From a virus, in IMG/VR virus record IMGVR_UViG_3300010885_020782, positions 62,001 through 126,000 of that record: a DNA stretch of 64,000 nt; one strand, written 5' to 3'. Positions 1 through 64,000 of the stretch are shown here, piece by piece; the first letter of the stretch is position 1; every line of letters starts with the position of its first letter. The notes beneath the pieces were generated by a model. That model saw nothing but the letters and a program-made list of their open reading frames with translations, was not told the DNA's origin and did not search any database. The translations under genes were made by a program, and so were the position numbers.

Positions 1-3000
1 GGAACTAGTTCTGGAATTTCAGGAAGAATTAAATTATCAAACTGGTCTACGTTGTAAACCTGTAGGAATGAAGAAGATGATTTTCTAAAGTATGCAACTT
101 CAGTAGTATCTTTTCCAGCAGCATCTTTTTTAAATACTGGCCCACCTGGCTGATAAAGAAGAATGTCAGTTGGCTTAGCGCCATCCTTCAACACTCCTCC
201 CATTTCGGAGGCTTGCTTCTTACCTAACCAGCGATTGCTTGAGAAGCCACCGCGGTCTTGAGCATATGCCAAGATGAATAAGTTAATGCCGTTATATTGC
301 TTCTTTGTTAAAGGATTAAATGGAAGGCTGCCAAGCATTGCTTTCCACTTTGCTTCCCAAGGAAGAACGCCATTTTCAATATCAGCAAATATGTCATCAA
401 GAAGTTGTTGCTTTATATCTTCAACTTTCTTTTCTTTCCATGCTTTCTTGTCGTCGTCAGAGAACTTAGTTTTCTTTACGACTTCTTTTTGCTCTGGCAA
501 ATCTTCTTCAGAAGGTGTAGCCTGGTTTAAACGAGTTCCTTCAGATGAAGAAGGAGTTTCGGTTGACTCTTCGTATTCTAATTTAGGAGGTCTTTGATTT
601 CTAGGTCCTTCAAATGCCTTTGGAATCTCTCCATTAGGGCCAACAGGGAATACGTTGTTTGCTTGCCACTTACGAATAACTCCATTTGGATGCTCTTCTG
701 AAGGTGGGAATTGAACAAAGATAAAGTCTAGATATACAACACCATCACGAACATCTCCACCATGCTTTTGGTCGCCAGAGAAGTTAATAACTGTTCCAAC
801 CTGGTTTCCAACCTTGTCACGGAAGTTCTGAGAAACGTGAACTACTCGTGTAGCCTCTGCAAATCCAACTTCATCTGCTGGCTTTAATTGATTACCCATA
901 CGGTCTTCATAACGACCAGCATTGGCACGAGCCTGTGGATTAAGTTTTACAGCAGCATCAACAATTACGCGGTCACTGTAGCGAGAACTTCTCTTTCCAT
1001 AACCACGGCCTTTTCTCTTGCTCTTTTCAGCATCTTCTGGCGCGGCTGCTCTCTTGTTTGCTTCCTCTGTTGTCTGGTCTTCAATGCCAGGACGACGTGG
1101 GTTTGTGATGTCAGAGCCTTTGTCAAATTTACGCTCGTAAATGTTTCCGTCTCGTGGGTCACGAACGCGGAATAGCAACTTACCTTTTTCAGTTGGATGT
1201 TGATAAATCTCAACAATTTCTTCATAAACTTTATTAACATTGTGCTTAATAAAGTCACCAACCTGTAGGTCTTTTGCATCTGTATTAGGGAGCAAACCTG
1301 TAGAATCAAGAATAGCATCGTTACTGATACGAATTGCATCCAACTCTGCTTGACGCTCTGGACTAACCTTGCGTGGTTTAGAAGACTTCTTTCCTAAATC
1401 TTCAGGAACTTCTGCTGAAGAATATGCATCTGCTGAACGACTAATGAACTCGCGTCCACTTGATTCTGCTTCTGAGCGAGAGGTGTGAACTGTCTTTTGG
1501 ACATCAATAACATCTCCATCTGAATCTATAAGAGCAGAGTCTGATGTGTATTCAGGCTTATCTTTATCTGGAGATGATGGAGTAATTTGAATGTCTCCAG
1601 TAAATCCACCAGGCAAATCTGAGATTTCAACACGCTGAGGAGCACTGTCAGCGTTGGCTGGAACTGTTCCACGAGATACAGGAGTATCTTCTTGCTTAGT
1701 GGCTTCTTCGCCTTGCTCCTTGGCTTTCTGTGCCTCTGTAGAACGAACATGGTCTTGAATAAGAGCCTTACCTTCAGCCTCAGCGCCTTCACGAGTGCGA
1801 TATGAGTCTTCTACCTGATATGCAACATCCCCGTTGTCATCAAAGAATGTAGCAACCATCTTGTATCTACCATCTTCTGATGGCTCAACCTTAACAGTTG
1901 CACTTCCTGTAGAAACTGGAACGTATTGATTAGATGACTCACCGTCAGTGGCACTGTCATTAATTGGAGAATCTGTCGTATCTTCTGGAAGAAGCAAGTC
2001 ATCTGGATTCTTAGGACGACGAACGCCATCCATCTTTGTTGGAGCCCAGTATTCAACCATGTGAATCTCGCCGTTTTCAAGGTCAGCGCGATATGCACGA
2101 ACTCGTCCTGCTTGGAATCCAAAGTCTTCACCAGCGCGAACTGCAACAACTTGATACATACGGTCTCCGCTAGCAGATGCCATAAAGTCACCTGGTAGAA
2201 GGTCTTTCATACGAATATCTTCACGAGGAAGTAGTGTTGTATTTGCATCATCTACTGCCCACTCACGAGGCATCAACTTCATCTTGCCCTGTGGATATGT
2301 TCCAGCACCCTCAAAGTCAATAACTGCTGGCTCTGTAGATGTCTCACTCTTTTCAGATTCTTGCTGACCATCTGGGTTTGGCTTTGCAGCACCCTTTGCA
2401 TCATCAATAACTTTATCTAAATCAACTTTCTTTCCAGCAAGTGCATCTTGGAATGCTTTAGCAGCAGCAAAGTCAGCCATCTTTTGTTCGTAGTCAGCCA
2501 TAGCAGTCTGGAACTCTGTTTGAGCATTTTCCCAATCGGCTTGACGAGCATCTACATCAAATGTATCTGCGCCAGTCTTTTCCTTACTTGCTTGGTCAGC
2601 AAGTTTAGTAAAGAGTTGTGCAGTTGCTTCAGAATCATAATCAGCAGAGTGCGCTCTTTCTAAATCAATTCCAAAGTGTGCAGCAAGACTTGTAAGTTTA
2701 TTGTCTTTTTCACCGTTGTATACATAAGTAGGTGCAGATGCATCATCTTTAAGAACATCTCGCGCAATAGGCAGTGTATCTAAAAGACCAGCAGGTGAGT
2801 ATGGTGTGCCATGCTTATCTGCCATACGACGAGCAACTTCATCATCAAAGACCATGTTGTGTGCAGCAAGAAGAGGATTCTCTCCAGCCCAAGCAGCGAA
2901 CTGCTCGTGTGCACTCTTCTGGTCAGGCTGAGAGGCTAAGAACTCGTCTGTAAGTTTTTCTCCATCGCCATTAACAGCGTTTGGCTTACCAGCAGTATCT

Positions 3001-6000
3001 CTTGAAGCATAGGTTCCTTCAATAGAACGACCTGGATTCATAAATACATTAAATCGGTCAACAATTTTTCCATTAACAACTTTTACAGCGCCTAGTTGCC
3101 ATGGCTCATTGCCATCAGCAGCATCTACGCCAGTTGTTTCATAATCAAAGAAAATAATTTCTCGGTCTTTAATAAGTTCACGGAACTTATCCCAATCGCC
3201 ACCTGCTTCACGAGCAATAGCAGCAAACTCGCCTTGGAACGCTGGCATTGTTGGTGAGCGAGGAGACTTTGGCTTCTTTACAACTGTTGCTTTAGTTGCA
3301 GTAGCGTCGGCTGTATCAGAGTCAGTTGCGGATGGCTCAATAGTTGGAAGTTCTTTTGGAACTTCCCACTTAGATGCAACATCAGCAATTTCTTTTTCAT
3401 ACTCTGCACGCTTAGCAGGGTCTTTATCTGGAACCCAGTTTCCCTTAGCGTTTGTCTTAGATGGTTGATGAATTTCTGGAAGTTCACCCTTTGCAGGTGC
3501 TTCAACATTTCTAATTACATCAATGTCAGTTCCGACTTTCCATTCCTTACGCTGTGAAACGTGTCCTGGATAGTAACCTTCAACGCTAACAAATCCTGGC
3601 TTTGTTGTCTCGTCTGTAAAGGTGCGCTCAATAACAAAGTGACCCTTTTCTGGCTTAGCAGAAACATCACCTGGTTGTAGGTCAGCAGCCTTAACACGAA
3701 CTTGATGTGGAGCCTTTGTATTGTCTTTATTTGTTGGGTCTTCAAAACGAGCAATCGCTTCTGCTTTTCTTGCGTTGTATTCTTCCCACGCTGCATCAAG
3801 TCTTGCTTGGTCTTCTGGCTTAGACATAGCCCATTTGCCATCTTTGTTTTTATATGGCTTACCAAAGTCTTTTGCAAATGGCTTGCTAAGTTCTGGCAAG
3901 TCTCCCTTTTCAGGAGCCTGTGCACCACGAATAACAGTCATTTCTGTAGAAGCGTTCCACTTCTTTGTATTTTGTGTAACGTGTCCTGGATAGTAACCAG
4001 CAATCTCTAACTTGCTTGGGTCTCCTGGGAAAGGTCCACCAACAGATTCAATTACAAAGTGGTCATCAGCAGTAATATCACCAGGCTGTAAATCAGAAAC
4101 CTTAGACACAATGCGATAAGGACCAGTTACGTTATCTGGCTCTAAGTTTGGAGACTTAGGGGATGCCTCAATACCATCTGGGATTTCTTGTTCAGATGAG
4201 ACTTCAAAGTCAGAATCTAAGAAACCATCAAGTTGCTTTTGTAAACGAGCCATATCTTCATCATCAAGATATTGCTGCTCTTCCTGGGTCTTTGGAGTAG
4301 AGCCTTGCTGAGCCATCATGTCCTCAACAAGTTTGATGCCTTCTGCATTACTTACACCAATATCTGTAACTCTATCAAAAAACTCACGCTCTTCTGGAGT
4401 CATAATGCTTCTAGGGAAAGATTGACCATTAATGCTTGTACCCTTACGAAGAGCACTTAGAAGAGAGTCTAAAAATCCTTCACTAATATTTGGATTCTTA
4501 GGTGGAGTAGGGGTCTCTACAGCAATAGGTGCAGAAGGTGCAGCAGGTGCAGTTTGAAGTGTTGCAATCTCATCTGCAATTGTCTTCGAGATGGATTCAA
4601 CAACTGCACGCTCTTCATCAGATACGTCATTTCTCATATCAGGATTTTCTAGTGCATGAAGAATATCTTTAAGAGTCTCTAATTTATCTACAGGTGCATT
4701 CATCTTAGAAGATGATGACTCATAGTGATTAGGGTTGTAGAAGAGGTTCTTAGCAACGCTTATTGCGTCACCTGGGCTTGGAGCATATCGGTAGCCGTCA
4801 TACTCACGGCGATATAGCGCTTCATCGGCATCATAAAAATCTCCAGGAATATTTTCATCTCCAGATTGAGTGCTTGACTGCATATCTGTGTAGAAGTCTC
4901 CGCTATCTGCCCATGCAAAAAAGCGAGCAAATGCTTCAGGATTTTTACGAACTAGTTCTTCAAACTCTGGAACTACAGTTCCATCTTTGATTACTTGGTC
5001 AATGTCATAAATACCTTCGTATGCTGGGTCAAGAGGGTCGGCAGGTCCTCGTGGAGGCTCTTTCTCAGCGGGCTTCTTTGTATAACTCTCACGCTGCCAC
5101 TTACGATGAGCAGCAATAATTTTTTTGTTCTCTTCAATTTCTTGTTCTGGTGTGACAATCTTTGCAATTGGCTGTTCTTGACCGACAACTTCTTGCTTCT
5201 GTCCTTCAAAGCCTTCATCTGCAATTTTCTTAGTAAGAGCGTTTGTATCTACGCCTTGTAGTTGCAATGCATCACGAACTGCTTCGCCTGGAACATCTGC
5301 AACAAACTCTTCACCAGAGTCTGTCTTAAGTGAAATCTTTGCAGTTCCTGGAATGTCATTACCTGGCTCAAGAGCGCGAGTAAATTCTTTTTCTAGTTCT
5401 GGTGTAGGAATGTTCTGTGCAATAAATACAGGGTTGTCACTAAAACCTTCTGGAAGGTTAGGGTCTGGATTTTCTGCTGTTACTTTCTTCCACGCAGCGT
5501 ATGGTTCTGGGCTAAGGGATGCGTAGCCAATAGGCATTTCAACTTGTTCATTCTTTGGAAGGTAAGGAGTGTGGTCCTCTGATTCCATAAAGCGAGCAAG
5601 TTCGCTCTCTGACAAACCTTCTAGAAGTACAGGAAGTGGAGCAGCATCAAACTTTTCTGCATCAAATGCAGGTTCTTCTGTTGCTGGCTCAATGTCTGGG
5701 CCAAGTTCTTTTGTCTCACGGATAAATGCTTTATCAAGTTCAGGAGTTGGCTCCGAGATAGTTTCTTGCTTGCGTGAGGCAATAAGATTATCTTCGTTTT
5801 CAGATGTTCCAAGTTGCTTGTCGTAAATGCGGGCAACTTCTAACTCTGGGTCTCCGCCCATTTCTTGAAGTGCAAGGTAAAGATTTTCAACAGGAACTAA
5901 TTGTTCTCCATCATAAGTATCAATGTTTCCGTAGCCAGTAGCGTTCTGACCTTCCTTCTTAGGAAGAAGTCCTTCTTCCATAGCGGCAATAAGGTCGCGC

Positions 6001-7361
6001 TCATCTGCATTCTGTGCAATTACTGTTGGGTCTTCGTATGACTCTTCAATGTCTGCATCAGGGTCTTTAGAAATCTTGTAAGCGCCTTCAGGGTAGTTGA
6101 AAGCAAACTTTTTAGGGAACGCATCTCTAGCAGGGCCTTTTGCTTTTCCATCTTTATCTAACTCTACTACTTGAATATTTTCATCAGGGTTAGGAAGTTT
6201 TACACGACGCTCATCTTCTTCTCGTTCTTTTTTTCTTTTGGCGTCTGTTTTTTTAGAACTTTCCTCAAGTTCTTCATCCCAAGCATTAATTCCATCAAAT
6301 GCATCTTCCCAATCGCTAAAATTACCAATCTCTTGCGATGAGCCACTCATAAACTCAAATTCAACATTTAAAGAGCCGTCTTCGGCTTTTCTAACAACAA
6401 TCCCAGCATTCTTTTCATCAATGCCTTGCCACTTATTTTCACCAACTTTTTTGAAACCAGCAGGTGAATCAACAAACTTTAAATCTGCTTCATTGATAAT
6501 TACATCATTGTCTTCTGAAGAAACTTTTGCAGGAACTGGCGAGAAACCGTCCTTTGTAGGATTGATAATTGCAGAGATAAACTCACCCTTAGATGCAGGG
6601 ATATTTGCAATACGACCATCTGGAAGTTCTACTTGAACATCATCACCATCAGGACCATCTGCAATAGGACGACCTGTAAGGCTACGAACTTGTCCATCTT
6701 TAGCCATACGAATAAGAGCACGCATACCGCCACCCATAAAAGCAAACTGACCGAAGCGGTCACGACGCTGTAAGCGAGCACGAAGAGAACGTTCTGCTGA
6801 AGAGTTTCCATCAGCAGTAAGAGATACAAGAATGTCTTGTGGAACTGAGCCCTGTGGAAGAGATGCAAGAACTGCTGAGTAATAAGAGTGTTCTACAGAA
6901 CCAGGAGTTGCTGTATATGCAGAGGCAACAATTGACTTTACTTTTTCGTTAGTGATGCGTGAATCATCGGCATACCAGTTTGCTCGTGCTGAAATAAGAG
7001 CAGATGCTGTAAGTGTGTTCATCTTTGTTGAGCGTGGGTGCGCTACAGGGAGAAGGTCAGTATGGCTTGGCTTAATCGCAGCGACTTTATTGTTTTGAAG
7101 AAGTGTCACATATTGTGAAAGGTCCTTCATTGCGATGTGCTCGCGGATTGAGAATGGTAAATCTTTTGTTGCAACAAGTGAGCGGTGGACAACTGCAAAC
7201 GCAGCACCACGAGTTAGGCGACGAGATGTAGATGCTTCAGCATTAGTTGAGTCAATAAACTCAATAACCTTCTCACGCAAATAGGCAGCCTGTTTGAAGG
7301 TGCTGGCCTGTGCTCCATTAGGAGAGATGGCATAACCAAAGCGACGCACTACTCTACTCAT
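1..7361 (-). CDS. Giant virion-associated protein with DEDDh nuclease and ArdC-like domains (3' end off window)
   Basis: One reading frame stays open from the ATG at 7361 to the left edge, giving 2,453 visible residues. The N-terminus has a basic segment ending DLLPVAHP that echoes the next gene upstream. Low-complexity acidic linkers follow. Repeated modules built on DLQPGD...YYPGHV lie near residues 1088 and 1224, with weaker relatives near 1719 and 2030. Residues about 1395-1585 form a DEDDh exonuclease domain: FDYETTG (D1406, E1408), AAHNMVFDD (D1506/D1507) and HSADYD (H1571, D1576). The last 140 visible residues match an ArdC N-terminal single-strand-binding antirestriction domain (GVLPWEAKW, YNGINLFIL, WLGKKQASEMGG). 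Its ATG overlaps the upstream stop (TAATG). Position next to portal and head genes suggests a protein packaged and ejected with the DNA; that role is inference. The C-terminal part lies outside the window. Confidence 0.85.
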   Translation of the reverse strand, partial: MSRVVRRFGYAISPNGAQASTFKQAAYLREKVIEFIDSTNAEASTSRRLTRGAAFAVVHRSLVATKDLPFSIREHIAMKDLSQYVTLLQNNKVAAIKPSHTDLLPVAHPRSTKMNTLTASALISARANWYADDSRITNEKVKSIVASAYTATPGSVEHSYYSAVLASLPQGSVPQDILVSLTADGNSSAERSLRARLQRRDRFGQFAFMGGGMRALIRMAKDGQVRSLTGRPIADGPDGDDVQVELPDGRIANIPASKGEFISAIINPTKDGFSPVPAKVSSEDNDVIINEADLKFVDSPAGFKKVGENKWQGIDEKNAGIVVRKAEDGSLNVEFEFMSGSSQEIGNFSDWEDAFDGINAWDEELEESSKKTDAKRKKEREEDERRVKLPNPDENIQVVELDKDGKAKGPARDAFPKKFAFNYPEGAYKISKDPDADIEESYEDPTVIAQNADERDLIAAMEEGLLPKKEGQNATGYGNIDTYDGEQLVPVENLYLALQEMGGDPELEVARIYDKQLGTSENEDNLIASRKQETISEPTPELDKAFIRETKELGPDIEPATEEPAFDAEKFDAAPLPVLLEGLSESELARFMESEDHTPYLPKNEQVEMPIGYASLSPEPYAAWKKVTAENPDPNLPEGFSDNPVFIAQNIPTPELEKEFTRALEPGNDIPGTAKISLKTDSGEEFVADVPGEAVRDALQLQGVDTNALTKKIADEGFEGQKQEVVGQEQPIAKIVTPEQEIEENKKIIAAHRKWQRESYTKKPAEKEPPRGPADPLDPAYEGIYDIDQVIKDGTVVPEFEELVRKNPEAFARFFAWADSGDFYTDMQSSTQSGDENIPGDFYDADEALYRREYDGYRYAPSPGDAISVAKNLFYNPNHYESSSSKMNAPVDKLETLKDILHALENPDMRNDVSDEERAVVESISKTIADEIATLQTAPAAPSAPIAVETPTPPKNPNISEGFLDSLLSALRKGTSINGQSFPRSIMTPEEREFFDRVTDIGVSNAEGIKLVEDMMAQQGSTPKTQEEQQYLDDEDMARLQKQLDGFLDSDFEVSSEQEIPDGIEASPKSPNLEPDNVTGPYRIVSKVSDLQPGDITADDHFVIESVGGPFPGDPSKLEIAGYYPGHVTQNTKKWNASTEMTVIRGAQAPEKGDLPELSKPFAKDFGKPYKNKDGKWAMSKPEDQARLDAAWEEYNARKAEAIARFEDPTNKDNTKAPHQVRVKAADLQPGDVSAKPEKGHFVIERTFTDETTKPGFVSVEGYYPGHVSQRKEWKVGTDIDVIRNVEAPAKGELPEIHQPSKTNAKGNWVPDKDPAKRAEYEKEIADVASKWEVPKELPTIEPSATDSDTADATATKATVVKKPKSPRSPTMPAFQGEFAAIAREAGGDWDKFRELIKDREIIFFDYETTGVDAADGNEPWQLGAVKVVNGKIVDRFNVFMNPGRSIEGTYASRDTAGKPNAVNGDGEKLTDEFLASQPDQKSAHEQFAAWAGENPLLAAHNMVFDDEVARRMADKHGTPYSPAGLLDTLPIARDVLKDDASAPTYVYNGEKDNKLTSLAAHFGIDLERAHSADYDSEATAQLFTKLADQASKEKTGADTFDVDARQADWENAQTEFQTAMADYEQKMADFAAAKAFQDALAGKKVDLDKVIDDAKGAAKPNPDGQQESEKSETSTEPAVIDFEGAGTYPQGKMKLMPREWAVDDANTTLLPREDIRMKDLLPGDFMASASGDRMYQVVAVRAGEDFGFQAGRVRAYRADLENGEIHMVEYWAPTKMDGVRRPKNPDDLLLPEDTTDSPINDSATDGESSNQYVPVSTGSATVKVEPSEDGRYKMVATFFDDNGDVAYQVEDSYRTREGAEAEGKALIQDHVRSTEAQKAKEQGEEATKQEDTPVSRGTVPANADSAPQRVEISDLPGGFTGDIQITPSSPDKDKPEYTSDSALIDSDGDVIDVQKTVHTSRSEAESSGREFISRSADAYSSAEVPEDLGKKSSKPRKVSPERQAELDAIRISNDAILDSTGLLPNTDAKDLQVGDFIKHNVNKVYEEIVEIYQHPTEKGKLLFRVRDPRDGNIYERKFDKGSDITNPRRPGIEDQTTEEANKRAAAPEDAEKSKRKGRGYGKRSSRYSDRVIVDAAVKLNPQARANAGRYEDRMGNQLKPADEVGFAEATRVVHVSQNFRDKVGNQVGTVINFSGDQKHGGDVRDGVVYLDFIFVQFPPSEEHPNGVIRKWQANNVFPVGPNGEIPKAFEGPRNQRPPKLEYEESTETPSSSEGTRLNQATPSEEDLPEQKEVVKKTKFSDDDKKAWKEKKVEDIKQQLLDDIFADIENGVLPWEAKWKAMLGSLPFNPLTKKQYNGINLFILAYAQDRGGFSSNRWLGKKQASEMGGVLKDGAKPTDILLYQPGGPVFKKDAAGKDTTEVAYFRKSSSSFLQVYNVDQFDNLILPEIPELV

Positions 7362-8182
7362 TATTCGCCGTCCTCCTCAAGGATTGGAAGTAAATTTCCA
7401 TCAAGACTGTCTTGTCCAAAAGATGCAAGCATCCCTGCTCGCATAAATGGGTCATCTCCATTACGCACTGCACGAAGCCAAGATGCGCGAATGGCGCTCT
7501 CTGCTTCATACCCATAACCAGAAAACTCAGCCATAGCAATGATTGCTTCTTCTGGATATTGATAATCTTCTCTTGTTCCTAGTGTAACTAACAATTCTTC
7601 TTCGTAATCTGAATCCAAAGCAGAAGCCTTTACACCTCGTGAACTCTTTGGATGGGCTGCTGGAAGCAAATCATTATCTGTCTTGTATGCAGAGTTTGAT
7701 GGCTTGCCAGACTTTAATAGTTTAAGAAATGCATTGACGCGGCCCATAGCCCACTGATTACGGTTCATACCTGGGCGATGCGATACAGAAAATGCTCCTG
7801 CACCACGGCGATATACAGCCTTAAGCATTCCAAGTGTTGCTTTGCGGCCTTCAGGTGCTTTTGCATTGTGAGTCTTAACTTTTTCTGCCAAAGATGCTTC
7901 TGTTGCTTTACTAAATACAACTTTCTTAGAACCAGATGCAGAGCCCTTTTCATTTTTATCTGAGCCCTTAATCTGGTCTTTCTTTGGTGCAGATGTTTGA
8001 GAAATAGTTTTTTTACTAGCAAACTCTGAATTATCTGAAGCATCAACAGGAACGCAGTTAGGAACCATTTTTCCATCTTTTTCTTTCATTCCAACTTGCT
8101 TATAGCCGTCCCAGCAAGGACCGTTGTTAGAGGCAGCAGTAATTACTGCGTTATCTATATCATCAATCCATTTTTGTGCCAT
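7361..8182 (-). CDS. Phage head-region protein with conserved CWDGYKQVGMK motif
   Basis: This 273-residue protein starts with a motif seen in many phage structural-region proteins (NGPCWDGYKQVGMK, then MVPNCVP, residues 19-45). A central basic module, about residues 115-180, contains YRRGAGAFSVSHRPG, NQWAMGRVNAFL and DNDLLPAAHP. The tail is acidic. The basic module is echoed at the N-terminus of the giant protein just downstream, so the two probably share a partner such as DNA, portal or capsid. It sits between the Dps-like gene and the giant gene with 1-2 nt spacing, so it is almost certainly co-transcribed with the portal. A role in capsid assembly or as an ejected protein is inference; no catalytic motif is visible. 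Confidence 0.75.
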   Translation of the reverse strand: MAQKWIDDIDNAVITAASNNGPCWDGYKQVGMKEKDGKMVPNCVPVDASDNSEFASKKTISQTSAPKKDQIKGSDKNEKGSASGSKKVVFSKATEASLAEKVKTHNAKAPEGRKATLGMLKAVYRRGAGAFSVSHRPGMNRNQWAMGRVNAFLKLLKSGKPSNSAYKTDNDLLPAAHPKSSRGVKASALDSDYEEELLVTLGTREDYQYPEEAIIAMAEFSGYGYEAESAIRASWLRAVRNGDDPFMRAGMLASFGQDSLDGNLLPILEEDGE

Positions 8183-8183
8183 T

Positions 8184-8657
8184 TTAGAATCCTTGTCCTA
8201 CTGAATCTTCTGCTGTGAGGTATGCATTTAACTGCCAGCGCCACTTTTGGTGCATATCAATACGCTCTGCAAGTAGGTTTGCAATTCCTTGTTCGTTAGA
8301 ATCATTTGCAGCAGCAAAAGCGTTATTTAAAGAAGTAAGCATTGTGTCGTTAGCATCGTAAAGGTCTTTGCACATTGCCATAGCGTTCTGGCCAACCTCT
8401 GTATCCTGAATATCAGACATACGAGCAAACTCAACAAGACGATATGGAGCAACAGCGCCCATCTTACGAATACTTTCTGCAATTGGGTCTAGAGAGCCAT
8501 AAACATCTTCGTAGATTGATGCAAAGAAGTCATGGAACTGTGAGAAGTCATTACCAACAACATTCCAGTGATGCCCGTGAGCCTTGAAATACATTACAAC
8601 GGCATTGCTAAGTGAATTAGCAAGACTATTTACTACTTCTGGCTTCTCTACGTTCAT
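8184..8657 (-). CDS. Dps-like ferritin-family protein
   Basis: The 157 residues match the Dps/ferritin-like four-helix family in length and pattern. HGHHWNVVG, a following FHDFFASIYEDVY and DPIAESIRKMGA supply the usual His, His, Asp and Glu ferroxidase ligands. Dps proteins oxidise iron, store it and protect DNA. The gene is embedded between portal and head genes and preceded by AAGGAG six bases before the ATG. In several actinophages and cyanophages a Dps-like protein is found in this structural position, so a virion-associated or DNA-protecting role is plausible. Which role applies here is not visible from sequence. Confidence 0.85.
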   Translation of the reverse strand: MNVEKPEVVNSLANSLSNAVVMYFKAHGHHWNVVGNDFSQFHDFFASIYEDVYGSLDPIAESIRKMGAVAPYRLVEFARMSDIQDTEVGQNAMAMCKDLYDANDTMLTSLNNAFAAANDSNEQGIANLLAERIDMHQKWRWQLNAYLTAEDSVGQGF

Positions 8658-8659
8658 TG

Positions 8660-10408
8660 TTATTCTCCTTCTGGTGCTGGTGCTTGTTCACCAGTTGCTT
8701 GGTCAAGAATTTGTTGGATATCTGTCGGGATAGGTGCAACTGATGCCGCCTGTTGTGCTTGCTTAACAGCATCCATAATCTCTGGAGCAAGTGCTTGAAG
8801 CATTGCCTCAGTAAGTTCAGGTGTAATTGCTCCACGCTCAGACAAAAGACGAAGCGCCATTTCATTTGAAGTAGGTGCATCTGCTGCTGAGAAACCGTGA
8901 GCACGACGCCATGCATCAAGTGAGATTGCATTACGGTCTAGACCACTATCTGCATCTGCTGCACGGTCATTGCGTGTTGCAACTGCTGATGGGTCATACC
9001 AAATAACAATCTTCTCAACATCGGTGACGCTATATCCCTGTGCAATAAGGTATGGGCGAAGATAAACAACTGTAAGAGCATCGCAGATGAGCAACATCAT
9101 TGGCTCAATGTGTGCCTTATACAGTGCTTCATCAATCTGAAGTGCGTTTGAATACTTAACGTTTGCAAGTCCTGTTACAACATCCTTTGGAACGTCTAGT
9201 CCTTGAAGGATTCTTTCTAGAACACGGTCTGAACGCTCTGCAAGTGATGGGTCAAATGAACGCTCGAACTTAAATTGCTTAATCTTGTCGCCAAGTTCTG
9301 CTGGACCACGAATAATAAGTGGAACAACTGCTGATGCTGACTCTTCATCACGAATTGGAGTCGTCATAGCATCAATTAATTGCTCTTCAAACTCATCCTC
9401 TGCCTCCTCGGCAGTAAAGTTTGGATTCAATTCATTATCTGAATCGTATGGCTGGTCTGGGTCGCCCTGTGCAGCAACTGATAAACCATCTGGAAGATAA
9501 AGTGCGCCAGCATTTAGGCGAGAGCGTGCTGTTGCACGGAATGTGCGGTTAAGAAGTAAAAGTTCTGCACACATATCAAGCAAACCGCGAAGTGATGAAT
9601 CTGCTTCGTCTGAGTAGCGTGGGTGTGAGCGCCAGATGCGTCCTACAAATGCATTCTTTGAAAGACGATTTGTTGCGTTGTTCTGATTCTGTCCGCCAGA
9701 AGATTGCTCACGGCGACCAATGATATTAAATCCACCACGAGCATCTGCCATAACTTCATCAACGGAACGAATATCCCAAGACTCAGGTAATCCTGAACCT
9801 GGACGCTCTGGCATTTGAACTAAGTAACATTCACCAGCAACTGAAAGATTAAGTGCTGCATCTTTAAGAAGACCAGCCTGTCCACCATATGCAGAATCAA
9901 GACGAGCAAGTGCACGTTCTGCTGCTGCTCCCAATCTTGGGTCAATCTGTGTAGATGACTTTACTGAAACTGGAGTTTCATGTGCATTCTCAATAACGGC
10001 AGAGTAAATACGAATACGAGATACAACAGATGCAACTAAGTTAAATGCATATTTGATTTCACCAATTGCGTCGTAATATTCCCAAGCCTCTGCTTGCCAT
10101 GCTGACGATGCAGCAGTGCGACGATGCTTAAACTGTTCGAACTCGCCCTTGTCATTAATCTTTACTTGGGCTGCTGCGGCAGTAAGTGTTCGTGGTGTTG
10201 AATAGTTAGCAGCCTGTGCTGAGTTTGGCTGAGATAAAAATACTGATGCTGCACCAGTTACTTTTGGTGTCTGACTTAAAACTACTTGACGAGAGCGACC
10301 TGTTTGTTTTGATTTATTAGTGCGCTTCTGTGGCTTTGCTTTAGGGGTGACGGGAGTAGAAACAACCTCGGCAGATTCGCCTTGTTCATCGCGCTTGAAA
10401 ACGCCCAC
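8660..10408 (-). CDS. Portal protein
   Basis: The 582-residue product has the layout of siphophage portal proteins: a variable basic N-terminus, the segment WEYYDAIGEIKYAFNLVAS near residue 108, a long alpha/beta core with LNLSVAGECYLV, and an acidic C-terminus. The portal forms the dodecameric ring through which DNA enters and leaves the head. The start is GTG at 10408, chosen because GAGGAG lies seven bases upstream and a 12-codon open frame ends immediately before it. It begins the portal, Dps-like, head protein and giant protein operon running leftward. Confidence 0.82.
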   Translation of the reverse strand: MGVFKRDEQGESAEVVSTPVTPKAKPQKRTNKSKQTGRSRQVVLSQTPKVTGAASVFLSQPNSAQAANYSTPRTLTAAAAQVKINDKGEFEQFKHRRTAASSAWQAEAWEYYDAIGEIKYAFNLVASVVSRIRIYSAVIENAHETPVSVKSSTQIDPRLGAAAERALARLDSAYGGQAGLLKDAALNLSVAGECYLVQMPERPGSGLPESWDIRSVDEVMADARGGFNIIGRREQSSGGQNQNNATNRLSKNAFVGRIWRSHPRYSDEADSSLRGLLDMCAELLLLNRTFRATARSRLNAGALYLPDGLSVAAQGDPDQPYDSDNELNPNFTAEEAEDEFEEQLIDAMTTPIRDEESASAVVPLIIRGPAELGDKIKQFKFERSFDPSLAERSDRVLERILQGLDVPKDVVTGLANVKYSNALQIDEALYKAHIEPMMLLICDALTVVYLRPYLIAQGYSVTDVEKIVIWYDPSAVATRNDRAADADSGLDRNAISLDAWRRAHGFSAADAPTSNEMALRLLSERGAITPELTEAMLQALAPEIMDAVKQAQQAASVAPIPTDIQQILDQATGEQAPAPEGE

Positions 10409-10447
10409 TTAAAACTCCTCGTCTTTGTTACGGAATACTGAGGACAT
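10409..10447 (-). CDS. Possible 12-codon coupling peptide upstream of portal
   Basis: A 12-codon frame (MSSVFRNKDEEF) starts with ATG overlapping the stop of the DUF1360-like gene and ends with TAA exactly one base before the portal GTG. Its GAG GAG codons double as the portal ribosome binding site. It may couple translation of the membrane protein and the portal. No protein evidence is available and it could be fortuitous. Confidence 0.4.
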   Translation of the reverse strand: MSSVFRNKDEEF

Positions 10448-10737
10448 TATTTCTCCTCGTATGCAGTTAACAGCCCCGCAAGGGCAGACAGTGCGAACAC
10501 TGTTTGGATGCCCAATGTGATGCTGGGATTAATGATACGGGATATTTCAGATAGTGATGCGACCCAAATGGACGTACACCAAGTGCAAGTAAACCAGTAT
10601 CCAAACTTTGAAGTCTCAGGTGGAAACCTCTTCCATATCCTATCTCGGATTGGGTTAAAAAGGGTGTCTGTCGTAATAAATCTAGAGACTCTATAAACGG
10701 CTAATGCTGCTATTACAAAGGTAAGTGGCTCAGTCAT
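10447..10737 (-). CDS. DUF1360-like small membrane protein
   Basis: This roughly 96-residue protein has two hydrophobic helices around FVIAALAVYRVSRFI and a C-terminal LGIQTVFALSALAGLL. Between them is a YWFTCTWCTSIWV motif that is characteristic of DUF1360 phage membrane proteins. Function is unknown. The ATG at 10737 overlaps the upstream stop by eight bases; an alternative ATG at 10746 adds MAK. It lies just upstream of the portal gene. Confidence 0.7.
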   Translation of the reverse strand: MTEPLTFVIAALAVYRVSRFITTDTLFNPIRDRIWKRFPPETSKFGYWFTCTWCTSIWVASLSEISRIINPSITLGIQTVFALSALAGLLTAYEEK

Positions 10738-11098
10738 TTTCGCCATCCATAGCCATCAATATGTGCCCGTAAGGATTCCATGTCCTGAGTCTAGAGCCAC
10801 ATCCGCAGTTATCGTCCTTACGAAAGGAAACAATCTTTCCACTCTCGGTAATTACCCTGTGAATTTTCTGGTCATCTTTAATGTAGGAGTGGCACGCTTC
10901 ACGAAAGACAAGTTTTGCTCCCTCTGGGGAATCAACAGCAACCATCAACATATCGTTGAAAACCACAACGCGGCAACGGTCTAGACGTCGAGTTCCTTCA
11001 GGAGCAGCGCCTTTTGGAGTCAACTCCATATAATTTTCTAAGGAGCCTGGTTCGGCAAGAGCAATCACTGCTGGAAAGACATCTGCCTTAACGTTCAT
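10730..11098 (-). CDS. Conserved actinophage-type hypothetical protein
   Basis: The 122-residue product ends with a NCGCGSRLRTWNPYG segment that I associate with uncharacterised proteins found near head genes of actinophages. Three clustered cysteines suggest metal binding. It is translationally coupled to its neighbours: its ATG at 11098 abuts the stop of the upstream gene, and its stop overlaps the DUF1360-like gene. No enzymatic motif is seen. Confidence 0.65.
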   Translation of the reverse strand: MNVKADVFPAVIALAEPGSLENYMELTPKGAAPEGTRRLDRCRVVVFNDMLMVAVDSPEGAKLVFREACHSYIKDDQKIHRVITESGKIVSFRKDDNCGCGSRLRTWNPYGHILMAMDGEND

Positions 11099-11445
11099 TA
11101 TTTCTCCGTATATTCTGAAGGGATATGGAAATCTTGCCAGCCTAGAGCCTTTTTAGCAATCGTCAGCGGGACTAGCAAAGGTTTCTCCCTAGTTGCTCCA
11201 TTTTCTAGAACTAGCCAGAGGTCTAAATCTGATGGGTCGTGAGCCACAGGGCAGAACATCCACGACTGAATTTTTTGAAGTGTTTCTAAAGGAAATGCAA
11301 TAGGGATACTTGAATTATCTGTTGTAAGTGTTTCAAGAAGTCTAGCCTGAGAGCGTCCCTTTTTACGATTTGGATTAATCCAAACGGCAACAACTAACTC
11401 TGATTCAGAGTATGTTCCAGATGCTGTTTTATATACCCTAGCCAT
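11098..11445 (-). CDS. Hypothetical protein in head operon
   Basis: A 115-residue soluble protein with a basic N-terminal stretch (NPNRKKGRSQARLL) and a mixed alpha/beta remainder. I do not recognise a family. Its start overlaps the end of the HTH gene upstream and its stop is shared with the start of the next gene, so it belongs to the leftward head operon. Confidence 0.6.
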   Translation of the reverse strand: MARVYKTASGTYSESELVVAVWINPNRKKGRSQARLLETLTTDNSSIPIAFPLETLQKIQSWMFCPVAHDPSDLDLWLVLENGATREKPLLVPLTIAKKALGWQDFHIPSEYTEK

Positions 11446-11938
11446 TACTCAACCGCCGAGCCATTGCACGATAGGTAACTCCAGCCGCTTCTGCAATATC
11501 AGCAGCAGGAACCCCTCTGTGATAGAGCGTGAGCGATAGTTCTGTTAGTTCCCTATTTGCTTGGGCTAGCGGGCTATCGTTAGAAGTCTTGGCGCGATAG
11601 CGTTTTGCTAGCGCTGAGAGTTCCTGTAAGCGTGGTCTCAGTTCTAGAGGAACCGTAGGGGAAATAGAACGAGTTCTAGGGGTCCCCAGAAGTGGGGCAG
11701 AGACTGTAAGAGATTTTGGTGGTGGCATTGGTATCTGGCGACGCTGCTCTGTAGAGGGAGCGTTCTTTACCCAGAAATGCACAGTTGATTTTGGCTTGGC
11801 TGGTTTGATTGAGGAAGCAATAATTCCTAAAGACCAACCTGCTTCCCACAACGCTCGAAGGCGAGAATGAACTAGATTCGGGTCGAGAGCAGAGATAAAA
11901 CGAACCTCATCGTCGGGGAGTTTTACCTTCTGTTTCAT
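11438..11938 (-). CDS. Two-HTH DNA-binding regulator, possibly leaderless
   Basis: The 166-residue protein has an N-terminal HTH-like segment (LRALWEAGWSLGIIASSI) and a clear C-terminal HTH (GVPAADIAEAAGVTYRAMAR), joined by a proline-rich linker. The layout resembles the two regulators at 14974 and 56055, though without their RERVRQ helix. It is the first gene of the leftward head operon, so it could act as terminase small subunit or as operon regulator. ATG 11938 is chosen because TACAAT ends nine bases upstream, consistent with a short or absent leader. A start at 11956 is possible. Confidence 0.6.
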   Translation of the reverse strand: MKQKVKLPDDEVRFISALDPNLVHSRLRALWEAGWSLGIIASSIKPAKPKSTVHFWVKNAPSTEQRRQIPMPPPKSLTVSAPLLGTPRTRSISPTVPLELRPRLQELSALAKRYRAKTSNDSPLAQANRELTELSLTLYHRGVPAADIAEAAGVTYRAMARRLSNG

Positions 11939-12090
11939 TACCCTATTGTACAGCATTTTAAAAAGCCGTACAGGGATGGGCTAAGACTATTGGACGAAAG
12001 CATTGAAACTATGAACCTTTCCATTAAATGCTTTTGGCCTGTGAGAAGGTACCGCTTATATTTGGGGTCTTTCCAAATCGTTTCCGGGAA

Positions 12091-12190
12091 AATAACATTT
12101 TGTTATCAAAACTTTTGTTTTGTAACTTTTTGTTATAGAAAGGCAAGGGCATATAGATTTTATTTTATTTATATAACAAAAAGTTATTTT
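12091..12190. repeat. Three ATAAC/GTTAT inverted repeats (operator-like)
   Basis: Three palindromes with AT-only spacers occur in 100 bp: ATAACA-TTT-TGTTAT at 12092-12106, TAAC-TTTTT-GTTA at 12123-12135 and ATAAC-AAAAA-GTTAT at 12173-12187. Repetition of the same arms in a divergent region is typical of repressor operators. Confidence 0.5.
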
Positions 12191-12431
12191 TTAACATAAC
12201 TAATGTGTATCAACAAACTTGAGTCAATGCGACTCAACTTTCTTATGAACTATGACTCAAGGTGGGTCTTAGTTATTTATTTATCTATCTAATAGGCTTG
12301 CTTAGGTCTAATAACTATAAACAACTTCTCAAAGTAAAGGCTTGCCAAGATGTCTAGTAAGAAATCTAAAGCAAGGTAGTCAAGTAATAATTTCTAGCAG
12401 GGGGGTGGGGGTCTAGATATATGTAACAGGT

Positions 12432-12483
12432 CTTTACTTGTCTAGGCTCTAACAGGGGGGTAGGTCTGCCTAGAAAAGTAAAG
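12432..12483 (+). other. Long interrupted stem with G6 loop
   Basis: CTTTACTT and CTAGGC pair with GCCTAG and AAGTAAAG, giving 14 base pairs with small internal bulges around a 20-nt loop containing six consecutive G. There is no T-run after it, so it is not a standard terminator. Confidence 0.5.
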
Positions 12484-12536
12484 GGGGTAGTAGGTATCTA
12501 ATAACTTTACTACTCATTAGTAACATAGGATGGAAA

Positions 12537-12552
12537 TGTGGGGTAAATCACA
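12537..12552 (+). promoter_or_regulatory. CRP-like site, about -64
   Basis: TGTGG-GGTAAA-TCACA is one mismatch from the CRP-family consensus TGTGA-N6-TCACA. Its centre is about 64 bp upstream of the start predicted from TTGCGT (12574) and TAATAC/AATACT. Confidence 0.5.
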
Positions 12553-12573
12553 GGGGAGATAGTGCTAATGGTC

Positions 12574-12602
12574 TTGCGTTATCTCTATGCAGATGTAATA
12601 CT
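12574..12602 (+). promoter_or_regulatory. TTGCGT-type promoter
   Basis: TTGCGT at 12574 is followed after 16-17 bp by TAATACT. It drives the 84-residue gene at 12656. The -35 box is weak, as expected for an activator-dependent promoter. Confidence 0.6.
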
Positions 12603-12655
12603 TTAGACATACAGAAACCGCAGGGGTTATGTATAGAAAAGAAAAGGGGAAACAA

Positions 12656-12910
12656 ATGTCAGCATATGGAACCGCAGTTACTATCAAGGGAACTACTTAC
12701 CGCTACATCATTGACACAAAAGAGCAGGTAAGAGAACTTCTACTAGGTGCTACCGCACCTATCGAGAAGGTAGAAATCCAAGAAGAAACTCGCGGAGAAC
12801 CTCACCGCGAGATGAGTGCAGAGGAAATCCTTTACCTCGTCCTCAATCACCCAACACCCGCAGAGGTTGAAGAGAAAGATGTCGTAGTCCTAGCGACTAC
12901 ATCAGCCTAA
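12656..12910 (+). CDS. Small hypothetical protein, single-gene unit
   Basis: An 84-residue acidic protein beginning MSAYGTAVTIKGTTYRYIID. I recognise no family. ATG 12656 is preferred over an upstream in-frame ATG because AAAGGGGAAAC lies just before it. It has its own TTGCGT promoter with CRP-like site and its own terminator at 12924, the pattern repeated for the next genes. Confidence 0.7.
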   Translation: MSAYGTAVTIKGTTYRYIIDTKEQVRELLLGATAPIEKVEIQEETRGEPHREMSAEEILYLVLNHPTPAEVEEKDVVVLATTSA

Positions 12911-12923
12911 AGAGTTACAGAGA

Positions 12924-12950
12924 AGCCCCCGCAGAAATGTGGGGGTTTTT
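12924..12950 (+). terminator. Rho-independent terminator
   Basis: A CCCCC/GGGGG stem around a 10-nt loop is followed by TTTTT, directly after the 84-residue gene. Confidence 0.8.
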
Positions 12951-12953
12951 CTA

Positions 12954-12969
12954 TGTGGTGCAACTCACA
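12954..12969 (+). promoter_or_regulatory. CRP-like site, about -73
   Basis: TGTGG-TGCAAC-TCACA has one mismatch to TGTGA-N6-TCACA. Its centre lies about 73 bp upstream of the start predicted for the 13056 gene. Confidence 0.55.
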
Positions 12970-12999
12970 CGAAATAGGAAAGAAAAATCGTCAATGAAC

Positions 13000-13028
13000 T
13001 TGCACTATCCGTAAAAAGATTATATGCT
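13000..13028 (+). promoter_or_regulatory. TTGCAC-17-TATGCT promoter
   Basis: TTGCAC at 13000 and TATGCT at 13023 are separated by 17 bp and lie 28 bp before the ATG of the 73-residue gene. Confidence 0.7.
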
Positions 13029-13055
13029 TAGGCTAACAAAGAAAGGGGGAACAAA

Positions 13056-13277
13056 ATGTCAGTAGTTGAAATCCAAGTCAGCCCGCTACAACTCTTCATC
13101 TTGAAGCAGGGTCTAGAACTTGAAATCAAAACGGAATTGCGTATGCAAATGTCCGCAGAGTCAAGCCTAAAGGCGTTCAAGCGTCTAACAGGTATTGACA
13201 CAGGCAGAGGTCTAAAGGGTCGTGAAAAGGCTCTAGACATAGTTATAGACTTCCTGAAGCAAGTAGGGGAAGAATAA
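13056..13277 (+). CDS. Small helical hypothetical protein
   Basis: A 73-residue mostly helical protein starting MSVVEIQVSPLQLFILKQG. No family is recognised. AAAGGGGGAAC precedes the ATG. It is an isolated transcription unit with a CRP-like site, a TTGCAC promoter and a strong terminator at 13293. Confidence 0.7.
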   Translation: MSVVEIQVSPLQLFILKQGLELEIKTELRMQMSAESSLKAFKRLTGIDTGRGLKGREKALDIVIDFLKQVGEE

Positions 13278-13292
13278 GTCTGGAAAGGAAAG

Positions 13293-13315
13293 CCCCCCGC
13301 AAGGGGGGTTTTCTC
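13293..13315 (+). terminator. Rho-independent terminator
   Basis: CCCCCC-GCAA-GGGGGG followed by TTTTCTCTT, 15 bp after the stop codon. Confidence 0.85.
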
Positions 13316-13356
13316 TTGCAGGAAAAGACAGGTAAAAAGTAAAAACTTGCGAGCGC

Positions 13357-13385
13357 AAAGTTATCCACACCCTGTGGATAACTTT
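13357..13385. promoter_or_regulatory. Inverted pair of perfect DnaA boxes
   Basis: TTATCCACA (13361-13369) and TGTGGATAA (13373-13381) face each other inside a perfect inverted repeat with 13-bp arms and a CCC centre. Both match the DnaA box consensus TTATNCACA exactly. Confidence 0.75.
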
Positions 13386-13418
13386 CACTTCCCAACAACT
13401 TCCGCAGGGGTGCAAATG

Positions 13419-13434
13419 TGTGGTGCAACTCACA
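13419..13434 (+). promoter_or_regulatory. CRP-like site, about -74
   Basis: TGTGG-TGCAAC-TCACA, identical to the site at 12954, centred about 74 bp upstream of the start predicted for the 13547 gene. Confidence 0.6.
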
Positions 13435-13465
13435 CGACATTTTTAATCTTTTTTGCCAAATGTGG

Positions 13466-13494
13466 TTGCGTTACCCGTAGCCAACCCTTATACT
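13466..13494 (+). promoter_or_regulatory. TTGCGT-17-TATACT promoter
   Basis: TTGCGT at 13466 and TATACT at 13489 with a 17-bp spacer, upstream of the 124-residue gene. Confidence 0.7.
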
Positions 13495-13546
13495 TCAGTT
13501 AGTGGAAATCGCAAGGGGCGATGGATACAAAGGGGAGATGATAGAA

Positions 13547-13921
13547 ATGTCTTACGGCTCATTTCACAATCTACTTGCTGGGAACAGTAAGTCCCTTACC
13601 GAAATTGAAATCGGTATGGGCGCAACACAAATCGGCTGGTCTGACCGCTACGCCTACACAGTAGTAGGGTTCGAGCGTTTCAAGACAGGTGCAAAGGCTG
13701 GACAAATAAAGGCAGTAATTGCCACTCGCGACATTGCAAAGCGCACAGACTCAAACGGCTACTACACAGAGAGCCAAGATTACGAGTTCACTACCAATCC
13801 AAACGCTAAGCAAGAACGCTACACACTCCGCAAAGATGGTCGCTTTATGCGTGAAGGCGCAACTAATTCAGGCGTTCTCCTAGTCGGTGTGCGAATGGAA
13901 TACTTCGACCCACACTTCTAA
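13547..13921 (+). CDS. Hypothetical protein, single-gene unit
   Basis: A 124-residue protein starting MSYGSFHNLLAG, rich in beta-strand-like segments. I recognise no family. ATG 13547 is chosen over earlier in-frame ATGs because AAAGGGGAG lies nine bases upstream of it. It has a DnaA box pair, a CRP-like site and a TTGCGT promoter upstream and a terminator at 13935. Confidence 0.7.
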   Translation: MSYGSFHNLLAGNSKSLTEIEIGMGATQIGWSDRYAYTVVGFERFKTGAKAGQIKAVIATRDIAKRTDSNGYYTESQDYEFTTNPNAKQERYTLRKDGRFMREGATNSGVLLVGVRMEYFDPHF

Positions 13922-13934
13922 AGTCGGAAAGGAA

Positions 13935-13963
13935 GCCCCCTCGGAAGAGGGGGTTTCTTTTTT
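13935..13963 (+). terminator. Rho-independent terminator
   Basis: GCCCCCTC-GGAA-GAGGGGG stem-loop followed by TTTCTTTTTT. Confidence 0.85.
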
Positions 13964-14015
13964 GCTGGAAAAATTAAAACTATGTAAAAAGTAAAAACTT
14001 GCGAGCGTCAAAAAA

Positions 14016-14031
14016 TGTGATGCAACTCACA
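14016..14031 (+). promoter_or_regulatory. Perfect CRP-like site, about -75
   Basis: TGTGA-TGCAAC-TCACA matches the CRP-family consensus exactly and is centred about 75 bp upstream of the start predicted for the 14145 gene. Confidence 0.65.
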
Positions 14032-14063
14032 CCAGCACATCTAAACAATTTTCCCAAATGGTC

Positions 14064-14092
14064 TTGCAACTACTCAACTAATTAGATACACT
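14064..14092 (+). promoter_or_regulatory. TTGCAA-17-TACACT promoter
   Basis: TTGCAA at 14064 and TACACT at 14087 with 17-bp spacing, upstream of the 87-residue gene. Confidence 0.65.
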
Positions 14093-14144
14093 TAGACCAA
14101 GAAGCCAAGCCACAGGGGGCAAGGCAACTAACAAAGGGAAGCAA

Positions 14145-14408
14145 ATGTCTAAACTAATCACAGACGCAGAACTAATCGCAGTAATGAACGGCACAAACAA
14201 AGACGGAAAGAAAGTCTTTCTTGCACTTTTTGAGCCACGAAAGAACTCACTTCCACAAATGGACGGACGCTCCGTAACCTTCCACGCAGACACTAAGGCA
14301 GAGGCAGAACGCCTAGCCAAAGAATACGGCAGAAGGATTTTGGATAGACGCTTAGCGTATCTAATGTCTTGCGAGGTTGAGGAAGCCCGCTACGGACTTC
14401 GCTACTAA
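14145..14408 (+). CDS. Hypothetical protein, single-gene unit
   Basis: An 87-residue protein (MSKLITDAELIAVMNGTNKD...) with a central beta region and a helical, arginine-rich C-terminal half (EAERLAKEYGRRILDRRLAY). It is unrecognised. AAAGGGAAGC precedes the ATG. It is an isolated unit with CRP-like site, promoter and terminator. Confidence 0.7.
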   Translation: MSKLITDAELIAVMNGTNKDGKKVFLALFEPRKNSLPQMDGRSVTFHADTKAEAERLAKEYGRRILDRRLAYLMSCEVEEARYGLRY

Positions 14409-14420
14409 AGTTAGCGAGAA

Positions 14421-14450
14421 GCCCCCGAGAAATCGGGGGTTTCTTTTTTT
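14421..14450 (+). terminator. Rho-independent terminator
   Basis: GCCCCCGA-GAAA-TCGGGGG followed by TTTCTTTTTTT. Confidence 0.85.
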
Positions 14451-14555
14451 GCATTTTATTTTTTGATTTTGAGTAAAAAGTAAAAACTTAGTGGCTAGTG
14501 CTCGCAACTTCCAAACAACTTTTAGACACCGCACAGGGGGTGGAGAGAAATGGGC

Positions 14556-14584
14556 TTGCATTGTTGCAACATATCTTGTATGCT
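14556..14584 (+). promoter_or_regulatory. TTGCAT-17-TATGCT promoter
   Basis: TTGCAT at 14556 and TATGCT at 14579 with 17-bp spacing. Unlike its neighbours, it has no CRP-like site that I can see. Confidence 0.65.
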
Positions 14585-14612
14585 ATATCTACCAACTACG
14601 AAAGGAAACAAA

Positions 14613-14906
14613 ATGCAATTCACAATTGACCCGCAACTAGGTTCAGGCACTTCACTCAAAGGTTATGTAACTTCAACACTTGCAGAACTTATTGAAACCT
14701 TCGGAGAGCCCGAATACTTCGCAGAGGGCGACAAAGTAACAGTAGAGTGGTCAATCCTTTTTGATAACGGCACAGTCGCAACAATCTACGACTGGAAGCG
14801 TTACGAGATGGGAAGACCTGCACTCACCGAGGTATTCCAATACAACATTGGCGGACACGACCACGAGGCAGTAACGCTAGTAAAAAAGGCACTCCGCAAG
14901 GGGTAG
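14613..14906 (+). CDS. Hypothetical protein with VTVEW...DNGTVATIYDWKR segment
   Basis: A 97-residue protein. The segment VEWSILFDNGTVATIYDWKR, near residues 49-68, is of a kind I have seen in small phage proteins of unknown function. ATG 14613 follows AAAGGAAACA closely; an upstream in-frame ATG at 14550 lies before the promoter and is rejected. No terminator follows, so transcription may continue into the regulator at 14974. Confidence 0.7.
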   Translation: MQFTIDPQLGSGTSLKGYVTSTLAELIETFGEPEYFAEGDKVTVEWSILFDNGTVATIYDWKRYEMGRPALTEVFQYNIGGHDHEAVTLVKKALRKG

Positions 14907-14915
14907 TCTCCCGAC

Positions 14916-14944
14916 TTGCAATCAGTAATCCTATGGGTTATGCT
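14916..14944 (+). promoter_or_regulatory. TTGCAA-17-TATGCT promoter
   Basis: TTGCAA at 14916 and TATGCT at 14939 with 17-bp spacing, 30 bp before the ATG of the two-HTH regulator. Confidence 0.65.
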
Positions 14945-14973
14945 TGCTATAAGACAAACTACGAAAGGAACAA

Positions 14974-15585
14974 ATGACAACAGAGACAACGAAAAACGCT
15001 ATACCGAAACGAGTTACATATAAAATTGTGGCTAGTGGGGAAGGAAAAATCATCAAGCGAAAGCAAGAACTTCCGCAAGATGTATTAGATATCTTCAAGG
15101 GTATTAGCGACATAAAGCAACGCAACCAATACATAATTGCATTGGGCGAGGCTGGCTGGACGGACTCTTCTATTGCAAGGGCAGTAGATGTTTCACGGGA
15201 ACGAGTAAGGCAACTTGCTCAACAAACAACGAGCGACACTTCTCTCATTGGTGATTTACCAATCCCAAAGCCACCGCGAGAAACAAAGTATTCTAAAGTC
15301 TATCCCGAACTTCCAAAAGAAATGCTTGACAGACTATTAGAACTAAAACCACTTGCCCAACAGGTAAGAGGACACGGCAAGATGTATCGTGCAGAGGCAG
15401 ATGAATACACCTACCTTCTCAATCAAGCAATAACAACTCAAGGCATTTCCGTATATCGTCTTGCAAAGTTATTGGGTGTAACTATTGGTGCAATCCAATT
15501 CCGCTTGACACGATACGGCTACCGAACAACAACAGGAAAAAGTAAGTGCTTCCAACCAATTCTAGAAAAGAACCGCCGTGGCTAA
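14974..15585 (+). CDS. Two-HTH regulator with sigma-region-4-like recognition helix
   Basis: The 203-residue protein has a first HTH at about residues 52-82, YIIALGEAGWTDSSIARAV then VSRERVRQL. The RERVRQ signature is that of the recognition helix in sigma70 region 4.2. A second HTH near residues 155-180 is ISVYRLAKLLGVTIGAIQFR. The closest relative in the window is the 193-residue protein at 56055, with the same order and the same SKCFQPIL/STCYKPIL-type C-terminus. A role in recognising phage promoters is inference. AAAGGAAC precedes the ATG, and the gene overlaps the small zinc ribbon that follows. Confidence 0.75.
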   Translation: MTTETTKNAIPKRVTYKIVASGEGKIIKRKQELPQDVLDIFKGISDIKQRNQYIIALGEAGWTDSSIARAVDVSRERVRQLAQQTTSDTSLIGDLPIPKPPRETKYSKVYPELPKEMLDRLLELKPLAQQVRGHGKMYRAEADEYTYLLNQAITTQGISVYRLAKLLGVTIGAIQFRLTRYGYRTTTGKSKCFQPILEKNRRG

Positions 15586-15697
15586 ACCGCAACAATGTAG
15601 TAAATGTCAGGCGTGGTTCAATCCTAAGTTCGGTGGTGGTGGAGAGGGGTTATGTAAACCCTGCCACTATATTGAAATGAAGAAGGACAAAGAGTAA
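15578..15697 (+). CDS. 39-residue zinc ribbon protein
   Basis: A GTG start overlaps the end of the regulator by eight bases. The product MAKPQQCSKCQAWFNPKF continues with a glycine loop and CKPCHY, giving a CxxC...CxxC zinc ribbon. It is the smallest member of a group of zinc-ribbon proteins common in this window. Confidence 0.6.
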   Translation: MAKPQQCSKCQAWFNPKFGGGGEGLCKPCHYIEMKKDKE

Positions 15698-15847
15698 ATG
15701 AAAGAGTTAGACGACCACGAGTTTCTTGGTGCTTGTCCAAAGTGCCAACAACTTATACAAGGTGCAGAGGTGTATGACCGCGAGCGTGGGTGGATTACAG
15801 TATGGATTCACGCACACTCAAGACGAAGGCTCTGCTTAGTGGCATAA
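15698..15847 (+). CDS. 49-residue CxxC protein
   Basis: The ATG directly follows the preceding TAA. The product has one CPKC motif (residues 13-16) and ends with an arginine-rich segment HSRRRLCLVA. It probably binds zinc. Last gene of the rightward block, followed by a terminator. Confidence 0.6.
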   Translation: MKELDDHEFLGACPKCQQLIQGAEVYDRERGWITVWIHAHSRRRLCLVA

Positions 15848-15848
15848 G

Positions 15849-15882
15849 AAAACCCCCTAGACGAATAATCTAGGGGGATTCT
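15849..15882. terminator. Bidirectional terminator between convergent operons
   Basis: CCCCCTAGA and TCTAGGGGG form a nine-pair stem, flanked by A-rich sequence on the left and T-rich sequence on the right. It can serve both the rightward block and the leftward lysis cassette. Confidence 0.8.
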
Positions 15883-15892
15883 TATTTATAAA

Positions 15893-16186
15893 CTAATCAG
15901 CAGACTTACGCTTATCTACAAGCGAAAAGGCTTCGTTGATTTCAGATGTAGTCAATTTTCCATCAGCAAGGTAGGCACGGGATAGAGCCTCTACAACAGT
16001 AGCGACACCCAAACCACCCGCAAGGGCAATAGATTTCCAAACTTCAATACCAAACAAAGAACCTGCTCCGACCACTGATAGTCCCGAGGCAGCGAAAGTA
16101 GCGATGACGCGACCAATGAGCATTTTTGCTTTCTCAATAGCCTTGTCGTCCCGACTTACTTCAACCTCTCCTTTTGCTTTTGCCAT
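15893..16186 (-). CDS. Putative holin
   Basis: A 97-residue protein with a charged N-terminus and two hydrophobic helices (IGRVIATFAASGLSVVGAG and SIALAGGLGVATVVEAL), then a polar LADGKLTTSEINEAF tail, as in phage holins. It lies directly downstream of a lytic transglycosylase and a PG-binding protein. ATG 16186 is chosen for the GAAGGAC box nine bases upstream. Confidence 0.65.
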   Translation of the reverse strand: MAKAKGEVEVSRDDKAIEKAKMLIGRVIATFAASGLSVVGAGSLFGIEVWKSIALAGGLGVATVVEALSRAYLADGKLTTSEINEAFSLVDKRKSAD

Positions 16187-16289
16187 TTGTGCCGTCCTTC
16201 CTTGTCCTGCACAGAGCGTAAAAAGTAAAAACAACGCTCGGCTAGTCAATTTTAGATGACCAACCGAGCGTTGATTATTGAAAAGGTGT

Positions 16290-16721
16290 TTAGGCTACGA
16301 CTTCTACCGCAGTGTTCTTGAATAACTTAGTAATAAGTTTCTCATCTAGGACGAGTTCTTGGGTAGAACAACCACAAAAGTCAGCAAGGGCTTTTTTAGT
16401 TCCTTCGCTTAGGTGTCCGCGACTATCAGAACCTGCGTCATCAAACCCGAGAACAATAAGTTGTTCTTGAACTAAGGCGACAGACGCAGAGTTGTGAGCA
16501 AACTTGTTTCCAAGCGCAGACAACGAAACAACTCCCGCAGTTGTTGAAACAACAGCAGGGGACTTTTTACTTTTTACTACTGGTTCAGGCTCGACAGCCA
16601 CAGCAAGAACAGGGGCAGGTTCTTCAACCACAGCCACAACCTCTACAACGGCGTCAGAAGCCTTTACTACTTCAGGCTCTACCGCAGGGGTAAAGACACT
16701 ATAAAGGTCTTCATTACTCAT
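16290..16721 (-). CDS. Putative peptidoglycan-binding protein
   Basis: The 143-residue product has a Pro/Val/Glu-rich N-terminal 55 residues and a C-terminal region (SVALVQEQLIVLGF...LSEGTKKALADF) that resembles a PG_binding_1 repeat. One TTTTTAC repeat copy (16563) lies in frame and encodes KSKK at the boundary between linker and domain. It overlaps the lytic transglycosylase gene by eight bases, so both belong to the same lysis cassette. Confidence 0.6.
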   Translation of the reverse strand: MSNEDLYSVFTPAVEPEVVKASDAVVEVVAVVEEPAPVLAVAVEPEPVVKSKKSPAVVSTTAGVVSLSALGNKFAHNSASVALVQEQLIVLGFDDAGSDSRGHLSEGTKKALADFCGCSTQELVLDEKLITKLFKNTAVEVVA

Positions 16722-17310
16722 TTACGACTCCTTCAGGGAACTTGGCATACCACTCTTTGAATCTAATCTCATCACTATTTGTGAGAGTGCCAGAGATTTT
16801 CCAAGCAGTCCAATCATCTCCACCACCGCTCATATGAAAGGCGACTTGAGCATTGACTACTGGGTCAAAGAGTTCTACATTGCTATTGAGGTCAAACTTG
16901 TCTCGGCGTGTAACACCAAGACCACCAATCATATTGATTTGGAATATGCCATAAGACGAATCGCCTGTTCTCCTATTGCCATTGAAGGCTAGAGGGCGAC
17001 CATTAGACTCCTTCTTGACAACAGCCCAAGCAGTTCTAAGGGCTTTACCCTCAAAACCAACCGCGTGAAGCAGTCTGGCTAGGTCTTCATCAGTCAGGGT
17101 TGTCTTTTGCTCGGAGAACTTCTTGAGTTCTAGCAAGCGTATTTCTTCATTCTTCTTTGCTATTTCAGCCTCTACCGAAGCGATAGATACTGGCATAGGT
17201 TTTTGCTCGGCTCTGGAACTTTGAACAAAGGTAGAAAATACCGATAGAAGAATGACCGAGATGACCACACTTACTATTTGTTCAACAGTCTTACTTTCGA
17301 GTTTCTGCAT
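16714..17310 (-). CDS. Membrane-anchored lytic transglycosylase-like endolysin
   Basis: The 198-residue protein has a hydrophobic segment at residues 11-30, a short coiled coil at 44-66, and a lysozyme-like domain with VVKKESNGRP (E101 as candidate catalytic acid) and GDSSYGIFQINM (116-127). It would cleave host peptidoglycan. The N-terminal helix could anchor it or act as a signal-arrest sequence; no signal-peptidase site is obvious. It is the first gene of the lysis cassette and has a 108-nt structured leader. Confidence 0.75.
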   Translation of the reverse strand: MQKLESKTVEQIVSVVISVILLSVFSTFVQSSRAEQKPMPVSIASVEAEIAKKNEEIRLLELKKFSEQKTTLTDEDLARLLHAVGFEGKALRTAWAVVKKESNGRPLAFNGNRRTGDSSYGIFQINMIGGLGVTRRDKFDLNSNVELFDPVVNAQVAFHMSGGGDDWTAWKISGTLTNSDEIRFKEWYAKFPEGVVNE

Positions 17311-17430
17311 TGATTATTCCTTTGTTAGGGGACAGGACAAGGTGGCTACTTAGCCCACCTGTATCACCCGCTCTGGGGAGATAGGTATTGCGACCTACTT
17401 TCTAATGCGTCTTGCATCATTTCTACTAGA
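17311..17430 (-). promoter_or_regulatory. Structured leader of the lysis cassette
   Basis: The region between a weak promoter (CTGACT at 17448-17453, TCTAGT at 17425-17430, read leftward) and the transglycosylase ATG can form a TAGGT/ACCTA hairpin and an AGGTGG/CCACCT hairpin, separated by GAGCGGGTGATACAGG. It could be a regulatory leader. I cannot assign it to a known riboswitch class with confidence. Confidence 0.4.
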
Positions 17431-17457
17431 CCACCTTAGCACACTAAAGTCAGGAAA

Positions 17458-17488
17458 GTCGCCCCCAAGCAGGGTCAGAGGCGACCTT
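17458..17488 (-). terminator. Probable terminator
   Basis: GTCGCC and GGCGAC enclose a loop downstream of the DUF6011-like gene, followed in the leftward direction by TTTCC. The T-run is short. Confidence 0.5.
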
Positions 17489-17499
17489 CCATCATAGAG

Positions 17500-17916
17500 T
17501 TACTTGGTGTAGCCAAACGCCTTACGGCACTCCGGCCCTAGGGATAACTCACGACTACGCTCATCAGTGAGTTCAGCACCGCACTTTGCACAGCAACGAT
17601 AGTGCTCACCAAAGATACGAGCGTATTTGTGAGGGTCAGAAGCCAAGATACGCACAAACGCAAGCGTGTCGAGCGCATTAGGCTTGATACGGGTAAAAGA
17701 ACCAATAGAACCTAACAACTTGCGTAGGTATGTGGTCTTCTTGAACTCACGAACCTCTACAAACAGTAGGTCTCCGTGAATTTTATCCGCTAAGAAGTCC
17801 GAAATAATCTCGGAAGTTGGGATAGCGTATTTAGATTTAGGAAGTTTAGAAAGTGCCTCATAAAGTTCCGCCCATTCGGACTTAGAAGGCAATCTTGTTG
17901 CAACTTGAGTATTCAT
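17500..17916 (-). CDS. DUF6011-like zinc-binding protein
   Basis: The 138-residue protein ends with YRCCAKCGAELTDERSRELS and LGPECRKAFGY, the four-cysteine pattern of DUF6011-type proteins of phages and actinobacteria. The N-terminal 100 residues are helical. Function unknown. ATG 17916 follows an AAAGGGGGG box and a TTGACT promoter at 17963. Confidence 0.65.
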   Translation of the reverse strand: MNTQVATRLPSKSEWAELYEALSKLPKSKYAIPTSEIISDFLADKIHGDLLFVEVREFKKTTYLRKLLGSIGSFTRIKPNALDTLAFVRILASDPHKYARIFGEHYRCCAKCGAELTDERSRELSLGPECRKAFGYTK

Positions 17917-17939
17917 TTGATACCCCCCTTTCAAGACAA

Positions 17940-17968
17940 AGCATATAACACTCCATCATAGAAGTCAA
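17940..17968 (-). promoter_or_regulatory. TTGACT-17-TATGCT promoter
   Basis: Read leftward, TTGACT (17963-17968) and TATGCT (17940-17945) are 17 bp apart and precede the DUF6011-like gene. Confidence 0.65.
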
Positions 17969-18071
17969 GGGCAATTAGAAAGGAATCAGGAAGAAGTTGT
18001 TGGGAAGTTGTGAAACCTGGCGAGCGCGAGGGCTTGGAGATACGCATAAAAAGTAAAAACTTACCCGCACA

Positions 18072-18099
18072 AAAAGAAACCCCGCACAAGGCGGGGCTT
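18072..18099 (-). terminator. Rho-independent terminator
   Basis: GCCCCGC/GCGGGG stem followed leftward by TTTCTTTTT, downstream of the 43-residue acidic gene. Confidence 0.85.
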
Positions 18100-18116
18100 C
18101 TTCGTGGCAAAGTTAT

Positions 18117-18248
18117 TTATTCAAGACCTAACCACATCTCAAAACCTGCGTCTTCAACAACAACGACATCTTCAACTTCAAGAGTGTCGTCTTCGTCTTC
18201 AGCCCAAGGGTCATATTCAAGACCATTGTTATCAATATTTACAGACAT
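18117..18248 (-). CDS. 43-residue acidic protein
   Basis: The product (MSVNIDNNGLEYDPWAEDED...) is strongly acidic, with about a third Asp or Glu and no lysine or arginine. Small acidic phage proteins sometimes mimic DNA, but no such role is shown here. It has its own promoter (TTGCTT-17-TATATT at 18277-18305) and terminator. Confidence 0.65.
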   Translation of the reverse strand: MSVNIDNNGLEYDPWAEDEDDTLEVEDVVVVEDAGFEMWLGLE

Positions 18249-18384
18249 TGGAATCCCCTTTCAATTTGTTAGGCACAATATAACAGTCTTCAGGCAGTAA
18301 AGCAAGGAAGTTGTTTAGAAGTTGCCCGCAGCGAGGCTTGGACTCACGCATAAAAAGTAAAAAGTCCCACGGGAAAAAACGCTA

Positions 18385-18651
18385 CTAATCTTCGTAGTAG
18401 CGATTTTCGCAGGAACGCGAACCACAGTTGGCATAGCGAACCCCCGCAAGGCGGAAGGGAATGTCCCCGCCACAAATCTCGCATAGGGGAATGCACTTCG
18501 AGCAGAAATCGCCCAAAGACTCTGCGGGCTTACCGCAGTCAGGGCAGGTGTGCGACAACTCCGCACAACGCCCGCATAGGTGCGAACCACGCACCACAGA
18601 AATATCATCAGAAGCGTAGCCACAGTTGGCGCAAGTGTTGGAATCGAACAT
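18385..18651 (-). CDS. Cysteine-rich zinc-binding protein
   Basis: The 88 residues contain five CxxC-type pairs (CANC, CGRC, CPDC, CSKC, CEIC) plus further cysteines, so it should bind several zinc ions, like a tandem zinc-ribbon protein. It is an isolated unit with a TTGACT-17-TATTAT promoter at 18686-18714. Confidence 0.65.
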   Translation of the reverse strand: MFDSNTCANCGYASDDISVVRGSHLCGRCAELSHTCPDCGKPAESLGDFCSKCIPLCEICGGDIPFRLAGVRYANCGSRSCENRYYED

Positions 18652-18726
18652 AAAAATACCCCCCGAGAATTAGATGAACAACGCAATAATAACTAACATC
18701 ATCTAAAAAGTCAAGCAAGCAGAAGA

Positions 18727-18763
18727 AAAGAAAGGCTGTAAGTGGGGGAAGTAACCTACAGCC
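18727..18763 (-). terminator. Rho-independent terminator
   Basis: GGCTGTA and TACAGCC form the stem; TTTCTTTTCTT follows leftward. Confidence 0.75.
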
Positions 18764-18797
18764 TAACTCTCGGAGAAGTAGGAAAAAGGGGTTTAGC

Positions 18798-18950
18798 CTA
18801 CTTCTCTCGACTTGCTAAGGTTGCAGAGGCAACCGCAGACAAGCCCAAACTAATAGACCACGCCACACTACCTTGCCAAGACGCCACGAAAGACGCCACG
18901 ATAAACAAGATAGTTCCAACAGCAGTCCAAACTATATTCAAGTTGTTCAT
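18798..18950 (-). CDS. 50-residue membrane protein
   Basis: Two hydrophobic stretches (VGTILFIVASFVA and SISLGLSAVASATLA) with a short loop suggest a hairpin membrane protein. It overlaps the HTH gene by four bases (ATGA). No function can be assigned. Confidence 0.6.
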   Translation of the reverse strand: MNNLNIVWTAVGTILFIVASFVASWQGSVAWSISLGLSAVASATLASREK

Positions 18951-19153
18951 TTGTTTCCCTTCTTTCCTTTAGGACTTGTGCGTCCTTTAGTTCTAGCAGA
19001 GGGGTTTCTTATTTCAGCCCCACCACCTTGAATTGCTTTGCGAGCGCAACGATAGGACACGGCAAGTTCTCTAGCCACATCATCTATCGAAAGACCACCG
19101 CGATACAAAGAACTTGCGCTGGCTTCTAACTTTTTACTTTTTGCTACTCTCAC
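18947..19153 (-). CDS. Small HTH DNA-binding protein
   Basis: This 68-residue basic protein carries an HTH (GLSIDDVARELAVSYRCARK, residues 20-39) and a lysine/arginine-rich tail. The TTTTTAC repeat at 19130 encodes residues AKSKK near its N-terminus. It sits between the DUF7694-like gene and a membrane-protein gene with ATGA overlaps. Possible local repressor. Confidence 0.65.
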   Translation of the reverse strand: MRVAKSKKLEASASSLYRGGLSIDDVARELAVSYRCARKAIQGGGAEIRNPSARTKGRTSPKGKKGNK

Positions 19154-19635
19154 GCAGACTTGTCCTCTTCATCTTCGTAAGGTCGTTGAACCGCGTTACG
19201 AATTACCGCAGGGTCTAATCCCTTGTCCCTCAGCCATTGAGCAGTCTGTGGGTCTTGTGCGTTGTCTGTAACGTGCCTTCCTTCGTTCCAAGTAAAGAAA
19301 GAAGTTGTTCCTTCAGGTAGAACCCAAAGATGGTATTGGTTAGAGGTATCAACAAGTTGGCTTTCAGGTGGAAAGATTTCTACGGCTTCTCTTTCAGAAC
19401 CTGCAAGTTCGTTCTTGATACGCTGGAAGTGTCGCCAATCTCTAATAGCCTTGCGTTCGTTATGACGAATCGAAAGGTGAAGACCACTGGTTTCTCCAAG
19501 TTCAGGTTCTAAAATTGTCTTGACGACAACATAAAACCTGTTCTTCCAAATTGTTTGATGGGGTTCAAGGTCAATCTTCTTCCCATTTACAGTTGGAGTT
19601 GCTTCCTCGAACTTATCCCAAAGGGGCTTAGTCAT
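19150..19635 (-). CDS. DUF7694-like phage protein
   Basis: The 161-residue protein has the pattern HLSIRHNERKAIRDWRHFQR...SQLVDTSNQYHLWV, which I associate with DUF7694 proteins of actinophages. Function unknown; such genes are common and usually encoded among early genes. It overlaps both neighbours. Confidence 0.7.
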   Translation of the reverse strand: MTKPLWDKFEEATPTVNGKKIDLEPHQTIWKNRFYVVVKTILEPELGETSGLHLSIRHNERKAIRDWRHFQRIKNELAGSEREAVEIFPPESQLVDTSNQYHLWVLPEGTTSFFTWNEGRHVTDNAQDPQTAQWLRDKGLDPAVIRNAVQRPYEDEEDKSA

Positions 19636-19802
19636 TATCCGCGCCTCTTCTTGATAACTCGATAGATTCCATAACCAAGCAGAGCAACAATTAGTGCTGG
19701 GGTATAGACAGATACGCCAAAGAAGTTTGACGAAATTTCAATCCACTCGAACTGGCAAGTGAAACTACAGTTAGCGTCAGAAATTACCTGTGTTGTTTCC
19801 AT
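19635..19802 (-). CDS. 55-residue membrane protein
   Basis: A polar N-terminus (METTQVISDANCSF) is followed by one transmembrane helix (YTPALIVALLGYGIY) and a basic tail (RVIKKRRG). The TTTTTAC repeat touches its start, so that the A-run of the repeat supplies the A of the ATG. Confidence 0.6.
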   Translation of the reverse strand: METTQVISDANCSFTCQFEWIEISSNFFGVSVYTPALIVALLGYGIYRVIKKRRG

Positions 19803-19804
19803 TT

Positions 19805-19957
19805 TTACTTTTTACTCCTTTCGTCTCGTAGAAGTTTCCGCAACCGATAATTCTCTTTTGTGAGATTTCGGTGGGACATTATTGAGATTACCATTACGGC
19901 GCACGAACTGGCGAGCGCAATAGTAATTCCGATTAGCGTTCCTGTATCTAAATACAT
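19805..19957 (-). CDS. 50-residue membrane protein ending in the repeat
   Basis: One N-terminal transmembrane helix (LIGITIALASSCAVMVISI) followed by a basic helix. The stop codon TAA and the last residues RSKK are encoded by the TTTTTAC repeat at 19801, two bases before the next gene's ATG. Confidence 0.6.
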   Translation of the reverse strand: MYLDTGTLIGITIALASSCAVMVISIMSHRNLTKENYRLRKLLRDERSKK

Positions 19958-20205
19958 TAGTTTCCCTTCTCTAGTTTGATAAACACTTCATCTTTTTTTA
20001 GATGAGGCATAGGTAATGCTTCCATAAAGGCTTTTACTTCCGCTTTTGTTTCCAGTTTGCACCACTTCTCGAACTGTTCATCACTCATAAACGCGAACTT
20101 GAGCAAGAACTCCGCACGATTAGTTGGTATTGGGGTTCTCTCTTTTAGGAGAGATTCTTTATTTTTTTCTAAAGTATTTCTTTTTTTAGTTCTCCAGCCC
20201 GACAT
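19957..20205 (-). CDS. Hypothetical protein
   Basis: The 82-residue basic protein (MSGWRTKKRNTLEKNKESLL...) is mostly helical; I do not recognise it. GGGGGA precedes the ATG and its stop overlaps the next ATG (TAATG). Confidence 0.6.
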   Translation of the reverse strand: MSGWRTKKRNTLEKNKESLLKERTPIPTNRAEFLLKFAFMSDEQFEKWCKLETKAEVKAFMEALPMPHLKKDEVFIKLEKGN

Positions 20206-20216
20206 TTTATTCCCCC

Positions 20217-20372
20217 TTATGGATACAACAGGTCTAGGCAGAATTGGTTCATCTGCTCTGTTGGAACTTTACACATTTCAGGTGTTGTGGCGTCTAACGC
20301 CCACGCCATAAGCGCGAGAAAGATAAGCCCAACCGCAATACGGCGTCTTACATACTTTGCTTCTGTTTTCAT
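20217..20372 (-). CDS. 51-residue exported or anchored protein
   Basis: A basic N-terminus (MKTEAKYVRRR) precedes a hydrophobic helix (IAVGLIFLALMAWAL) and a short periplasm-facing tail with two cysteines. It could be a signal-anchored protein. First of a four-gene run. Confidence 0.55.
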   Translation of the reverse strand: MKTEAKYVRRRIAVGLIFLALMAWALDATTPEMCKVPTEQMNQFCLDLLYP

Positions 20373-20469
20373 TTCTTGCCCCTTTTCATTTTGTCTTTTT
20401 GTTAGTCCCCTTGACCAACAAGATAAGCATACAACACTTTACCCTTTTAGGCAACTTCCCTGCCTTTTA

Positions 20470-20796
20470 TTATTTTGGCGTGTCGCTCTTTTTCTCACGC
20501 CAAATTACAGGCATAGTTTCTTTTCTTGGCTCTCGCTCGGCACGCTTCTTATTAGAACGCTCTGCCAACCAAATCATAGGCATTGCTATCATAATCAGAG
20601 CCTCTACGAAGCCTTGACCTTCGGAGCGATAAGGCTTAGGTGTTTCCTCAACCACGATAGTAATTGAGCCTTGTGAGCGTTCAGGCTTTTCAGCCTTTAC
20701 CTTGTGAGCCTTTGCCTTTTTCTTAGCACTCTTTTTTACAATACTCTTTACACGCTTGGCAGTTCCTAGAACCGCACTATCAGGTAGTCCATACAT
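20470..20796 (-). CDS. Basic membrane-associated protein
   Basis: A 108-residue protein with a lysine-rich N-terminal half (RVKSIVKKSAKKKAKAHKVK) and one hydrophobic segment (FVEALIMIAMPMIWLAE) followed by another basic stretch. Unrecognised. Its promoter (TTGACT-18-TATACT, 20826-20855) is strong. Confidence 0.6.
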   Translation of the reverse strand: MYGLPDSAVLGTAKRVKSIVKKSAKKKAKAHKVKAEKPERSQGSITIVVEETPKPYRSEGQGFVEALIMIAMPMIWLAERSNKKRAEREPRKETMPVIWREKKSDTPK

Positions 20797-20825
20797 CTTG
20801 TTCCCCTTTCGTTGTTGTTAGCCCA

Positions 20826-20855
20826 AGTATAACACTCTCTCCCCCCGAAAGTCAA
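20826..20855 (-). promoter_or_regulatory. TTGACT-18-TATACT promoter
   Basis: Read leftward, TTGACT and TATACT lie 18 bp apart, upstream of the 108-residue gene. Confidence 0.7.
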
Positions 20856-20919
20856 ACAGGGGGTTCGGGGAGAGAGCGTGTCGTTTAGGGGGCACATAGA
20901 AAGTTTTTACTTTTTACTA

Positions 20920-21060
20920 TCAACCCCAGTTAGTTTGGCACAGTTTCCATATTAGTTCTAAGACATTGTTCTTAGCCTCATAACTCTTTTCTGTTTCCAA
21001 CACTTTCGCATACTCCTCTAGTGCGAATATGATTGTGCCCTTCTCTTTAGTGTCTAGCAT
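20920..21060 (-). CDS. 46-residue helical protein
   Basis: The product (MLDTKEKGTIIFALEEYAKV...) is helical and acidic. The stop is followed by a second in-frame-independent TAG and the TTTTTAC repeat. No family recognised. Confidence 0.55.
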   Translation of the reverse strand: MLDTKEKGTIIFALEEYAKVLETEKSYEAKNNVLELIWKLCQTNWG

Positions 21061-21084
21061 TGTTCTCCCTTTTCTTTTTAGTGT

Positions 21085-21186
21085 TTAGCATTTACCGCAG
21101 ACCAAACCATTATAGTAATTGTCTTGGTCAATCCTCATTGACTTACCGCACTTCCAGCAAGCGACATAAATCATCACCTTCCGCAT
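21085..21186 (-). CDS. 33-residue zinc knuckle protein
   Basis: MRKVMIYVACWKCGKSM then a short loop and CGKC gives CxxC...CxxC, a minimal zinc ribbon. The ATG overlaps the upstream stop (TAATG). Confidence 0.55.
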   Translation of the reverse strand: MRKVMIYVACWKCGKSMRIDQDNYYNGLVCGKC

Positions 21187-21551
21187 TAGCGTAGCCCTCT
21201 CACCAAAGTAATCACATTGACCGCTTTGTAAGTAAAGAGTTCATAAGAGCCTTCGCAATCGCACTTGGCTTTTATTTCATCACCTTTGTAGTCATACATA
21301 CAATCGCAGTTGTCGTGGCGATAGTAAACATAAATAGTTCCTTCGCAATCCTCTATCTTGTAGATAGTTCCGCTAATCGCATAGTTGTTTTGATTATCTA
21401 CAACATCACGAATAAAAACATCAAGAGCAGAAAAACCTTCTCCACCTTGATACATAACATCGTCAATCATCAAAGTAGTTTCATCATCATTGTAGATAGA
21501 ACCCTTGTATGAAAGAGTTTCATTTACATCGTAAAGAGTTTCTGTTTCCAT
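21186..21551 (-). CDS. Hypothetical beta-rich protein with cysteine pairs
   Basis: The 121-residue acidic protein has CDC motifs (NCDCMYDY, KCDCEGSYE) that may bind metal. Unrecognised. First gene of a three-gene unit. Confidence 0.6.
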   Translation of the reverse strand: METETLYDVNETLSYKGSIYNDDETTLMIDDVMYQGGEGFSALDVFIRDVVDNQNNYAISGTIYKIEDCEGTIYVYYRHDNCDCMYDYKGDEIKAKCDCEGSYELFTYKAVNVITLVRGLR

Positions 21552-21637
21552 TTTAGTTTCCCCCTTAGAAAACTTGTTGTTAGATGAAGTTTACCCTACT
21601 TGCCATTTTTTAGCAAGTAGGGCAACCTCGGCGTGTC

Positions 21638-21898
21638 TTAGGCTTCGTAGGCTAGTGCGTAGCCTCTGTCGTAAACCTTTGCGTTTTTCTTATCAAGAGC
21701 AAACCAGCGAGCCTCTTGTGTGCTTCCAAGAACAACAACCTTGCTTTGGCGTTGTGGCTTTTCTGCCATTCCCCAAACCATTGTTACCTTGTTACCCTCT
21801 AGGGTAATTTCGTAAATCTTTTTCTTACCTGACTGACCGCGACTTCCGTCGCTTTGCTTGACCAAGACCCACTTGGTCGTTGTTAGTGTTGTGGACAC
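21638..21898 (-). CDS. Stand-alone WGR-like domain protein
   Basis: The 86 residues match a WGR domain in order: KKKIYEITLEGNKVTMVWGM, then a strand, SSTQEA-like helix and KVYDRGY. WGR domains bind nucleic acid ends or mediate protein contacts in PARPs and some regulators. The signature reads WGM instead of WGR. It has a TTGACT promoter near 21970-21998 and a second, CRP-associated promoter farther upstream. Confidence 0.6.
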   Translation of the reverse strand: MSTTLTTTKWVLVKQSDGSRGQSGKKKIYEITLEGNKVTMVWGMAEKPQRQSKVVVLGSTQEARWFALDKKNAKVYDRGYALAYEA

Positions 21899-22069
21899 TT
21901 GTTTCCCCTTTTTCTTTTTGTAGTTGTGTCGTTGTTTTATTTAGTTGTTATTTAGTTGTTGGTGTAAGTATAAAACTTTTTTCTTGATAAGTCAAGTTAT
22001 TAGTTTTACCTAGTGGCGGGGTTTCGCCTAGTTCCTCACTTTTCTACCCTGTTTAGTTGTTGTAGGAGT

Positions 22070-22098
22070 ATTGTAGCGTTTTGGATACCATAACGCAA
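22070..22098 (-). promoter_or_regulatory. TTGCGT-17-TACAAT promoter
   Basis: Read leftward, TTGCGT (22093-22098) and TACAAT (22070-22075) are 17 bp apart, with the CRP-like site at 22120 about 64 bp upstream of the start. Confidence 0.6.
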
Positions 22099-22119
22099 CT
22101 TATACTCGGCGTGTCGTGG

Positions 22120-22135
22120 TGTGAGTTACATCACA
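22120..22135 (-). promoter_or_regulatory. Perfect CRP-like site, about -64
   Basis: TGTGA-GTTACA-TCACA matches the CRP-family consensus exactly. Confidence 0.6.
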
Positions 22136-22146
22136 CGATTACAACC

Positions 22147-22155
22147 TGTGGATAA
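22147..22155. promoter_or_regulatory. Perfect DnaA box
   Basis: TGTGGATAA is the complement of TTATCCACA and is followed by CTTTTGGAAGTT. Confidence 0.6.
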
Positions 22156-22252
22156 CTTTTGGAAGTTGAGGCGAGGCGGGCACCGGAGCGTGTAAAAAGT
22201 AAAAACTCTCCCCTGAGTCCCCACTTCGCAACAACCTACCCGCGAGCGCAAT

Positions 22253-22284
22253 AAAAAAATCCCCCACCTCTCGGCAGGGGACTT
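22253..22284 (-). terminator. Rho-independent terminator
   Basis: CCCCTGCC/GGTGGGG-type stem followed leftward by ATTTTTTT, after the 157-residue gene. Confidence 0.75.
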
Positions 22285-22303
22285 TTAGGGAAGTTATCTG
22301 TAT

Positions 22304-22777
22304 CTACTTGGCACTTTCCTTTATGAAAGTTAGTAGGCAGTCGTCGCAACGAATTAGTAATTGACCCTCTGAACCAATAGTTTGTCCGCAGTCGGTGCAG
22401 TCAATTTCATAGTAAGGCGCGAATCGGAATCTTGCTCCACCCATAGGCTCATCGTGCGATGAACGCTCCGCAGTCAATTCATTACCCTCTAGTGTGAAAG
22501 TAATTGTGAAGTCGCCATTCAAGGTTACGGCGCGATGAAGATTATCGTAATCAACCTCTGCCGACCCGCTTGTCTTTCTCCATCCCATTCCTTTTCCGAA
22601 TGAGATTACTTTAGAGAAGTCTTTGCCGACTCTCTTAGTCCATTCTTTCTTTAGATAATCTAAGTTATCTAGAGAGTCTTGGTAACAACCGAAGCATTCT
22701 TCGGAAGGACTTTCATCCTCATTAGTGCAATTGCAGTTACTTTCGAGAGTAACTACTTGTGTTTCAAGTGTGTCCAC
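22304..22777 (-). CDS. Hypothetical protein with zinc-ribbon C-terminus
   Basis: The 157-residue protein has an acidic, cysteine-bearing N-terminus, a central beta-rich region and a C-terminal CTDCGQTIG...IRCDDC zinc ribbon. Unrecognised. Promoter TTGACT-18-TATACT at 22803-22832. Confidence 0.6.
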   Translation of the reverse strand: MDTLETQVVTLESNCNCTNEDESPSEECFGCYQDSLDNLDYLKKEWTKRVGKDFSKVISFGKGMGWRKTSGSAEVDYDNLHRAVTLNGDFTITFTLEGNELTAERSSHDEPMGGARFRFAPYYEIDCTDCGQTIGSEGQLLIRCDDCLLTFIKESAK

Positions 22778-22924
22778 TTGTCCCCCTTTCTTAGGTAACC
22801 GAAGTATAACAACCTATCACGAAGAAAGTCAAGTCAAGACACGAAAGTTATTGTGAAGTGCAGGACCGGCGAGGGCCCGGACTGAACAAAACTTTTTACT
22901 TTTTACTTTCATAGGGAGATGCAA

Positions 22925-22951
22925 AAGCCCCCGCATCTCTGCGAGGGCTTC
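22925..22951 (-). terminator. Rho-independent terminator
   Basis: GCCCTCGC...GCGGGGGC stem followed leftward by TTTTGC. Confidence 0.65.
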
Positions 22952-22962
22952 CGCGTCAACCT

Positions 22963-23103
22963 TTAGAGATACTTCATCGGGTCGGCATCTTCAAAGATAT
23001 CTTCGATATCAGTGAAAGACCAAGTCTCCCAATTTATCTCTTTCATATTGAACTTGATACGGCAGTCTTGGCAGGTATCAAGGTCGCAATTAGAGTGTTG
23101 CAT
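22963..23103 (-). CDS. 46-residue acidic protein with CxxC
   Basis: The product begins MQHSNCDLDTCQDCRIKF and ends in an acidic FTDIEDIFEDADPM segment. The cysteines could bind metal. It is a single-gene unit with TTGACT-17-TATACT (23131-23159) and a terminator. Confidence 0.6.
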   Translation of the reverse strand: MQHSNCDLDTCQDCRIKFNMKEINWETWSFTDIEDIFEDADPMKYL

Positions 23104-23240
23104 ACTTCCCCCTTTCTCTAATGTAGCCTAAGTATAATAGTCGGCTAGAGATAAGTCAAGGGCAGACACGAAAGTTATTATGAAGTCGAATGCACTTGGT
23201 TGCTGTTGCTGAAGAAAGTTTTTACTTTTTACTGTTACCG

Positions 23241-23284
23241 CAAAAAAAAAGAAAGAGAGCGCGGGGGGAACCGCGCCCTCTCCT
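23241..23284 (-). terminator. Rho-independent terminator
   Basis: GAGAG-GGCGCGG pairs with CCGCGC-TCTC, followed leftward by TTTCTTTTTTTTT. Confidence 0.8.
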
Positions 23285-23296
23285 TGTGGGGGAAGA

Positions 23297-23671
23297 TTAG
23301 TTGTAGAGCGAACCTAGTAGGTAGGCTGTCGGAATAATATGCTTGTCGTATGCAAGCCAGTGAGCCACTTGCTCATCTGTTAGTCCGAGTGTTTCCCCTT
23401 CATCGTCCGCACCGCCAGTAATGATTACATTACCGAGGATAGGATTACTTGCCTTGAACGCTTCATAGTAGATAGCCGAAGCAACCATATTGAGAGGCAG
23501 ACCCTCTGCAATACCATTCTCGTTGCACCACATATCCGCACCTTCAAGACCAACACATTCGATATATCCACCAACGGCATCGCTTAGTGTCTTATATGAG
23601 TTTTTGAACTCGAACTCGACCACGGACTTTTTGCCATCTGTGTCTATAACTATTGCTTTTTGTTTTTGCAT
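23297..23671 (-). CDS. DUF3846-like protein
   Basis: The 124-residue acidic protein fits DUF3846: GGYIECVGLEGADMWCNENG, GLPLNMVASAIYY and a late NPILGNVIITGG. The family is found in phages and plasmids of Gram-positive bacteria and its function is unknown. Promoter TTGACT-17-TATACT at 23698-23726. Confidence 0.7.
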   Translation of the reverse strand: MQKQKAIVIDTDGKKSVVEFEFKNSYKTLSDAVGGYIECVGLEGADMWCNENGIAEGLPLNMVASAIYYEAFKASNPILGNVIITGGADDEGETLGLTDEQVAHWLAYDKHIIPTAYLLGSLYN

Positions 23672-23708
23672 ATACTCCCTTTCTCTTTGTTGGTGTAAGT
23701 ATAACTAA

Positions 23709-23936
23709 CTATTTATTGCAAGTCAAGTCGGGACACTCCGCACACTCGCAACACTTTGCACCTTGTGGGATTAGTTGGTGAGTCGCGGGTTCGCTGTCCC
23801 CTTTATGGCAACCAACGCAATACTTTTCCGCGCAACCTAAACACACGGGATAATCAAAACGATAATCAAAACCTTCATCGTCAAAGTTTTCATTACAACG
23901 CTCGCAATAAGTTCTCTCGTCTTCCACCTCACTCAC
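23709..23936 (-). CDS. Zinc-finger protein (three to four cysteine clusters)
   Basis: A 75-residue product starting at GTG 23936: YCERCNENF, VCLGCAEKYCVGC and CCECAECPDLTC. The many CxxC pairs indicate zinc binding. The start overlaps the stop of the upstream gene and uses its GAAGGGG as ribosome binding site. Confidence 0.6.
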   Translation of the reverse strand: MSEVEDERTYCERCNENFDDEGFDYRFDYPVCLGCAEKYCVGCHKGDSEPATHQLIPQGAKCCECAECPDLTCNK

Positions 23937-24147
23937 CCCCTTCCGAGAAGTGGCAAGAGCAAAGGCAACAAGTTGCCTTCGCAAAGTCGAAGCCGAATAT
24001 ATCGGCAAGGTATTGTGGAGAAGAAAGGCAGAGGCTGTGCTCCGCAATAGAGCAAGCATTAGTTGAAAGGCGTGAGGCAGGGACGAAGCCCTTGTATGTA
24101 TAAGTTTTGTTTGTTGTTGGGTTTTTTAGGTTTTGTGTTTGGGTCAT
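23929..24147 (-). CDS. Leaderless small protein with CLCSCH motif
   Basis: The 72-residue protein (MTQTQNLKNPTTNKTYTYKG) ends in TCCLCSCHFSEGGE. The TATTAT box (24154-24159), 17 bp from TTGACT, ends seven bases before the ATG, so transcription should begin at or next to the start codon. A CRP-like site lies about 62 bp upstream. Unrecognised. Confidence 0.6.
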   Translation of the reverse strand: MTQTQNLKNPTTNKTYTYKGFVPASRLSTNACSIAEHSLCLSSPQYLADIFGFDFAKATCCLCSCHFSEGGE

Positions 24148-24153
24148 AGTTGA

Positions 24154-24182
24154 ATAATAAACCATCAACCGCAATAAGTCAA
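24154..24182 (-). promoter_or_regulatory. TTGACT-17-TATTAT promoter, leaderless start
   Basis: Read leftward, the -10 ends six bases before the ATG at 24147. Confidence 0.65.
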
Positions 24183-24201
24183 GTATCTAATAAACCGAAA
24201 G

Positions 24202-24217
24202 TGTGTTCTACATCACA
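24202..24217 (-). promoter_or_regulatory. CRP-like site, about -62
   Basis: TGTGT-TCTACA-TCACA, one mismatch from consensus, centred 62 bp upstream of the predicted start at 24147. This is the classical -61.5 position. Confidence 0.55.
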
Positions 24218-24351
24218 TAAAAAGTTCTCGAAAACATTAACATTTATTTTGCTAAGGGTTTTAGCCAATAGGCGTGAGAAAGTTGTTTGGAAGTCCAGCA
24301 CCGCTAGGGGACAGCCCCGCATAGTTTTTACTTTTTACTTTCCTATTGCAA

Positions 24352-24383
24352 AAGAAAAACCCCGTATTTCTACGGGGCTTCTC
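24352..24383 (-). terminator. Rho-independent terminator
   Basis: GCCCCGTA/TACGGGG stem followed leftward by TTTTTCTTTT. Confidence 0.85.
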
Positions 24384-24391
24384 TCTAAGGC

Positions 24392-24580
24392 TTATATTGC
24401 CTCTGCCATAAGGCAACGCATTTCTTCTTCCGCAACATCTATTGCGTATTCAAAGTTCTCCGCGTTTGCGACATAACCTGCACGATAGGAATACTCCCCA
24501 CCGAACACGCCACGCCAAAGTTCAAGATGGTTCTCTACGCGATAGAGCCTGTATTCGCCTTGCTTCTTGATAGCACGCAT
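24392..24580 (-). CDS. Small hypothetical protein
   Basis: A 62-residue protein (MRAIKKQGEYRLYRVENHLE...) with a beta-strand N-terminal half and an acidic helical C-terminus. ATG 24580 is chosen because it follows AAAGGGGGAACAC. Single-gene unit with promoter TTGACT-18-TATACT (24606-24635) and terminator. Confidence 0.65.
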   Translation of the reverse strand: MRAIKKQGEYRLYRVENHLELWRGVFGGEYSYRAGYVANAENFEYAIDVAEEEMRCLMAEAI

Positions 24581-24721
24581 TGTGTTCCCCCTTTCTGTTG
24601 CCCTAAGTATAACCCTAGAAAGGTTCATAAGTCAAGTCAAGACACGAAAGTTATTGTGAAGTCCAGCACCGCTAGGGGTAAGTCCGCGTATAAGTTTTTA
24701 CTTTTTACTGTTTCACCGCAA

Positions 24722-24751
24722 AAGAAAAAACCCCACCCGAAGGTGGGGCTT
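24722..24751 (-). terminator. Rho-independent terminator
   Basis: GCCCCACC-TTCG-GGTGGGG followed leftward by TTTTTTCTTTT. Confidence 0.85.
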
Positions 24752-24762
24752 CTCCTAATTGT

Positions 24763-24945
24763 TTATCTGTAACCCGCAGCGTGGAGAGCCTTGAAAATAT
24801 TGTTCACTCTTTCAACATTTATTTTCTCGTGCTCGTTCTCTTGCTTGTAGTTCATCATTTCAAACTCTTGAAGAACGCAATCAAGTTGTGCTATTTGGCG
24901 TGCGTCAAAAGTTACTGTAATGGTAGTGCCTGTTGCTATACCCAT
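24763..24945 (-). CDS. 60-residue helical protein
   Basis: MGIATGTTITVTFDARQIAQ is followed by helices ending NNIFKALHAAGYR. Unrecognised. Own promoter (TTGACT-18-TATTAT, 24973-25002) and terminator. Confidence 0.6.
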   Translation of the reverse strand: MGIATGTTITVTFDARQIAQLDCVLQEFEMMNYKQENEHEKINVERVNNIFKALHAAGYR

Positions 24946-25010
24946 TTGGTATCCCCCTTTCCCTGTAAGGCAATAATAACACTAGGTGCAACCCTAAGTC
25001 AAGTCCATTT

Positions 25011-25340
25011 TTATTCCGTGTCGTCCTCGAAATCCTCGCCATCAAGGTCGAAGAAGCCCTGTCCTATGAGAGTTTCAAAACCCTTGTTCGGGTCTGTTGG
25101 GTGAGAGTTCACCGCGTCAATAAACCTAAGACCGCAAGAACCCTCGAACCACTCTTTTAGAAGTTCTAACATCTGTTCGGGTGTTGCTTCCGCATTAGTA
25201 ATAAGTGGGTCATAACCATAACCGCGCATTACCTCTACCTGCTCATCGTCCATTAGCAAGTAAATCTTGTGGCAAGTATCGAACGCAATAGCCTTTGCGT
25301 CCTGCACTCTTTCTTCTACCAAACTGTAATCAACACTCAT
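25011..25340 (-). CDS. Acidic hypothetical protein
   Basis: The 109-residue helical protein has a strongly acidic C-terminus (FFDLDGEDFEDDTE). Unrecognised. Its ATG overlaps the stop of the upstream gene by four bases; it is the distal gene of a five-gene run from 25828. Confidence 0.6.
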   Translation of the reverse strand: MSVDYSLVEERVQDAKAIAFDTCHKIYLLMDDEQVEVMRGYGYDPLITNAEATPEQMLELLKEWFEGSCGLRFIDAVNSHPTDPNKGFETLIGQGFFDLDGEDFEDDTE

Positions 25341-25561
25341 TTCTTTTCCTTTCCAAACTCACAACGGCATTTGGTGTAATACTCACCGCAACTCTTGTGG
25401 CAAGCAAATTCATCTACAAGTCCCGACAACATCATTTCTTCAAAGTCCGAGAATTGTCCGACAATACCTTTCGGCACATATTCCTCTACAACATCTTCCT
25501 CGTCATAGATTTCTTGCTCCCGCATAATCCAAGCGTCTAACGCTCTTTTATCAAGGCTCAT
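25337..25561 (-). CDS. Hypothetical protein with C-terminal cysteines
   Basis: A 74-residue acidic protein ending FACHKSCGEYYTKCRCEFGK, which may bind zinc. It overlaps both neighbours by four bases (ATGA). Confidence 0.6.
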   Translation of the reverse strand: MSLDKRALDAWIMREQEIYDEEDVVEEYVPKGIVGQFSDFEEMMLSGLVDEFACHKSCGEYYTKCRCEFGKEKK

Positions 25562-25656
25562 TTTTTCTCCCCTTCTTCTTTTTCTAGTAGCCCCATAAGT
25601 TCCATTTCTTCAAAGTAATCTAATGCTTCATTAGGTTCATCTATAAAGAAAAGCAT
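25558..25656 (-). CDS. 32-residue acidic peptide
   Basis: MLFFIDEPNEALDYFEEMEL followed by LLEKEEGEKK. It overlaps the next gene by four bases and lies in the run 25767 to 25011. Supported by coupling rather than homology. Confidence 0.5.
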   Translation of the reverse strand: MLFFIDEPNEALDYFEEMELMGLLEKEEGEKK

Positions 25657-25659
25657 TAC

Positions 25660-25767
25660 TTACGCCTCGCAATCGTGTCCATAAGCCCACTCGTTAGCAT
25701 CGTTGCTATCTAGTAGGTCAAACACTCTTGAACACTCTACGCATTTTGCTTTAGTTGAAATCTTCAT
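25660..25767 (-). CDS. 35-residue CxxC protein
   Basis: MKISTKAKCVECSRVFDLLD then a late HDC; likely a minimal zinc-binding protein. AAAGGGGAAATG precedes the ATG. Promoter TTGACT-17-TATACT at 25803-25831 serves this run. Confidence 0.55.
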   Translation of the reverse strand: MKISTKAKCVECSRVFDLLDSNDANEWAYGHDCEA

Positions 25768-25827
25768 TTCATTTCCCCTTTTCATTTGGTCTTGCTAAGG
25801 CAAGTATAAGACCTGCCATAGCAAAAG

Positions 25828-26064
25828 TCAAGTATTCTTTTTATTCTTTTTTGACTCTTGAAACTTTTCTTCGCAAGAGTAGTTGTAGCAAACATTGTCC
25901 TTGTCGGTGTTATACATAGAAAGTTTCTTTTCGCAGATAACGCAGAAGCGAGTGTTTTTATTTATTTGCGTTGGTGTTCTACCCGGCCCCGCAATACCGC
26001 GACCCGCGTAATGAGTTGGGCGAATATAAACTCTGCCAAACTCGTCAAACTCTACTGAATCCAT
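25828..26064 (-). CDS. Hypothetical protein with two CxxC-type pairs
   Basis: A 78-residue protein with FCVICEKKLSMY and a following CYNYSCEEKF, likely a zinc finger, and a lysine-rich tail. It has an unusual structured leader (26088-26166). Confidence 0.6.
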   Translation of the reverse strand: MDSVEFDEFGRVYIRPTHYAGRGIAGPGRTPTQINKNTRFCVICEKKLSMYNTDKDNVCYNYSCEEKFQESKKNKKNT

Positions 26065-26087
26065 TTCTTCCCCTTTTCTTTATTAGG

Positions 26088-26166
26088 TTCAGTAGGGGAG
26101 TCGTATTGTTTCCGCCCCTTGCAAGTTATAGGCGTTCAGGTGACCAGCGACTTTCCCCCTACTGAA
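26088..26166 (-). ncRNA. Structured 5' leader closed by a 16-pair interrupted stem
   Basis: CCCCTACTGAA (26156-26166) pairs with TTCAGTAGGGG (26088-26098), and CGACT (26148-26152) with AGTCG (26099-26103). The promoter (TATACT 26174-26179, TTGACT 26196-26201) puts the start at about 26167, so the RNA 5' end itself closes the stem. Inside, CGCC and GGCG can pair around a loop. The arm near the gene ends about 15 nt before AAAGGGGAAG, so opening or closing could gate translation. Confidence 0.55.
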
Positions 26167-26279
26167 TACCCTAAGTATAACCAAAAGGGGAAGAAAGTCA
26201 AGTCCTCTAGGCACGACACGCCAAAGTTATTTGGAAGTTGCCCTCGCAGCGAACGCCGGCGAGCGCAAGTTTTTACTTT

Positions 26280-26855
26280 TTACTTCTCCCCGTAATACTG
26301 AACATTTATGTAAATCGGTGGGGCAGAGTTCGGGTCAAGTTTGGTGGCAATAGTTAGGGCTTGTCTAACCAAAGTCTTAGCCGTAGATAAAGTTCTTTTA
26401 CGGGTTTCCATAGTTCCAAGTAAAGAACCAAGTGCGTAGGAAGAACCTGTTCCGATAGCGTAGATACCGCTTTCATCTCTAGCCCAAGAGTAGTCGTTGC
26501 CTATCTCATAGATAGTCCCGTTGATTACGACCATCACATTACTGTCGTTATCGCTATCTTTGGAGTAAGAGTTTTCCTCAAAACATTTCTTCATTTCAGG
26601 GATAAAGGAAGCCGTCATAAATTTGTCTAACCTTAGACCATAGGTTGAGGGGCTAATGATGGGCGGTTTGAATATGTAGCAAAGAATATTTATGGCTCTA
26701 ACATCTCCAGCCACGCCAATGATGTAGTTCCCGTTCTTGAACATCTTGCCATTATCTTTTGGAAGTGAGTAAATCTTTTCGTTCTCCTCGGTTACCCGTG
26801 AGTCATATCCAACGACAGCCCAGTTCTCCCCTTGCACGCCAGCAATAGTCGTCAT
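26280..26855 (-). CDS. Proteasome-like (T1-family) Ntn hydrolase
   Basis: The 191-residue protein begins MTTIAGVQGENWAVVGYDSR. After Met removal Thr1 and an Asp at position 17 occupy the places of the proteasome beta-subunit nucleophile and Asp17; a lysine follows near position 36 (NGKMFKNGNYIIGVAGD), and GIYAIGTGSSYALGSLLG matches the family's GSG segment. HslV/proteasome subunits form rings and degrade proteins. The paralogue at 59703 shares all these features. The stop codon TAA lies inside a TTTTTAC repeat. The chamber partner and substrate are unknown. Confidence 0.75.
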   Translation of the reverse strand: MTTIAGVQGENWAVVGYDSRVTEENEKIYSLPKDNGKMFKNGNYIIGVAGDVRAINILCYIFKPPIISPSTYGLRLDKFMTASFIPEMKKCFEENSYSKDSDNDSNVMVVINGTIYEIGNDYSWARDESGIYAIGTGSSYALGSLLGTMETRKRTLSTAKTLVRQALTIATKLDPNSAPPIYINVQYYGEK

Positions 26856-26893
26856 CTTCTTCTCTCCCGTTACCCTTCAGTTTTTACTTTTTA

Positions 26894-27139
26894 CTACTTC
26901 CAGAAGCCGTCCCAGAGTTCTTCTCTAAGTTGTTCATACTTATCGCCGTGATGCCCGTTGTATTTCGCAGAAATATCTTCACCTCTAATGAGATAGTCTA
27001 GCGAAAGAACGGCGGTATAGTCAGTATCGCCAAACATAATAACAAGTTTAGCGTCCCCGTCAGAGGGGTCATCTACAATAGCAACAACGAAAGGCTCGCC
27101 AGAGCCGTTAGCGTGAAAGTCCTTAGCAATAATATCCAT
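26894..27139 (-). CDS. Hypothetical acidic protein
   Basis: An 81-residue protein (MDIIAKDFHANGSGEPFVVA...) with a beta-rich first half and an acidic helical end. Unrecognised. ATG 27139 is chosen; a TTG six bases upstream is possible. Its stop TAG abuts a TTTTTAC repeat. Confidence 0.55.
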   Translation of the reverse strand: MDIIAKDFHANGSGEPFVVAIVDDPSDGDAKLVIMFGDTDYTAVLSLDYLIRGEDISAKYNGHHGDKYEQLREELWDGFWK

Positions 27140-27179
27140 ACCCAAAAGGGTAGGGGTTTTTTATACAGGTGATTTGGAC

Positions 27180-27212
27180 AAAAAGAAACCCCTGCCGTTA
27201 GACAGGGGCTTC
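27180..27212 (-). terminator. Rho-independent terminator
   Basis: GCCCCTGTC...GGCAGGGG stem followed leftward by TTTCTTTTT. Confidence 0.8.
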
Positions 27213-27226
27213 CTAAGTGTTTGCCG

Positions 27227-27424
27227 TTAGGAAACGGACACCCATTTGTGAGCCGTGCGAAGAACATTAGCGTAGTCGCCAGCCATACTTTCATCAAGGA
27301 AGCGGTTGATTTCTTCCTGTGAAACGCTTGCTCGGCGCAGAGCCGTAGCCACTCGTCCCATAATCGCAACGGCGTTGCCGTCTTGACCTGATAGCGCAAC
27401 TTCTATGTGGTCGTATTTTGCCAT
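27227..27424 (-). CDS. Small conserved phage-type protein (AIMGRV...ALRRA)
   Basis: The 65-residue protein has the pattern IEVALSGQDGNAVAIMGRVA, ALRRASVSQEEINRFLDE and GDYANVLRTAHKWV. I know this pattern from many small phage and plasmid proteins of unknown function. Single-gene unit, promoter TTGACT (27472) and terminator. Confidence 0.65.
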   Translation of the reverse strand: MAKYDHIEVALSGQDGNAVAIMGRVATALRRASVSQEEINRFLDESMAGDYANVLRTAHKWVSVS

Positions 27425-27473
27425 TTGGTTTCCCCCTTTCTTTCCTCTAATTTTACTCGCTTGCTATCGTAAG

Positions 27474-27596
27474 TCAAGAACCGCACTCGGCGTGTCGCCT
27501 ACAATGAGTCCAGCAAGTTCCGCATACTCCGCAATGGTCTATCTGTGAGCCAACATCATAAGTTGTTTGGCAGTAGTCGCAAGAGCCAATGTCCAT
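27474..27596 (-). CDS. 40-residue zinc-binding protein
   Basis: MDIGSCDYCQTTYDVGSQ followed by CGVCGTCWTHC: seven cysteines/histidines suggest two zinc sites. ATG 27596 follows AAAGGGGAAACAA. Promoter TTGACT-16-TATACT (27625-27652). Confidence 0.55.
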   Translation of the reverse strand: MDIGSCDYCQTTYDVGSQIDHCGVCGTCWTHCRRHAECGS

Positions 27597-27665
27597 TTGT
27601 TTCCCCTTTTTGTTTGTAAGAGCAAGTATAGCAAAATAATTTAGAAAGTCAAGAATAGATACACA

Positions 27666-27757
27666 CCGACTTCCCACAAGACAGGGGAAGGGGAAGTCGG
27701 CGGAGCAGAGAAGGGTATGTCTGCTCTCATCTAGGCAAGGCAGAAAGGGGAACGCCT
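27666..27757 (-). other. Three-hairpin intergenic segment
   Basis: CCGACTTCC/GGAAGTCGG (27666-27700), GAGCAGA/TCTGCTC (27703-27726) and AGGC/GCCT (27733-27757) lie end to end in the gap between two leftward units. It may be the 3' end of the 28617-27817 transcript or a separate RNA. Confidence 0.45.
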
Positions 27758-27783
27758 CGCACTAGGTGGTTCTATTTTACACC

Positions 27784-27804
27784 GAAGTTTTTACTTTTTA
27801 CTTC
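27784..27804. repeat. TTTTTAC repeat enclosed in an inverted repeat
   Basis: CCGAAGT and ACTTCGG flank the repeat copy at 27787, so here the A/T-rich core is the loop of a seven-pair hairpin. Confidence 0.5.
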
Positions 27805-27816
27805 GGCAAACCGCGT

Positions 27817-28164
27817 TTAGATTTTATCCACAATGGCTATGGGGACAATGACCTCGGCAGAAATAGTTTCGCCATTACCCGACTTTCGGGCGAACCGCCC
27901 TGTGGGGTTATCCAGCATTACAGTAATCTTGCTTCGCCTAATGCCAACAATTTGTGCTGTTTCGCCGACAAGGTATTTAGTTCCGCAACGCTCGTTGATA
28001 CGAACCTTGTCGCCAACTAGGAAGTCAGAAAGTTTTAGCGAACCGCGCTTCTCCTCAATTCGTTTATCAACCGCTTGACGCAAGATTTGTAAGTGGCTAT
28101 CAAGTTCTCCACTCTCTATCTTGTCTGTAAGTGAAACAATAAAGTCTAAGTTAGTCGTCGTCAT
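27817..28164 (-). CDS. KOW/SH3-like hypothetical protein
   Basis: A 115-residue protein with a helical first half and a second half, FLVGDKVRINERCGTKYLVG then AQIVGIRRSKITVML, that reads like an SH3 or KOW-type barrel. It overlaps the next gene upstream. A perfect DnaA box lies in its last codons (27824-27832). Confidence 0.55.
   Translation of the reverse strand: MTTTNLDFIVSLTDKIESGELDSHLQILRQAVDKRIEEKRGSLKLSDFLVGDKVRINERCGTKYLVGETAQIVGIRRSKITVMLDNPTGRFARKSGNGETISAEVIVPIAIVDKI
27824..27832. promoter_or_regulatory. DnaA box inside a gene end
   Basis: TTATCCACA is an exact match; it overlaps the last codons of the KOW-like gene, so it may be fortuitous. Confidence 0.4.
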
Positions 28165-28387
28165 TTTCTATCTCCTCTCCATTTTCATCTACGACACCAA
28201 TGTCGTTAGATACTTTGGCAACATCAAACCCATAGTATTCTTCCATAAAGATAGAAGCGCAACGAATAGCGAAGTCGTTATCGCTCTCTCCTTCGTTTCG
28301 CAATTCATTATGAAGAACGATAGTGGTCATTAGCGTAAAGTAATCGCCAACGAACATTACTGTTCTTGAAAGATTTATCTCGTCCAT
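28151..28387 (-). CDS. Hypothetical acidic protein
   Basis: The 78-residue product (MDEINLSRTVMFVGDYFTLM...) is helical with an acidic tail (ENGEEIENDDD). Unrecognised; overlaps neighbours on both sides. Confidence 0.6.
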   Translation of the reverse strand: MDEINLSRTVMFVGDYFTLMTTIVLHNELRNEGESDNDFAIRCASIFMEEYYGFDVAKVSNDIGVVDENGEEIENDDD

Positions 28388-28617
28388 TAGTTATTTAGCC
28401 TACTTATGAACTCGCCAAACTTTTGGTCAAGGTCGTCAGAGGTTGAGCCATCAGGTAAGGTGAAAAACTTTTCACTACCTTGATAAGAGTATGTCCAAGT
28501 GCCTGTCTTCTCGTCCCAAATAGTTCCATCAGGAAACCGCACTTCTTCACTCTCAACATCAACCGACCAATGGTTTAGGTTGTCGTCATACTTCACTACG
28601 AAATGGTGTTCAGCCAT
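28387..28617 (-). CDS. Hypothetical beta-rich protein
   Basis: The 76-residue protein has repeated aromatic strands (HHFVVKYDDNLNHWSVDV; TWTYSYQGSEKFFTLPDG). Unrecognised. First gene of a three-gene unit whose promoter contains a palindrome. Confidence 0.6.
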   Translation of the reverse strand: MAEHHFVVKYDDNLNHWSVDVESEEVRFPDGTIWDEKTGTWTYSYQGSEKFFTLPDGSTSDDLDQKFGEFISRLNN

Positions 28618-28644
28618 TTTATTTCTCCCTTTCTTTCTTTGACT

Positions 28645-28674
28645 TATTATTCCACTACCCTAGTGGAAAGTCAA
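28645..28674 (-). promoter_or_regulatory. Promoter with palindromic spacer
   Basis: TTGACT (28669-28674) is followed by a perfect inverted repeat TTCCACTA-CCC-TAGTGGAA (28650-28668) that fills the spacer up to an AATAAT-type -10. A repressor bound there would block polymerase. Confidence 0.55.
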
Positions 28675-28677
28675 ATC

Positions 28678-29829
28678 CTATTTTGCTAGGACATAAACCT
28701 TGTCTTTCATAACCAAAGGTTTGTCGTCCGGCCCCTTTACATAAGGTGCTATCCAAATCCGCTTCTTAGTATTGTCCTTGTAAGGTTGCCATCTCCAATG
28801 ACCGCCGACTACCCATCTGTGCGACCAATCTATGAAGCGACCATCATCAGACTTTTCTCCACTCTTGTATTCTGTTTTGCGAAGTTGCACAACAACATAC
28901 TCGCTAGGAAGTTTTGCCTTCTCCATAGACTTTCTAATTCCGCGTTGAGGTGTTTTCTTTTCAGTAGATACAATAGTTTGCGACATCATCAAAAAGTATG
29001 CGTGCATAAATCGTGGAAAGTTATCCATACCAACGAAATCGTTTTGATAGTTCTCTTTCCAATAGTCCGCGTCTAACTCAAATTGTTCTTGTCGCTTTTT
29101 TCCGCCGACCTTTTCTCCGTGTCCAGCAGACTCAACGGAAGAGAGCAACCACTTACCAACATTTCTACGGAACTCCGCAACACTCTTTCCTGTTGCCTCT
29201 GCTGTTCTTTCTAGCATAGGCATAGAGTCGTCAGCCATTACATCAAAATTATTGAATAAGTAATAAACAATTTGTCTATCTTGCATTTCCCAAAGAACGG
29301 CGTGGATTATGTATTTGTTTCCTTCTATGTCGTTTGTTTCTACGCCCTTCTCAAAGTAAGCAAAGCCTCTAAGACTAGGGACAAGTTCTAAGTCAAAGGT
29401 ATCTGTTTCATCTAGTTGATTAGAAGCGAACGCAATTACATCTGTCATTTCGCCTTTTACTAAATAAACATCAGCCTCTTCAGTAATCGTAACCATTTCC
29501 TTGACCATAGTTTCGGCAAGGTCAATTTTTGTTTTACCTGTTCTCATAGTCCCTGTTAGAGATAGAGCCTTCTTCTCTGTATCAAAAGTAACCGCAGAAC
29601 CATACTGCGCTACATTGTTTAGGCAGAATAGTTTTTGTCCATAGAAGAACAACGCACCTTTTTTGCCAGCAAGTTCTGTTTTGTATTTAGCAAAAATATC
29701 CCTAACAATTTCATCTTCTTCATCTCTGCACTTTACAGATAGGACATTAGTTAGGACATAACCCGCATTACCTTTTAGGCGCAGGTTTAGGTCGTTGAGT
29801 AGCGTAAGCGTTTCATCAGGTCTAATCAT
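28678..29829 (-). CDS. Hypothetical protein with HRWVVGGHWRWQPY C-terminus
   Basis: The 383-residue protein is unrecognised over its first 300 residues. The C-terminus, HRWVVGGHWRWQPYKDNTKK then IWIAPYVKGPDDKPL, resembles a motif found at the end of uncharacterised actinobacterial plasmid and phage proteins. It is the longest gene between 17 and 33 kb and a single transcription unit with promoter TTGACT-17-TATACT at 29853-29881. Leader has AAAGGGGAAAC before the ATG. Confidence 0.6.
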   Translation of the reverse strand: MIRPDETLTLLNDLNLRLKGNAGYVLTNVLSVKCRDEEDEIVRDIFAKYKTELAGKKGALFFYGQKLFCLNNVAQYGSAVTFDTEKKALSLTGTMRTGKTKIDLAETMVKEMVTITEEADVYLVKGEMTDVIAFASNQLDETDTFDLELVPSLRGFAYFEKGVETNDIEGNKYIIHAVLWEMQDRQIVYYLFNNFDVMADDSMPMLERTAEATGKSVAEFRRNVGKWLLSSVESAGHGEKVGGKKRQEQFELDADYWKENYQNDFVGMDNFPRFMHAYFLMMSQTIVSTEKKTPQRGIRKSMEKAKLPSEYVVVQLRKTEYKSGEKSDDGRFIDWSHRWVVGGHWRWQPYKDNTKKRIWIAPYVKGPDDKPLVMKDKVYVLAK

Positions 29830-29883
29830 TTGTTTCCCCTTTTCATACCCTAAGTATAAAACTATCTTTCCCCAAAGTCAAGT

Positions 29884-30336
29884 CTATTCTTCGTCCCACT
29901 CTTCCGAGTCTTCGTCCGAGTTTTCTTCCTTAGACTTATAGACAACTTCCTCAACAGGCATAAAGTCCAATAAGTCTAAGTCCTGCGTCAAGTCAAGAAC
30001 TAGACACTCTTCGCACCTCTTGTAGTCAATAGACCTCTCAAAGTGGCGAAGTTCCTCTATGGAAACATCTAAACCACTCTCCATCTTGGCAAGAATAATT
30101 CTTGTCCGCAAAGCCCTATGCTCTAACATATTTTGAGCATAGACATAATCTTCGTGGCGAATAAGGTCAGAGTCTTTGATTTGCTTTTCCTGTGTCTTGC
30201 AAGTCGGCAACCAAAGTGTGTCTTTATCTATGATTAGTTCGTAACCATCATCAGAAGTTTTAGTTGAGATAGGTTCGTAACTATGTAGAACTTTGCTAGT
30301 TAGTGGGTTGTGCGTGTATTTTCTTTTGTTAGTCAT
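29884..30336 (-). CDS. Hypothetical acidic protein
   Basis: The 150-residue protein starts basic (MTNKRKYTHNPLTSKVLHSY) and ends very acidic (EENSDEDSEEWDEE). One CxxC (RCEEC). Unrecognised. Separated by a repeat-bearing gap from the unit to the right. Confidence 0.55.
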   Translation of the reverse strand: MTNKRKYTHNPLTSKVLHSYEPISTKTSDDGYELIIDKDTLWLPTCKTQEKQIKDSDLIRHEDYVYAQNMLEHRALRTRIILAKMESGLDVSIEELRHFERSIDYKRCEECLVLDLTQDLDLLDFMPVEEVVYKSKEENSDEDSEEWDEE

Positions 30337-30428
30337 AGTGCAACCTTATCAAATAGTTTTTGGTTTTGCAACTTATCTCTCCCCTGCGTGTCGTTTGTGT
30401 TTTTACTTTTTACTATCCCTGTTTTGTA

Positions 30429-30464
30429 AGAAACCCCCCACCCTTTCGGGTGAGGGGCTTCCTC
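30429..30464 (-). terminator. Rho-independent terminator
   Basis: GCCCCTCACCC/GGGTGGGG stem followed leftward by TTTCTTAC. Confidence 0.75.
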
Positions 30465-30468
30465 GCAA

Positions 30469-30855
30469 TTACTTGCCTGTCTTGAGAGCCTTGTAAGGGG
30501 CTGGAATTGTGAAGTCCTTGAGTAGGGCTTCAACTGTTGGGTGTGTCTTGAAAAGGTTTTCCTTATCAAGTTTTGTAGCGTTGATTGTTGCAACACGCAC
30601 AACAACATTACCTGCAACTGTTCCTGCTTCCGCAGTTCCTACCCACTCATCATTTACGAGTGTGTATCCGAGTAGTGCATAGAGTTCAGCCTTTAGAGCC
30701 TTCTCTGTATCTTGATTGGCTTTGATAGTGTCTTTCACGCTATCAAGTTTTACAAGCAGTTCGCTTGCATTAGTTGCGTCAAGCGCAACTTGCGTTGTAG
30801 TAACAGATGTAACAACCTTTGTTGTTACTTCTGTTTCAACTTTGGTTCTAGGCAT
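30469..30855 (-). CDS. Hypothetical protein, CRP-site unit
   Basis: A 128-residue protein with a threonine/valine-rich N-terminus (VETEVTTKVVTSVTTTQVAL), a coiled-coil-like middle and a helical end. No family recognised. Its TTGCTT promoter carries a perfect CRP-like site about 74 bp upstream, like the rightward units at 12.6-14.4 kb. Confidence 0.65.
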   Translation of the reverse strand: MPRTKVETEVTTKVVTSVTTTQVALDATNASELLVKLDSVKDTIKANQDTEKALKAELYALLGYTLVNDEWVGTAEAGTVAGNVVVRVATINATKLDKENLFKTHPTVEALLKDFTIPAPYKALKTGK

Positions 30856-30918
30856 AAGCCCAATTCCCTTCGTCGTTTTGTATTTTTACTTCATTAGGTA
30901 TCTGACCTAACAAAGAGA

Positions 30919-30947
30919 ACTTTACCCTTTTGCCAAGCGATAAGCAA
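30919..30947 (-). promoter_or_regulatory. TTGCTT-17-TAAAGT promoter
   Basis: Read leftward, TTGCTT (30942-30947) and TAAAGT (30919-30924) are 17 bp apart. Confidence 0.5.
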
Positions 30948-30978
30948 ATCCAAATGAGCGTGTCGCCAAAAAATCTTT

Positions 30979-30994
30979 TGTGATTTGGCTCACA
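30979..30994 (-). promoter_or_regulatory. Perfect CRP-like site, about -74
   Basis: TGTGA-TTTGGC-TCACA, centred about 74 bp upstream of the predicted start; it overlaps the stop of the gene at 30990. Confidence 0.6.
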
Positions 30995-31205
30995 CCTTTC
31001 CCCACGCTCGGGCTTCTGTGTATGGCTCTGCCACAAAGTCAGCCCCTTTGATTAGGTCATAAGGAAAGTCAGCCTTAGCCCTTGCTTCTCCAATGCGCTC
31101 GGCTTCGGCTTCGGTTTTGGCTTCTACTTCGTAATAAGCATTTGTTGCGGTTTCATCTTCAGAGAAGTATCCACGCACTATCCACTTTTTACTTTTTACT
31201 TTCAA
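30990..31205 (-). CDS. 71-residue protein with repeat-encoded start region
   Basis: TTG at 31205, preceded by GGAG and overlapping the previous stop, is the likely start. The first residues KVKSKK are encoded by the TTTTTAC repeat copy at 31185. The rest (WIVRGYFSEDETATNAYYEV) is a beta strand and helix pattern. An upstream in-frame GTG at 31271 is less likely because it lies inside the preceding gene. Confidence 0.5.
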   Translation of the reverse strand: MKVKSKKWIVRGYFSEDETATNAYYEVEAKTEAEAERIGEARAKADFPYDLIKGADFVAEPYTEARAWGKV

Positions 31206-31363
31206 TCCAGTTTCTCCACTTCTATCTCGGTTGAGCGTGAGAGGTCGTGTCCATACTCGTTCTCCAACCACTCTCTTGCTTGTGTTTCAGCACCCCGTTG
31301 CGTTTCGGAACTCACCTCTGTCCCGAAGTGGGAGATGAAGGTGGCTTTCCAGCGGTTAGTCAT
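31202..31363 (-). CDS. 53-residue hypothetical protein
   Basis: MTNRWKATFISHFGTEVSSE then an acidic helix. It overlaps the next gene upstream and the TTG start downstream. It looks distantly similar in layout to its downstream neighbour (strand, then AEA/ETQ-rich helix). Confidence 0.5.
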   Translation of the reverse strand: MTNRWKATFISHFGTEVSSETQRGAETQAREWLENEYGHDLSRSTEIEVEKLD

Positions 31364-31601
31364 TAGGGCTTGCCGTTTCTGCTAATACCTCGTTCGCTAA
31401 ATCTACGAAGTCTTCGGCAGCAGAACTTTGGAAATACCACTCGCCGTCTTCATACTTGTCGCAGACTTGCTCCCATTGTTCGTCCGTCAAGGTCAAGCCG
31501 TCTGCGTATCCTTCAACACACTCTTTGTCCCAGTATGCAACAAGCAACTCGGTTTCAGGTGCGTATGCCGTTAGTTGTTCTATTAGTTTTTTTACTTGCA
31601 T
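31356..31601 (-). CDS. Member of a small LTDEQW family
   Basis: The 81-residue acidic protein (MQVKKLIEQLTAYAPETELL...) contains LTLTDEQWEQVCDKYE. The same layout, a start helix, an AY-D/E strand and LTDE.W, recurs in the genes at 39361 and 40007. Its start is three bases from a TTTTTAC repeat. Function unknown. Confidence 0.6.
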   Translation of the reverse strand: MQVKKLIEQLTAYAPETELLVAYWDKECVEGYADGLTLTDEQWEQVCDKYEDGEWYFQSSAAEDFVDLANEVLAETASPND

Positions 31602-31626
31602 AGTTTTTACTTTTTACCTTTCTTGG

Positions 31627-31767
31627 TTATGCGCTCGCCAGTTGTCGGTTAGGTTCGTGCGGTAGTGGAACATCTCCACGCCAATCACAAACCGAGCCGT
31701 TGTATGTATCTATCCACATACCAAAATCTTGCTTTACTTCCCAGCCACACTTGCGACAGATATTCAC
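31627..31767 (-). CDS. 46-residue CxxC protein
   Basis: GTG 31767 overlaps the upstream stop (GTGA). MNICRKCGWEVKQDFGMWID and a later VCDW suggest a zinc site. Confidence 0.5.
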   Translation of the reverse strand: MNICRKCGWEVKQDFGMWIDTYNGSVCDWRGDVPLPHEPNRQLASA

Positions 31768-32003
31768 TCTTGCCACCCGCCCGTCATAACTTCCCAACAA
31801 CTTGGGTGCGTGCCTGTAATCATTTGCTCACGCAACGCCTTATCCATTTCAGGGTAAGCGTCTTGAATAGCACCGCCTAATTGGCGAATAAGAAATCCCT
31901 TCATAGGAACTTCAACTGTTCCACCCTTGCCACACATTGTGCAAGTAGGGGTTTCAACTATGTAAGTTGTTTCCTCTACTACCTTTCCGAACTCTGTTTC
32001 CAT
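31764..32003 (-). CDS. Hypothetical CxxC protein
   Basis: A 79-residue protein with a CTMCGKGG knuckle near residue 21 and a helical second half. Promoter TTGACT-17-TATTAT (32031-32059); AAAGGGAAACAA precedes the ATG. Confidence 0.6.
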   Translation of the reverse strand: METEFGKVVEETTYIVETPTCTMCGKGGTVEVPMKGFLIRQLGGAIQDAYPEMDKALREQMITGTHPSCWEVMTGGWQE

Positions 32004-32042
32004 TTGTTTCCCTTTCTAGTTGGTTGGCTAATAATAACAAAA

Positions 32043-32570
32043 TTAAAAGTGGAAGTCAATCGGCACTAGGTATTGGCGTGTCGGGTCTTTCTCCACTCGT
32101 TCCCAAAAGAACTCTAGGCTTGCCGAGTGTTCCTTTAGGTCATAAACACCTGTATCAGAACACCAATCATTAGAGAGAAGTCGTCCTAACCGCAGTAAAG
32201 ACCAAGCGTCCATAGTTGAGCCATAGTTATACTTGTTTGGGTTGTAGTCCTCAACAAGTTGTTCTAGGTTGAAGCCTTCTGTTTTTATTTGTTCTAGGTA
32301 TCGCAACATTTCTTTTTTACGATAACTAGCAAAGTCTTTGATAATGTCGTTTGCAAGAACGGGGTTCTCTGTGTATGCAAGAACATCTCTGTTCTCTTCC
32401 CAGCCTTCAAACAATCCTGACCAGCGACCAGCAAGCCCTTCGTCAAGACCCCCGTGCCAATCTGACCACGCAGGGTATGGAGTTTCTGAATAAGTAATAG
32501 TTGTTTTGGCGTAGTCAATAGCGTCCTGTGCGCTATCCGCTTCAATCAACATAATCTGACAAGTGTGCAT
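32043..32570 (-). CDS. Hypothetical aromatic-rich protein
   Basis: A 175-residue protein with many Trp and Tyr (YPAWSDWHGGLDEGLAGRWS). I associate this composition with uncharacterised actinophage proteins but cannot name a family. Its ATG is immediately preceded by the TTTTTAC repeat (AAAAATG), with AAAGGG on the far side of the repeat. Confidence 0.6.
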   Translation of the reverse strand: MHTCQIMLIEADSAQDAIDYAKTTITYSETPYPAWSDWHGGLDEGLAGRWSGLFEGWEENRDVLAYTENPVLANDIIKDFASYRKKEMLRYLEQIKTEGFNLEQLVEDYNPNKYNYGSTMDAWSLLRLGRLLSNDWCSDTGVYDLKEHSASLEFFWERVEKDPTRQYLVPIDFHF

Positions 32571-32625
32571 TTTTACTTTTTACCCTTTCTTTCGTTCTTG
32601 GTTGAGAACTATTATCCCATTTTAT

Positions 32626-33066
32626 TTATGCAAAGTCAAGTAGCAACATCTTTTCATTTTCATACTGTTCCTTCACATAGGAACTCGCACTTTGGAGAGC
32701 CTCTGAAATACTGTCGCATACCCAATCTAAATGCTCTCCGCGACAATACAAGTCAAACCAGTTGTTGTTGTCCCAGTTCAAGGCGTTCTCGCCATTAGCA
32801 AGGCGTAAGTCCTCATCACAATTTATACCTAAGCCATAAAAATCTGACGCAGTTCTAAGGATTGTTTCTGTTGGTTCGTGGATTACACGAACTTCTCCAT
32901 CTGCATAAACATCTACCTCAAACCCTTTATAGGAAACTTGGCAGATAAATCCATCACCTTCATACCAAAGGCTATCGTCTTGTTTTTCTAAGTTGGGAGC
33001 AACTCCAGAAAACATAGAAGCCCAAACAACTTTTGAACCTTCTAATAATTCTTCTACTGTTTTCAC
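32626..33066 (-). CDS. Hypothetical acidic protein
   Basis: The 146-residue protein is acidic with a beta-rich centre (FICQVSYKGFEVDVYADGEV) and helical ends. Unrecognised. AAAGGATAGAAGTG precedes the start. Confidence 0.55.
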   Translation of the reverse strand: MKTVEELLEGSKVVWASMFSGVAPNLEKQDDSLWYEGDGFICQVSYKGFEVDVYADGEVRVIHEPTETILRTASDFYGLGINCDEDLRLANGENALNWDNNNWFDLYCRGEHLDWVCDSISEALQSASSYVKEQYENEKMLLLDFA

Positions 33067-33099
33067 TTCTATCCTTTCGTCATTGGTTTTTACTTTTTA

Positions 33100-33153
33100 C
33101 TAAGTAGTAAGTGAAACCCCACAAAGGGGGTAAGGGGGCTTCACCTACTTAGG
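33100..33153 (-). terminator. Large hairpin after the VWA/MoxR operon
   Basis: CTAAGTAG and GTGAAGCCCC pair with GGGGTTTCAC and CTACTTAG. There is no T-run after the stem, only the A-rich repeat, so termination efficiency is uncertain. Confidence 0.5.
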
Positions 33154-33223
33154 GTGTTGGTTCGCAGGTTCAGTTGTGGTGGAACTGACTTGCGTTGGAA
33201 GGACGCACCACACGAACCAACAC
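33154..33223 (-). ncRNA. Three-way-junction RNA element downstream of the VWA gene
   Basis: GTGTTGGTTCG (33154-33164) pairs perfectly with CGAACCAACAC (33213-33223). Inside are two hairpins, TGCGT/ACGCA (33191-33207) and TCAGTT/AACTGA (33170-33188), each with a seven-base loop and joined by 2-5 nt linkers. It lies 13 bp after the VWA gene stop and is followed by the hairpin at 33100-33153. No open frame explains it. Confidence 0.6.
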
Positions 33224-33236
33224 TTCTTTTAGAACA

Positions 33237-35018
33237 TTAGGCAACCGCCCTCTGTCCAACTCTAGTTAGAGCGTCTGCACACGCCTTGCCAATTACTTCA
33301 CTTGCTTCCGCAGGATTAGTAATGTCGTCAATAACTTTAGCGTATCCACCGCCTAAATCGTTTGCTCTGTGTCCATTACTGAAAGGCAACCAAACAATTG
33401 CAACGCCAGCCTTCTCACATTGAGCCATAGCCCTACGAACATTGGCAGGTTCGTTGCCTGAATAGCAACCATCAGAAACGATTACGAGTAATTTCGCACC
33501 ACTTCCATTTAGTAAGTTGAGAGAACCTTCTAGTGCTTTGTATGCTCGCTCAAACTTTTCAGTTCCGTCCTCTGCTGAATAAACATTTACTTGTTCTAAC
33601 TTTTGTCCTGACTTTAGAACAGGGAAAACATCATTACCGAAATAAACCATAGCGCACTCACCTTGAATACGATTTACTGCTGACGACATTACCCAAGCAG
33701 TTGTAGCCATTGGGTTCATAGCACTTCCCATTGAACCTGAAATATCAACCATAATTCCAACTTTGAGAGTTGGGTCGTCTGTGTGCTTGCGAACTTTCTT
33801 TCGGAAAGGTTCTACCTTTGTATGAATACCGCGAGAGCGTAATGCTTCGCGTTGAATAAGTGCGCGAGTGCGTAAGCGTCCGGGTGGAACTTCACTAGAC
33901 TTCTCAACAACATCTCGCTCACGATACTTAGCCTTCTCTAACCAGCGACCAATAAGAACTGACGCAGAACGCTCCGCACCTGTTGGGTTGCGAGTTTCAA
34001 CTAACTTACTATCAGTTCTACTCTTACCCGGCCCTGACGACTTTGAGAAAATCTCTGTTGAGATTTCTTTATTCTCTAAGCGTTCCTGACTTTCCTTAGC
34101 CTTTGATTGTGCTTGCTCTTTCCAATCATCTGATTGCTCTGCGTCAGAGAGTTCCCCGAAGTTATTTACTTCTACTGTTGAAGCACCTTCATCTAGTGCC
34201 TCAAGAATTTTCTCTAGCATTTCTCTAGGGATAGGGAAGCAACCTTGTGTGCCTTCCTCATCTCCGCGCTCTTTCGCTAACTCACGAACAATTTTTGCCC
34301 ACTCAATAGCGATAGGGTAAATATCTGTAAGGTCAGTATCGTTAGTGTGGAATTGTGCTTGACGAGCAAGCGAGCGCAACTTCTCAACAACTTCAAGACC
34401 AAGTTCCTTCTCAATCATTTCTGTAATCTGACTTACTTCATCTGCGTCAAGAATACCTGCGTCAATGCGACTATGAACAAGACCAACAAGATTAGTAAGT
34501 GATTGAGTTGTGCTTGTCTTTTCCGCACCTTCTTTTACATCTCCAATAACAATTTCCATAGCGCAAGCACGAAGGAAAGGACGAGCAGTTGGCATAGCAG
34601 TTAGACCGCGATACTCAATGCGACTTTCCTCTAGCAATACAAGTGCTTGGTATTCGTCAGACTTTAGTTCGCTATACGCCTTTGGCATAGACCAACTAGA
34701 GAAGCGAGCGTGGAAGGCTTCGTGCATAATCGCACCTATCGCCTTTGGATATTCGTAATGAGTTGAACGATTAGTTAGGTCGCCAATTTGTTCGGGTGTA
34801 ATACCTTTTCCAAACGCAACTTCAACATTTACTTCAACTTCTGAAAGTGTTGGGTTGTAGCAAGCAGGAGCGATACCACCTGCACCTGCGCCAACATAAG
34901 CAACTAAATCTCCGCGATTAGACCACTTGTTAGCAAGTGTTCCTATGTCGCGTCCTACTGATAACCACTCAACAGGCGTATGCGCTGTTCGTGTATCGTC
35001 AAACTTTAGATGAGCCAT
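33237..35018 (-). CDS. VWA protein with N-terminal zincin-like domain
   Basis: The 593-residue protein has a metallopeptidase-like HEAFH (H99, E100, H103) in an N-terminal domain, followed by a charged linker, and a C-terminal VWA domain with the MIDAS motif DISGS (D425, S427, S429). The arrangement matches DUF2201_N plus VWA-like proteins that work with MoxR AAA+ ATPases. The MoxR gene lies directly upstream, 173 bp away. Together they likely form a chaperone or metal-insertion type complex; the substrate is not visible. Promoter TTGACA-17-GATACT at 35063-35091. Confidence 0.8.
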   Translation of the reverse strand: MAHLKFDDTRTAHTPVEWLSVGRDIGTLANKWSNRGDLVAYVGAGAGGIAPACYNPTLSEVEVNVEVAFGKGITPEQIGDLTNRSTHYEYPKAIGAIMHEAFHARFSSWSMPKAYSELKSDEYQALVLLEESRIEYRGLTAMPTARPFLRACAMEIVIGDVKEGAEKTSTTQSLTNLVGLVHSRIDAGILDADEVSQITEMIEKELGLEVVEKLRSLARQAQFHTNDTDLTDIYPIAIEWAKIVRELAKERGDEEGTQGCFPIPREMLEKILEALDEGASTVEVNNFGELSDAEQSDDWKEQAQSKAKESQERLENKEISTEIFSKSSGPGKSRTDSKLVETRNPTGAERSASVLIGRWLEKAKYRERDVVEKSSEVPPGRLRTRALIQREALRSRGIHTKVEPFRKKVRKHTDDPTLKVGIMVDISGSMGSAMNPMATTAWVMSSAVNRIQGECAMVYFGNDVFPVLKSGQKLEQVNVYSAEDGTEKFERAYKALEGSLNLLNGSGAKLLVIVSDGCYSGNEPANVRRAMAQCEKAGVAIVWLPFSNGHRANDLGGGYAKVIDDITNPAEASEVIGKACADALTRVGQRAVA

Positions 35019-35062
35019 TTCTTTCCCCTTCGTTAGTATCAGGCTTCCGACCTGATAAACCT

Positions 35063-35091
35063 AGTATCCTCTTTTGTTTTCCTTTTGTCAA
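35063..35091 (-). promoter_or_regulatory. TTGACA-17-GATACT promoter
   Basis: Read leftward, boxes at 35086-35091 and 35063-35068 precede the VWA gene. Confidence 0.6.
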
Positions 35092-35191
35092 ATCCTGTCT
35101 TTGGCGTGTTGGGGGTAGATAGGGGGAGCGAGCGCACCCAAGAAGGCTCACTCAACCCCTACCCGAACCAAAACCTAGCGACAGGGAAGGG

Positions 35192-36241
35192 CTAGATTTT
35201 GGCTGTCTTACACTCTGCTCCGAAGGAGCGAGAGAGAACATCTGCGACAGTTGCTCTGTCGTTTTCAGGTGCGCCAGCAATCAGATTAGAGATAGCAAAC
35301 TCTGCTCCGAAAGTTGTTGAAATGTCGCGGAACGCGAGCAACTCACGCATTTGAGGACACCAAGAAACTTCGTTAGAAAGTTGCTTGCGTGAAAGATTTT
35401 GTGAAGCAGTAATCAACATAGCAGGAACGCCAAGTTTCTTAGCCAAGTTCCAATCAGTTGTCATTTCAACTTGGAGAGTGAAACGAGAAGTCAATGCTTC
35501 GCTAATACGAACTCCGGGTGCGTTTGGATTTGTAGCACTCACCACAAAGAAATCAGGGTGAGCCTTGACAACTCCGCGTTCAGGATTGGCAGATACAAAT
35601 ACTTCTCTGCGTCCGTCCATAGCACCATAAAGGATTGAAAGAACTTTAGGGTCAATCAAACCAATTTCGTCAATAAAATAAACCCAACCATTTTCCATAC
35701 ACTTGACTAAATCTCCGTCCAGCCAATCGTATGTTCCACTTGGTGATTGAATAAAGTTTCCAAGTAAATCAGAAACTTCAATGTCTCCGTGTCCAACGAG
35801 TGTTCGCATTTCAGCACCGAAGGTTGCTTCAACCAACGCAGTTTTACCTGTGCCGGGTGCGCCATAAAACATTGGGAACAAAGGCGAACCTTCGTTTGTA
35901 AGAACTGATTGCTTAGTTGCTTCTCTCGCATTACGCAGAGCCATTACATCTTGGTGTGTTCCCCACATACGAGCAACATACTTAGAACCATTAGGTCGGA
36001 AATAAACATCATCTCCAACTAGAGCGTCAATGCTTGGTAGAGAACTCATCTTAGGTTTTCTTGGCTTTCTATCTGCGCCACTTGCGCGAGCAACATAGCG
36101 ACCACTTGGGGGAACAACTGCACTAAGTGTAGTTGAAGCAACTTCATTTACTCCCTGTGTGGCAACTTCAATAATCGTATCCCAAAGGCTTGGGGTCAGA
36201 TTTGGACTTAGTTGAGCATACTGCTCTTTCATTGTTGTCAT
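35192..36241 (-). CDS. MoxR-type AAA+ ATPase
   Basis: The 349-residue ATPase has Walker A GAPGTGKT (127-134), Walker B YFIDE (188-192), a sensor-type VVSATNPN and an arginine-rich C-terminal half. MoxR ATPases act with VWA proteins to remodel or activate enzyme complexes. Its VWA partner is immediately downstream and a small co-transcribed protein lies upstream at 36268. Phage versions are known in actinophages but their role is unsettled. Confidence 0.82.
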   Translation of the reverse strand: MTTMKEQYAQLSPNLTPSLWDTIIEVATQGVNEVASTTLSAVVPPSGRYVARASGADRKPRKPKMSSLPSIDALVGDDVYFRPNGSKYVARMWGTHQDVMALRNAREATKQSVLTNEGSPLFPMFYGAPGTGKTALVEATFGAEMRTLVGHGDIEVSDLLGNFIQSPSGTYDWLDGDLVKCMENGWVYFIDEIGLIDPKVLSILYGAMDGRREVFVSANPERGVVKAHPDFFVVSATNPNAPGVRISEALTSRFTLQVEMTTDWNLAKKLGVPAMLITASQNLSRKQLSNEVSWCPQMRELLAFRDISTTFGAEFAISNLIAGAPENDRATVADVLSRSFGAECKTAKI

Positions 36242-36267
36242 TTTGTATTTCTCCCTGTCTTTCTTTT

Positions 36268-36723
36268 TTATACTAATTCAGGAAAGGCGAGAGCCTTCCG
36301 AGATAGATGAACACGATAAAGTATCTTATTAGGTGTCTTACCTTTGGCAAGGTCGTCTGCGTCTCCGCGAGATACCTCTACAAGTATTGGAGTCTTTTCT
36401 AAAGACCAACCCTGACTAATCACACTATCAAAGTATGAAGTTGCGTGGCGCATACGAAGTTCTGTGAAGTTCTCTTTCGCGCTATCTTGGAGTGTTGAAC
36501 CACTTTCTACGATTTCCTCTAATTCCTTAGAGCGCAGAACAGAAGTTTTCCATTGTTTGCGTGGAGTGCTTGGTGTAATCACTCGGCGAACAAAGGTCAT
36601 AGGAACTAAAGTTCCTGCTGTTGTGTAAGCGTCAGGAGTAATAATGACTTGCATTACTTGTCCTGTCTTACGGAACTCGGCATAAACTCCGACTCCCTGA
36701 ACATCTTTTTCTTTACTTAGCAC
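36268..36723 (-). CDS. Hypothetical protein of the MoxR-VWA operon
   Basis: A 151-residue protein with a beta-rich N-terminal half (GVGVYAEFRKTGQVMQVIIT) and a helical middle. Unrecognised; its position as first gene of the MoxR operon suggests a partner or substrate. Two promoters lie upstream, TTGACA/AATAAT at 36762-36790 and TTGACA-17-TACACT just right of it. Confidence 0.6.
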   Translation of the reverse strand: MLSKEKDVQGVGVYAEFRKTGQVMQVIITPDAYTTAGTLVPMTFVRRVITPSTPRKQWKTSVLRSKELEEIVESGSTLQDSAKENFTELRMRHATSYFDSVISQGWSLEKTPILVEVSRGDADDLAKGKTPNKILYRVHLSRKALAFPELV

Positions 36724-36845
36724 TTGGGTGTTCCTTTCGTTTAGTTTTGCTAGGTAAGAGAATTATTACCGAACACTTCCCGATTGTCAAGTTCTGACCT
36801 TCGGCGTGTCTCCCCCTAATTCTCCCTGCCTGTGGGGGTGGTGTA

Positions 36846-36874
36846 AGTGTAAAGGTTTGCTAGGCGATTGTCAA
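36846..36874 (-). promoter_or_regulatory. TTGACA-17-TACACT promoter
   Basis: Read leftward the sequence near 36846-36874 shows TTGACA and TACACT 17 bp apart, overlapping the end of the 78-residue gene, so it fires into the MoxR operon. Confidence 0.6.
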
Positions 36875-37107
36875 ATCGTGTCAGGGTCAGGCAAATCCAT
36901 CAAGAGGTTTCCATACTGCCGAGATACTTCTACTGCCTTACTGCCTCTATCGCTGTCTGTGCAGTTCTCAACTTCTGCCCAGTCTTCCTCTGTCCAAAAT
37001 TGGGTTTGGCAAAGGACAATCCCATCTGCACTTCCATAATTTCCGTCCATAGCAAAGTAATGGATTTGTGGTTGTGGTGGCATTTTTTCATTTAGTTCTT
37101 CTGACAT
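36871..37107 (-). CDS. Hypothetical protein
   Basis: A 78-residue acidic protein with two prolines-rich ends (NEKMPPQPQIHYFAMDGNYG) and a late CTDSDRGS. Unrecognised. It overlaps the Api92-like gene by one base. Confidence 0.55.
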   Translation of the reverse strand: MSEELNEKMPPQPQIHYFAMDGNYGSADGIVLCQTQFWTEEDWAEVENCTDSDRGSKAVEVSRQYGNLLMDLPDPDTI

Positions 37108-37787
37108 TATTCAGCACCTACTATTTCTATCTCACGAACTTCGTGAAGTTCTATTGGTTTGGTTTTGTTCGGACAATCTTTATACCACTCGTCTTCATCT
37201 TCTTCACTAGCGCAACGACAACCATCTACATTATCTCTATCAACATAATCTTTGTGTGAGTCAGGTATGTCGTATTCACTAACAATGCTAGAGCCTTCTT
37301 TTGTCCAAAGGATTTCTCCACCCCAGCCTTGTTCTTCTTCATACTCCAAAGTTATTTCTAACTCGGGGTGTTGAACAGATAGTTCCTCAATAACAGGAAG
37401 TGGTGGCGACCACGCAGTATCAAAACGATACGAAATGTGTGTAGCAGACTCGCTAGTTATTTCTGTCGCAGACCAATCATTTGGGCTGTCTGATTTAGCG
37501 ACATCCCACTTAGTTCCCCATTTATTGTTGTTGAAGTTATACCAGTTGTATTCAGTTTCACCAGTAGCCTTACCATCTTCAAATCCGTGAGTCCCGAAGT
37601 ATTCCTCTAACTTATCTTCAGGTGGAGCAATAATGTTCCAAAACGAAAAGATGGGGTTTGAGTAAATAGTTGGTTCTTTATCTTCGCCATACTGTTTTAC
37701 AAGTGGCTTGTTTAGTTGAGCCTTTACTTTCGCAATGGCTTCTTCTGTTCCCTCTATTGAAAGATTGTTATAGACATAGTTTGGCAT
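37107..37787 (-). CDS. Api92-like / DUF1281-type protein
   Basis: The 226-residue acidic protein opens with MPNYVYNNLSIEGTEEAIAK, the signature start of DUF1281/Api92-like phage and plasmid proteins with a ferredoxin-like fold, and contains WGTKWDVAKS and YRFDTAWSPPLPVIEEL, also typical. The role is unknown. Promoter TTGACA-16-TAGACT at 37815-37842. Confidence 0.75.
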   Translation of the reverse strand: MPNYVYNNLSIEGTEEAIAKVKAQLNKPLVKQYGEDKEPTIYSNPIFSFWNIIAPPEDKLEEYFGTHGFEDGKATGETEYNWYNFNNNKWGTKWDVAKSDSPNDWSATEITSESATHISYRFDTAWSPPLPVIEELSVQHPELEITLEYEEEQGWGGEILWTKEGSSIVSEYDIPDSHKDYVDRDNVDGCRCASEEDEDEWYKDCPNKTKPIELHEVREIEIVGAE

Positions 37788-37827
37788 TGGACTTCCTTTC
37801 TGTTGGTTGGTGTAAGTCTAACGATTT

Positions 37828-38094
37828 TTATTTTTCTGTCAAGCGCCGAAACTCGGGAAGTGTGTAGTCGGGAAGTCCGAACAAGAACCCACCGCCATTT
37901 CCTTCTTCATCTTGCGATACAACAAGTTCCGTTAGTTGTCCGTTAGCAAGTTTGACGAGGAACATAGGAAATCCTTTTCCACCGAACTCGTCTGTGTCTG
38001 TGCGTAGGAACTTCACAATAGTTGCTCCGTTGAGTGCGGAGTAGTATCCAGCGTTCCAGCGTTCTTGTATCGTGTCTTGTTTTGTAGCGGTCAT
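37828..38094 (-). CDS. Hypothetical protein
   Basis: An 88-residue protein (MTATKQDTIQERWNAGYYSA...) with a beta-rich centre and a glycine stretch EGNGGGFLFGLP. Unrecognised. Confidence 0.6.
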   Translation of the reverse strand: MTATKQDTIQERWNAGYYSALNGATIVKFLRTDTDEFGGKGFPMFLVKLANGQLTELVVSQDEEGNGGGFLFGLPDYTLPEFRRLTEK

Positions 38095-38098
38095 TGTT

Positions 38099-38251
38099 TT
38101 ATTCTCCCTGTTCCTCTAATGCACGGCGCTTGTTCTCCAAACGAGTGCGGTTGCGTTTAGTTCTCTTGTCAGCGAACACCTGTGCTTTTTGGTTCAGCAC
38201 AAAGCGACCTCGCAAGCGAAGCAAGCCGTCAAGAGCGTTTTTCTTTTTCAT
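38099..38251 (-). CDS. 50-residue basic protein, leaderless
   Basis: MKKKNALDGLLRLRGRFVLN followed by a lysine/arginine-rich helix; it could bind nucleic acid. The TAGACT box (38258-38263, 16 bp from TTGACA) ends seven bases before the ATG, so the transcript is probably leaderless. Confidence 0.55.
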   Translation of the reverse strand: MKKKNALDGLLRLRGRFVLNQKAQVFADKRTKRNRTRLENKRRALEEQGE

Positions 38252-38597
38252 AGCACCAGTCTAACGCTTGCCGTTGATTTGTCAAGCCCCGTTGCTGAAG
38301 ACACGCCGACTTCCTAACAACTTCTTTAGCGGGGCTCAGCGCATCTGCTACTTTTTACTTTTTACTCGGTTCGGTATAAGCGCTCGCCGTTTTTACTTTT
38401 TACTCTCCAGGCCCTGGCGGTTGGTGCACTTCCAAATAACTTATACAGCGCTGGCAGCAAATGTTTTCTGGTGCACTTCCGAACAACTTCAAGATGTCAA
38501 GACGGCGGCGGAAATCTTCAGCGGTTAGATAAAAGAAAAAGCGTGCCAACTCCGTGTCTCGCACGAAATTATTGGCACGCCGTTTGTTGCGTTTGAA
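38252..38597. promoter_or_regulatory. Gap with two heptamer repeats and three ACTTCC elements
   Basis: Right to left: a terminator (38531-38580), two near-identical GTGCACTTCCAAATAACTT-type elements at about 38428 and 38474, TTTTTAC repeats at 38389 and 38351, a third ACTTCC...AACTT element with GACACGCCG at 38300-38320, and the promoter of the 50-residue gene. No gene is seen. Confidence 0.6.
38531..38580 (-). terminator. Rho-independent terminator
   Basis: GCGTGCCAA (38541-38549) pairs with TTGGCACGC (38572-38580), with a nested CGTG/CACG, followed leftward by TTTTTCTTTT. Confidence 0.85.
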
Positions 38598-38726
38598 TTA
38601 GTCTTTGGTGTCGGGGCAGACTTCCTCTAGGTTTGAATCATCCTGCTTTACAGCGCAGATGGAACAAATGGTAATCATCCCGAAGCCGTCATCCCTATCG
38701 GGAATCTCAACGAATAAGTGGTTCAT
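38598..38726 (-). CDS. 42-residue CxxC-type protein
   Basis: MNHLFVEIPDRDDGFGMITI then CSICAVK and a late VCPDTKD. Likely small zinc-binding protein. ATG 38726 is used; the longer frame has no ribosome binding site. Confidence 0.5.
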   Translation of the reverse strand: MNHLFVEIPDRDDGFGMITICSICAVKQDDSNLEEVCPDTKD

Positions 38727-38736
38727 AGATGTAATC

Positions 38737-39162
38737 TTACAATAACTCCGCTGGCACTTCAGGCTCGTAGGTGTGTGGAGTGCGCTGTTTCCATCCGCTG
38801 TCTCCCACCATCTTGAACTCAAAGATACGCCCTAGAGCATCCGCAACTTGTTCGCTAATGTCTGTCCAGCCCTCGCCCTCTGTATTGAGCGAGCCCGCGT
38901 TTGGAATGTTCGGCAAGTCCGAATCCTCTGTGTAATCGCCATAGACAAAACATCTGTCGCCAGCCCAACGAGCCGAGACCGAAGTCATAGGCAAGTCGCC
39001 CCCACCGCGATTAGGCGATGCCGTTGTTAGAACATAGAGAGCATCCGAAAGACTTCCATTGAAATCTCCGATGTGTTCCCATTGCTTTAGACCCAAGCCG
39101 AGTGCGTGTGGCACTACAACTTCCTTCTTATCGTAATTTACTAAAACGTGATACTGACCCAT
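38737..39162 (-). CDS. Conserved hypothetical protein (MGQYHVLVNYDKKE family)
   Basis: The 141-residue protein starts MGQYHVLVNYDKKEVVVPHA and LGLGLKQWEH, a signature of a family widespread in actinophages and archaeal viruses with unknown function. Later segments (ARWAGDRCFVYGDYTEDSDL) fit too. It ends five codons before the 42-residue gene. Confidence 0.7.
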   Translation of the reverse strand: MGQYHVLVNYDKKEVVVPHALGLGLKQWEHIGDFNGSLSDALYVLTTASPNRGGGDLPMTSVSARWAGDRCFVYGDYTEDSDLPNIPNAGSLNTEGEGWTDISEQVADALGRIFEFKMVGDSGWKQRTPHTYEPEVPAELL

Positions 39163-39166
39163 CCCT

Positions 39167-39364
39167 TTACCCTTTCACTTCGTAGATACATTCCATACCT
39201 ACATCTTTTTTTGACTTGATGAGAGATTTTACAAACTCCCCCATCAACTCGCCAGCGCGAACTTCCGCGTCATAGATGTCCGCGTCAGAATCTCCAACGA
39301 GTTCATCTAAGTCGTATTCCTTTACAAGGCTTACAACTATCTTTGTCTTTTTTCTTTTTGTCAT
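39167..39364 (-). CDS. Small acidic/basic protein
   Basis: 65 residues, basic start (MTKRKKTKIVVSLVKEYDLD) and acidic middle. Overlaps the LTDEQW protein by four bases. Unrecognised. Confidence 0.55.
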   Translation of the reverse strand: MTKRKKTKIVVSLVKEYDLDELVGDSDADIYDAEVRAGELMGEFVKSLIKSKKDVGMECIYEVKG

Positions 39365-39648
39365 TCTTCTTCCTCAATACCGAATTCTTGACGAATGGTA
39401 TCTACTGTCTCCATCCAAACCGCGGCACGAGTCTCATTGAGGACATCATCGTTTTCCCAAAGGTGTAAAAACCTTAGCCATTGTTCGTCTGTAAGTTCAA
39501 CATCAAGGTCAGACTCAACATCGGACTTTGAATAGACGTTGTAACTAACAATTTCATCTTCTTCAAATTCTTGCGAGACATACTCCGCAAGTGCGCCAGC
39601 AGTAATAAACGGGCTTTCTTCTTCTAGTTCTTCTACTTCGTTACTCAT
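39361..39648 (-). CDS. LTDEQW-family acidic protein
   Basis: The 95-residue very acidic protein has FEEDEIVSYNVYSKSDVESD then VELTDEQWLRFLHLWE. It is related to the genes at 31356 and 40007 by this motif. Overlaps both neighbours (ATGA). Confidence 0.6.
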   Translation of the reverse strand: MSNEVEELEEESPFITAGALAEYVSQEFEEDEIVSYNVYSKSDVESDLDVELTDEQWLRFLHLWENDDVLNETRAAVWMETVDTIRQEFGIEEEE

Positions 39649-39821
39649 TTTAGTTCATACTCCATTTCCCAAGAAGCATCAGGCCAATGCAGGTCGTGTT
39701 GCGCTGACTCTATTGCCCCTAGGTCGTCTAGGTGTGCATTTATTTTTTTGTTTGCTTCTGCTTCATTTTTAGCAGAAACATTCCCTGCAAGTTTTATTAC
39801 GAACGCGTAATTGTTTTGCAT
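39645..39821 (-). CDS. 58-residue hypothetical protein
   Basis: MQNNYAFVIKLAGNVSAKNE and an acidic helix. It overlaps the next gene by four bases. Promoter TTGACA-16-TAGACT at 39850-39877 lies just upstream. Confidence 0.55.
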   Translation of the reverse strand: MQNNYAFVIKLAGNVSAKNEAEANKKINAHLDDLGAIESAQHDLHWPDASWEMEYELK

Positions 39822-39866
39822 AACTTTCCTTTCGTTGGTTGGTGGTGTAAGTCTAATGATTTATTT

Positions 39867-40010
39867 CTAATTGTCAAGTATCTCTACATACTCGTCATCG
39901 CCAACTTCTTTGAGGTTGGTGTAGATAATAATTTGCCCCTCATTGTCTTTGTCTACTGAATAGTTGGGTGCAAATTTTGCAATCGCTGTTCTAAAGTCGT
40001 ATCCATTCAT
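39867..40010 (-). CDS. 47-residue acidic protein
   Basis: MNGYDFRTAIAKFAPNYSVD followed by a beta hairpin (EGQIIIYTNLKEV). Overlaps the upstream gene by four bases. Unrecognised. Confidence 0.55.
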   Translation of the reverse strand: MNGYDFRTAIAKFAPNYSVDKDNEGQIIIYTNLKEVGDDEYVEILDN

Positions 40011-40252
40011 TTCACAATCTCCGCATACTCGCTAGACATTTCGCTAAGGACATTTGAAAGATGTTGGTCGTGGGGGTCAAGCCCTCCAGAAGATTCCATC
40101 TCCTCAACCATTTTGAGCCAGCCCTCGTCTGTGAGAGTCATCTCATCTTCCTCGGGATAATCAAATGTATCTTTTGAATAAATCAAAACAATAACTTCAT
40201 CTTCAGCATCGTAGTTCGTGGTTACCATTTGGACCAGGTCTTTGACTTTCAT
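40007..40252 (-). CDS. LTDE.W-family acidic protein
   Basis: The 81-residue protein has VKDLVQMVTTNYDAEDEVIV and MTLTDEGWLKMVEEM, the family pattern shared with 31356 and 39361. ATG 40252 follows AAAGGAAGTTGT. A structured leader lies upstream. Confidence 0.6.
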   Translation of the reverse strand: MKVKDLVQMVTTNYDAEDEVIVLIYSKDTFDYPEEDEMTLTDEGWLKMVEEMESSGGLDPHDQHLSNVLSEMSSEYAEIVK

Positions 40253-40274
40253 ACAACTTCCTTTCATTGGTTGG

Positions 40275-40350
40275 TGTGTCTGGGTAACGGGCTTTTTGGC
40301 CTAGGACCTCAACCCTCTTCGTCATCCATCTGGAATTCGCCCCAGACACA
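40275..40350 (-). ncRNA. Structured 5' leader with ten-pair closing stem
   Basis: TGTGTCTGGG (40275-40284) pairs with CCCAGACACA (40341-40350). The promoter (TTGACA 40380-40385, 17 bp, TTAGAT 40357-40362) starts RNA at about 40350, so the 5' end closes the stem and the other arm lies 22 nt before the ATG. It also holds a six-codon frame MDDEEG. Confidence 0.5.
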
Positions 40351-40393
40351 AGACGTATCTAAACATACTGAAATCAGGTTGTCAAGTCCTAGG

Positions 40394-40424
40394 AAATAAA
40401 AAAGTCCCCGTGTTCGCTGATGGC
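40394..40424 (-). terminator. Rho-independent terminator
   Basis: CCCCG and CGGGG enclose a 13-nt loop, followed leftward by ACTTTTTTATTT. It ends the WhiB unit about 90 bp after its last stop codon; that trailer holds no gene I can support. Confidence 0.75.
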
Positions 40425-40512
40425 GGGGAAACCCATCAAACCAAGTCATAATGCTTAGAACTAGAAAGGTAGATGTCTAAGCGACTTTGCGAATTATAAA
40501 GTAACAGCGGTC

Positions 40513-40764
40513 TTAGTCTCCTGTCAAATCGTGTCGTGCTCTAGCAGTCTCTTCCATCTCATCGGTTACTTCTGTAGTCTTCGGAAGATTGATAATCTCA
40601 CCCGTTACAGCATCCACAATTTGTCCATTCACAATCTGGAGTTGAGGTCCCTGGTCAAGATGTCTTCCCAACAACTCATCAACGTCAGCGGTTACTTGTA
40701 TGTATCCCTTTTGCACTTCGCGTTTGAGCAGTGCGTATCCAACCCACGCCGTTATGAGTCCCAT
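40513..40764 (-). CDS. Small membrane-anchored protein after WhiB
   Basis: The 83-residue protein has a short hydrophobic start (MGLITAWVGYALLKREVQKG) and an acidic remainder. It overlaps the WhiB gene by 13 bases and may work with it. Unrecognised. Confidence 0.55.
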   Translation of the reverse strand: MGLITAWVGYALLKREVQKGYIQVTADVDELLGRHLDQGPQLQIVNGQIVDAVTGEIINLPKTTEVTDEMEETARARHDLTGD

Positions 40765-41039
40765 CGGTCCCCTCTCAGCGCTTGCCGTTGTTCAACGGTC
40801 ATGCCTCCCCACACCCCGTATTGCTCGGGGACATTGAGTGCGTGCTCAAGGCACGCCGTTCTCACTGGGCACGCCCCACATACTGCGAGCGCTCTCGATT
40901 CGCGGGCCGCTTTCTCGGGGCCCCGTTGACCGTGTTCGAGAAAAAATATTTCAGTGTCTTCATCTTTACACAGGCCGTGTTCTTGCCATGCATAAAAGTC
41001 AGCGGTTGGTTTAAGTCTTTCGATAATTTTTGTGTCCAT
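40752..41039 (-). CDS. WhiB-family regulator
   Basis: The 95-residue protein has the four invariant cysteines C24, C54, C57 and C63 (CGACPVRTAC) that hold a [4Fe-4S] cluster, and the GVWGG turn (residues 75-79) followed by the basic C-terminal segment. WhiB-like proteins are restricted to actinobacteria and their phages and modulate sigma-region-4-dependent promoters. ATG 41039 is chosen because TACCGT (17 bp from TTGACA) ends eight bases upstream, suggesting a leaderless transcript. Confidence 0.9.
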   Translation of the reverse strand: MDTKIIERLKPTADFYAWQEHGLCKDEDTEIFFLEHGQRGPEKAARESRALAVCGACPVRTACLEHALNVPEQYGVWGGMTVEQRQALRGDRWDS

Positions 41040-41583
41040 GGCAGCAACGGTACAAGCAGCGCTCGTCGTTGTCAAGTGGTGGTGGTGGTGGCGGAGGTTT
41101 CAGTGGCGGCGGGCCGTTTGTCAAAAAGTTATTTGGAAGTTCACTTTCGCATCGGAGATGCGAAAGCAGTCTACTCCCCAGGCAAGCCGTTGTCAAGTTT
41201 TTCTAAGCGTGGCTCAGAAGACGGTTGGCCGCCAGGTAGACATCACAACAACTTATTAATTCACGGTTGGTCCCACAAGTCCCGTTGGTCCGACCGGTCC
41301 TGGTACCAACATCTCAACAACTTAAATTTTCACAGCAGCATCTGGAGCATCGGTTAATACTCAGTCGGACGTCTGGTCCCTCGACATCTCAATAACTCGA
41401 ACGGTTCACCTGGCAGCATCACGGTTCGTTCCATCATGTGGGTTGGTCCCACTCGTCACAATAACTTCAGCGGTTGACTACAGCACTGTCGAGGCAGCGG
41501 TTAAATATATACAGCGTCCCCATCTACCAGGCCGCTCTTCGTCCAGGCCGCCTTTGAGTTTTTACTTTTTACTAGCGGTTGAC
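41040..41583. promoter_or_regulatory. Gene-poor region with three TTGACA boxes and a 5' hairpin
   Basis: No sizeable gene. Leftward promoters: TTGACA-17-TACCGT (41047-41075) at WhiB, and TTGACA-17-TAGACT (41168-41196), whose transcript begins with a perfect ten-pair hairpin CTTTCGCATC-TCC-GATGCGAAAG (41142-41164). A third TTGACA (41119-41124) has no good -10. Four AACAACTT-type elements and many CGGTT pentamers also occur. Confidence 0.6.
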
Positions 41584-41664
41584 TCAACCCAGGAATCTGG
41601 AGAAGTAATAAACAGCAGCGAGCATCACGGTCACGCCGCTTATGAGTTTAATCACATCAAGCAC
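41584..41664 (-). CDS. 26-residue membrane peptide
   Basis: GTG 41664 follows GGAGGA by five bases and encodes MLDVIKLISGVTVMLAAVYY plus FSRFLG, a single hydrophobic helix. The good ribosome binding site supports translation; length makes it uncertain. Confidence 0.45.
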   Translation of the reverse strand: MLDVIKLISGVTVMLAAVYYFSRFLG

Positions 41665-41775
41665 GGTTATCCTCCAAGCCGCTCTGTGTATACGGTTAGA
41701 ACTAAGGGTGTACGAATCTTACGGTTATATGAACGTTACTGCACCGGCGCAGCGGTCAACTTCACAACAACTTCC

Positions 41776-41898
41776 TTACGCGGGCCGCTCTTCAGCGGCA
41801 AGCCGTTCTTCTCTTTTGACTGCACATTGGGGGCACACGGTTAATGACTTGTCATACGCCTCGCCGCACCAGAAGCAATCGGTTAATACGGTTTCCAT
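41776..41898 (-). CDS. 40-residue zinc ribbon protein
   Basis: METVLTDCFWCGEAYDKSLT then VCPQCAVKREER: CxxC...CxxC. AAGGAC precedes the ATG, just downstream of a triple TTTTTAC repeat. Confidence 0.55.
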   Translation of the reverse strand: METVLTDCFWCGEAYDKSLTVCPQCAVKREERLAAEERPA

Positions 41899-41970
41899 CT
41901 TGGGTCCTTACTTTTTACTTTTTACTTTTTACTCTTACGACACGCCGTCGTTTCGATTTGACATCAATAC

Positions 41971-42014
41971 GTTATCTTAGTAGGCTAGGTTCTTGCCAAG
42001 CCTACTTAGATAAC
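41971..42014. repeat. 16-bp inverted repeat with 12-bp loop
   Basis: GTTATCTTAGTAGGCT (41971-41986) and AGCCTACTTAGATAAC (41999-42014) are complementary with one mismatch. It lies just past the terminase-small-like gene pair and has no T-run. Confidence 0.6.
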
Positions 42015-42166
42015 TATTTACTTTTTATATGGTTGAACAGTTCAAGGGCTTCGTTAGCGCGAGCCGTTACGCGGATATGTTCTTCCCTGGTCTTTGACAA
42101 CGGAATATCTTCTTGAAGTCTTTCCGCCAGGCGGGCCGCCAACTCCTCTAAGTTATTTTGTTCCAT
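42014..42166 (-). CDS. 50-residue helical protein
   Basis: MEQNNLEELAARLAERLQED then a helix ending HIKSK. It overlaps the terminase-small-like gene by 14 bases. The C-terminus is encoded by a degenerate copy of the heptamer repeat. Confidence 0.55.
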   Translation of the reverse strand: MEQNNLEELAARLAERLQEDIPLSKTREEHIRVTARANEALELFNHIKSK

Positions 42167-43082
42167 CGGTTGGCTCCTCGCCGTTTAAATTGTTTGAGTC
42201 CTCCATGACCACTTCAGCCTCAATAACTTTTACATCTACAAGGCTGGCCGCTTTCCGTTGGGCAGCATCAGCGAGCCGTTGCAATCTTTCAGCCACGATG
42301 TCTTTGGCGGGCCGAACCTCAAGAACTCCACCTACATCAACTTCCACGCCACCTCTTACACCAGCACGGTCAAGTATCTCGGTTGAGGCTTTAAGGCGGA
42401 CTGGTTCTGACTGAGCGGTATCCATCAACTCTTCAAGAACATCAACGGCTGCGCTCGCAGATTGCTTTAACTTCTGGCGTGCCCACTCGACATCTGCTCC
42501 TGGCCGACGGTTAGTTCGTAGATGGATGCGACACAAGCCGTCATCCTTTGGACGCCCGCTCGACCATAACATACAGCGGATGCCGTCGGTCTTGACAATT
42601 CGGCATCGGTGAGGTAGACTGGAAGGTGCACGGTTTTTACTTTTTACTACCTTGCCGTTTTCCTCGTCAACGAATAGACGGGTTGCACCAAGTACCCAAG
42701 GTGGTGTAACCTTGCAAGCAGCCTCATCTACCAAGAGGTCGAGGCCCGTTAAGAAGTCTGAGTTGTTTTTAGTTGGGTCGGTTAGAAGTGCTCGCTTCTC
42801 GGAAAGGCTTTGGAGGCGACGCTCTTTCAGTGCTTCCTGGGAACGCCCTGCAATCAAACCCGTTGGTCGTCCTAGTTGGTCATAAACTGTGTCCCACTGC
42901 AAGCCCGCGGCGCGAAGCGCTCTGCGGTTATCTGCTGTGTCTTCGACGATGCCGCGTTCGTGCTCAAGGAGTCCGAGGGCTGAGAGGTCGGGTCGGTAAT
43001 CATATGGGGTATCGAGGTCAGGAAGTTTAGAGGTTGGGTCTTCCTCTTCGCGCTCGCCAAATAGGTCAATCTCGGTTGCCAT
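42153..43082 (-). CDS. Putative terminase small subunit
   Basis: The 309-residue protein ends with a helical region, SASAAVDVLEELMDTAQSEP then VRLKASTEILDRAGVRGG, a pattern common in phage terminase small subunits and related DNA-packaging proteins. The centre has CRIVKTDGIRCMLW and CRIHLRTNRR, a possible zinc site. A TTTTTAC repeat (42633) encodes VKSKN in the middle. Inverted repeats flank the gene at 41971 and 43116. An alternative is an unrelated regulatory protein; the large subunit is not in the window. Confidence 0.5.
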   Translation of the reverse strand: MATEIDLFGEREEEDPTSKLPDLDTPYDYRPDLSALGLLEHERGIVEDTADNRRALRAAGLQWDTVYDQLGRPTGLIAGRSQEALKERRLQSLSEKRALLTDPTKNNSDFLTGLDLLVDEAACKVTPPWVLGATRLFVDEENGKVVKSKNRAPSSLPHRCRIVKTDGIRCMLWSSGRPKDDGLCRIHLRTNRRPGADVEWARQKLKQSASAAVDVLEELMDTAQSEPVRLKASTEILDRAGVRGGVEVDVGGVLEVRPAKDIVAERLQRLADAAQRKAASLVDVKVIEAEVVMEDSNNLNGEEPTDGTK

Positions 43083-43115
43083 TAGTTTTTACTTTTTACT
43101 TTCGGTTAAGGACGA

Positions 43116-43161
43116 ACAGCCCTCAGAATATATATTTGAATATTTTTTATCTGAGGGCTGT
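43116..43161. repeat. 12-bp inverted repeat with AT-only loop
   Basis: ACAGCCCTCAGA (43116-43127) and TCTGAGGGCTGT (43150-43161) flank a 22-nt loop of almost only A and T. It lies between the holin-like and terminase-small-like genes. Confidence 0.6.
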
Positions 43162-43183
43162 CGCCACATCTTGAAGAAGTTGT

Positions 43184-43477
43184 TTACTTCTTCTTTGGGG
43201 CCGCGGTCTTTTTCTTCGCTGCTGCCTTTACAATTTTTTTCGATACGTCGGCTGCTGCTGCTTCTGCGATGCGGCCAAACGCTGGGTCCTTCTTGTTGAC
43301 AAATCGCAATGCGACTGGTACAAGGGACGCCCATAGAGCGTTTGCTACGAGTAGCCACTCACTAGAACCGAAGTCTAGAGGGGTTGAAATTCCTGAAGTT
43401 TGTGTGACAATAATCACAGCGCCAATAACTTGACCTGCAAGGTTTCTGACGTATGACTCAATCATTGCTTTATTCAT
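43184..43477 (-). CDS. Holin-like membrane protein
   Basis: A 97-residue protein with two hydrophobic helices (AGQVIGAVIIVTQTSGIS and WLLVANALWASLVPVALRFV) and a basic, lysine/alanine-rich tail (AAAKKKTAAPKKK) typical of phage holins. It may pair with the CHAP endolysin at 46823. It is distinct from the holin at 15893. Confidence 0.6.
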   Translation of the reverse strand: MNKAMIESYVRNLAGQVIGAVIIVTQTSGISTPLDFGSSEWLLVANALWASLVPVALRFVNKKDPAFGRIAEAAAADVSKKIVKAAAKKKTAAPKKK

Positions 43478-43655
43478 CTTTGTGTTTCTCCTCGCGGAGG
43501 ATTTTGGAAGGACTCCGCATTACATCACAATGTAGCATATATGATGGCAAAAGATTTTTTGGAAAACGGTGTTATATAGTCACCCTTGTATAAACAAGGA
43601 ACTGATTTGAGCGTAAAATCCTAGGTAAAACTATAGTTCTATTGTATAGAAAATA

Positions 43656-43817
43656 TTATTCCGACACGCCCGAAAAACTGTTTCCTGATAGGTGTTTTTC
43701 ATAGTTCTCTTTGGACTCTTCGGCACAGGGTTGGCAGATAACTCCGTGGGTCACGAAATTGTCAGCGGTCTTGGTGACCATACAACGACAACAAGTTCTA
43801 GGATTTTTTGAAATCAT
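43656..43817 (-). CDS. 53-residue zinc-ribbon protein
   Basis: MISKNPRTCCRCMVTKTADN then VICQPCAEES: CxxC...CxxC. ATG 43817 lies inside the end of the upstream gene, a typical overlap here. Confidence 0.55.
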   Translation of the reverse strand: MISKNPRTCCRCMVTKTADNFVTHGVICQPCAEESKENYEKHLSGNSFSGVSE

Positions 43818-44124
43818 CGCTAGTAATCTTTCTCTCAATATCACGATAGTCTTTTTCGTCAAGTGGTTTATGGTCGTTTTCTCGGATTAAATCTATAGCA
43901 TGACGAAGTCCTAAACTATAGAGATTTTCATTGGTGCCATCAAAGGCTTCTTCCCAATTCTTGACTTTATCCATCAGTTCATTAACTTTGGTTTCCTGCC
44001 AAGTATCAAGTGCTTCTACAATGAACTTCATTAAATCAGGGACAGCATTAGGTTCAATCTCTCGACTCATCATCATTGACTGAAGTTGGCTGGCAATAAC
44101 ATCTTCAAGTTGTTTTCTGTTCAT
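43798..44124 (-). CDS. Hypothetical helical protein
   Basis: A 108-residue helical, charged protein (MNRKQLEDVIASQLQSMMMS...). Unrecognised. ATG 44124 is five bases from AAGGAG; the adjacent ATG 44127 is possible. Confidence 0.6.
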   Translation of the reverse strand: MNRKQLEDVIASQLQSMMMSREIEPNAVPDLMKFIVEALDTWQETKVNELMDKVKNWEEAFDGTNENLYSLGLRHAIDLIRENDHKPLDEKDYRDIERKITSDDFKKS

Positions 44125-44618
44125 CATAACTCCTTAGTTCCTTCTCGGCAGTCTTGGCAGAGTAGTGCATGGTAGATAGGCTTTGGCGGTTCACCAGGTC
44201 TACGCTCTGGAATTCCATCATAGATAATTCCTTCAGGGCTAACAACACAGGGTGCAGTTGGACCCTCTTCTTTACAGCGAGCACAGACACTTGGGACAGT
44301 CCACTCAACGGTGGCTCCCTTTTCTATTGCACTTTGCATTCCAAGAATCAAGGCGTGACGCTTTCCATTTCCAATAGTCTTTCGGACAAATGGTCTGGTA
44401 TCTGTTGACTTGATAACTTCAACAAGTTTTTTACACTCACAGTTGAATCTTGGTGGCTGGCAAGTATGGGCTTGCAACTCCTCGGTCCAAGTATGTCGTC
44501 CGCTAGCATGACCGCAAATACAGATTTTGTCGTTCTTCTGTCGGGTCTGCTTTAGAGCGGCATTTAGTTCTGCCAACTCCTTCAGGTCTAACCCCGTTCT
44601 CTCTAGGGGATTACTCAT
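44124..44618 (-). CDS. Zinc-binding hypothetical protein
   Basis: The 164-residue protein has three cysteine clusters: CICGHASGRHTW, CQPPRFNCEC and CARCKEEG, with a final CQDC. Multiple zinc sites are likely. Unrecognised. Overlaps both neighbours. Confidence 0.6.
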   Translation of the reverse strand: MSNPLERTGLDLKELAELNAALKQTRQKNDKICICGHASGRHTWTEELQAHTCQPPRFNCECKKLVEVIKSTDTRPFVRKTIGNGKRHALILGMQSAIEKGATVEWTVPSVCARCKEEGPTAPCVVSPEGIIYDGIPERRPGEPPKPIYHALLCQDCREGTKEL

Positions 44619-44838
44619 CGTCTTCTCCCATCTCTTTGCGTAACCGTTTGGTTATGTCTTTAAAATCTTCTTCGGTCTTAATCTGTTCAGTCACATGGTC
44701 TATGAACATATCAACCATTGCTCGACGCTTCTGCCGTTCTCTATAGTTTTTGATATAGATAGCATTAAGTGTCCCCACTACTGCCATCAAATAAATTACA
44801 ATAAAATCTAAAACTGTCAATGAGAACTTTAGAGTCAC
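44611..44838 (-). CDS. Single-helix membrane protein
   Basis: A 75-residue protein with one transmembrane helix (LDFIVIYLMAVVGTLNAIYI) and a charged cytoplasmic tail with a possible coiled coil. Overlaps neighbours. Confidence 0.6.
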   Translation of the reverse strand: MTLKFSLTVLDFIVIYLMAVVGTLNAIYIKNYRERQKRRAMVDMFIDHVTEQIKTEEDFKDITKRLRKEMGEDDE

Positions 44839-45056
44839 TTCTTCTCCTCAGTTAGAATCCCTGAATCTACAAAATGCTCAACCACAGCAGTCGCATCTGC
44901 CACAGAGATTTCAACCCACTTCAAATAATCTTCACCTGTAGGTAAACGATTTGGGAACCATCTCTTCATCAGAGCATAAGCGGCTTCCTCAACCAACTGT
45001 CGCTTTAAGGTTTCAGGAAAACCCCCACCTTCAATAACTTGTAACTCAGTTGTCAT
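44835..45056 (-). CDS. Hypothetical protein
   Basis: A 73-residue helical protein (TLKRQLVEEAAYALMKRWFP). Unrecognised. Overlaps neighbours by four and eleven bases. Confidence 0.6.
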   Translation of the reverse strand: MTTELQVIEGGGFPETLKRQLVEEAAYALMKRWFPNRLPTGEDYLKWVEISVADATAVVEHFVDSGILTEEKK

Positions 45057-45282
45057 CTGTCTCTCCTTCTCTATCTATTCTTTCCGACCATTCGTCAATT
45101 GCATCTGGTGGAGTTCCTATACTTAGTTTTGCTTTACACGAATAACAAAATCCTTTTGTTCCCCACATTGAAATTGTGTAAGTATCTGGGTTGAGTTTTA
45201 TTGGAGCCATCAACCAATCACAACCACATCTAGGGCAGACAGAAGTTGGTATCCCTCTGGCATCAAGATAGTCGTCAGTCAC
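45046..45282 (-). CDS. Zinc-ribbon hypothetical protein
   Basis: A 78-residue protein with VCPRCGCDWLM and FCYSCKAKL, a CxxC...CxxC ribbon. First gene of the 45282-43656 operon. Confidence 0.6.
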   Translation of the reverse strand: MTDDYLDARGIPTSVCPRCGCDWLMAPIKLNPDTYTISMWGTKGFCYSCKAKLSIGTPPDAIDEWSERIDREGETDDN

Positions 45283-45646
45283 ATTGTCTCTCCTTCATTT
45301 GACTTCATTCTATATCCCTCAAATCTAATCTGTCTATTCCTCAATAGTATAACATAACTAATTTTTATACACTATACACAATACAACAAAAACAAACTAA
45401 TAAAGCGTGACGCGTATGTATATTTTTTCCGCGGTGTAGTATTTATTAATATGTATTAATATATTTATGTATTGTATTTTAGTGGACCTAGCAAGAAATA
45501 TCTACCTCAAAGTATAAAATCCTTGTTAGTAACCTATCATATAAGTTCATATATAAGCCGTCTAATGTAGACCATTTTTGACATAAAGAAACCCCTAAAA
45601 AAGGAGATACTAGCAAGATTTTTAGGGGGATACTAGCAAGAAAAAA
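45283..45646. other. AT-rich gap with hairpin and direct repeats
   Basis: No gene. The centre (45340-45480) is very AT-rich with runs of TATTAATATGTATTAATA type. A hairpin CCCCTAAAAA/TTTTTAGGGG (45592-45628), followed leftward by TTTCTTT, is the terminator of the glycosyltransferase gene. ATACTAGCAAGA occurs twice, at about 45607 and 45630. Confidence 0.6.
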
Positions 45647-46300
45647 CTAGTCGGCTCTGTAAACAATTTCCTTGTTATGGCCTACTCGGACTAGGGGGTC
45701 AACCCAAATTTTGAATCCAGCCTTCTGCGCTTTGACACACCAAGAGTAGTCTTCCCCATAGTTGACGACCATTCCGTTCTCCATCACAAAACTTTCAGCC
45801 CCAAACCAAGGTCGGTCAATTTTCTCAAAGACCCCTGCTTTCATAGCCACAAATCCGAATCCTACACCAGATACCTCAAGTGGCAAGGTATGTAGCATAA
45901 ACTCGACCTTGTTCACCCTAGTTGGTAATCCGTTTTCGTTAGGGTAGGAAACTGCCACACTTCCAGCAAGGTCGGTGGCGTAGATGCCAGAAACAATTTC
46001 TAACTCACTTACATATATCTTTAGGAAGTCTTCAGGGTTCCAGCCCATATCTGAATCAATCCAGAAAATCTTATTATATGAGACTCCCTTATAAATCTCA
46101 TTTGAATCCCAGACGTGACTTCCCTGACCTAAAGCAGTGAACTCTCTTGCATGGGGAACATAACTGGAGTAGGCATTTGAAAGCACAAAACTAATACCCT
46201 CACGGTTTAACATTTCAACTGTTCGCATCAAACTATCAACATAAGAAGCGTGCATTGAATGACCAGGGGTTGCAATAATTACATCATAATGTTTTCTCAT
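45647..46300 (-). CDS. Glycosyltransferase-like protein (GT-A fold)
   Basis: The 217-residue protein has a nucleotide-sugar-type start (YDVIIATPGHSMHASYVDSL), a DxD motif in IFWIDSDMGWNPED and a C-terminal GEDYSWCVKAQKAGFKIW then VRVGHNK, all features of phage GT-A glycosyltransferases. It could decorate DNA, virion or host glycans; with the methyltransferase and GH130-like genes at 52-54 kb it may belong to one glycan pathway. Transcribed leftward, away from the rightward late block. Confidence 0.7.
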   Translation of the reverse strand: MRKHYDVIIATPGHSMHASYVDSLMRTVEMLNREGISFVLSNAYSSYVPHAREFTALGQGSHVWDSNEIYKGVSYNKIFWIDSDMGWNPEDFLKIYVSELEIVSGIYATDLAGSVAVSYPNENGLPTRVNKVEFMLHTLPLEVSGVGFGFVAMKAGVFEKIDRPWFGAESFVMENGMVVNYGEDYSWCVKAQKAGFKIWVDPLVRVGHNKEIVYRAD

Positions 46301-46337
46301 AGCCGTTTTAGTCTACCTTACCTGTTAGGATTTTCCT

Positions 46338-46532
46338 ATGTTTGACTTGAATCTGAAGTGTAGTTGGGACGACTGCCCAAAGCACTTCCGCACACAGGTC
46401 AACGGAGAAGGAACAATTGTACTGACTTGGTCGAAGAAAGTCTATTACTTCTACGCCACAGACTGCCTTGCATTTTGGGCAGCCAACTTCCCAATGAATC
46501 ACATATTAGTAGGAAAGGCATCCGATGAGTAA
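46338..46532 (+). CDS. Hypothetical protein
   Basis: A 64-residue protein (MFDLNLKCSWDDCPKHFRTQ...) with two N-terminal cysteines. TTAGGA precedes the ATG. First gene of the rightward block; overlaps the next gene by eight bases. Confidence 0.6.
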   Translation: MFDLNLKCSWDDCPKHFRTQVNGEGTIVLTWSKKVYYFYATDCLAFWAANFPMNHILVGKASDE

Positions 46533-46809
46533 AGATAGTAGTAACCCAATGTTCCCAGACCTCAACGGCATTGTTGAAGAGTTGATGACTCTTAACGGTT
46601 GGAATGTTGACGACAACCCCATTGAATTTGATAAGAACAGAGACGACTCACAGATTTCTATTCTGCAAGATGAAGTAGCGCAGATACTCAAAGTCATTGA
46701 AAAACACTATAAAGTTGAGCCTATCGAGTGTCTAGAGTGTGGCGGTAAAGATGTTTTGGTTGTCGCTCACACCTGTACAATAGACTTAGCAATTCAGTCA
46801 GAAGACTAA
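46525..46809 (+). CDS. Hypothetical protein with CxxC
   Basis: A 94-residue acidic protein ending ECLECGGKDVLVVAHTC; possible zinc knuckle. Unrecognised. 13 bp upstream of the endolysin. Confidence 0.6.
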   Translation: MSKDSSNPMFPDLNGIVEELMTLNGWNVDDNPIEFDKNRDDSQISILQDEVAQILKVIEKHYKVEPIECLECGGKDVLVVAHTCTIDLAIQSED

Positions 46810-46822
46810 ATAAGGAGAATAT

Positions 46823-47602
46823 ATGGCCGCCGCTCAAGGTACCGCAGCCCGTTTTATTGAGGTTGCAACAGCAGAAGTCGGAACTATCGAAGGTCCGAAA
46901 GATAATCAAACAAAGTATGGCGCTTTTACAAAAGCAAATTTCCAAGCATGGTGCGGAAGTTTCGTAATGTGGTGCGCTAACGAATCTGGCGTAAAGGTTC
47001 CAAACACAGTTTATACACCAGCAGGTGCAGACGGTTTTAAAAAGATGAAGCGTTGGTATGACAATGACGGAACAAATGTTCCAGAGCCAGGCGATGTCAT
47101 TTATTTTGATTTCCCAGGAGACGGCGTTGACCGGATTAGTCACGTTGGTATTGTTGCAAAGGTAGATGCAAAGGCTGGAATTGCCATCTGTATTGAAGGA
47201 AATACCGCAGGAAACCCAAAGGGAGACCAGCGAAATGGCGGAGAGTGTTGCAAGAAAGAACGCGCATTCCGCAAGAACAATGCAAAGAAACTTCTTAATG
47301 GAGTTGTCGGTTGGGGTCGTCCAGACTTCGCTGCATCATCTGCAAATCCAGTAGAACCAAAGGTTGCTAAAGCACCTGTTACTGACCCACTTGTTTATCC
47401 TGGCGAAACTATTGACCCAGGCGAATCAGGTGTTCACGTCAAAACAGTTCAGCAAAAACTTCAGGTTCCAAAGCCAGATGGTGTTTATGGTCCTGTTACT
47501 AAGAAAGCAGTAATTGCATTCCAGAAAGCAAATCCAAAACTTGGTGCTGCTGATGGCGTTGTTGGTCCAAAAACTTGGGCCGCTATTATTAAACTAAAGT
47601 AA
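46823..47602 (+). CDS. CHAP endolysin with peptidoglycan-binding domain
   Basis: The 259-residue protein has a CHAP domain (C44 in FQAWCGSFVMWC, H107 in ISHVGIV, E125/N127 in CIEGNT), a linker, and a C-terminal PG_binding_1 domain (VKTVQQKLQVPKPDGVYGPV, KKAVIAFQKA). It cuts peptide bonds in host peptidoglycan at lysis. AAGGAG precedes the ATG. A hairpin at 47615 follows. Confidence 0.85.
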   Translation: MAAAQGTAARFIEVATAEVGTIEGPKDNQTKYGAFTKANFQAWCGSFVMWCANESGVKVPNTVYTPAGADGFKKMKRWYDNDGTNVPEPGDVIYFDFPGDGVDRISHVGIVAKVDAKAGIAICIEGNTAGNPKGDQRNGGECCKKERAFRKNNAKKLLNGVVGWGRPDFAASSANPVEPKVAKAPVTDPLVYPGETIDPGESGVHVKTVQQKLQVPKPDGVYGPVTKKAVIAFQKANPKLGAADGVVGPKTWAAIIKLK

Positions 47603-47614
47603 ATAGAGTTATAG

Positions 47615-47659
47615 AGTAGTGGGTTGTTTTTTCCTCAACCGTTTCTTCAACCCACTACT
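47615..47659 (+). terminator. Hairpin after endolysin
   Basis: AGTAGTGGGTTG and CAACCCACTACT form a 12-pair stem around a 21-nt loop; TTTATA follows, so termination is plausible. Confidence 0.6.
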
Positions 47660-47677
47660 TTATACATTGAGGACACA

Positions 47678-48004
47678 ATGATTTATTTGTCAGGACCTAT
47701 GACTGGTTATCCAGAATTTAATTACCCTGCATTTAGAAAAGCAGCAAAAGTTTTACGCAATTATGGTTTTAAAGTTTTTGACCCATCAGAATGTTTTGGT
47801 GGTGACATAAATCTTCCTAAAGAAGTTTATATGAAAACAGATATCAAGGCTGTTCTTGAAGCAGACCTTGTAGTTACACTTGAAGGGTGGCAAGACTCCT
47901 CTGGGGCTAAACTAGAGGTTGAGGTTGCACAAGCGTGCGGAATCCCTGTAACTACATATGATATGTTCATCACTTCAACTGAAGAGTATTCACGAAGGGG
48001 CTAA
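47678..48004 (+). CDS. DUF4406-like nucleoside 2-deoxyribosyltransferase-fold protein
   Basis: The 108-residue protein MIYLSGPMTGYPEFNYPAFR, FDPSECF and LVVTLEGWQDSSGAKLEVE matches DUF4406, which has a nucleoside deoxyribosyltransferase-like fold. It may act on nucleotides or bases, possibly in DNA modification. ATG 47678 follows TTGAGGACACA. Confidence 0.75.
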   Translation: MIYLSGPMTGYPEFNYPAFRKAAKVLRNYGFKVFDPSECFGGDINLPKEVYMKTDIKAVLEADLVVTLEGWQDSSGAKLEVEVAQACGIPVTTYDMFITSTEEYSRRG

Positions 48005-48006
48005 CA

Positions 48007-48237
48007 ATGGAAAGTGATTACACATCTATTTCTTGGAGCACTTATGAACAAGAACGCTCTAGAATTGAATATGAAACGCGACTTAAAATTGCTGAAGGTA
48101 TACAAAGGAAAGTTAACATTGTGCGTGAGAGTGGGCTCTCAAGAGATTTGTTATATGGACTTGAGATAGCAAAGACAATCGTGTTAGATATAAACACCTC
48201 AGACAACGACGCGACAGAACAACCTACACTCCTGTAA
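48007..48237 (+). CDS. Hypothetical helical protein
   Basis: A 76-residue protein (MESDYTSISWSTYEQERSRI...) with a long charged helix. Unrecognised. Starts two bases after the DUF4406 gene. Confidence 0.6.
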   Translation: MESDYTSISWSTYEQERSRIEYETRLKIAEGIQRKVNIVRESGLSRDLLYGLEIAKTIVLDINTSDNDATEQPTLL

Positions 48238-48321
48238 GTTGCTGTAAGATTTGTTTCTAGGGTTTAACACCGTAGGACGAAATACAAATTATTAATCAAC
48301 TTTATTAAAGGGAGTCTTTAT

Positions 48322-50367
48322 ATGTCTGTCTCATTTTCTTTCAAACTTTCCGAAGAATTCGTAGGCGGGTATAAAGAAAGAAAAGCCCCATTCGGTTATC
48401 GAGATGCAGCGGGGAATTCTGTTGGAGAAATTACTTTTCTTCGCACATACTCTCGTTTAAAAGAAGATGGCACAAAAGAAACATGGACAGATGTTTGTGA
48501 GCGCGTAATCAATGGAATGTATTCAATCCAGAAAGACCACGCTAAATCACAGCGACTTCCTTGGAATGACTCTAAGGCTCAGGCATCTGCTAAAGAAGCA
48601 TTCGAGCGTTTGTATGAATTAAAGTGGTCACCCCCAGGGCGCGGGCTTTGGGTTATGGGAACACCACTTGTTAATACACAACGCAACTCTGCTGCATTAC
48701 AAAATTGTGCATTTGTTTCAACAAAAGAAATGACAAAGAACGACCCTGCTAAACCTTTTACTTTCCTTATGGAAGCATCAATGCTTGGTGTTGGTGTTGG
48801 CTTTGATGACAAGGGTGCCGACAAAGAATTTACAATTTATGCGCCACAAGGAGAAGAGACATATGTCGTTCCAGACACTAGAGAAGGGTGGGTCAAAACA
48901 CTTGAACTCATCATCAATGCTTACCTACGACCAGATACGAAGGCTCCAATATTTGATTACTCAGAAGTCCGTCCAGAGGGAACGCCAATTAAAACTTTTG
49001 GTGGAACAGCAGCAGGACCAGAACCGTTAGAGCGTCTTGTAAACCACATTACTAAGTTGTTCTCAGGTCGCGCAGGAGAGAAAGTAACTCGTCGTGATAT
49101 TGCAGACATTGGAAATATGATTGGTGTTTGCGTTGTATCAGGCAACGTTCGTCGCTCTGCTGAACTTCTTATTGGTCGCATTGATGACCCAGATTTTCTT
49201 AACTTGAAGAATCCAGAGATTTATCCAGAACGTAACTCTTATGACCCAAAGAATCCAGGCTGGGCTTGGATGTCTAACAACTCTGTAGAGGCTTATGTTG
49301 GTGCAAACCTTGACCCTATTGTTGATGGCATTGCTCGTAACGGGGAGCCAGGAGTTATTTGGTTAGATGTATCTCGTCAATATGGTCGCTTGGTTGACCC
49401 ACCTAACAACAAAGATTATCGCGTTGAAGGTTACAACCCTTGCGCCGAGCAATCACTAGAGTCTTATGAAATGTGCACACTTGTTGAAACATACCTCAAC
49501 CGTCACGAAACTCTTGAGGATTACAAGCGCACACTCAAGTTTGCATATCTTTATGCCAAGACTGTGACACTTTTGCCTACCCACTGGGCGGAGACAAATG
49601 CAATTATGCAGCGTAATCGTCGCATTGGGACTTCAATGTCAGGCGTAGCAAACTTTGCAGATAACCGTGGACTCCCAAAGTTGCGTGAATGGATGGATAA
49701 AGGATACGAGACAATTAAGTATTACGATACTAATTACTCTGAATGGCTTGGAATCCGTGAATCTATCAAGACAACAACCATTAAGCCTTCTGGCACAGTT
49801 TCTATTCTCGCTGGTGAAAGTCCTGGCGTACATTGGACTCCTGGCGGTAAGTATTTTATGCGTACCATTCGCTTTGCTAATTCGGACCCTATGCTTCCGT
49901 TATTTAAGATGGCGAACTACAAAGTTGAACCAGCATCGGAATCACCAAACACTACATCGGTTGTTTATTTTCCAATCAAGTCTGAGTCCAAGAGGGCTGA
50001 GAAAGATGTCTCAATCTACGAAAAGATGGCGCTAGCAGCATACGCACAGCGCTACTGGTCAGATAACTCTGTATCAGTAACTATCTCTTTCAATCCTGAA
50101 ACAGAATCAGAAGCGGTTGGAACTGTTCTCCATCTTTATGATGGTCAACTTAAGACTGTTTCATTCCTACCTTCAGGTAACTTTACCTATCCTCAAATGC
50201 CTTACACACAAATAACAGAGGCAGACTACGAGGAAGAAGGCGTGATGAAGTTGTTCCCAATTGATTTCTCTGGTGTCTATGCAGGAATGGCTGCCGATGC
50301 AATTGGTGAGGCTTATTGCACTACAGACGCTTGTGAGGTAAAGTTGATTAGCGAGAACATTAAGTAA
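48322..50367 (+). CDS. nrdJ: Class II (adenosylcobalamin-dependent) ribonucleotide reductase
   Basis: The 681-residue protein fits monomeric class II ribonucleoside-triphosphate reductase. C129 (SAALQNCAFVS) and C385 correspond to the redox cysteines, C374 in NPCAEQ is the thiyl-radical cysteine with N372 and E376, and C666/C671 form the C-terminal CX4C reducing pair. It makes dNTPs for phage DNA without oxygen dependence, using host or environmental B12. AAAGGGAGTC precedes the ATG. The 84-bp gap upstream is too short for a cobalamin riboswitch. Confidence 0.9.
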   Translation: MSVSFSFKLSEEFVGGYKERKAPFGYRDAAGNSVGEITFLRTYSRLKEDGTKETWTDVCERVINGMYSIQKDHAKSQRLPWNDSKAQASAKEAFERLYELKWSPPGRGLWVMGTPLVNTQRNSAALQNCAFVSTKEMTKNDPAKPFTFLMEASMLGVGVGFDDKGADKEFTIYAPQGEETYVVPDTREGWVKTLELIINAYLRPDTKAPIFDYSEVRPEGTPIKTFGGTAAGPEPLERLVNHITKLFSGRAGEKVTRRDIADIGNMIGVCVVSGNVRRSAELLIGRIDDPDFLNLKNPEIYPERNSYDPKNPGWAWMSNNSVEAYVGANLDPIVDGIARNGEPGVIWLDVSRQYGRLVDPPNNKDYRVEGYNPCAEQSLESYEMCTLVETYLNRHETLEDYKRTLKFAYLYAKTVTLLPTHWAETNAIMQRNRRIGTSMSGVANFADNRGLPKLREWMDKGYETIKYYDTNYSEWLGIRESIKTTTIKPSGTVSILAGESPGVHWTPGGKYFMRTIRFANSDPMLPLFKMANYKVEPASESPNTTSVVYFPIKSESKRAEKDVSIYEKMALAAYAQRYWSDNSVSVTISFNPETESEAVGTVLHLYDGQLKTVSFLPSGNFTYPQMPYTQITEADYEEEGVMKLFPIDFSGVYAGMAADAIGEAYCTTDACEVKLISENIK

Positions 50368-50480
50368 TGGAATCCTTAGCCATCCTTGCTATTGGAGTCT
50401 ATCTTCTCCTACCTATTTTAATTGTGACCGCTCTGGTAGTATTCATGTTCAGAACGGTGAAGAAAATGGAGAAAAAATGA
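50367..50480 (+). CDS. 37-residue membrane protein
   Basis: MESLAILAIGVYLLLPILIV and a basic end KKMEKK: one helix. It starts in the reductase stop (TAATG) and ends in the SpeD-like start (ATGA). Confidence 0.6.
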   Translation: MESLAILAIGVYLLLPILIVTALVVFMFRTVKKMEKK

Positions 50481-50860
50481 GCGTTCAACATAAGCACATA
50501 CTTATCAACGCACAAATCACTAACCCACTAAATACCTACCAAGAGGCTATTGATTTTCTTGATGACCTTATTGAGTCTATTGGGATGAAGAAGTTAATGG
50601 GTCCATTAGCAGAATATGTAAAAACTCCAGGAAATCAAGGAGTAACTGCAATTGTTGGTATTGAAACTAGCCACATTGCTTTTCATATCTGGGATGAGAA
50701 TATGCCAGCACGTCTTCAGTTCGACCTTTACACCTGTGGACCTTTAGATAAAGCATTGGTATTAGATAAGGTAATTAAGCGTTTTGATGTTATTGGCGGA
50801 GATTATCGTATATATGACCGTGAAACAGGCTTTCTTTTGCTTGAAGAGGGCAAACTCTAA
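50477..50860 (+). CDS. SpeD-like S-adenosylmethionine decarboxylase homologue
   Basis: The 127-residue protein resembles bacterial SpeD: GIETSHIAFHIWDE (S65, H66 at the position of the self-cleaving serine and histidine) and FDLYTCG (C87). SpeD makes decarboxylated SAM for polyamines. Here the residue before S65 is Thr (TSH) instead of the usual Glu (ESH), so self-processing needs checking. Phage speD-like genes are known in cyanophages. Confidence 0.65.
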   Translation: MSVQHKHILINAQITNPLNTYQEAIDFLDDLIESIGMKKLMGPLAEYVKTPGNQGVTAIVGIETSHIAFHIWDENMPARLQFDLYTCGPLDKALVLDKVIKRFDVIGGDYRIYDRETGFLLLEEGKL

Positions 50861-50902
50861 AAGCCATTCTCACTACGTCCTTCTACCCGTAAAATAGTAG
50901 GT

Positions 50903-51007
50903 ATGTTTAATTCTTTGATTATGTTTATAAAATATATTGGTGGCGCTTGTCTAGTAGGTTATCTTTTGGCTCAAGCAATTATTCTTTTTACAAAGGATGA
51001 TGAGTAG
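50903..51007 (+). CDS. 34-residue membrane protein
   Basis: MFNSLIMFIKYIGGACLVGY then LLAQAIILFTKDDE: one or two short helices. No clear ribosome binding site (GTAGGT only). Confidence 0.45.
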   Translation: MFNSLIMFIKYIGGACLVGYLLAQAIILFTKDDE

Positions 51008-51028
51008 CCAAAGTGCTACCCTACTCTT

Positions 51029-51124
51029 ATGTGTAGCGATAGTTGGTTAGCCATATTCCTTCCATTTCTTGGAATGGCTTGCGGAATGACGGTTATGTAT
51101 ATTTGGATGAAATACAGTAAGTAA
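51029..51124 (+). CDS. 31-residue membrane protein
   Basis: MCSDSWLAIFLPFLGMACGM then a second short hydrophobic stretch. Its stop overlaps the next ATG (TAATG), supporting translation. Confidence 0.45.
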   Translation: MCSDSWLAIFLPFLGMACGMTVMYIWMKYSK

Positions 51125-51303
51125 TGGCAACATACGAATACGAATGCGACGAAGGACATTACAACATTCAAGAGCGTCCTATGGCTGAAGAACAAACAAT
51201 TCACACTTGTTCTGCTCCAGAATGTAATGCCAATCTAAAACGTATTTATAATTCTCCTCCAGCAATGTTTAAAGGTCGTGGCTTCTACTCAACCGGAGGG
51301 TAA
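51124..51303 (+). CDS. FmdB-like zinc ribbon protein
   Basis: A 59-residue protein beginning MATYEYECDEGHYNIQERPM with HTCSAPECNANLKRIY, the FmdB/regulatory zinc-ribbon pattern, though the first CxxC is reduced to C...H. Function unknown. Confidence 0.65.
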   Translation: MATYEYECDEGHYNIQERPMAEEQTIHTCSAPECNANLKRIYNSPPAMFKGRGFYSTGG

Positions 51304-51432
51304 GTGGACTACTACGAAGCAGAGAAGAAAAGATTGAAGCAGTGGCAATGTTTCTACTGCAAAAAAATGTTTGTTGTGCCAGACTTAGCACGTCAGTGCG
51401 AGTCAAAGCACGAAGCGAACGATGACCTGTAA
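51304..51432 (+). CDS. 42-residue C2H2-type protein
   Basis: GTG 51304 directly follows the preceding stop. WQCFYCKKMFVVPDLARQCE then SKHEAND gives Cys-Cys-...-His. Its last ten bases overlap the tRNA gene. Confidence 0.55.
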   Translation: MDYYEAEKKRLKQWQCFYCKKMFVVPDLARQCESKHEANDDL

Positions 51433-51495
51433 CTCAGTTGGCAGAGTGAGCGACTGTTAATCGCTATGTCGGAGGTTCGAGCCCTCCCAGGTCAG
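51423..51495 (+). tRNA. tRNA-Asn (GTT)
   Basis: Acceptor TGACCTG pairs with CAGGTCA; anticodon stem AGCGA/TCGCT encloses CTGTTAA with anticodon GTT; the T arm has GGTTCGAGCC. No CCA is encoded. It overlaps the upstream gene by ten bases. Confidence 0.85.
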
Positions 51496-51505
51496 CAAGT
51501 TGTTA

Positions 51506-51661
51506 CTACTTAGTGTTTGGAACACGCACCATCTTGTGACGCCCACGGCGCTCGTCAAAGACCATAGTCTTAATAAACTTTTTATATGCCTTCCCGTTGG
51601 GACGGTTAGCACCTGTCTGCGCTTTTGCGGGAGTCGCTGCTCCACCTTTTCCTTTAGCCAT
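51506..51661 (-). CDS. 51-residue basic protein
   Basis: MAKGKGGAATPAKAQTGANR followed by a basic segment (ERRGRHKMVRV); likely nucleic-acid-binding. Convergent with the tRNA-Asn gene. Confidence 0.55.
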   Translation of the reverse strand: MAKGKGGAATPAKAQTGANRPNGKAYKKFIKTMVFDERRGRHKMVRVPNTK

Positions 51662-51765
51662 GAAATAATCCTACCTCATTTTTTGTTATACTAGGTGAAC
51701 CACAGCCAAACGGTGTGGGAATAAACCGCTATCGCCTAACGGGGTAGCAGAAAGTAGGCACAACC

Positions 51766-52251
51766 ATGTCTAAAGAAGTAAGTAATTATCAGACATACAT
51801 CACATCCCCTTCAGTAACAACAACCACGGTCAACTCTTCATTTGACAACTGGCTCCCAAAAATCAACAACTGGGCCATTGGATTTGACCGCCACTGGGAT
51901 ATGTTAAACAACTTCCACAACTCAGTAACAACAACCTCTTATCCTCCATACAACATTATCAAGGTTGATGAGGATGATTACACAATCGAGATGGCAGTTG
52001 CTGGTTTTTCAAAGAACGATATTGAAATTGTTCAACAGGAACAGACATTGACCATTGAAGGTAAAAAGGACAAAGAGGACACAAGCAACTATGTCCACCG
52101 AGGAATTGCTGCTAGAGACTTTAAACATACTTTTGCTTTGGCAGATTATGTAGAAGTAGAGTCAGCAAAATTTACAGACGGAATTCTCTCTGTCAAGATT
52201 AAAAGAGAAGTTCCCGAAGAGAAGAAACCTCGCACCATTACTGTAAAGTAA
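51766..52251 (+). CDS. Small heat shock protein (Hsp20 family)
   Basis: The 161-residue protein has an alpha-crystallin domain: YNIIKVDEDDYTIEMAVAGF, TIEGKKDKED and FALADYVEVESAKFTDGILS, ending in the usual polar tail. Holdase chaperone. A leader of about 80 nt from TATACT near 51690 contains GCTATCGCC/GGGGTAGC hairpin just before the start, which could act as a thermosensor. Confidence 0.85.
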   Translation: MSKEVSNYQTYITSPSVTTTTVNSSFDNWLPKINNWAIGFDRHWDMLNNFHNSVTTTSYPPYNIIKVDEDDYTIEMAVAGFSKNDIEIVQQEQTLTIEGKKDKEDTSNYVHRGIAARDFKHTFALADYVEVESAKFTDGILSVKIKREVPEEKKPRTITVK

Positions 52252-52345
52252 GTCTTAAGTGCTGAGGGGGATTCCCTCTCCTATAGAGGATTTCCCTAAC
52301 GTGCCTCAGCCTTACGACCTGAGCAAGTCGTAAAACTGCTCCAAC

Positions 52346-52416
52346 GCGAGTGTTGCATAATGGTAGTGCATCTGCCTTCCAAGCAGATAGTGCCAGTTCG
52401 ATTCTGGTCACTCGCT
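52346..52416 (+). tRNA. tRNA-Gly (TCC)
   Basis: Acceptor GCGAGTG pairs with CACTCGC; anticodon stem ATCTGC/GCAGAT encloses CTTCCAA with anticodon TCC; T arm has CAGTTCGATTCTG. No CCA encoded. Stems GCTGAGG/CCTCAGC and TTACGAC/GTCGTAA lie between Hsp20 and this gene. Confidence 0.85.
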
Positions 52417-52456
52417 CACAGCCACTTTTTTCTTTGTTCTAACATAGACTACAAAC

Positions 52457-53245
52457 ATGATTAATAATCCATACGAAGGTGTCTCTGAAGAGATTAAAGA
52501 GACGTTAGACTCTCTTATTTCTTCTAAAGATTTCTACCATAACACCCATAGGCGTCGTATGGCAAGGACCCTGCAAGTTCTCCTAGACCAAAACCCTAAA
52601 GGTTCCATACTTGAAATAGGAACATCTCACTTAATGCCTCTAGCACTAGAGCGTCTTCTCCCAGAGTTAGAAGTCTTTGTTACTGACTTTGATTTAGATA
52701 AAGAGACTGTGGGGGACATAACTATCTCTCTTAACGGTTTTTCAAAAGTAGTCCACTGCGCTCGTGTAAATATTGAAAATGAGCCTCTACCATTTTTAGA
52801 CAACAGTTTTGATTATGTCCTCTGCTCCGAAGTCCTTGAGCATATGGAAGTGGACCCTATGTATATGCTTGCTGAACTTAATCGAGTGACAAAAGAATTA
52901 GGGACTCTAATTCTTACCACCCCTAATGCAGTGAGCACTTGGTCTATTACAAAAATGCTTAGAGGTGTTGAGCCTTATTTTTATATGCAGTATCGCCGTG
53001 ACGGTTCTCCAAACCGACACAACTACGAATACAGCATTCATAGTACTATGCAAGTTGTTAAAGCAGCAGGTTTTGATGGAACCATTTGGACAGAGAATTC
53101 TTTTGAAGAACCTAATTACACCGACATCCACAAACTACAAGCAGCGGGCTATCAACTCAATCACTTGGGGGATAACATATTTACCATCGCTCATAAGAAG
53201 AGTGGCGTTGTTGACAGATACCCGAAAGTGATATACGCAGACTAA
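52457..53245 (+). CDS. SAM-dependent methyltransferase (class I)
   Basis: The 262-residue protein has motif I ILEIGTSHLMPLAL, a post-II VTDFDLD, motif IV YVLCSEVLEHME and a later RVTKELGTLILTTPN, as in Methyltransf_11-type enzymes acting on small molecules or glycans. The next gene overlaps it by one base, so they are probably used together. Confidence 0.75.
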   Translation: MINNPYEGVSEEIKETLDSLISSKDFYHNTHRRRMARTLQVLLDQNPKGSILEIGTSHLMPLALERLLPELEVFVTDFDLDKETVGDITISLNGFSKVVHCARVNIENEPLPFLDNSFDYVLCSEVLEHMEVDPMYMLAELNRVTKELGTLILTTPNAVSTWSITKMLRGVEPYFYMQYRRDGSPNRHNYEYSIHSTMQVVKAAGFDGTIWTENSFEEPNYTDIHKLQAAGYQLNHLGDNIFTIAHKKSGVVDRYPKVIYAD

Positions 53246-54189
53246 TGAAATACACATACCCAACCTTTGAAGAATTAGGCGGAAGGATTAAAGACCTTCG
53301 TCGCTTTGTTAAAGCAGATGACAAGTTTTGGTCCGCCACCAACCCCTCCATAGGTAAGTCTGGTCGTAAGGGATACGCTCTTTCAATTCGTTCAAGTAAC
53401 TATGTAATTACTCCAAATGGAGCCTACACAGTAACAACTTCTACAGGAACTATTAAAAGTAACTTTTGGTTTGCTGACTTAGATAAAAACTTTGATATAA
53501 AAGACTTGCGTCAGATTGATACATCTAAGTTGGATATTGCTGTTGTTCGTGGTTTAGAGGACCCTAAACTTATCTGGGACAAAGACCACTGGAAATTTAC
53601 TGCCGTTATGATGGAAGCGCATACCCCTGTGGCACGGATGGTTATAGGTCATCTTGATAAGAAAGCAACTAAAGTTGTTTCAGTAGAGAAGTTTCCAGGC
53701 ATTGATGTGAAACGCCCAGAGAAGAACTGGATGGCACCACCTGAACTAAACCCTAACTTTGATTTTATCTATGGCCCTAACGCAACTATTAAAGATGGCG
53801 TTCTTTCTACTTGGATGACCGACCACCCAGACATATCTGCTCTGCGTGGAAACACTAATCTTTTACAGTTAGATGATGGAACATACTTAGCGGTTGTTCA
53901 TCGTATGTGGGGAAAAACAGAGAACTTATTCTCGCGTCAAACTTTTAGCACTGTGAGTAGTCATCATAGAAACTATGCACATCACTTTGCACAATACGAC
54001 CAAAAAGGTCACATTATTGCTTTATCTGCTGGCTTTCACTTTTTTCAATCAGGAGTCGAGTTTGCTGCTGGAATAGTAGCAACTGATAAAGAGTTTGTCA
54101 TCTCTTACGGAAGTAAAGATGTTTCATCACATCTAGCATTTATGTCTAAAGAATTAGTTCTCAAATCACTAGTAGCGATTACATACTAA
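53245..54189 (+). CDS. GH130-like beta-propeller protein
   Basis: The 314-residue protein has RGLEDPKLIWDKDHW and VEFAAGIVATDKEFVISYGS, motifs reminiscent of GH130-like phosphorylases and related five-bladed propellers. It may process mannosides or another host glycan. Coupled to the methyltransferase (TAATG). Confidence 0.55.
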   Translation: MKYTYPTFEELGGRIKDLRRFVKADDKFWSATNPSIGKSGRKGYALSIRSSNYVITPNGAYTVTTSTGTIKSNFWFADLDKNFDIKDLRQIDTSKLDIAVVRGLEDPKLIWDKDHWKFTAVMMEAHTPVARMVIGHLDKKATKVVSVEKFPGIDVKRPEKNWMAPPELNPNFDFIYGPNATIKDGVLSTWMTDHPDISALRGNTNLLQLDDGTYLAVVHRMWGKTENLFSRQTFSTVSSHHRNYAHHFAQYDQKGHIIALSAGFHFFQSGVEFAAGIVATDKEFVISYGSKDVSSHLAFMSKELVLKSLVAITY

Positions 54190-54197
54190 AATTGGCT

Positions 54198-54428
54198 ATG
54201 AGCAAAATGGCCTACGAGACCGACACAGACACTCGCGTAGATACAGATAGCGGTGACCATGACCGTTTTGCTCACTACGTTGATAAGGACGAAGTCACAG
54301 AGGCGTTGATAAATGGTTACCCAGTTATCGCCCTCTGCGGCAAAGTCTGGGTTCCGTCCCGTGACCCCGAGAAGTATCCAATCTGTCCAGTCTGCAAAGA
54401 GGAATATGAAAAGATGGGAAACCTATAG
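54198..54428 (+). CDS. DUF3039-like protein
   Basis: The 76-residue protein matches DUF3039: DHDRFAHYVDKDEVTEALIN, ALCGKVWVPSRDPEKYPICP and VCKEEYE. The family is almost confined to actinobacteria. ATG 54198 is chosen; an ATG two codons upstream has no better site. Confidence 0.8.
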   Translation: MSKMAYETDTDTRVDTDSGDHDRFAHYVDKDEVTEALINGYPVIALCGKVWVPSRDPEKYPICPVCKEEYEKMGNL

Positions 54429-54664
54429 TGGTTGCTGTAATCCAAGAAGAGAAAGTTCTATCTCCTAAAGACCGTTGCGATAGGTGCATTGCACAAGCAA
54501 AGTTTTTAGTATTTCTTTCATCAGGTGAACTTTACTTTTGTGGACACCACTTCTACGAACACGAGACTGCTCTAGTAGACATTGCCTCTGACATCTTTGA
54601 TGAGACAGATGTTATTCCAGCGGACCCTTTGGATACGGAAGAACCTGATACCGAAGTTTCCTAA
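54428..54664 (+). CDS. DUF7455-like zinc-binding protein
   Basis: A 78-residue protein with DRCDRCIAQAKFLVFLSSGE and YFCGHHFYEHE, as in DUF7455 proteins found near sigma factor genes in actinobacteria. Starts at GTG 54428, overlapping the previous stop. Convergent with the Mom-like gene (53-bp overlap). Confidence 0.7.
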   Translation: MVAVIQEEKVLSPKDRCDRCIAQAKFLVFLSSGELYFCGHHFYEHETALVDIASDIFDETDVIPADPLDTEEPDTEVS

Positions 54665-55250
54665 CTAACTCTTTGCGTCTTGTCTTACTGCAATTAAAGT
54701 AGATATATCGGTGCTTACGAGGTCGGTCTACAAAGTAAACATTCTCTGCCCCAAACTTCTCAATAACTTCTGCATTTGTTAATCCGTTGGCGTATGTAGC
54801 ATGGTGCTGATTTTCTTTACCCTTTACCTTCGGGTCACGAAACTTTGACGACAATCCTGTGTATAAGAAGTTTGCTGCTTGATAAATAATGCCAACGTGC
54901 CCTTGAGATGTATCTGCAAAAGAAACAATAATTTCTTTGTTGAGCCTTTTCATACTGTTGGAGACTAAGTAACTCTCCCCGTTCTTAGGGACTTTATCAT
55001 CCACCCATAAGCGGTTGAGTTCATAGACATTCTGGTATTCCTCTGGACCACATATTCCTCTGAGAAGAGTAGAAGATGGACTAACTCCATAAGTAACAAC
55101 ACCACAACATTCACTACTATCCCCAACCTTGAATAGCCCAAAGGCATGACTAACAGGGCATTTACGATGTAAGTAATGTTTTTCTACAACTATTTCCATA
55201 GCAAACTGGTAAGAAATAGGTAGGACTTCGTATTCCTCTTTGAAACCCAT
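54612..55250 (-). CDS. Mom-like DNA modification protein
   Basis: The 212-residue protein resembles the Mu Mom / phage GNAT-like family: EKHYLHRKCPVSHAFGLFKV, GVVTYGVSPS, YELNRLWVDD, SYLVSNSMKRL, IVSFADTSQGHVGIIYQAAN and FLYTGLSS. Mom modifies adenine in DNA and blocks restriction. Its 3' end overlaps the DUF7455-like gene on the other strand by 53 bp. A related but not identical modification is possible. Confidence 0.75.
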   Translation of the reverse strand: MGFKEEYEVLPISYQFAMEIVVEKHYLHRKCPVSHAFGLFKVGDSSECCGVVTYGVSPSSTLLRGICGPEEYQNVYELNRLWVDDKVPKNGESYLVSNSMKRLNKEIIVSFADTSQGHVGIIYQAANFLYTGLSSKFRDPKVKGKENQHHATYANGLTNAEVIEKFGAENVYFVDRPRKHRYIYFNCSKTRRKELVRKLRYQVLPYPKGPLE

Positions 55251-55260
55251 GAGGAACTTC

Positions 55261-55662
55261 TTAACTATCTGAGTCGTCGTTTACCATTGAGAAACCAAAT
55301 TTTTCACATTGAAGCATAAAAGAAAAATTCTGCCCTAAAATTTCAATACTTGCATTATCAATGCTTACAAATTTGTTTTCTTTATCAACATCAAAATATG
55401 AAGGCTCTGCGTATGTTGAGGATAGTTGATTAATAAAGTGATTTACAAAAAACTCAGGAGAAAGACCCATGTCATCTGGCATAGGAGGATTAGATGCAAT
55501 AGACATCCGTCCAGCAATAACTAATACCCACTCATTCTTCCGACCAGCCACATAAATATGTAGATTCCCAGTACTCGTATCAACACTCGCAATACTGGAC
55601 CCCTGGAGTTCTTCATTAATCTGCTGCCAGATTTTTTGTGTTTGCTCATAACCCGCTATCAT
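55261..55662 (-). CDS. Hypothetical protein
   Basis: A 133-residue protein (MIAGYEQTQKIWQQINEELQ...) with a beta-rich centre. Unrecognised. It precedes the Mom-like gene in the same direction. Confidence 0.6.
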   Translation of the reverse strand: MIAGYEQTQKIWQQINEELQGSSIASVDTSTGNLHIYVAGRKNEWVLVIAGRMSIASNPPMPDDMGLSPEFFVNHFINQLSSTYAEPSYFDVDKENKFVSIDNASIEILGQNFSFMLQCEKFGFSMVNDDSDS

Positions 55663-55690
55663 TCCTCAACTCTATCACTATACTTATATT

Positions 55691-55957
55691 ATGAACCCTC
55701 TTGAGGAAGATAGCAATTTTAAGAAGATTGTCTATGACAACGGTTTCATTTCGTCTGACCCTGCTTTTATAGGGGAGATTCTCGATGGTATGTATAAATA
55801 TATCCACGAAAAGACGAAAATCCCACATAAGGAACTTTCTTTTTATCTACACAAACTAGAGGAACTTCTAGGCTCAGAAGATATGCAATCTTTTGGGCTT
55901 GATGACATTTGCGATTGGCTGCTTACATTGAGTCAACATCCAAACAACTTATCTTAA
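55691..55957 (+). CDS. Hypothetical acidic protein
   Basis: An 88-residue helical acidic protein (MNPLEEDSNFKKIVYDNGFI...). Unrecognised. It lies close to a divergent pair start. Confidence 0.6.
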   Translation: MNPLEEDSNFKKIVYDNGFISSDPAFIGEILDGMYKYIHEKTKIPHKELSFYLHKLEELLGSEDMQSFGLDDICDWLLTLSQHPNNLS

Positions 55958-56054
55958 AGTCAGGTAAGTAGTTTACAACTTGCATCCCTATGTCTAAATG
56001 TGATGTAATACATACACGACGGAAAGACATACTTCCCTGAAAGGAAAAGAAAAA

Positions 56055-56636
56055 ATGACTAGCCCTTACTACAAGAGCAACATCACCCTACCAAAGGATG
56101 TAGTTGCAGCATTTAAAAAGATTGATGACGATGTCATCAAGCGAAATGAATATATTAAAGCCCTACGGAAAAACTCGTGGAGCCTTCAAGCCATTGCTGA
56201 TGCAGCAGGTGGATTGACCCGTGAGCGAGTCCGACAGATTATTAATAATGACTACGAGAACGCAGATAAGTTACGAGCATCTGTCTCAGGACTTCCGATG
56301 CCACTACCCCCTCTTAAGCCTGTAAAGGTTCCAAGAGTTGTAATCAACCCGTCTGCCAAGACTATTTCACGATTACTCGAACTTCAGCCACAAGCGCAGA
56401 AAGTTCGCTCGCACTCCCCTAAGTATCGTAAGCAAGCAGAGGAATACACATCTCTTATTAATTACGCACTTACTGTTGAGAAAGTCAATCTTAGTAACTT
56501 GGCTCGACATCTAGGAGTAACACATGGTTCACTACGATTCCGTTTGGCACGCTATGGATATTTGAAGAACCATAACTCAGATAGCACTTGCTACAAGCCA
56601 ATCTTAAAAAAGAATCGTTATGTCCTCCAGTCCTAA
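56055..56636 (+). CDS. Two-HTH regulator with sigma-region-4-like recognition helix
   Basis: The 193-residue protein is the closest paralogue of the 14974 regulator: first HTH YIKALRKNSWSLQAIADAAG then LTRERVRQI (R56-I62), second HTH VNLSNLARHLGVTHGSLRFR, then STCYKPILKKNR. The upstream gap has TTGCATCCC...TATGTCT and a CRP-half-like TGTGATGTAAT. GAAAGGAAAAGAAAA precedes the ATG. Confidence 0.75.
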   Translation: MTSPYYKSNITLPKDVVAAFKKIDDDVIKRNEYIKALRKNSWSLQAIADAAGGLTRERVRQIINNDYENADKLRASVSGLPMPLPPLKPVKVPRVVINPSAKTISRLLELQPQAQKVRSHSPKYRKQAEEYTSLINYALTVEKVNLSNLARHLGVTHGSLRFRLARYGYLKNHNSDSTCYKPILKKNRYVLQS

Positions 56637-56796
56637 TGAACACTCACTCAAACCTAAGTTTGGTTGGGGTCACGAAGAAGCGCTACGCAATCAAAAAGAA
56701 GCGATTGCTGTGCAAGTTGAGCAACTTGAAGTTGATTCATCTTGGCGCCCAAACGAAGTAATTAGGTATGTAGCACGACTAATTCGTAATCTTTAG
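56620..56796 (+). CDS. 58-residue hypothetical protein
   Basis: MSSSPNEHSLKPKFGWGHEE and a helical C-terminus (VIRYVARLIRNL). It overlaps the regulator by 17 bases and ends before a terminator. Confidence 0.55.
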   Translation: MSSSPNEHSLKPKFGWGHEEALRNQKEAIAVQVEQLEVDSSWRPNEVIRYVARLIRNL

Positions 56797-56811
56797 TCCA
56801 TCCGTCAACGA

Positions 56812-56837
56812 GAAAGGCTCCCTTCGGGGGGCCTTTC
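56812..56837 (+). terminator. Rho-independent terminator
   Basis: GAAAGGCTCCC-TTCG-GGGGGCCTTTC stem-loop followed by TTAC. Confidence 0.75.
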
Positions 56838-56855
56838 TTACTATAAACTGCATAT

Positions 56856-56993
56856 ATGGAACGACTAGACCACGAAGCGATAAAAGAAGCGCAAGAACAA
56901 CGAGAGCAACTTGATAAGTTAGATGTTAAAGAGTTGTGGAAAAAATTAGATTTATTAATTCCAAAGGACCTAACTCAGGATTTGACAGCCTAA
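56856..56993 (+). CDS. 45-residue helical protein
   Basis: MERLDHEAIKEAQEQREQLD and a second helix with LWKKLDLLIPKDL. A coiled coil is likely. No ribosome binding site is seen before the ATG, so leaderless start is possible. Confidence 0.5.
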   Translation: MERLDHEAIKEAQEQREQLDKLDVKELWKKLDLLIPKDLTQDLTA

Positions 56994-57017
56994 ACAAAGA
57001 AAGGTAGCCTAGGGACA

Positions 57018-57302
57018 ATGACAAAAAAGACCTATGAAAAGTGCTCACACTGCTCTAAAAAATTAGAGCGCACACCCTACGGAAACCCCGAGGATACTCT
57101 TCTAGTAAAACTAGATGGAGGCTACGCATCGTTTGTTGACACCATTGTTTGTAGCAGACAAGAACTTGCCACTTGGCCATTTACTCACCATCTCTGCCAC
57201 GAGTGCGCCCACGAACTTATGGTGTGGCTCAATGTTCCACTCAACAAAATCAAACGCTGGCATCAAAAACAACCTGACGCTGATTACTGCGATGGTTGGT
57301 AA
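57018..57302 (+). CDS. Zinc-binding hypothetical protein
   Basis: The 94-residue protein has KCSHCSKKLERTPYG and LCHECAHELMVWL; two CxxC pairs with HxxC flank. Unrecognised. Followed at once by two leftward tRNAs. Confidence 0.6.
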   Translation: MTKKTYEKCSHCSKKLERTPYGNPEDTLLVKLDGGYASFVDTIVCSRQELATWPFTHHLCHECAHELMVWLNVPLNKIKRWHQKQPDADYCDGW

Positions 57303-57309
57303 CTAACTG

Positions 57310-57380
57310 CTCCCGAACATGGACTCGAACCACAATTCACCGCTCCAGAGGCGGTTGTCTTGCCATTAGACGATTCGGGA
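57310..57380 (-). tRNA. tRNA-Gln (CTG)
   Basis: Read leftward, TCCCGAA pairs with TTCGGGA; anticodon stem ACCGC/GCGGT encloses CTCTGGA with anticodon CTG; T arm has GTGGTTCGAGTCCAT. No CCA encoded. Confidence 0.85.
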
Positions 57381-57384
57381 ATGG

Positions 57385-57457
57385 AGCGGTTGACGGGGTT
57401 CGAACCCGCGACCTGAACCTTGGCAAGGTTCCGCGCTACCAACTGCGCTACAACCGC
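57385..57457 (-). tRNA. tRNA-Gly (GCC)
   Basis: Read leftward, GCGGTTG pairs with CAACCGC; anticodon stem GAACC/GGTTC encloses TTGCCAA with anticodon GCC; T arm CGGGTTCGAACCCCG. No CCA encoded. Four bases separate it from tRNA-Gln. Confidence 0.85.
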
Positions 57458-57461
57458 GTAT

Positions 57462-57776
57462 TTAAATATCTCCTTTGTTATTCTTAAAATTCTCTTTGCC
57501 TTTTTCTGTCGGGTAAAAGTGCGCTTCTAAGTTTTCATCATATTCTACAGAAATTAAACCTTCTTCGTATAAACTAAGAAGTGCTTGATTTGTGTCTGAC
57601 ATCATTAGTTCATATAACTCAAAGTTTTTTTCTTTCATCATTTTATAATTACAGATGTAAACAATATCGCCATCTTCATCAAAGCCATCTTCTTCTAATA
57701 TACCCTCTTCAATAAGATAGTCAATGTAGTCATACATATCGTCTTCATCTTCAAAGTCTCGGCCAAAAGCGTGCAT
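57462..57776 (-). CDS. Acidic protein with winged-helix-like segment
   Basis: The 104-residue acidic protein has IDYLIEEGILEEDGFDEDGD and LLSLYEEGLISVEYDENLEA, reminiscent of a winged-helix repeat. Unrecognised. Confidence 0.5.
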   Translation of the reverse strand: MHAFGRDFEDEDDMYDYIDYLIEEGILEEDGFDEDGDIVYICNYKMMKEKNFELYELMMSDTNQALLSLYEEGLISVEYDENLEAHFYPTEKGKENFKNNKGDI

Positions 57777-57804
57777 ACCTAATACTATCCTCTATACTAG
57801 GGAT

Positions 57805-58050
57805 ATGACCTACGCGAAGATGTTTAAAGATGACGTAAATGTCTACCCTCATACCAACGGCGGAGTTGTCTGCGCCATGTGTTATTTCTGTGACGACACA
57901 GAGCCTTACTACAAAGCAGAGTCAACTCAAGAAATGATTGACCATCTCAAGGCGCATCAGAAAATTGGGCACAAGATGCCAGATGATATTTTTGAACGTC
58001 TCTTACAAGACGACCAGCAAAACTATCCTAATCAAAAACCTAAAGAGTAA
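57805..58050 (+). CDS. CxxC protein
   Basis: An 81-residue protein with VVCAMCYFCDDTEP and a later HLKAHQKIGH: C-C plus two histidines, a possible C2H2-like zinc site. Convergent with the fibre gene. Confidence 0.6.
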   Translation: MTYAKMFKDDVNVYPHTNGGVVCAMCYFCDDTEPYYKAESTQEMIDHLKAHQKIGHKMPDDIFERLLQDDQQNYPNQKPKE

Positions 58051-58058
58051 CTAAATCT

Positions 58059-59234
58059 TTATGCTAACCCAAGTGTAGTAATTGTTCCTGAAGAGCCTCT
58101 GTATTTAAGGGCTCCTGCTTCTACATAGATAATGCCACCACCTGAAAGACTTGCAGTGGGGGCTGTTCCATTTTGCATAAGAAGTCTATCGGCGTTGATG
58201 TATTGGAAGTAGTCAATAGAACCTGTAGAACCACCAGTGCCTGAGAGGGCAACTAGGGTTGAGTTTGGTTTGTCATAAACACAGTCAATAATTGAGTAGA
58301 ACCCAGAGAGACTTACTCTTGCAACGTTTGCTCCAGATGGAATAAGAATGTTTAAGTTAGATAAAGTAACAACTGTTCCAGCACTGGTAGTAACAGCATT
58401 TCCAGTAGTAGTTGATGGGAATACTAGAGAGTTAGACATTGCTAAAGTTCCAGCAGTTACAGTAGCAACTAAGACCTGTGGAGAGTTTCTTACGATTACA
58501 GTAGCAGAAGCATTACTTACAACAAGGCCCCAGATTGAGGTAGCGTTAAAAATAACTCCTGTTGCAGTAGCACCACTGATTGTTACGCCACTAGCGCATT
58601 GTAAGGAGCAACCTGTTACTTCTAGATAGCCAGTATTAGTAACAGTCATTTGAGTATCTACTGTTGAGTTGTACAGATAAACTGGTTGTGTTGTATTTAC
58701 AACTAAGTTAGTCATCTTTATGCCAGTAAAGCGAGCAGTAGCAGTAACTGTTACAGTTCCAGCAATCGCTGTGTTAGCACCAAGAGCACCTGGAGCAATA
58801 ATATAAACGCCCGTAGATACAGCCACGTTTTCCGTATAAGTACCTGGGTGAACAATAATTGTTCGTCTATCGGATACGCCAACGGCTGCCACAGCAATTT
58901 CCATGGCTTTAGTAATAGATGCAACTGGGTTTAACATATCTCCGTTACCAGTAGTGTTGTTTCCGTCTACTTGGCTAACATGAATCTCATAGTCATAGCC
59001 AGCAAAATTTGTTCCAGTCGCACCAGTCGCACCCGTCGGACCAGCAGGTCCAGTATCACCAGTAGAGCCGCCAGGACCAGTTGCACCCGTCGGACCTTGC
59101 GGACCAGCCACAGTGCTTGCTAACCCTCTAGGACCTGTCGGCCCTTGCGACCCCTGTGGACCAGCAACGCCTAAAGAAACTACAACATCTGAACTATCTA
59201 TTTGAACTGTTACTTCGTTATTATTTGTAGTCAT
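58059..59234 (-). CDS. Collagen-like tail fibre / adhesin
   Basis: The 391-residue protein has an N-terminal strand region, then about 17 Gly-X-Y triplets ([29 protein letters not shown]; residues 24-74), then a long Ser/Thr/Val-rich beta-helix-like region and a C-terminal knob. It fits a phage fibre that binds the host surface. It overlaps its upstream partner by four bases. Confidence 0.75.
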
Positions 59235-59575
59235 CGAGTCACCTCTGGTGTAACAATAAACTTTCCTTCAAGTAATCTTGTTACTTCCCCTGTTGTATTA
59301 ATAAGTTCTAAATCATAAACGTGGCTTCCAGCAGGAAACCCTGCTGTAGTTACTGCACTAATAGAAATTGAAATAGTCCCAGCAGTTCCACCAAGAGTTA
59401 TACCACTGCCACTCGTGAGGCTTACCAAAGTAGAATCTGATTCGTAGCGCTCTCTAACCTGCATTCTGGCAGTCCACCCCGTGATATTGACAGTATTTTT
59501 GCCAATTCTATATGTCAGGGTTCGCTGAAAAGTCGAGCCTCGCGGGCACACAAGATTTGCAATACCAGGTTTCAT
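59231..59575 (-). CDS. Fibre-associated BppU-like protein
   Basis: The 114-residue beta-rich protein ([41 protein letters not shown]) resembles small baseplate or fibre N-terminal domains. It is translationally coupled to the collagen-like fibre. Confidence 0.6.
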
Positions 59576-59643
59576 TGGCTCTCTTCCAAAAAAATAACGG
59601 AAACTTCCCCAATTTTACCCCACTACCCACCCTCCTACTTTCT

Positions 59644-59702
59644 TCTTCCGCCGTTTATAACGGAAAGGGAGCGCGAAAAAAAGCAGTTTGTATTGTATAA
59701 AA
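59644..59702 (+). repeat. TATAACGGAAAG(A/G)GAGCGCGAAAA element, copy 1
   Basis: A pyrimidine tract, TATAACGGAAAGGGAGCGCG and then TTGTATTGTATAA lie between two leftward genes. Copies 2 and 3 lie at 60520 and 61360 upstream of rightward genes; here no rightward gene follows. Confidence 0.6.
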
Positions 59703-60248
59703 CTACTTATTTTGTTCGTAATAGGTAAAAGGCTCTGATGTATAAATGTCATTTATTGCAGCAATCTCAAGAGCATCTAAGTAACTAGCCCCAGCGTAGA
59801 GAGCGCCGATGGCATACTTAGAGCCACTACCAATTCCATAGATTCCATCATCTCTCATCGAGACGGTGTTTGAATTATCTATTTCGTAAATGACTCCACG
59901 GATAGCAATAAGGAAAAGATAGCCAGCATCCTTATCATTTTTGTCCTGCTCGTAGTCGCCATCTTCAAGGCACTGACGCAGACTCGGGGATACTACTGTC
60001 ACCATAAAGTTGAAAAGGTTATTCTCTCTATTAGCCCTACTTTTCTTAGGAGGCACAGGCGGGTCCCAAACGTGCTGAATGATGTCGCAAGCATCGGCGT
60101 CCCCAGAACCAGCAATTAGGTATTCACCACGCTCGGTAATTTTCTCAACCCACTTGTGGTGGTAGGGGCGACCAGTCTCACCAGTTGTTCGGCTATCAGA
60201 GGCTAGCCAACATCCCGTTTCAAACTGCATACCAATTATTGTTGTCAT
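59703..60248 (-). CDS. Proteasome-like (T1-family) Ntn hydrolase, second copy
   Basis: The 181-residue protein begins MTTIIGMQFETGCWLASDSR: Thr1 and Asp at position 17 after Met removal, then EKITERGEYLIAGSGD and GIYGIGSGSKYAIGAL, in the same order as the 26280 protein. It is coupled to a membrane protein by a four-base overlap. Two divergent copies in one phage could form one mixed ring or act separately; both ideas are inference. Confidence 0.72.
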   Translation of the reverse strand: MTTIIGMQFETGCWLASDSRTTGETGRPYHHKWVEKITERGEYLIAGSGDADACDIIQHVWDPPVPPKKSRANRENNLFNFMVTVVSPSLRQCLEDGDYEQDKNDKDAGYLFLIAIRGVIYEIDNSNTVSMRDDGIYGIGSGSKYAIGALYAGASYLDALEIAAINDIYTSEPFTYYEQNK

Positions 60249-60478
60249 AGTGGTATTTCGTTTACTTTTTCTTTTGACCAGTGAATGTAGGAGCGGATGT
60301 AGACAATGGCATATGCCAGCGCCGAAAAGATAAAGCCATATTGGTCAGTAATCAAGGCATAGGCAATCCATAGGCACTCGTTAAAAAGCAGAACAAGCCA
60401 GCCCCAGATGGTCTTACGACCAACAAAGTAAATCCCGCCCACGCCAATTACAGCCAACAGCCAAGACCCATACTCCAT
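60245..60478 (-). CDS. Multi-helix small membrane protein
   Basis: A 77-residue protein with three or four hydrophobic segments (WLLAVIGVGGIYFVG, WGWLVLLFNECLWIAYAL, FIFSALAYAIVYI). Unrecognised; it is the first gene of a pair with the T1-like hydrolase. Confidence 0.6.
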   Translation of the reverse strand: MEYGSWLLAVIGVGGIYFVGRKTIWGWLVLLFNECLWIAYALITDQYGFIFSALAYAIVYIRSYIHWSKEKVNEIPL

Positions 60479-60519
60479 TACCATCCCCCCATCCTACACC
60501 CCTCCCCCTCTTTTTTGCC

Positions 60520-60574
60520 TCTTCCTCTTATAACGGAAAGGGAGCGCAAAAAGTTGAACTTTTTATTGTATAAG
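60520..60574 (+). repeat. TATAACGGAAAG element, copy 2
   Basis: TTCCTCTTATAACGGAAAGGG then AAAGTTGAACTTTTTATTGTATAA. The TTGAAC (60554) and TACGAT (about 60578) form a promoter for the next gene. Confidence 0.6.
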
Positions 60575-60589
60575 TGCTACGATTTGAAT

Positions 60590-60838
60590 ATGGCGCATAA
60601 ACGAATAACAGATAAAGAGTTACGCAAAAGAGGTTATATGACCTCTGACGAATTTGTAGACACACTGGTTCCAGGACTTAAGGAATACCTTTCTAAGAAT
60701 TGGGGGGTTCACAACAAGAATGAACTTCACCATCCAGAGGACCTCATCTCAAATGTCTCTATTTATATAGAAGCGGCGTATCACATTATTGTTGATTTTG
60801 GTGTTGCTCCAATAGAAGAAAAAGAGGATGAAAATTGA
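60590..60838 (+). CDS. Hypothetical protein, leaderless
   Basis: An 82-residue protein (MAHKRITDKELRKRGYMTSD...) with a helical fold. The TACGAT -10 box ends seven bases before ATG 60590, so the transcript should be leaderless; a TTG upstream is rejected. Unrecognised. Confidence 0.55.
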   Translation: MAHKRITDKELRKRGYMTSDEFVDTLVPGLKEYLSKNWGVHNKNELHHPEDLISNVSIYIEAAYHIIVDFGVAPIEEKEDEN

Positions 60839-61029
60839 TTACGATAACTTGTATATTTCTTACTTGGTATTTGACCAAGGTTTACTACACTCGCTCTCTT
60901 ACTATAAAAACTAATACTTCTTTAGAAAAGCGCGGGCTGGTAGAGGCTAAATGTTCTAAGTGCTCTCAGGTAATTGTTACCAAAGAAGAGAACCTTCGCA
61001 CACCATTTTATTGCTCTGTATGTAAGTAG
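60835..61029 (+). CDS. Membrane-anchored zinc ribbon
   Basis: TTG 60835 overlaps the stop (ATTGA). A hydrophobic helix (TITCIFLTWYL) is followed by KCSKCSQVIVTKEE and YCSVCK. A zinc ribbon tethered to the membrane is unusual; an internal start would remove the helix. Confidence 0.5.
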   Translation: MITITCIFLTWYLTKVYYTRSLTIKTNTSLEKRGLVEAKCSKCSQVIVTKEENLRTPFYCSVCK

Positions 61030-61037
61030 GAGTCGAG

Positions 61038-61154
61038 ATGACACACGAACACGACTTTATTAAAGACCTAGACGGACAAGTAACCTGCTCTTTATGCGGA
61101 GCAATGGATGATAAAAGAACAGATATGTTTGAGAAGCAAGTGGACTTTGAATAA
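61038..61154 (+). CDS. 38-residue CxxC protein
   Basis: MTHEHDFIKDLDGQVTCSLC then GAMDDKRTD. The stop overlaps the next ATG (TAATG). Confidence 0.5.
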   Translation: MTHEHDFIKDLDGQVTCSLCGAMDDKRTDMFEKQVDFE

Positions 61155-61339
61155 TGGCTGACCCTAATCAGACCTCCGAACGAGGCGACTGGGTTTGTCC
61201 CTGCTCTGGATGTCAGAAGGCACGCAAAACAGCCTTTGCCGAGGTGCTAGCCCTACTCAATGCCACAGGCGACATTATGTATAACGTCCACGCTGTCAGG
61301 GAACTTATCACCCCCAAACCACCCAAACCTCGCACCTAA
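61154..61339 (+). CDS. 61-residue protein with CPCSGC
   Basis: WVCPCSGCQKARKTAFAEVL and a Pro-rich end. Possible zinc knuckle. Unrecognised. Confidence 0.55.
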   Translation: MADPNQTSERGDWVCPCSGCQKARKTAFAEVLALLNATGDIMYNVHAVRELITPKPPKPRT

Positions 61340-61359
61340 CCTCCCCCCTTCCCCTCCTT

Positions 61360-61420
61360 TTTTCCGCTTCCTCCTATAACGGAAAGAGAGCGCGAAAAGT
61401 TGCACTTTTCATTGTATAGA
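61360..61420 (+). repeat. TATAACGGAAAG element, copy 3
   Basis: TTCCTCCTATAACGGAAAGAG, GCGCG and AAAAGTTGCACTTTTCATTGTATA. TTGCAC with TACCAT 17 bp later drives the 61461 gene. Confidence 0.6.
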
Positions 61421-61460
61421 CTTACCATATTCTCAAGACAAATGACGAAAGGACTTAAAA

Positions 61461-61847
61461 ATGGAAACACTACAAGACATCATTACAAACAAAACCTGTA
61501 AAAGCACAATTGCTGGCTGGGTTTGGTATTGCGATAGTTGCGATACCCACGGAAACGCAAACTCAAGTGGTGAAGCAGAGTATCTAGCAAAGTCACACGC
61601 AAAGTACTACTCATGGATTGATGACAATGATGAAGATTTAGACCCTCCTTCATTTACAGAGATGGATGTCTCTGAAAGAGAAAAAGAGCATAACTGGTCT
61701 TACGAATGTTTAGGCGCTACTTACATTATTGATGTAACTGAGAACATTACTTATAACTATGGAGATGACTACGAAGATAAAACTCCAAACAAACCTTATG
61801 ATGTAGATAAGGCAATGTGGCTTAAAAAATACTTTGGCGTTGAGTAG
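61461..61847 (+). CDS. Hypothetical acidic protein
   Basis: A 128-residue acidic protein with WYCDSCDTHG and a DED-rich middle. ACGAAAGGAC precedes the ATG. Unrecognised; overlaps the next gene by one base. Confidence 0.6.
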   Translation: METLQDIITNKTCKSTIAGWVWYCDSCDTHGNANSSGEAEYLAKSHAKYYSWIDDNDEDLDPPSFTEMDVSEREKEHNWSYECLGATYIIDVTENITYNYGDDYEDKTPNKPYDVDKAMWLKKYFGVE

Positions 61848-62374
61848 TGATTGTTCGGATACCCCAAAGAGAGTTAGAAGTCTGCTACGACTTAGCAAAA
61901 CATCGCTGGCTTGAAAAACGCGGAGGCACTAATCGCCCCAATTATCAAGCAGGTCTTGAAAACGGAAAGTTAGAACACGAACTTCTTGCCACCATAAGAA
62001 CTATGGTCGCAGAGGTGGCAGTTGCTTATGTCACTGACCAAAAGTGGAGTGTTCCTGTCTACAGTAAGCGCTTTCACAAAGAACGAGGCAAATTCTCTGA
62101 TGTTGGCGACAACATTGAAGTCCGAACAGTTCGCACCAAGGACCACGTTCCAATTTGGGAGAAAGACGCTGGCAAGGTCATCTTTGCCTGTAAAGTCCTA
62201 GACCCAGACTTCTTCTCCGAGGTGGAGGTTTACGGCTACATCCCAGCAGATGTCGCCATGCAACACGCCGAATACTTTGACTCCAGCCCAGAGATGAACG
62301 GCTGGCGTTACCCCCTCACAGCCCTCTCCGCCATTGAACCCTTCCCTCCCATTCGGGTCGCCCTCATTGACTAA
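61847..62374 (+). CDS. Possible PD-(D/E)XK-like protein
   Basis: The 175-residue protein (GTG start) has LTSHELLATIRTM-like helix, VGDNIEVRTVRTKDHVPIWE and KDAGKVIFACKVLD. The EVRTVRT...KD arrangement recalls restriction-endonuclease-fold proteins found in actinophages. The catalytic set is not certain. Confidence 0.4.
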   Translation: MIVRIPQRELEVCYDLAKHRWLEKRGGTNRPNYQAGLENGKLEHELLATIRTMVAEVAVAYVTDQKWSVPVYSKRFHKERGKFSDVGDNIEVRTVRTKDHVPIWEKDAGKVIFACKVLDPDFFSEVEVYGYIPADVAMQHAEYFDSSPEMNGWRYPLTALSAIEPFPPIRVALID

Positions 62375-62395
62375 CGGACCCAGAGCGCAGAGGAT

Positions 62396-62424
62396 TTGAC
62401 TTTCTATTCTATAACTGCTAAACT
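62396..62424 (+). promoter_or_regulatory. TTGACT-17-TAAACT promoter
   Basis: TTGACT at 62396 and TAAACT at 62419, 17 bp apart, upstream of the 62444 gene. Confidence 0.7.
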
Positions 62425-62443
62425 TGTTTTTGGAGGTAAATAA

Positions 62444-62737
62444 GTGGCAAAAGAAAAAGACATATATGACATACAAAGATATTTTCCAAAAGATATTCCA
62501 GCAGATGTCTCTGATGTCTTAGAGATAGAAGGTGTCAGACCCATAAAGGCTGGCAATAAGTTCAAGGCTCACAATGAACGGGGATTGTTTACCTTTCTAT
62601 ATGTCCAAGCAGGGCAGATAACCTGCTTCGACCCTCAAGGGCAGTTCAGAGCCCTACCTATCAGTAAGGTCAAAAGGTCGGTCAATCCCTCAAAAAGAGA
62701 GAAAGCGACTAAAAATATAAAGAAAGCCAAAGTTTGA
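62444..62737 (+). CDS. Hypothetical protein with DPQGQFRAL strand
   Basis: The 97-residue protein (GTG start after TTGGAGG) has FTFLYVQAGQITCFDPQGQF RALPISKVK, reminiscent of uncharacterised actinophage proteins of DUF7246 type. Basic tail. Confidence 0.55.
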   Translation: MAKEKDIYDIQRYFPKDIPADVSDVLEIEGVRPIKAGNKFKAHNERGLFTFLYVQAGQITCFDPQGQFRALPISKVKRSVNPSKREKATKNIKKAKV

Positions 62738-62762
62738 CATTCTATTCTAGAGGTTTTATAAT
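62734..62762 (+). promoter_or_regulatory. TTGACA-17-TATAAT promoter
   Basis: Consensus boxes at 62734 and 62757, upstream of the 62790 gene. Its spacer shares TTCTATTCTA with the promoter at 62396. Confidence 0.8.
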
Positions 62763-62789
62763 TGGGGCAACAACTACGAAAGGACGGCT

Positions 62790-62951
62790 ATGGCCTTCAT
62801 AGATACAACAGAGTTTTACGAGATTGCAGATGAAACTTGGATTCACTGCGATGCATCACAGTTTAAGTATTACTGCAAAGCACACAACGAACTAATGGGT
62901 TGCTACTACTGCGAGTTCGACTACGACAAACCTTGTGGTTGCGATGAGTAG
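62790..62951 (+). CDS. 53-residue zinc-binding protein
   Basis: MAFIDTTEFYEIADETWIHC, YYCKAHNELMGCYYCEFDYD and CGC: at least six cysteines and two histidines. AAAGGACGGCT precedes the ATG. Confidence 0.6.
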   Translation: MAFIDTTEFYEIADETWIHCDASQFKYYCKAHNELMGCYYCEFDYDKPCGCDE

Positions 62952-63066
62952 CAATGTCTCAGCCAATCGCAGAGTAATCTGCCCTGAGTGCAAGAAAGAG
63001 ATTGAAGTTCGCTCTGGCTTTGCACACTTCACACTAGTTAGACATATGAAAGAGCATAAAGAATGA
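62944..63066 (+). CDS. 40-residue C2H2 zinc finger
   Basis: VICPECKKEIEVRSGFAHFT and LVRHMKEHKE give C-C...H-H, a classic C2H2 spacing. Overlaps both neighbours. Confidence 0.6.
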   Translation: MSSNVSANRRVICPECKKEIEVRSGFAHFTLVRHMKEHKE

Positions 63067-63137
63067 TTATGTTCCTATTAGGTGGTCTAACTGCCACAAT
63101 TCTTATCTTTACGCTCATTTGGATAGCGTTAGGGTAA
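63063..63137 (+). CDS. 24-residue membrane peptide
   Basis: MIMFLLGGLTATILIFTLIW plus IALG: one transmembrane helix, overlapping the zinc finger stop by four bases. Confidence 0.45.
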   Translation: MIMFLLGGLTATILIFTLIWIALG

Positions 63138-63168
63138 AAATCGTCCAATATGAAGGTTATGAATAGGC

Positions 63169-63221
63169 ACCATATGTGCTTATATTCTGTATACACTTAG
63201 GTCTAAGCGTATACATATGGT
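63169..63221. promoter_or_regulatory. Nested palindromes upstream of serine recombinase (attP or operator candidate)
   Basis: A 26-bp near-perfect palindrome, GTATACACTTAG-GT-CTAAGCGTATAC (63189-63214), sits inside a wider pair ACCATATGT (63169-63177) and ACATATGGT (63213-63221). It lies 232 bp before the recombinase GTG, with a central GT dinucleotide. Confidence 0.5.
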
Positions 63222-63262
63222 AGGCTCAAACAAGCGTAAATTACGCTAGAAAAGAGGAAATG

Positions 63263-63457
63263 ATGAATATAAACTGGAAAGCACCATTCGAGTTGGCTTT
63301 TGAACTAGGTATGTATGTTCTTGGTAGCGCTTTGCTACTAATCGTTGCTTTTGTTGGTTTGGCTTTGCTAGTTGCCTTTGGTCAAGCCTTTCTTAACTTG
63401 TTTAGAAGTGGAAAGAACAAAAAGTCAACTAAGGAGATTTTCAAGGTTGTTAAGTGA
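63263..63457 (+). CDS. Membrane protein before recombinase
   Basis: A 64-residue protein with one or two helices (YVLGSALLLIVAFVGLALLV) and a basic tail. ATG 63263 is preferred (GAGG five bases away). Its stop TGA overlaps the recombinase GTG. Confidence 0.6.
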   Translation: MNINWKAPFELAFELGMYVLGSALLLIVAFVGLALLVAFGQAFLNLFRSGKNKKSTKEIFKVVK

Positions 63458-64000
63458 CAGAAAAGAAAATCGCCTATTGCTATGCCCGAGTCTCCACCCA
63501 GATGCAGGTGGATGACGGGGTAAGCCTTGATGCCCAAGAAAAGCAACTTCGTTATGCAGCGGAGTCGCAAGGGTATGAAGTGGAGATGCTTCGTGAAGAG
63601 GGTCGTTCTGGAAAGAACATCACTGGTCGTCCTGTCTTAAAGAAAGCCTTGGATGATTTAGATGCTGGAAGAGCAGAAGCCCTCTTTGTCACTCGTCTTG
63701 ACCGCCTTGCTCGCTCTACTCGTGACTTTCTTAGCATTGTTGACCGTTCACATAAATACAACTGGCGTCTAGCACTTCTTGATTTAGGTTTAGATACTGC
63801 AACTTATCAAGGACGCTTTGTTGTAACAATTATGTCTGCAATGGCAGAGATGGAACGCGGAATGATTTCGCTTCGTCAGAAAGATGTTCACCAAGATAGA
63901 CGTAATAATGGCAAAGTTTGGGGAGTTGATTTGGGACCACTACCTCTTGTAAATGAAACAGTTCTTACAAGAATACAAAATGAAAGAAGTCTTGGTTTAT
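63454..64000 (+). CDS. Serine recombinase (3' end off window)
   Basis: 182 residues are visible. The resolvase domain has YARVSTQMQ with S14 as nucleophile, LDAQEKQLRYA, EEGRSGKNITGRP, FVTRLDRLARSTRDF and a helix E region SAMAEMERGMIS. After it comes GKVWGVDLGPLPL..ILTRIQNERSLG, the start of either a large-serine-integrase recombinase domain or a resolvase HTH. It could integrate the phage genome or invert a segment. Confidence 0.8.
   Translation, partial: MTEKKIAYCYARVSTQMQVDDGVSLDAQEKQLRYAAESQGYEVEMLREEGRSGKNITGRPVLKKALDDLDAGRAEALFVTRLDRLARSTRDFLSIVDRSHKYNWRLALLDLGLDTATYQGRFVVTIMSAMAEMERGMISLRQKDVHQDRRNNGKVWGVDLGPLPLVNETVLTRIQNERSLGL

What the first reader, a model, noticed from the sequence alone, without database searches (positions are those of the whole stretch)
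13332..43099. Dispersed doubled heptamer TTTTTAC, confined to the accessory block
I counted 29 copies of (TTTTTAC)2, one tripled, between 13.3 and 43.1 kb and none elsewhere. Most lie between a terminator and the next promoter; 22 read TTTTTAC on the plus strand. It is not a promoter, terminator or known iteron array. It could be a site for a phage regulator, a nucleoid-like protein, replication or recombination between modules, comparable in idea to start-associated sequences of cluster K mycobacteriophages but in different positions.
Basis: partly seen in the sequence, partly recalled or inferred. Interest (0 to 1): 0.85.

Follow-up and report, generated by a model that had tools for sequence, protein, structure and literature searches.

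The report
Dispersed control-site word in freshwater actinophages
A large freshwater actinobacterial phage repeats the same short DNA word about 29 times at the joints between its small accessory genes, pointing with the genes; related phages keep the habit but some have swapped the word for another, so it is probably the landing site of a phage regulator still to be found.

Summary
TTTTTACTTTTTAC occurs 27 times exactly (26 places, one tripled) plus three one-mismatch copies, all at 13.3-43.1 kb; the rest of the 127-kb phage record has none, and chance predicts fewer than one.

The doubled heptamer is incidental. In relatives the site is G[T/C/G]AAAAAGTAAAAA with invariant core AAAAAGTAAAAA, 15-30 copies per long contig, nearly all in one accessory block. 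The A-rich strand follows transcription (46:5). Sites sit at gene joints: after terminators, on stop codons, or abutting start codons. The core stays intact where flanks differ. A relative without the core (160.7 kb) has GGTAAAAA, partly before the same genes.

Best reading: a dispersed, asymmetric protein-binding site for a phage regulator of the accessory block, working like the stoperators of cluster A mycobacteriophages but not shown to be one: different sequence, block-restricted, no L5-type repressor found. Two-helix-turn-helix paralogues were the obvious candidate readers; none passes: one is missing from a near-complete genome that has the sites, the others keep the same recognition helices in phages with different words. 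Hairpins, start-associated sequences and iterons fail tests; recombination sites have no specific support. Reader and effect remain unshown.

The parts
13332..13345 (+). site GTAAAAAGTAAAAA (strand = the one reading GTAAAAA); after terminator, with genes
13984..13997 (+). site; after terminator, with genes
14473..14486 (+). site; after terminator, about 500 bp upstream of the two-HTH gene
16218..16231 (+). site pointing against the genes; its T-rich strand is the tail of an intrinsic terminator (stem 16273-16232)
16564..16577 (-). site inside ORF 16290-16721, read in frame as VVKSKKS
18046..18059 (+). site, 1 mismatch, against genes, after terminator
18350..18363 (+). site, 1 mismatch, against genes, after terminator
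19131..19144 (-). site, 1 mismatch (GCAAAAAGTAAAAA), just after the stop of 19150-19635
19802..19815 (-). site bridging the stop of 19805-19957 (AGT AAA AAG TAA) and the ATG of 19635-19802
20904..20917 (-). site 49 bp upstream of TTGACT/TATACT promoter
22192..22205 (+). site pointing against the genes, near a DnaA-box-like TGTGGATAA
22893..22906 (-). site after terminator, 61 bp upstream of promoter
23219..23232 (-). site after terminator, 60 bp upstream of promoter; cassette 22911-23214 absent in G002 with the join at one site
24325..24338 (-). site after terminator, 143 bp upstream of promoter
24695..24708 (-). site after terminator, 60 bp upstream of promoter
26270..26283 (-). site containing the stop codon of 26280-26855, 69 bp upstream of promoter
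26881..26894 (-). site after a TAG stop, 25 bp before the start of 26280-26855; same junction has a site in G005, G008, G021, G022
27788..27801 (-). site in the loop of a flanking inverted repeat (CCGAAG/CTTCGG); the only clear case in this genome
30400..30413 (-). site after terminator, 63 bp before the start of 29884-30336
31186..31199 (-). site just after a TGA stop
31604..31617 (-). site between Shine-Dalgarno and ATG of 31356-31601
32570..32583 (-). site abutting the ATG of 32043-32570; same place in G003, G005, G021, G025; 8 bp missing in G002; G015 has GGTAAAAA 25 bp before its orthologue
33087..33100 (-). site 20 bp before the GTG start of 32626-33066
38352..38365 (-). site, 67 bp upstream of TTGACA/TAGACT promoter
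38390..38403 (-). site; core intact where the flanks differ from G003 and G002
41559..41572 (-). site, intergenic
41912..41932 (-). tripled copy before a small minus-strand ORF
42634..42647 (-). site inside ORF 42153-43082
43086..43099 (-). site 3 bp before the ATG of 42153-43082
14974..15585 (+). protein A, 203 aa, two HTH domains; candidate regulator inside the site block (link to the site not shown)
56055..56636 (+). protein B, 193 aa, paralogue of A; present in the sampled site-bearing relatives whose B region is covered

Best explanation
The repeat is a dispersed, asymmetric 13-14-bp DNA site, G[T/C/G]AAAAAGTAAAAA, bound by a phage-encoded protein. It is placed and oriented so that the bound protein can act on RNA polymerase running into the next gene of the accessory block, holding down or gating transcription through about 30 kb of small early-type genes (works like the stoperators of cluster A mycobacteriophages). 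Shown: the site, its conservation, its orientation with transcription, its concentration at stop/start codons and after terminators, its confinement to one block, and genome-specific versions.
For: Not chance. Core kept at nearly every site in two relatives mostly 82-97% alike in DNA, including 38352/38390 where the flanks differ. 15-30 copies, nearly all in one block, in G000, G032 and near-complete G057. A-rich strand = gene strand 46:5, p=2e-9. ATG of an ORF within -1..+4 of the word 4-5 times per genome against about 0.5 expected, and stop codons in or just before it about 3-5 times expected. Genome-specific consensus at flanking positions: GT..CT in G000, GC..A in G057, G[CT]..nnTGCA in G005. 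In G015, which lacks the core, GGTAAAAA stands before 3 of 5 orthologues that have a site in G000 against 1 of 17 others, p=0.024. Sites upstream of promoters are not in the downstream gene's transcript, so an RNA-only role does not cover them. Known precedent: stoperators are 13-mer, asymmetric, 20-30 per genome, oriented with transcription, with genome-specific consensus (PMC9283540, PMC6550527).
Against: No reader identified. Protein A is missing from near-complete genome G057, which has 15 sites. B, C and D keep the same recognition helices in phages with other words. The AlphaFold model of A has no PDB match at E<=0.001 and no L5-type repressor among the listed hits. No tyrosine integrase; only a small serine recombinase, so a lysogenic state that would need a repressor is uncertain. 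Sites cover only about 30 of 127 kb, unlike L5. Four of 29 places point the other way. Conservation at orthologous junctions across lineages is only moderate, p 0.02-0.5.
Confidence: 0.5

Rival explanations
1. RNA-level element akin to start-associated sequences: the A-rich word in the mRNA near the start codon is bound by a protein or RNA and controls translation.
For: 4-5 sites per genome abut an ATG; sense orientation; at 32570 the word stretches the Shine-Dalgarno to ATG spacing by 8 nt relative to G002.
Against: Only about a sixth to a quarter of sites are at starts; about a dozen lie between terminator and promoter and are not in the downstream mRNA; no Shine-Dalgarno core in the word; no conserved hairpin; no Rfam match.
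Confidence: 0.2
2. Recombination site: a phage enzyme, or homologous recombination at the repeats, exchanges gene cassettes at the word, which persists because it keeps the accessory block exchangeable.
For: Cassette gain/loss with breakpoints at the word: 22911-23214 is absent from G002 with a single site at the join, and homology starts at the word at 20904. Cluster O phages show deletions between their repeats (PMC4351075). A small serine recombinase is conserved.
Against: Breakpoints lie in intergenic DNA anyway and BLAST extends through any shared 14-mer. No dyad or paired half-sites as serine recombinases use; no tyrosine integrase. The recombinase is 60-77% identical across phages with different words or none. 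Words overlapping start/stop codons or inside ORFs are poor cassette borders.
Confidence: 0.12
3. Binding site of a phage nucleoid, partition or silencing protein that organises the accessory block, without a direct effect on each gene.
For: Dispersed, block-limited, many copies.
Against: A non-polar structuring protein does not predict strict orientation with genes or the start/stop codon positions; Lsr2/H-NS-like proteins do not need an invariant 12-mer (own knowledge).
Confidence: 0.12
4. Selfish or mutational repeat spread by gene conversion, without function.
For: Identical copies; turnover of positions between lineages.
Against: Core kept while flanks diverge, strong orientation and position bias, genome-specific consensus.
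Confidence: 0.06

Closest known systems
Stoperators of cluster A mycobacteriophages (L5, Bxb1, TipsytheTRex)
   Same: 13-14-bp asymmetric sites, 20-30 per genome, at short gene joints, oriented with transcription, genome-specific consensus
   Different: Unrelated sequence; confined to one 30-kb block; reader unknown and no L5-type repressor matched; about 120-160-kb phages of uncertain lifestyle
Start-associated sequences (SAS) of cluster K mycobacteriophages, and the SAS-like motif of Microbacterium cluster EF
   Same: Asymmetric 13-mer, one orientation, limited to non-structural genes, some copies abutting ATG or covering stop codons
   Different: Virtually all SAS lie 3-7 bp before a start and contain AGGAG; here only 4-5 of 15-30 do, with no Shine-Dalgarno core
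17-bp repeats of cluster O mycobacteriophages (Corndog)
   Same: More than 30 near-identical copies, many intergenic, recombination between copies
   Different: Cluster O repeats are palindromic and without meaningful orientation; these are asymmetric and oriented
18-bp asymmetric motif of Microbacterium cluster EC phages
   Same: Asymmetric repeat in small intergenic regions, function unknown
   Different: 12 copies, 22-30 bp before starts, unrelated sequence

Membership tests
Cluster A stoperators | 20-30 asymmetric sites of about 13 bp per genome | tested here: met
Cluster A stoperators | Orientation follows transcription | tested here: met
   46:5, p=2e-9
Cluster A stoperators | Short gene joints, often on start/stop codons | tested here: met
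Cluster A stoperators | Sites throughout the genome | tested here: not met
   Block-restricted
Cluster A stoperators | Cognate two-domain repressor of the L5/TipsytheTRex family | tested here: inconclusive
   Only protein A was modelled: two HTH domains, but no PDB match at E<=0.001 and no mycobacteriophage repressor in the 50 listed hits; its link to the site is not shown
Cluster A stoperators | Repressor binding blocks elongation, polar | not testable with these tools
   needs bench work
Start-associated sequences (cluster K) | Nearly all copies 3-7 bp before a start codon | tested here: not met
   5 of 30, 4 of 17, 5 of 19, 4 of 20, 4 of 15
Start-associated sequences (cluster K) | Contains Shine-Dalgarno core AGGAG | tested here: not met
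   sequence GNAAAAAGTAAAAA
Cluster O 17-bp repeats | Dyad symmetry | tested here: not met
   the word is asymmetric
Replication iterons | Clustered array at one origin | tested here: not met
   single copies over 30 kb
Integron-type cassette sites | Structured inverted-repeat site plus tyrosine integrase | tested here: not met
   no excess of stems; no PF00589
Intrinsic terminator tail | T-run directly after a GC hairpin on the gene strand | tested here: not met
   true at 16218 only; elsewhere the A-rich strand is mostly the sense strand

The most novel reading that the evidence does not exclude
A family of large, uncultured freshwater actinophages runs its accessory block with a dispersed site whose word is re-coded as a set between lineages (AAAAAGTAAAAA in the window's clade; GGTAAAAA in a relative; AAAAATGAAAAA, AAAAATACATAA, AAAAACGAATAC, AAAAATAACTA or AAAAATAAATAC, 14-43 copies each, in other relatives), read by a rapidly re-targeted phage regulator unrelated to known repressors and setting compatibility between co-infecting phages.
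Probability: 0.25. Interest if true: 0.75.

Novelty: new variant of a known kind. Interest (0 to 1): 0.55.

Why it matters
Dispersed oriented motifs are known in several actinophage groups, but of those looked up here only the stoperators of cluster A have a known reader and role. Here one is found, with relatives at several distances, in a large family of freshwater actinophages known mainly from metagenomes. The set-wise change of the word between lineages offers a natural experiment: the gene that changes with the word should be its reader. If it works like stoperators it would extend transcription-blocking control to large phages without an evident integrase.

Tried and rejected
(1) Doubled heptamer as the unit: rejected, core is AAAAAGTAAAAA. 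(2) Hairpin presenting the word in its loop, suggested by 27788 where both arms change together in G003: stems are no more frequent than with shuffled flanks. (3) Protein A as sole reader: all 17 portal loci that carry A have the site, and 9 loci with at least 5 kb of the early side and no A have none, but G021-type loci (L031, L053, L056, L059, L070, L079) have sites without A, and near-complete G057 confirms it. (4) B, C or D as reader of the variable word: their recognition helices are the same in phages with different words. (5) L5-type repressor fold for A: no significant PDB match. (6) Host or prophage in GTDB genomes by portal: none. (7) Annotated phages: block DNA has no near match; named relatives DSL-LC01 and Pumpernickel (early 27 kb) lack the word. 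(8) Rfam: none. (9) The word in the literature: none in a phage paper among those listed.
Full report
OBSERVATION. TTTTTACTTTTTAC is found 27 times exactly in the window, all at 13332-43099, with zero expected in shuffles; three one-mismatch copies raise this to 29 places. The window is 62001-126000 of a 127,375-bp virus record, and no further exact copy lies outside. An order-5 Markov model trained on the block gives 0.39 copies on average.

WHAT THE PHAGE IS. The portal protein (8660-10408) has many relatives in IMG/VR contigs and its nearest named relatives are Actinomycetia phage DSL-LC01, itself assembled from a lake metagenome (PMC10611076), and Microbacterium phages such as Pumpernickel. 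The host is therefore probably a freshwater actinobacterium (inference); WhiB genes agree. No relative of the portal was found in GTDB genomes.

THE UNIT. In relatives the second base varies: G000, G002 and G003 have mostly GT; G005 has GT or GC; G008 and G025 have GC, GG or CC; G021, G022 and G057 have mostly GC. AAAAAGTAAAAA is common to all, preceded by G in most copies. The doubled heptamer is the special case that arises when position 2 is T.

CONSERVATION. G002 and G003 are mostly 82-97% identical to the window in DNA. At nearly every aligned site the word is intact, including places where the flanks differ; exceptions are a partial loss at 32570 in G002 and point changes at 13984 and 31186 in G003. 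In more distant relatives the word keeps its number, block and orientation but not always its places: the junction before 26280-26855 has it in G000, G005, G008, G021 and G022, and the start of 32043-32570 has it in G000, G005, G021 and G025, while others come and go. G015 (160.7 kb) has no core but has GGTAAAAA at gene joints, before 3 of 5 orthologues that carry a site in G000 against 1 of 17 others (p=0.024).

POSITION AND ORIENTATION. By a simple gene caller of mine, the A-rich strand equals the gene strand 46 times against 5 in G000, G005, G008 and G021. In each of five genomes, 4-5 words lie within -1..+4 of the ATG of an ORF against about 0.5 expected, and 3-5 cover or follow the stop of a long frame against 0.6-1.6 expected. 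At 19802 the word encodes the last residues and stop of one gene and touches the ATG of the next. About a dozen sites follow a terminator and precede a TTGACT/TATACT or TTGACA/TAGACT promoter, several of them about 50-70 bp before the -35.

CANDIDATE READERS. The block contains protein A, with two HTH domains by family hits and by AlphaFold (mean pLDDT 84). Three paralogues exist: B (56055-56636), C (11438-11956) and D (start of the record). A co-occurs with the word in 17 portal loci but is missing from G057, a near-complete genome of the G021 type whose ends overlap. B, C and D keep their recognition helices between phages with different words.

MECHANISM. Sites upstream of promoters, on stop codons, at start codons and a few inside genes, nearly all facing one way, are what a polar block to RNA polymerase would need; a classical operator, an activator site, a translation signal or a structural site would each explain only part. 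The stoperator reading is therefore preferred, at 0.5. Precedents: PMC9283540 and PMC6550527 for stoperators, PMC3203893 for SAS, PMC4351075 for cluster O repeats, PMC7302621 for Microbacterium phages.

RECOMBINATION. Some cassettes are gained or lost with breakpoints at the word (22911-23214 in G002; 20904). Repeats at gene joints would give this by homologous recombination, and alignment programs stop at shared words, so it is not counted as function. The conserved small serine recombinase (G000 125454-126113) is similar in phages with different words or none.

RELATED WORDS. Phages that carry A/B-like proteins but lie further off have other dispersed words, A-rich and confined to one block: AAAAATGAAAAA (G033, G041), AAAAATACATAA (G038), AAAAACGAATAC (G040, 43 copies), AAAAATAACTA (G045), AAAAATAAATAC (G049). 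Their A-rich strand faces against the genes and they sit at a nearly fixed distance, about 80-120 bp before starts, so they may be promoter-linked sites rather than the same device; this is noted and not claimed.

LIMITS. Most contigs are fragments, gene calls are mine and simple, phylogenetic non-independence inflates co-occurrence, and no binding or expression data exist.

Noticed in passing
window 13387, 14507, 17994, 22845, 24280, 24648, 26224, 31789, 38428, 41126, 41759: Second dispersed element ACTTCMMAAYAACTT (direct repeat AACTT with period 11), 11 copies, both strands, all inside the same block, often 50-60 bp after the main site and just before TTGACTT promoters. The conserved A/B-type two-HTH proteins might read this one.
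   Followed up: partly
G033, G041, G038, G040, G045, G049 (L267-L283, L291-L298): Other phages of the wider group have their own dispersed words (14-43 copies), A-rich strand against the genes, about 100 bp before starts.
   Followed up: partly
G000:125454-126113 (window 63454 to the end): Small serine recombinase of about 220 aa, in all six genomes tested; function and site unknown.
   Followed up: partly
window 13359-13382 and 22140-22170: DnaA-box-like TTATCCACA/TGTGGATAA, one pair as an inverted repeat, next to sites.
   Followed up: no
window 16218-16273: A reversed site serves as the T-tail of a strong intrinsic terminator.
   Followed up: no
window 18-33 kb against 35-42 kb: Two promoter styles: TTGACT/TATACT in the first part, TTGACA/TAGACT in the second.
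   Followed up: no
G015:28597-29190: A different two-HTH-like protein inside the block of the relative that uses GGTAAAAA.
   Followed up: partly
G049 ends 1-100 and 154100-154192: Tandem AGGTGGGAAGTA-type repeats at both contig ends.
   Followed up: no
DSL-LC01 (OQ999401.1) 18-48 kb: Own repeated words GATTCTAAAGATGTTATA and TGATTCAATTATA, promoter-like.
   Followed up: no
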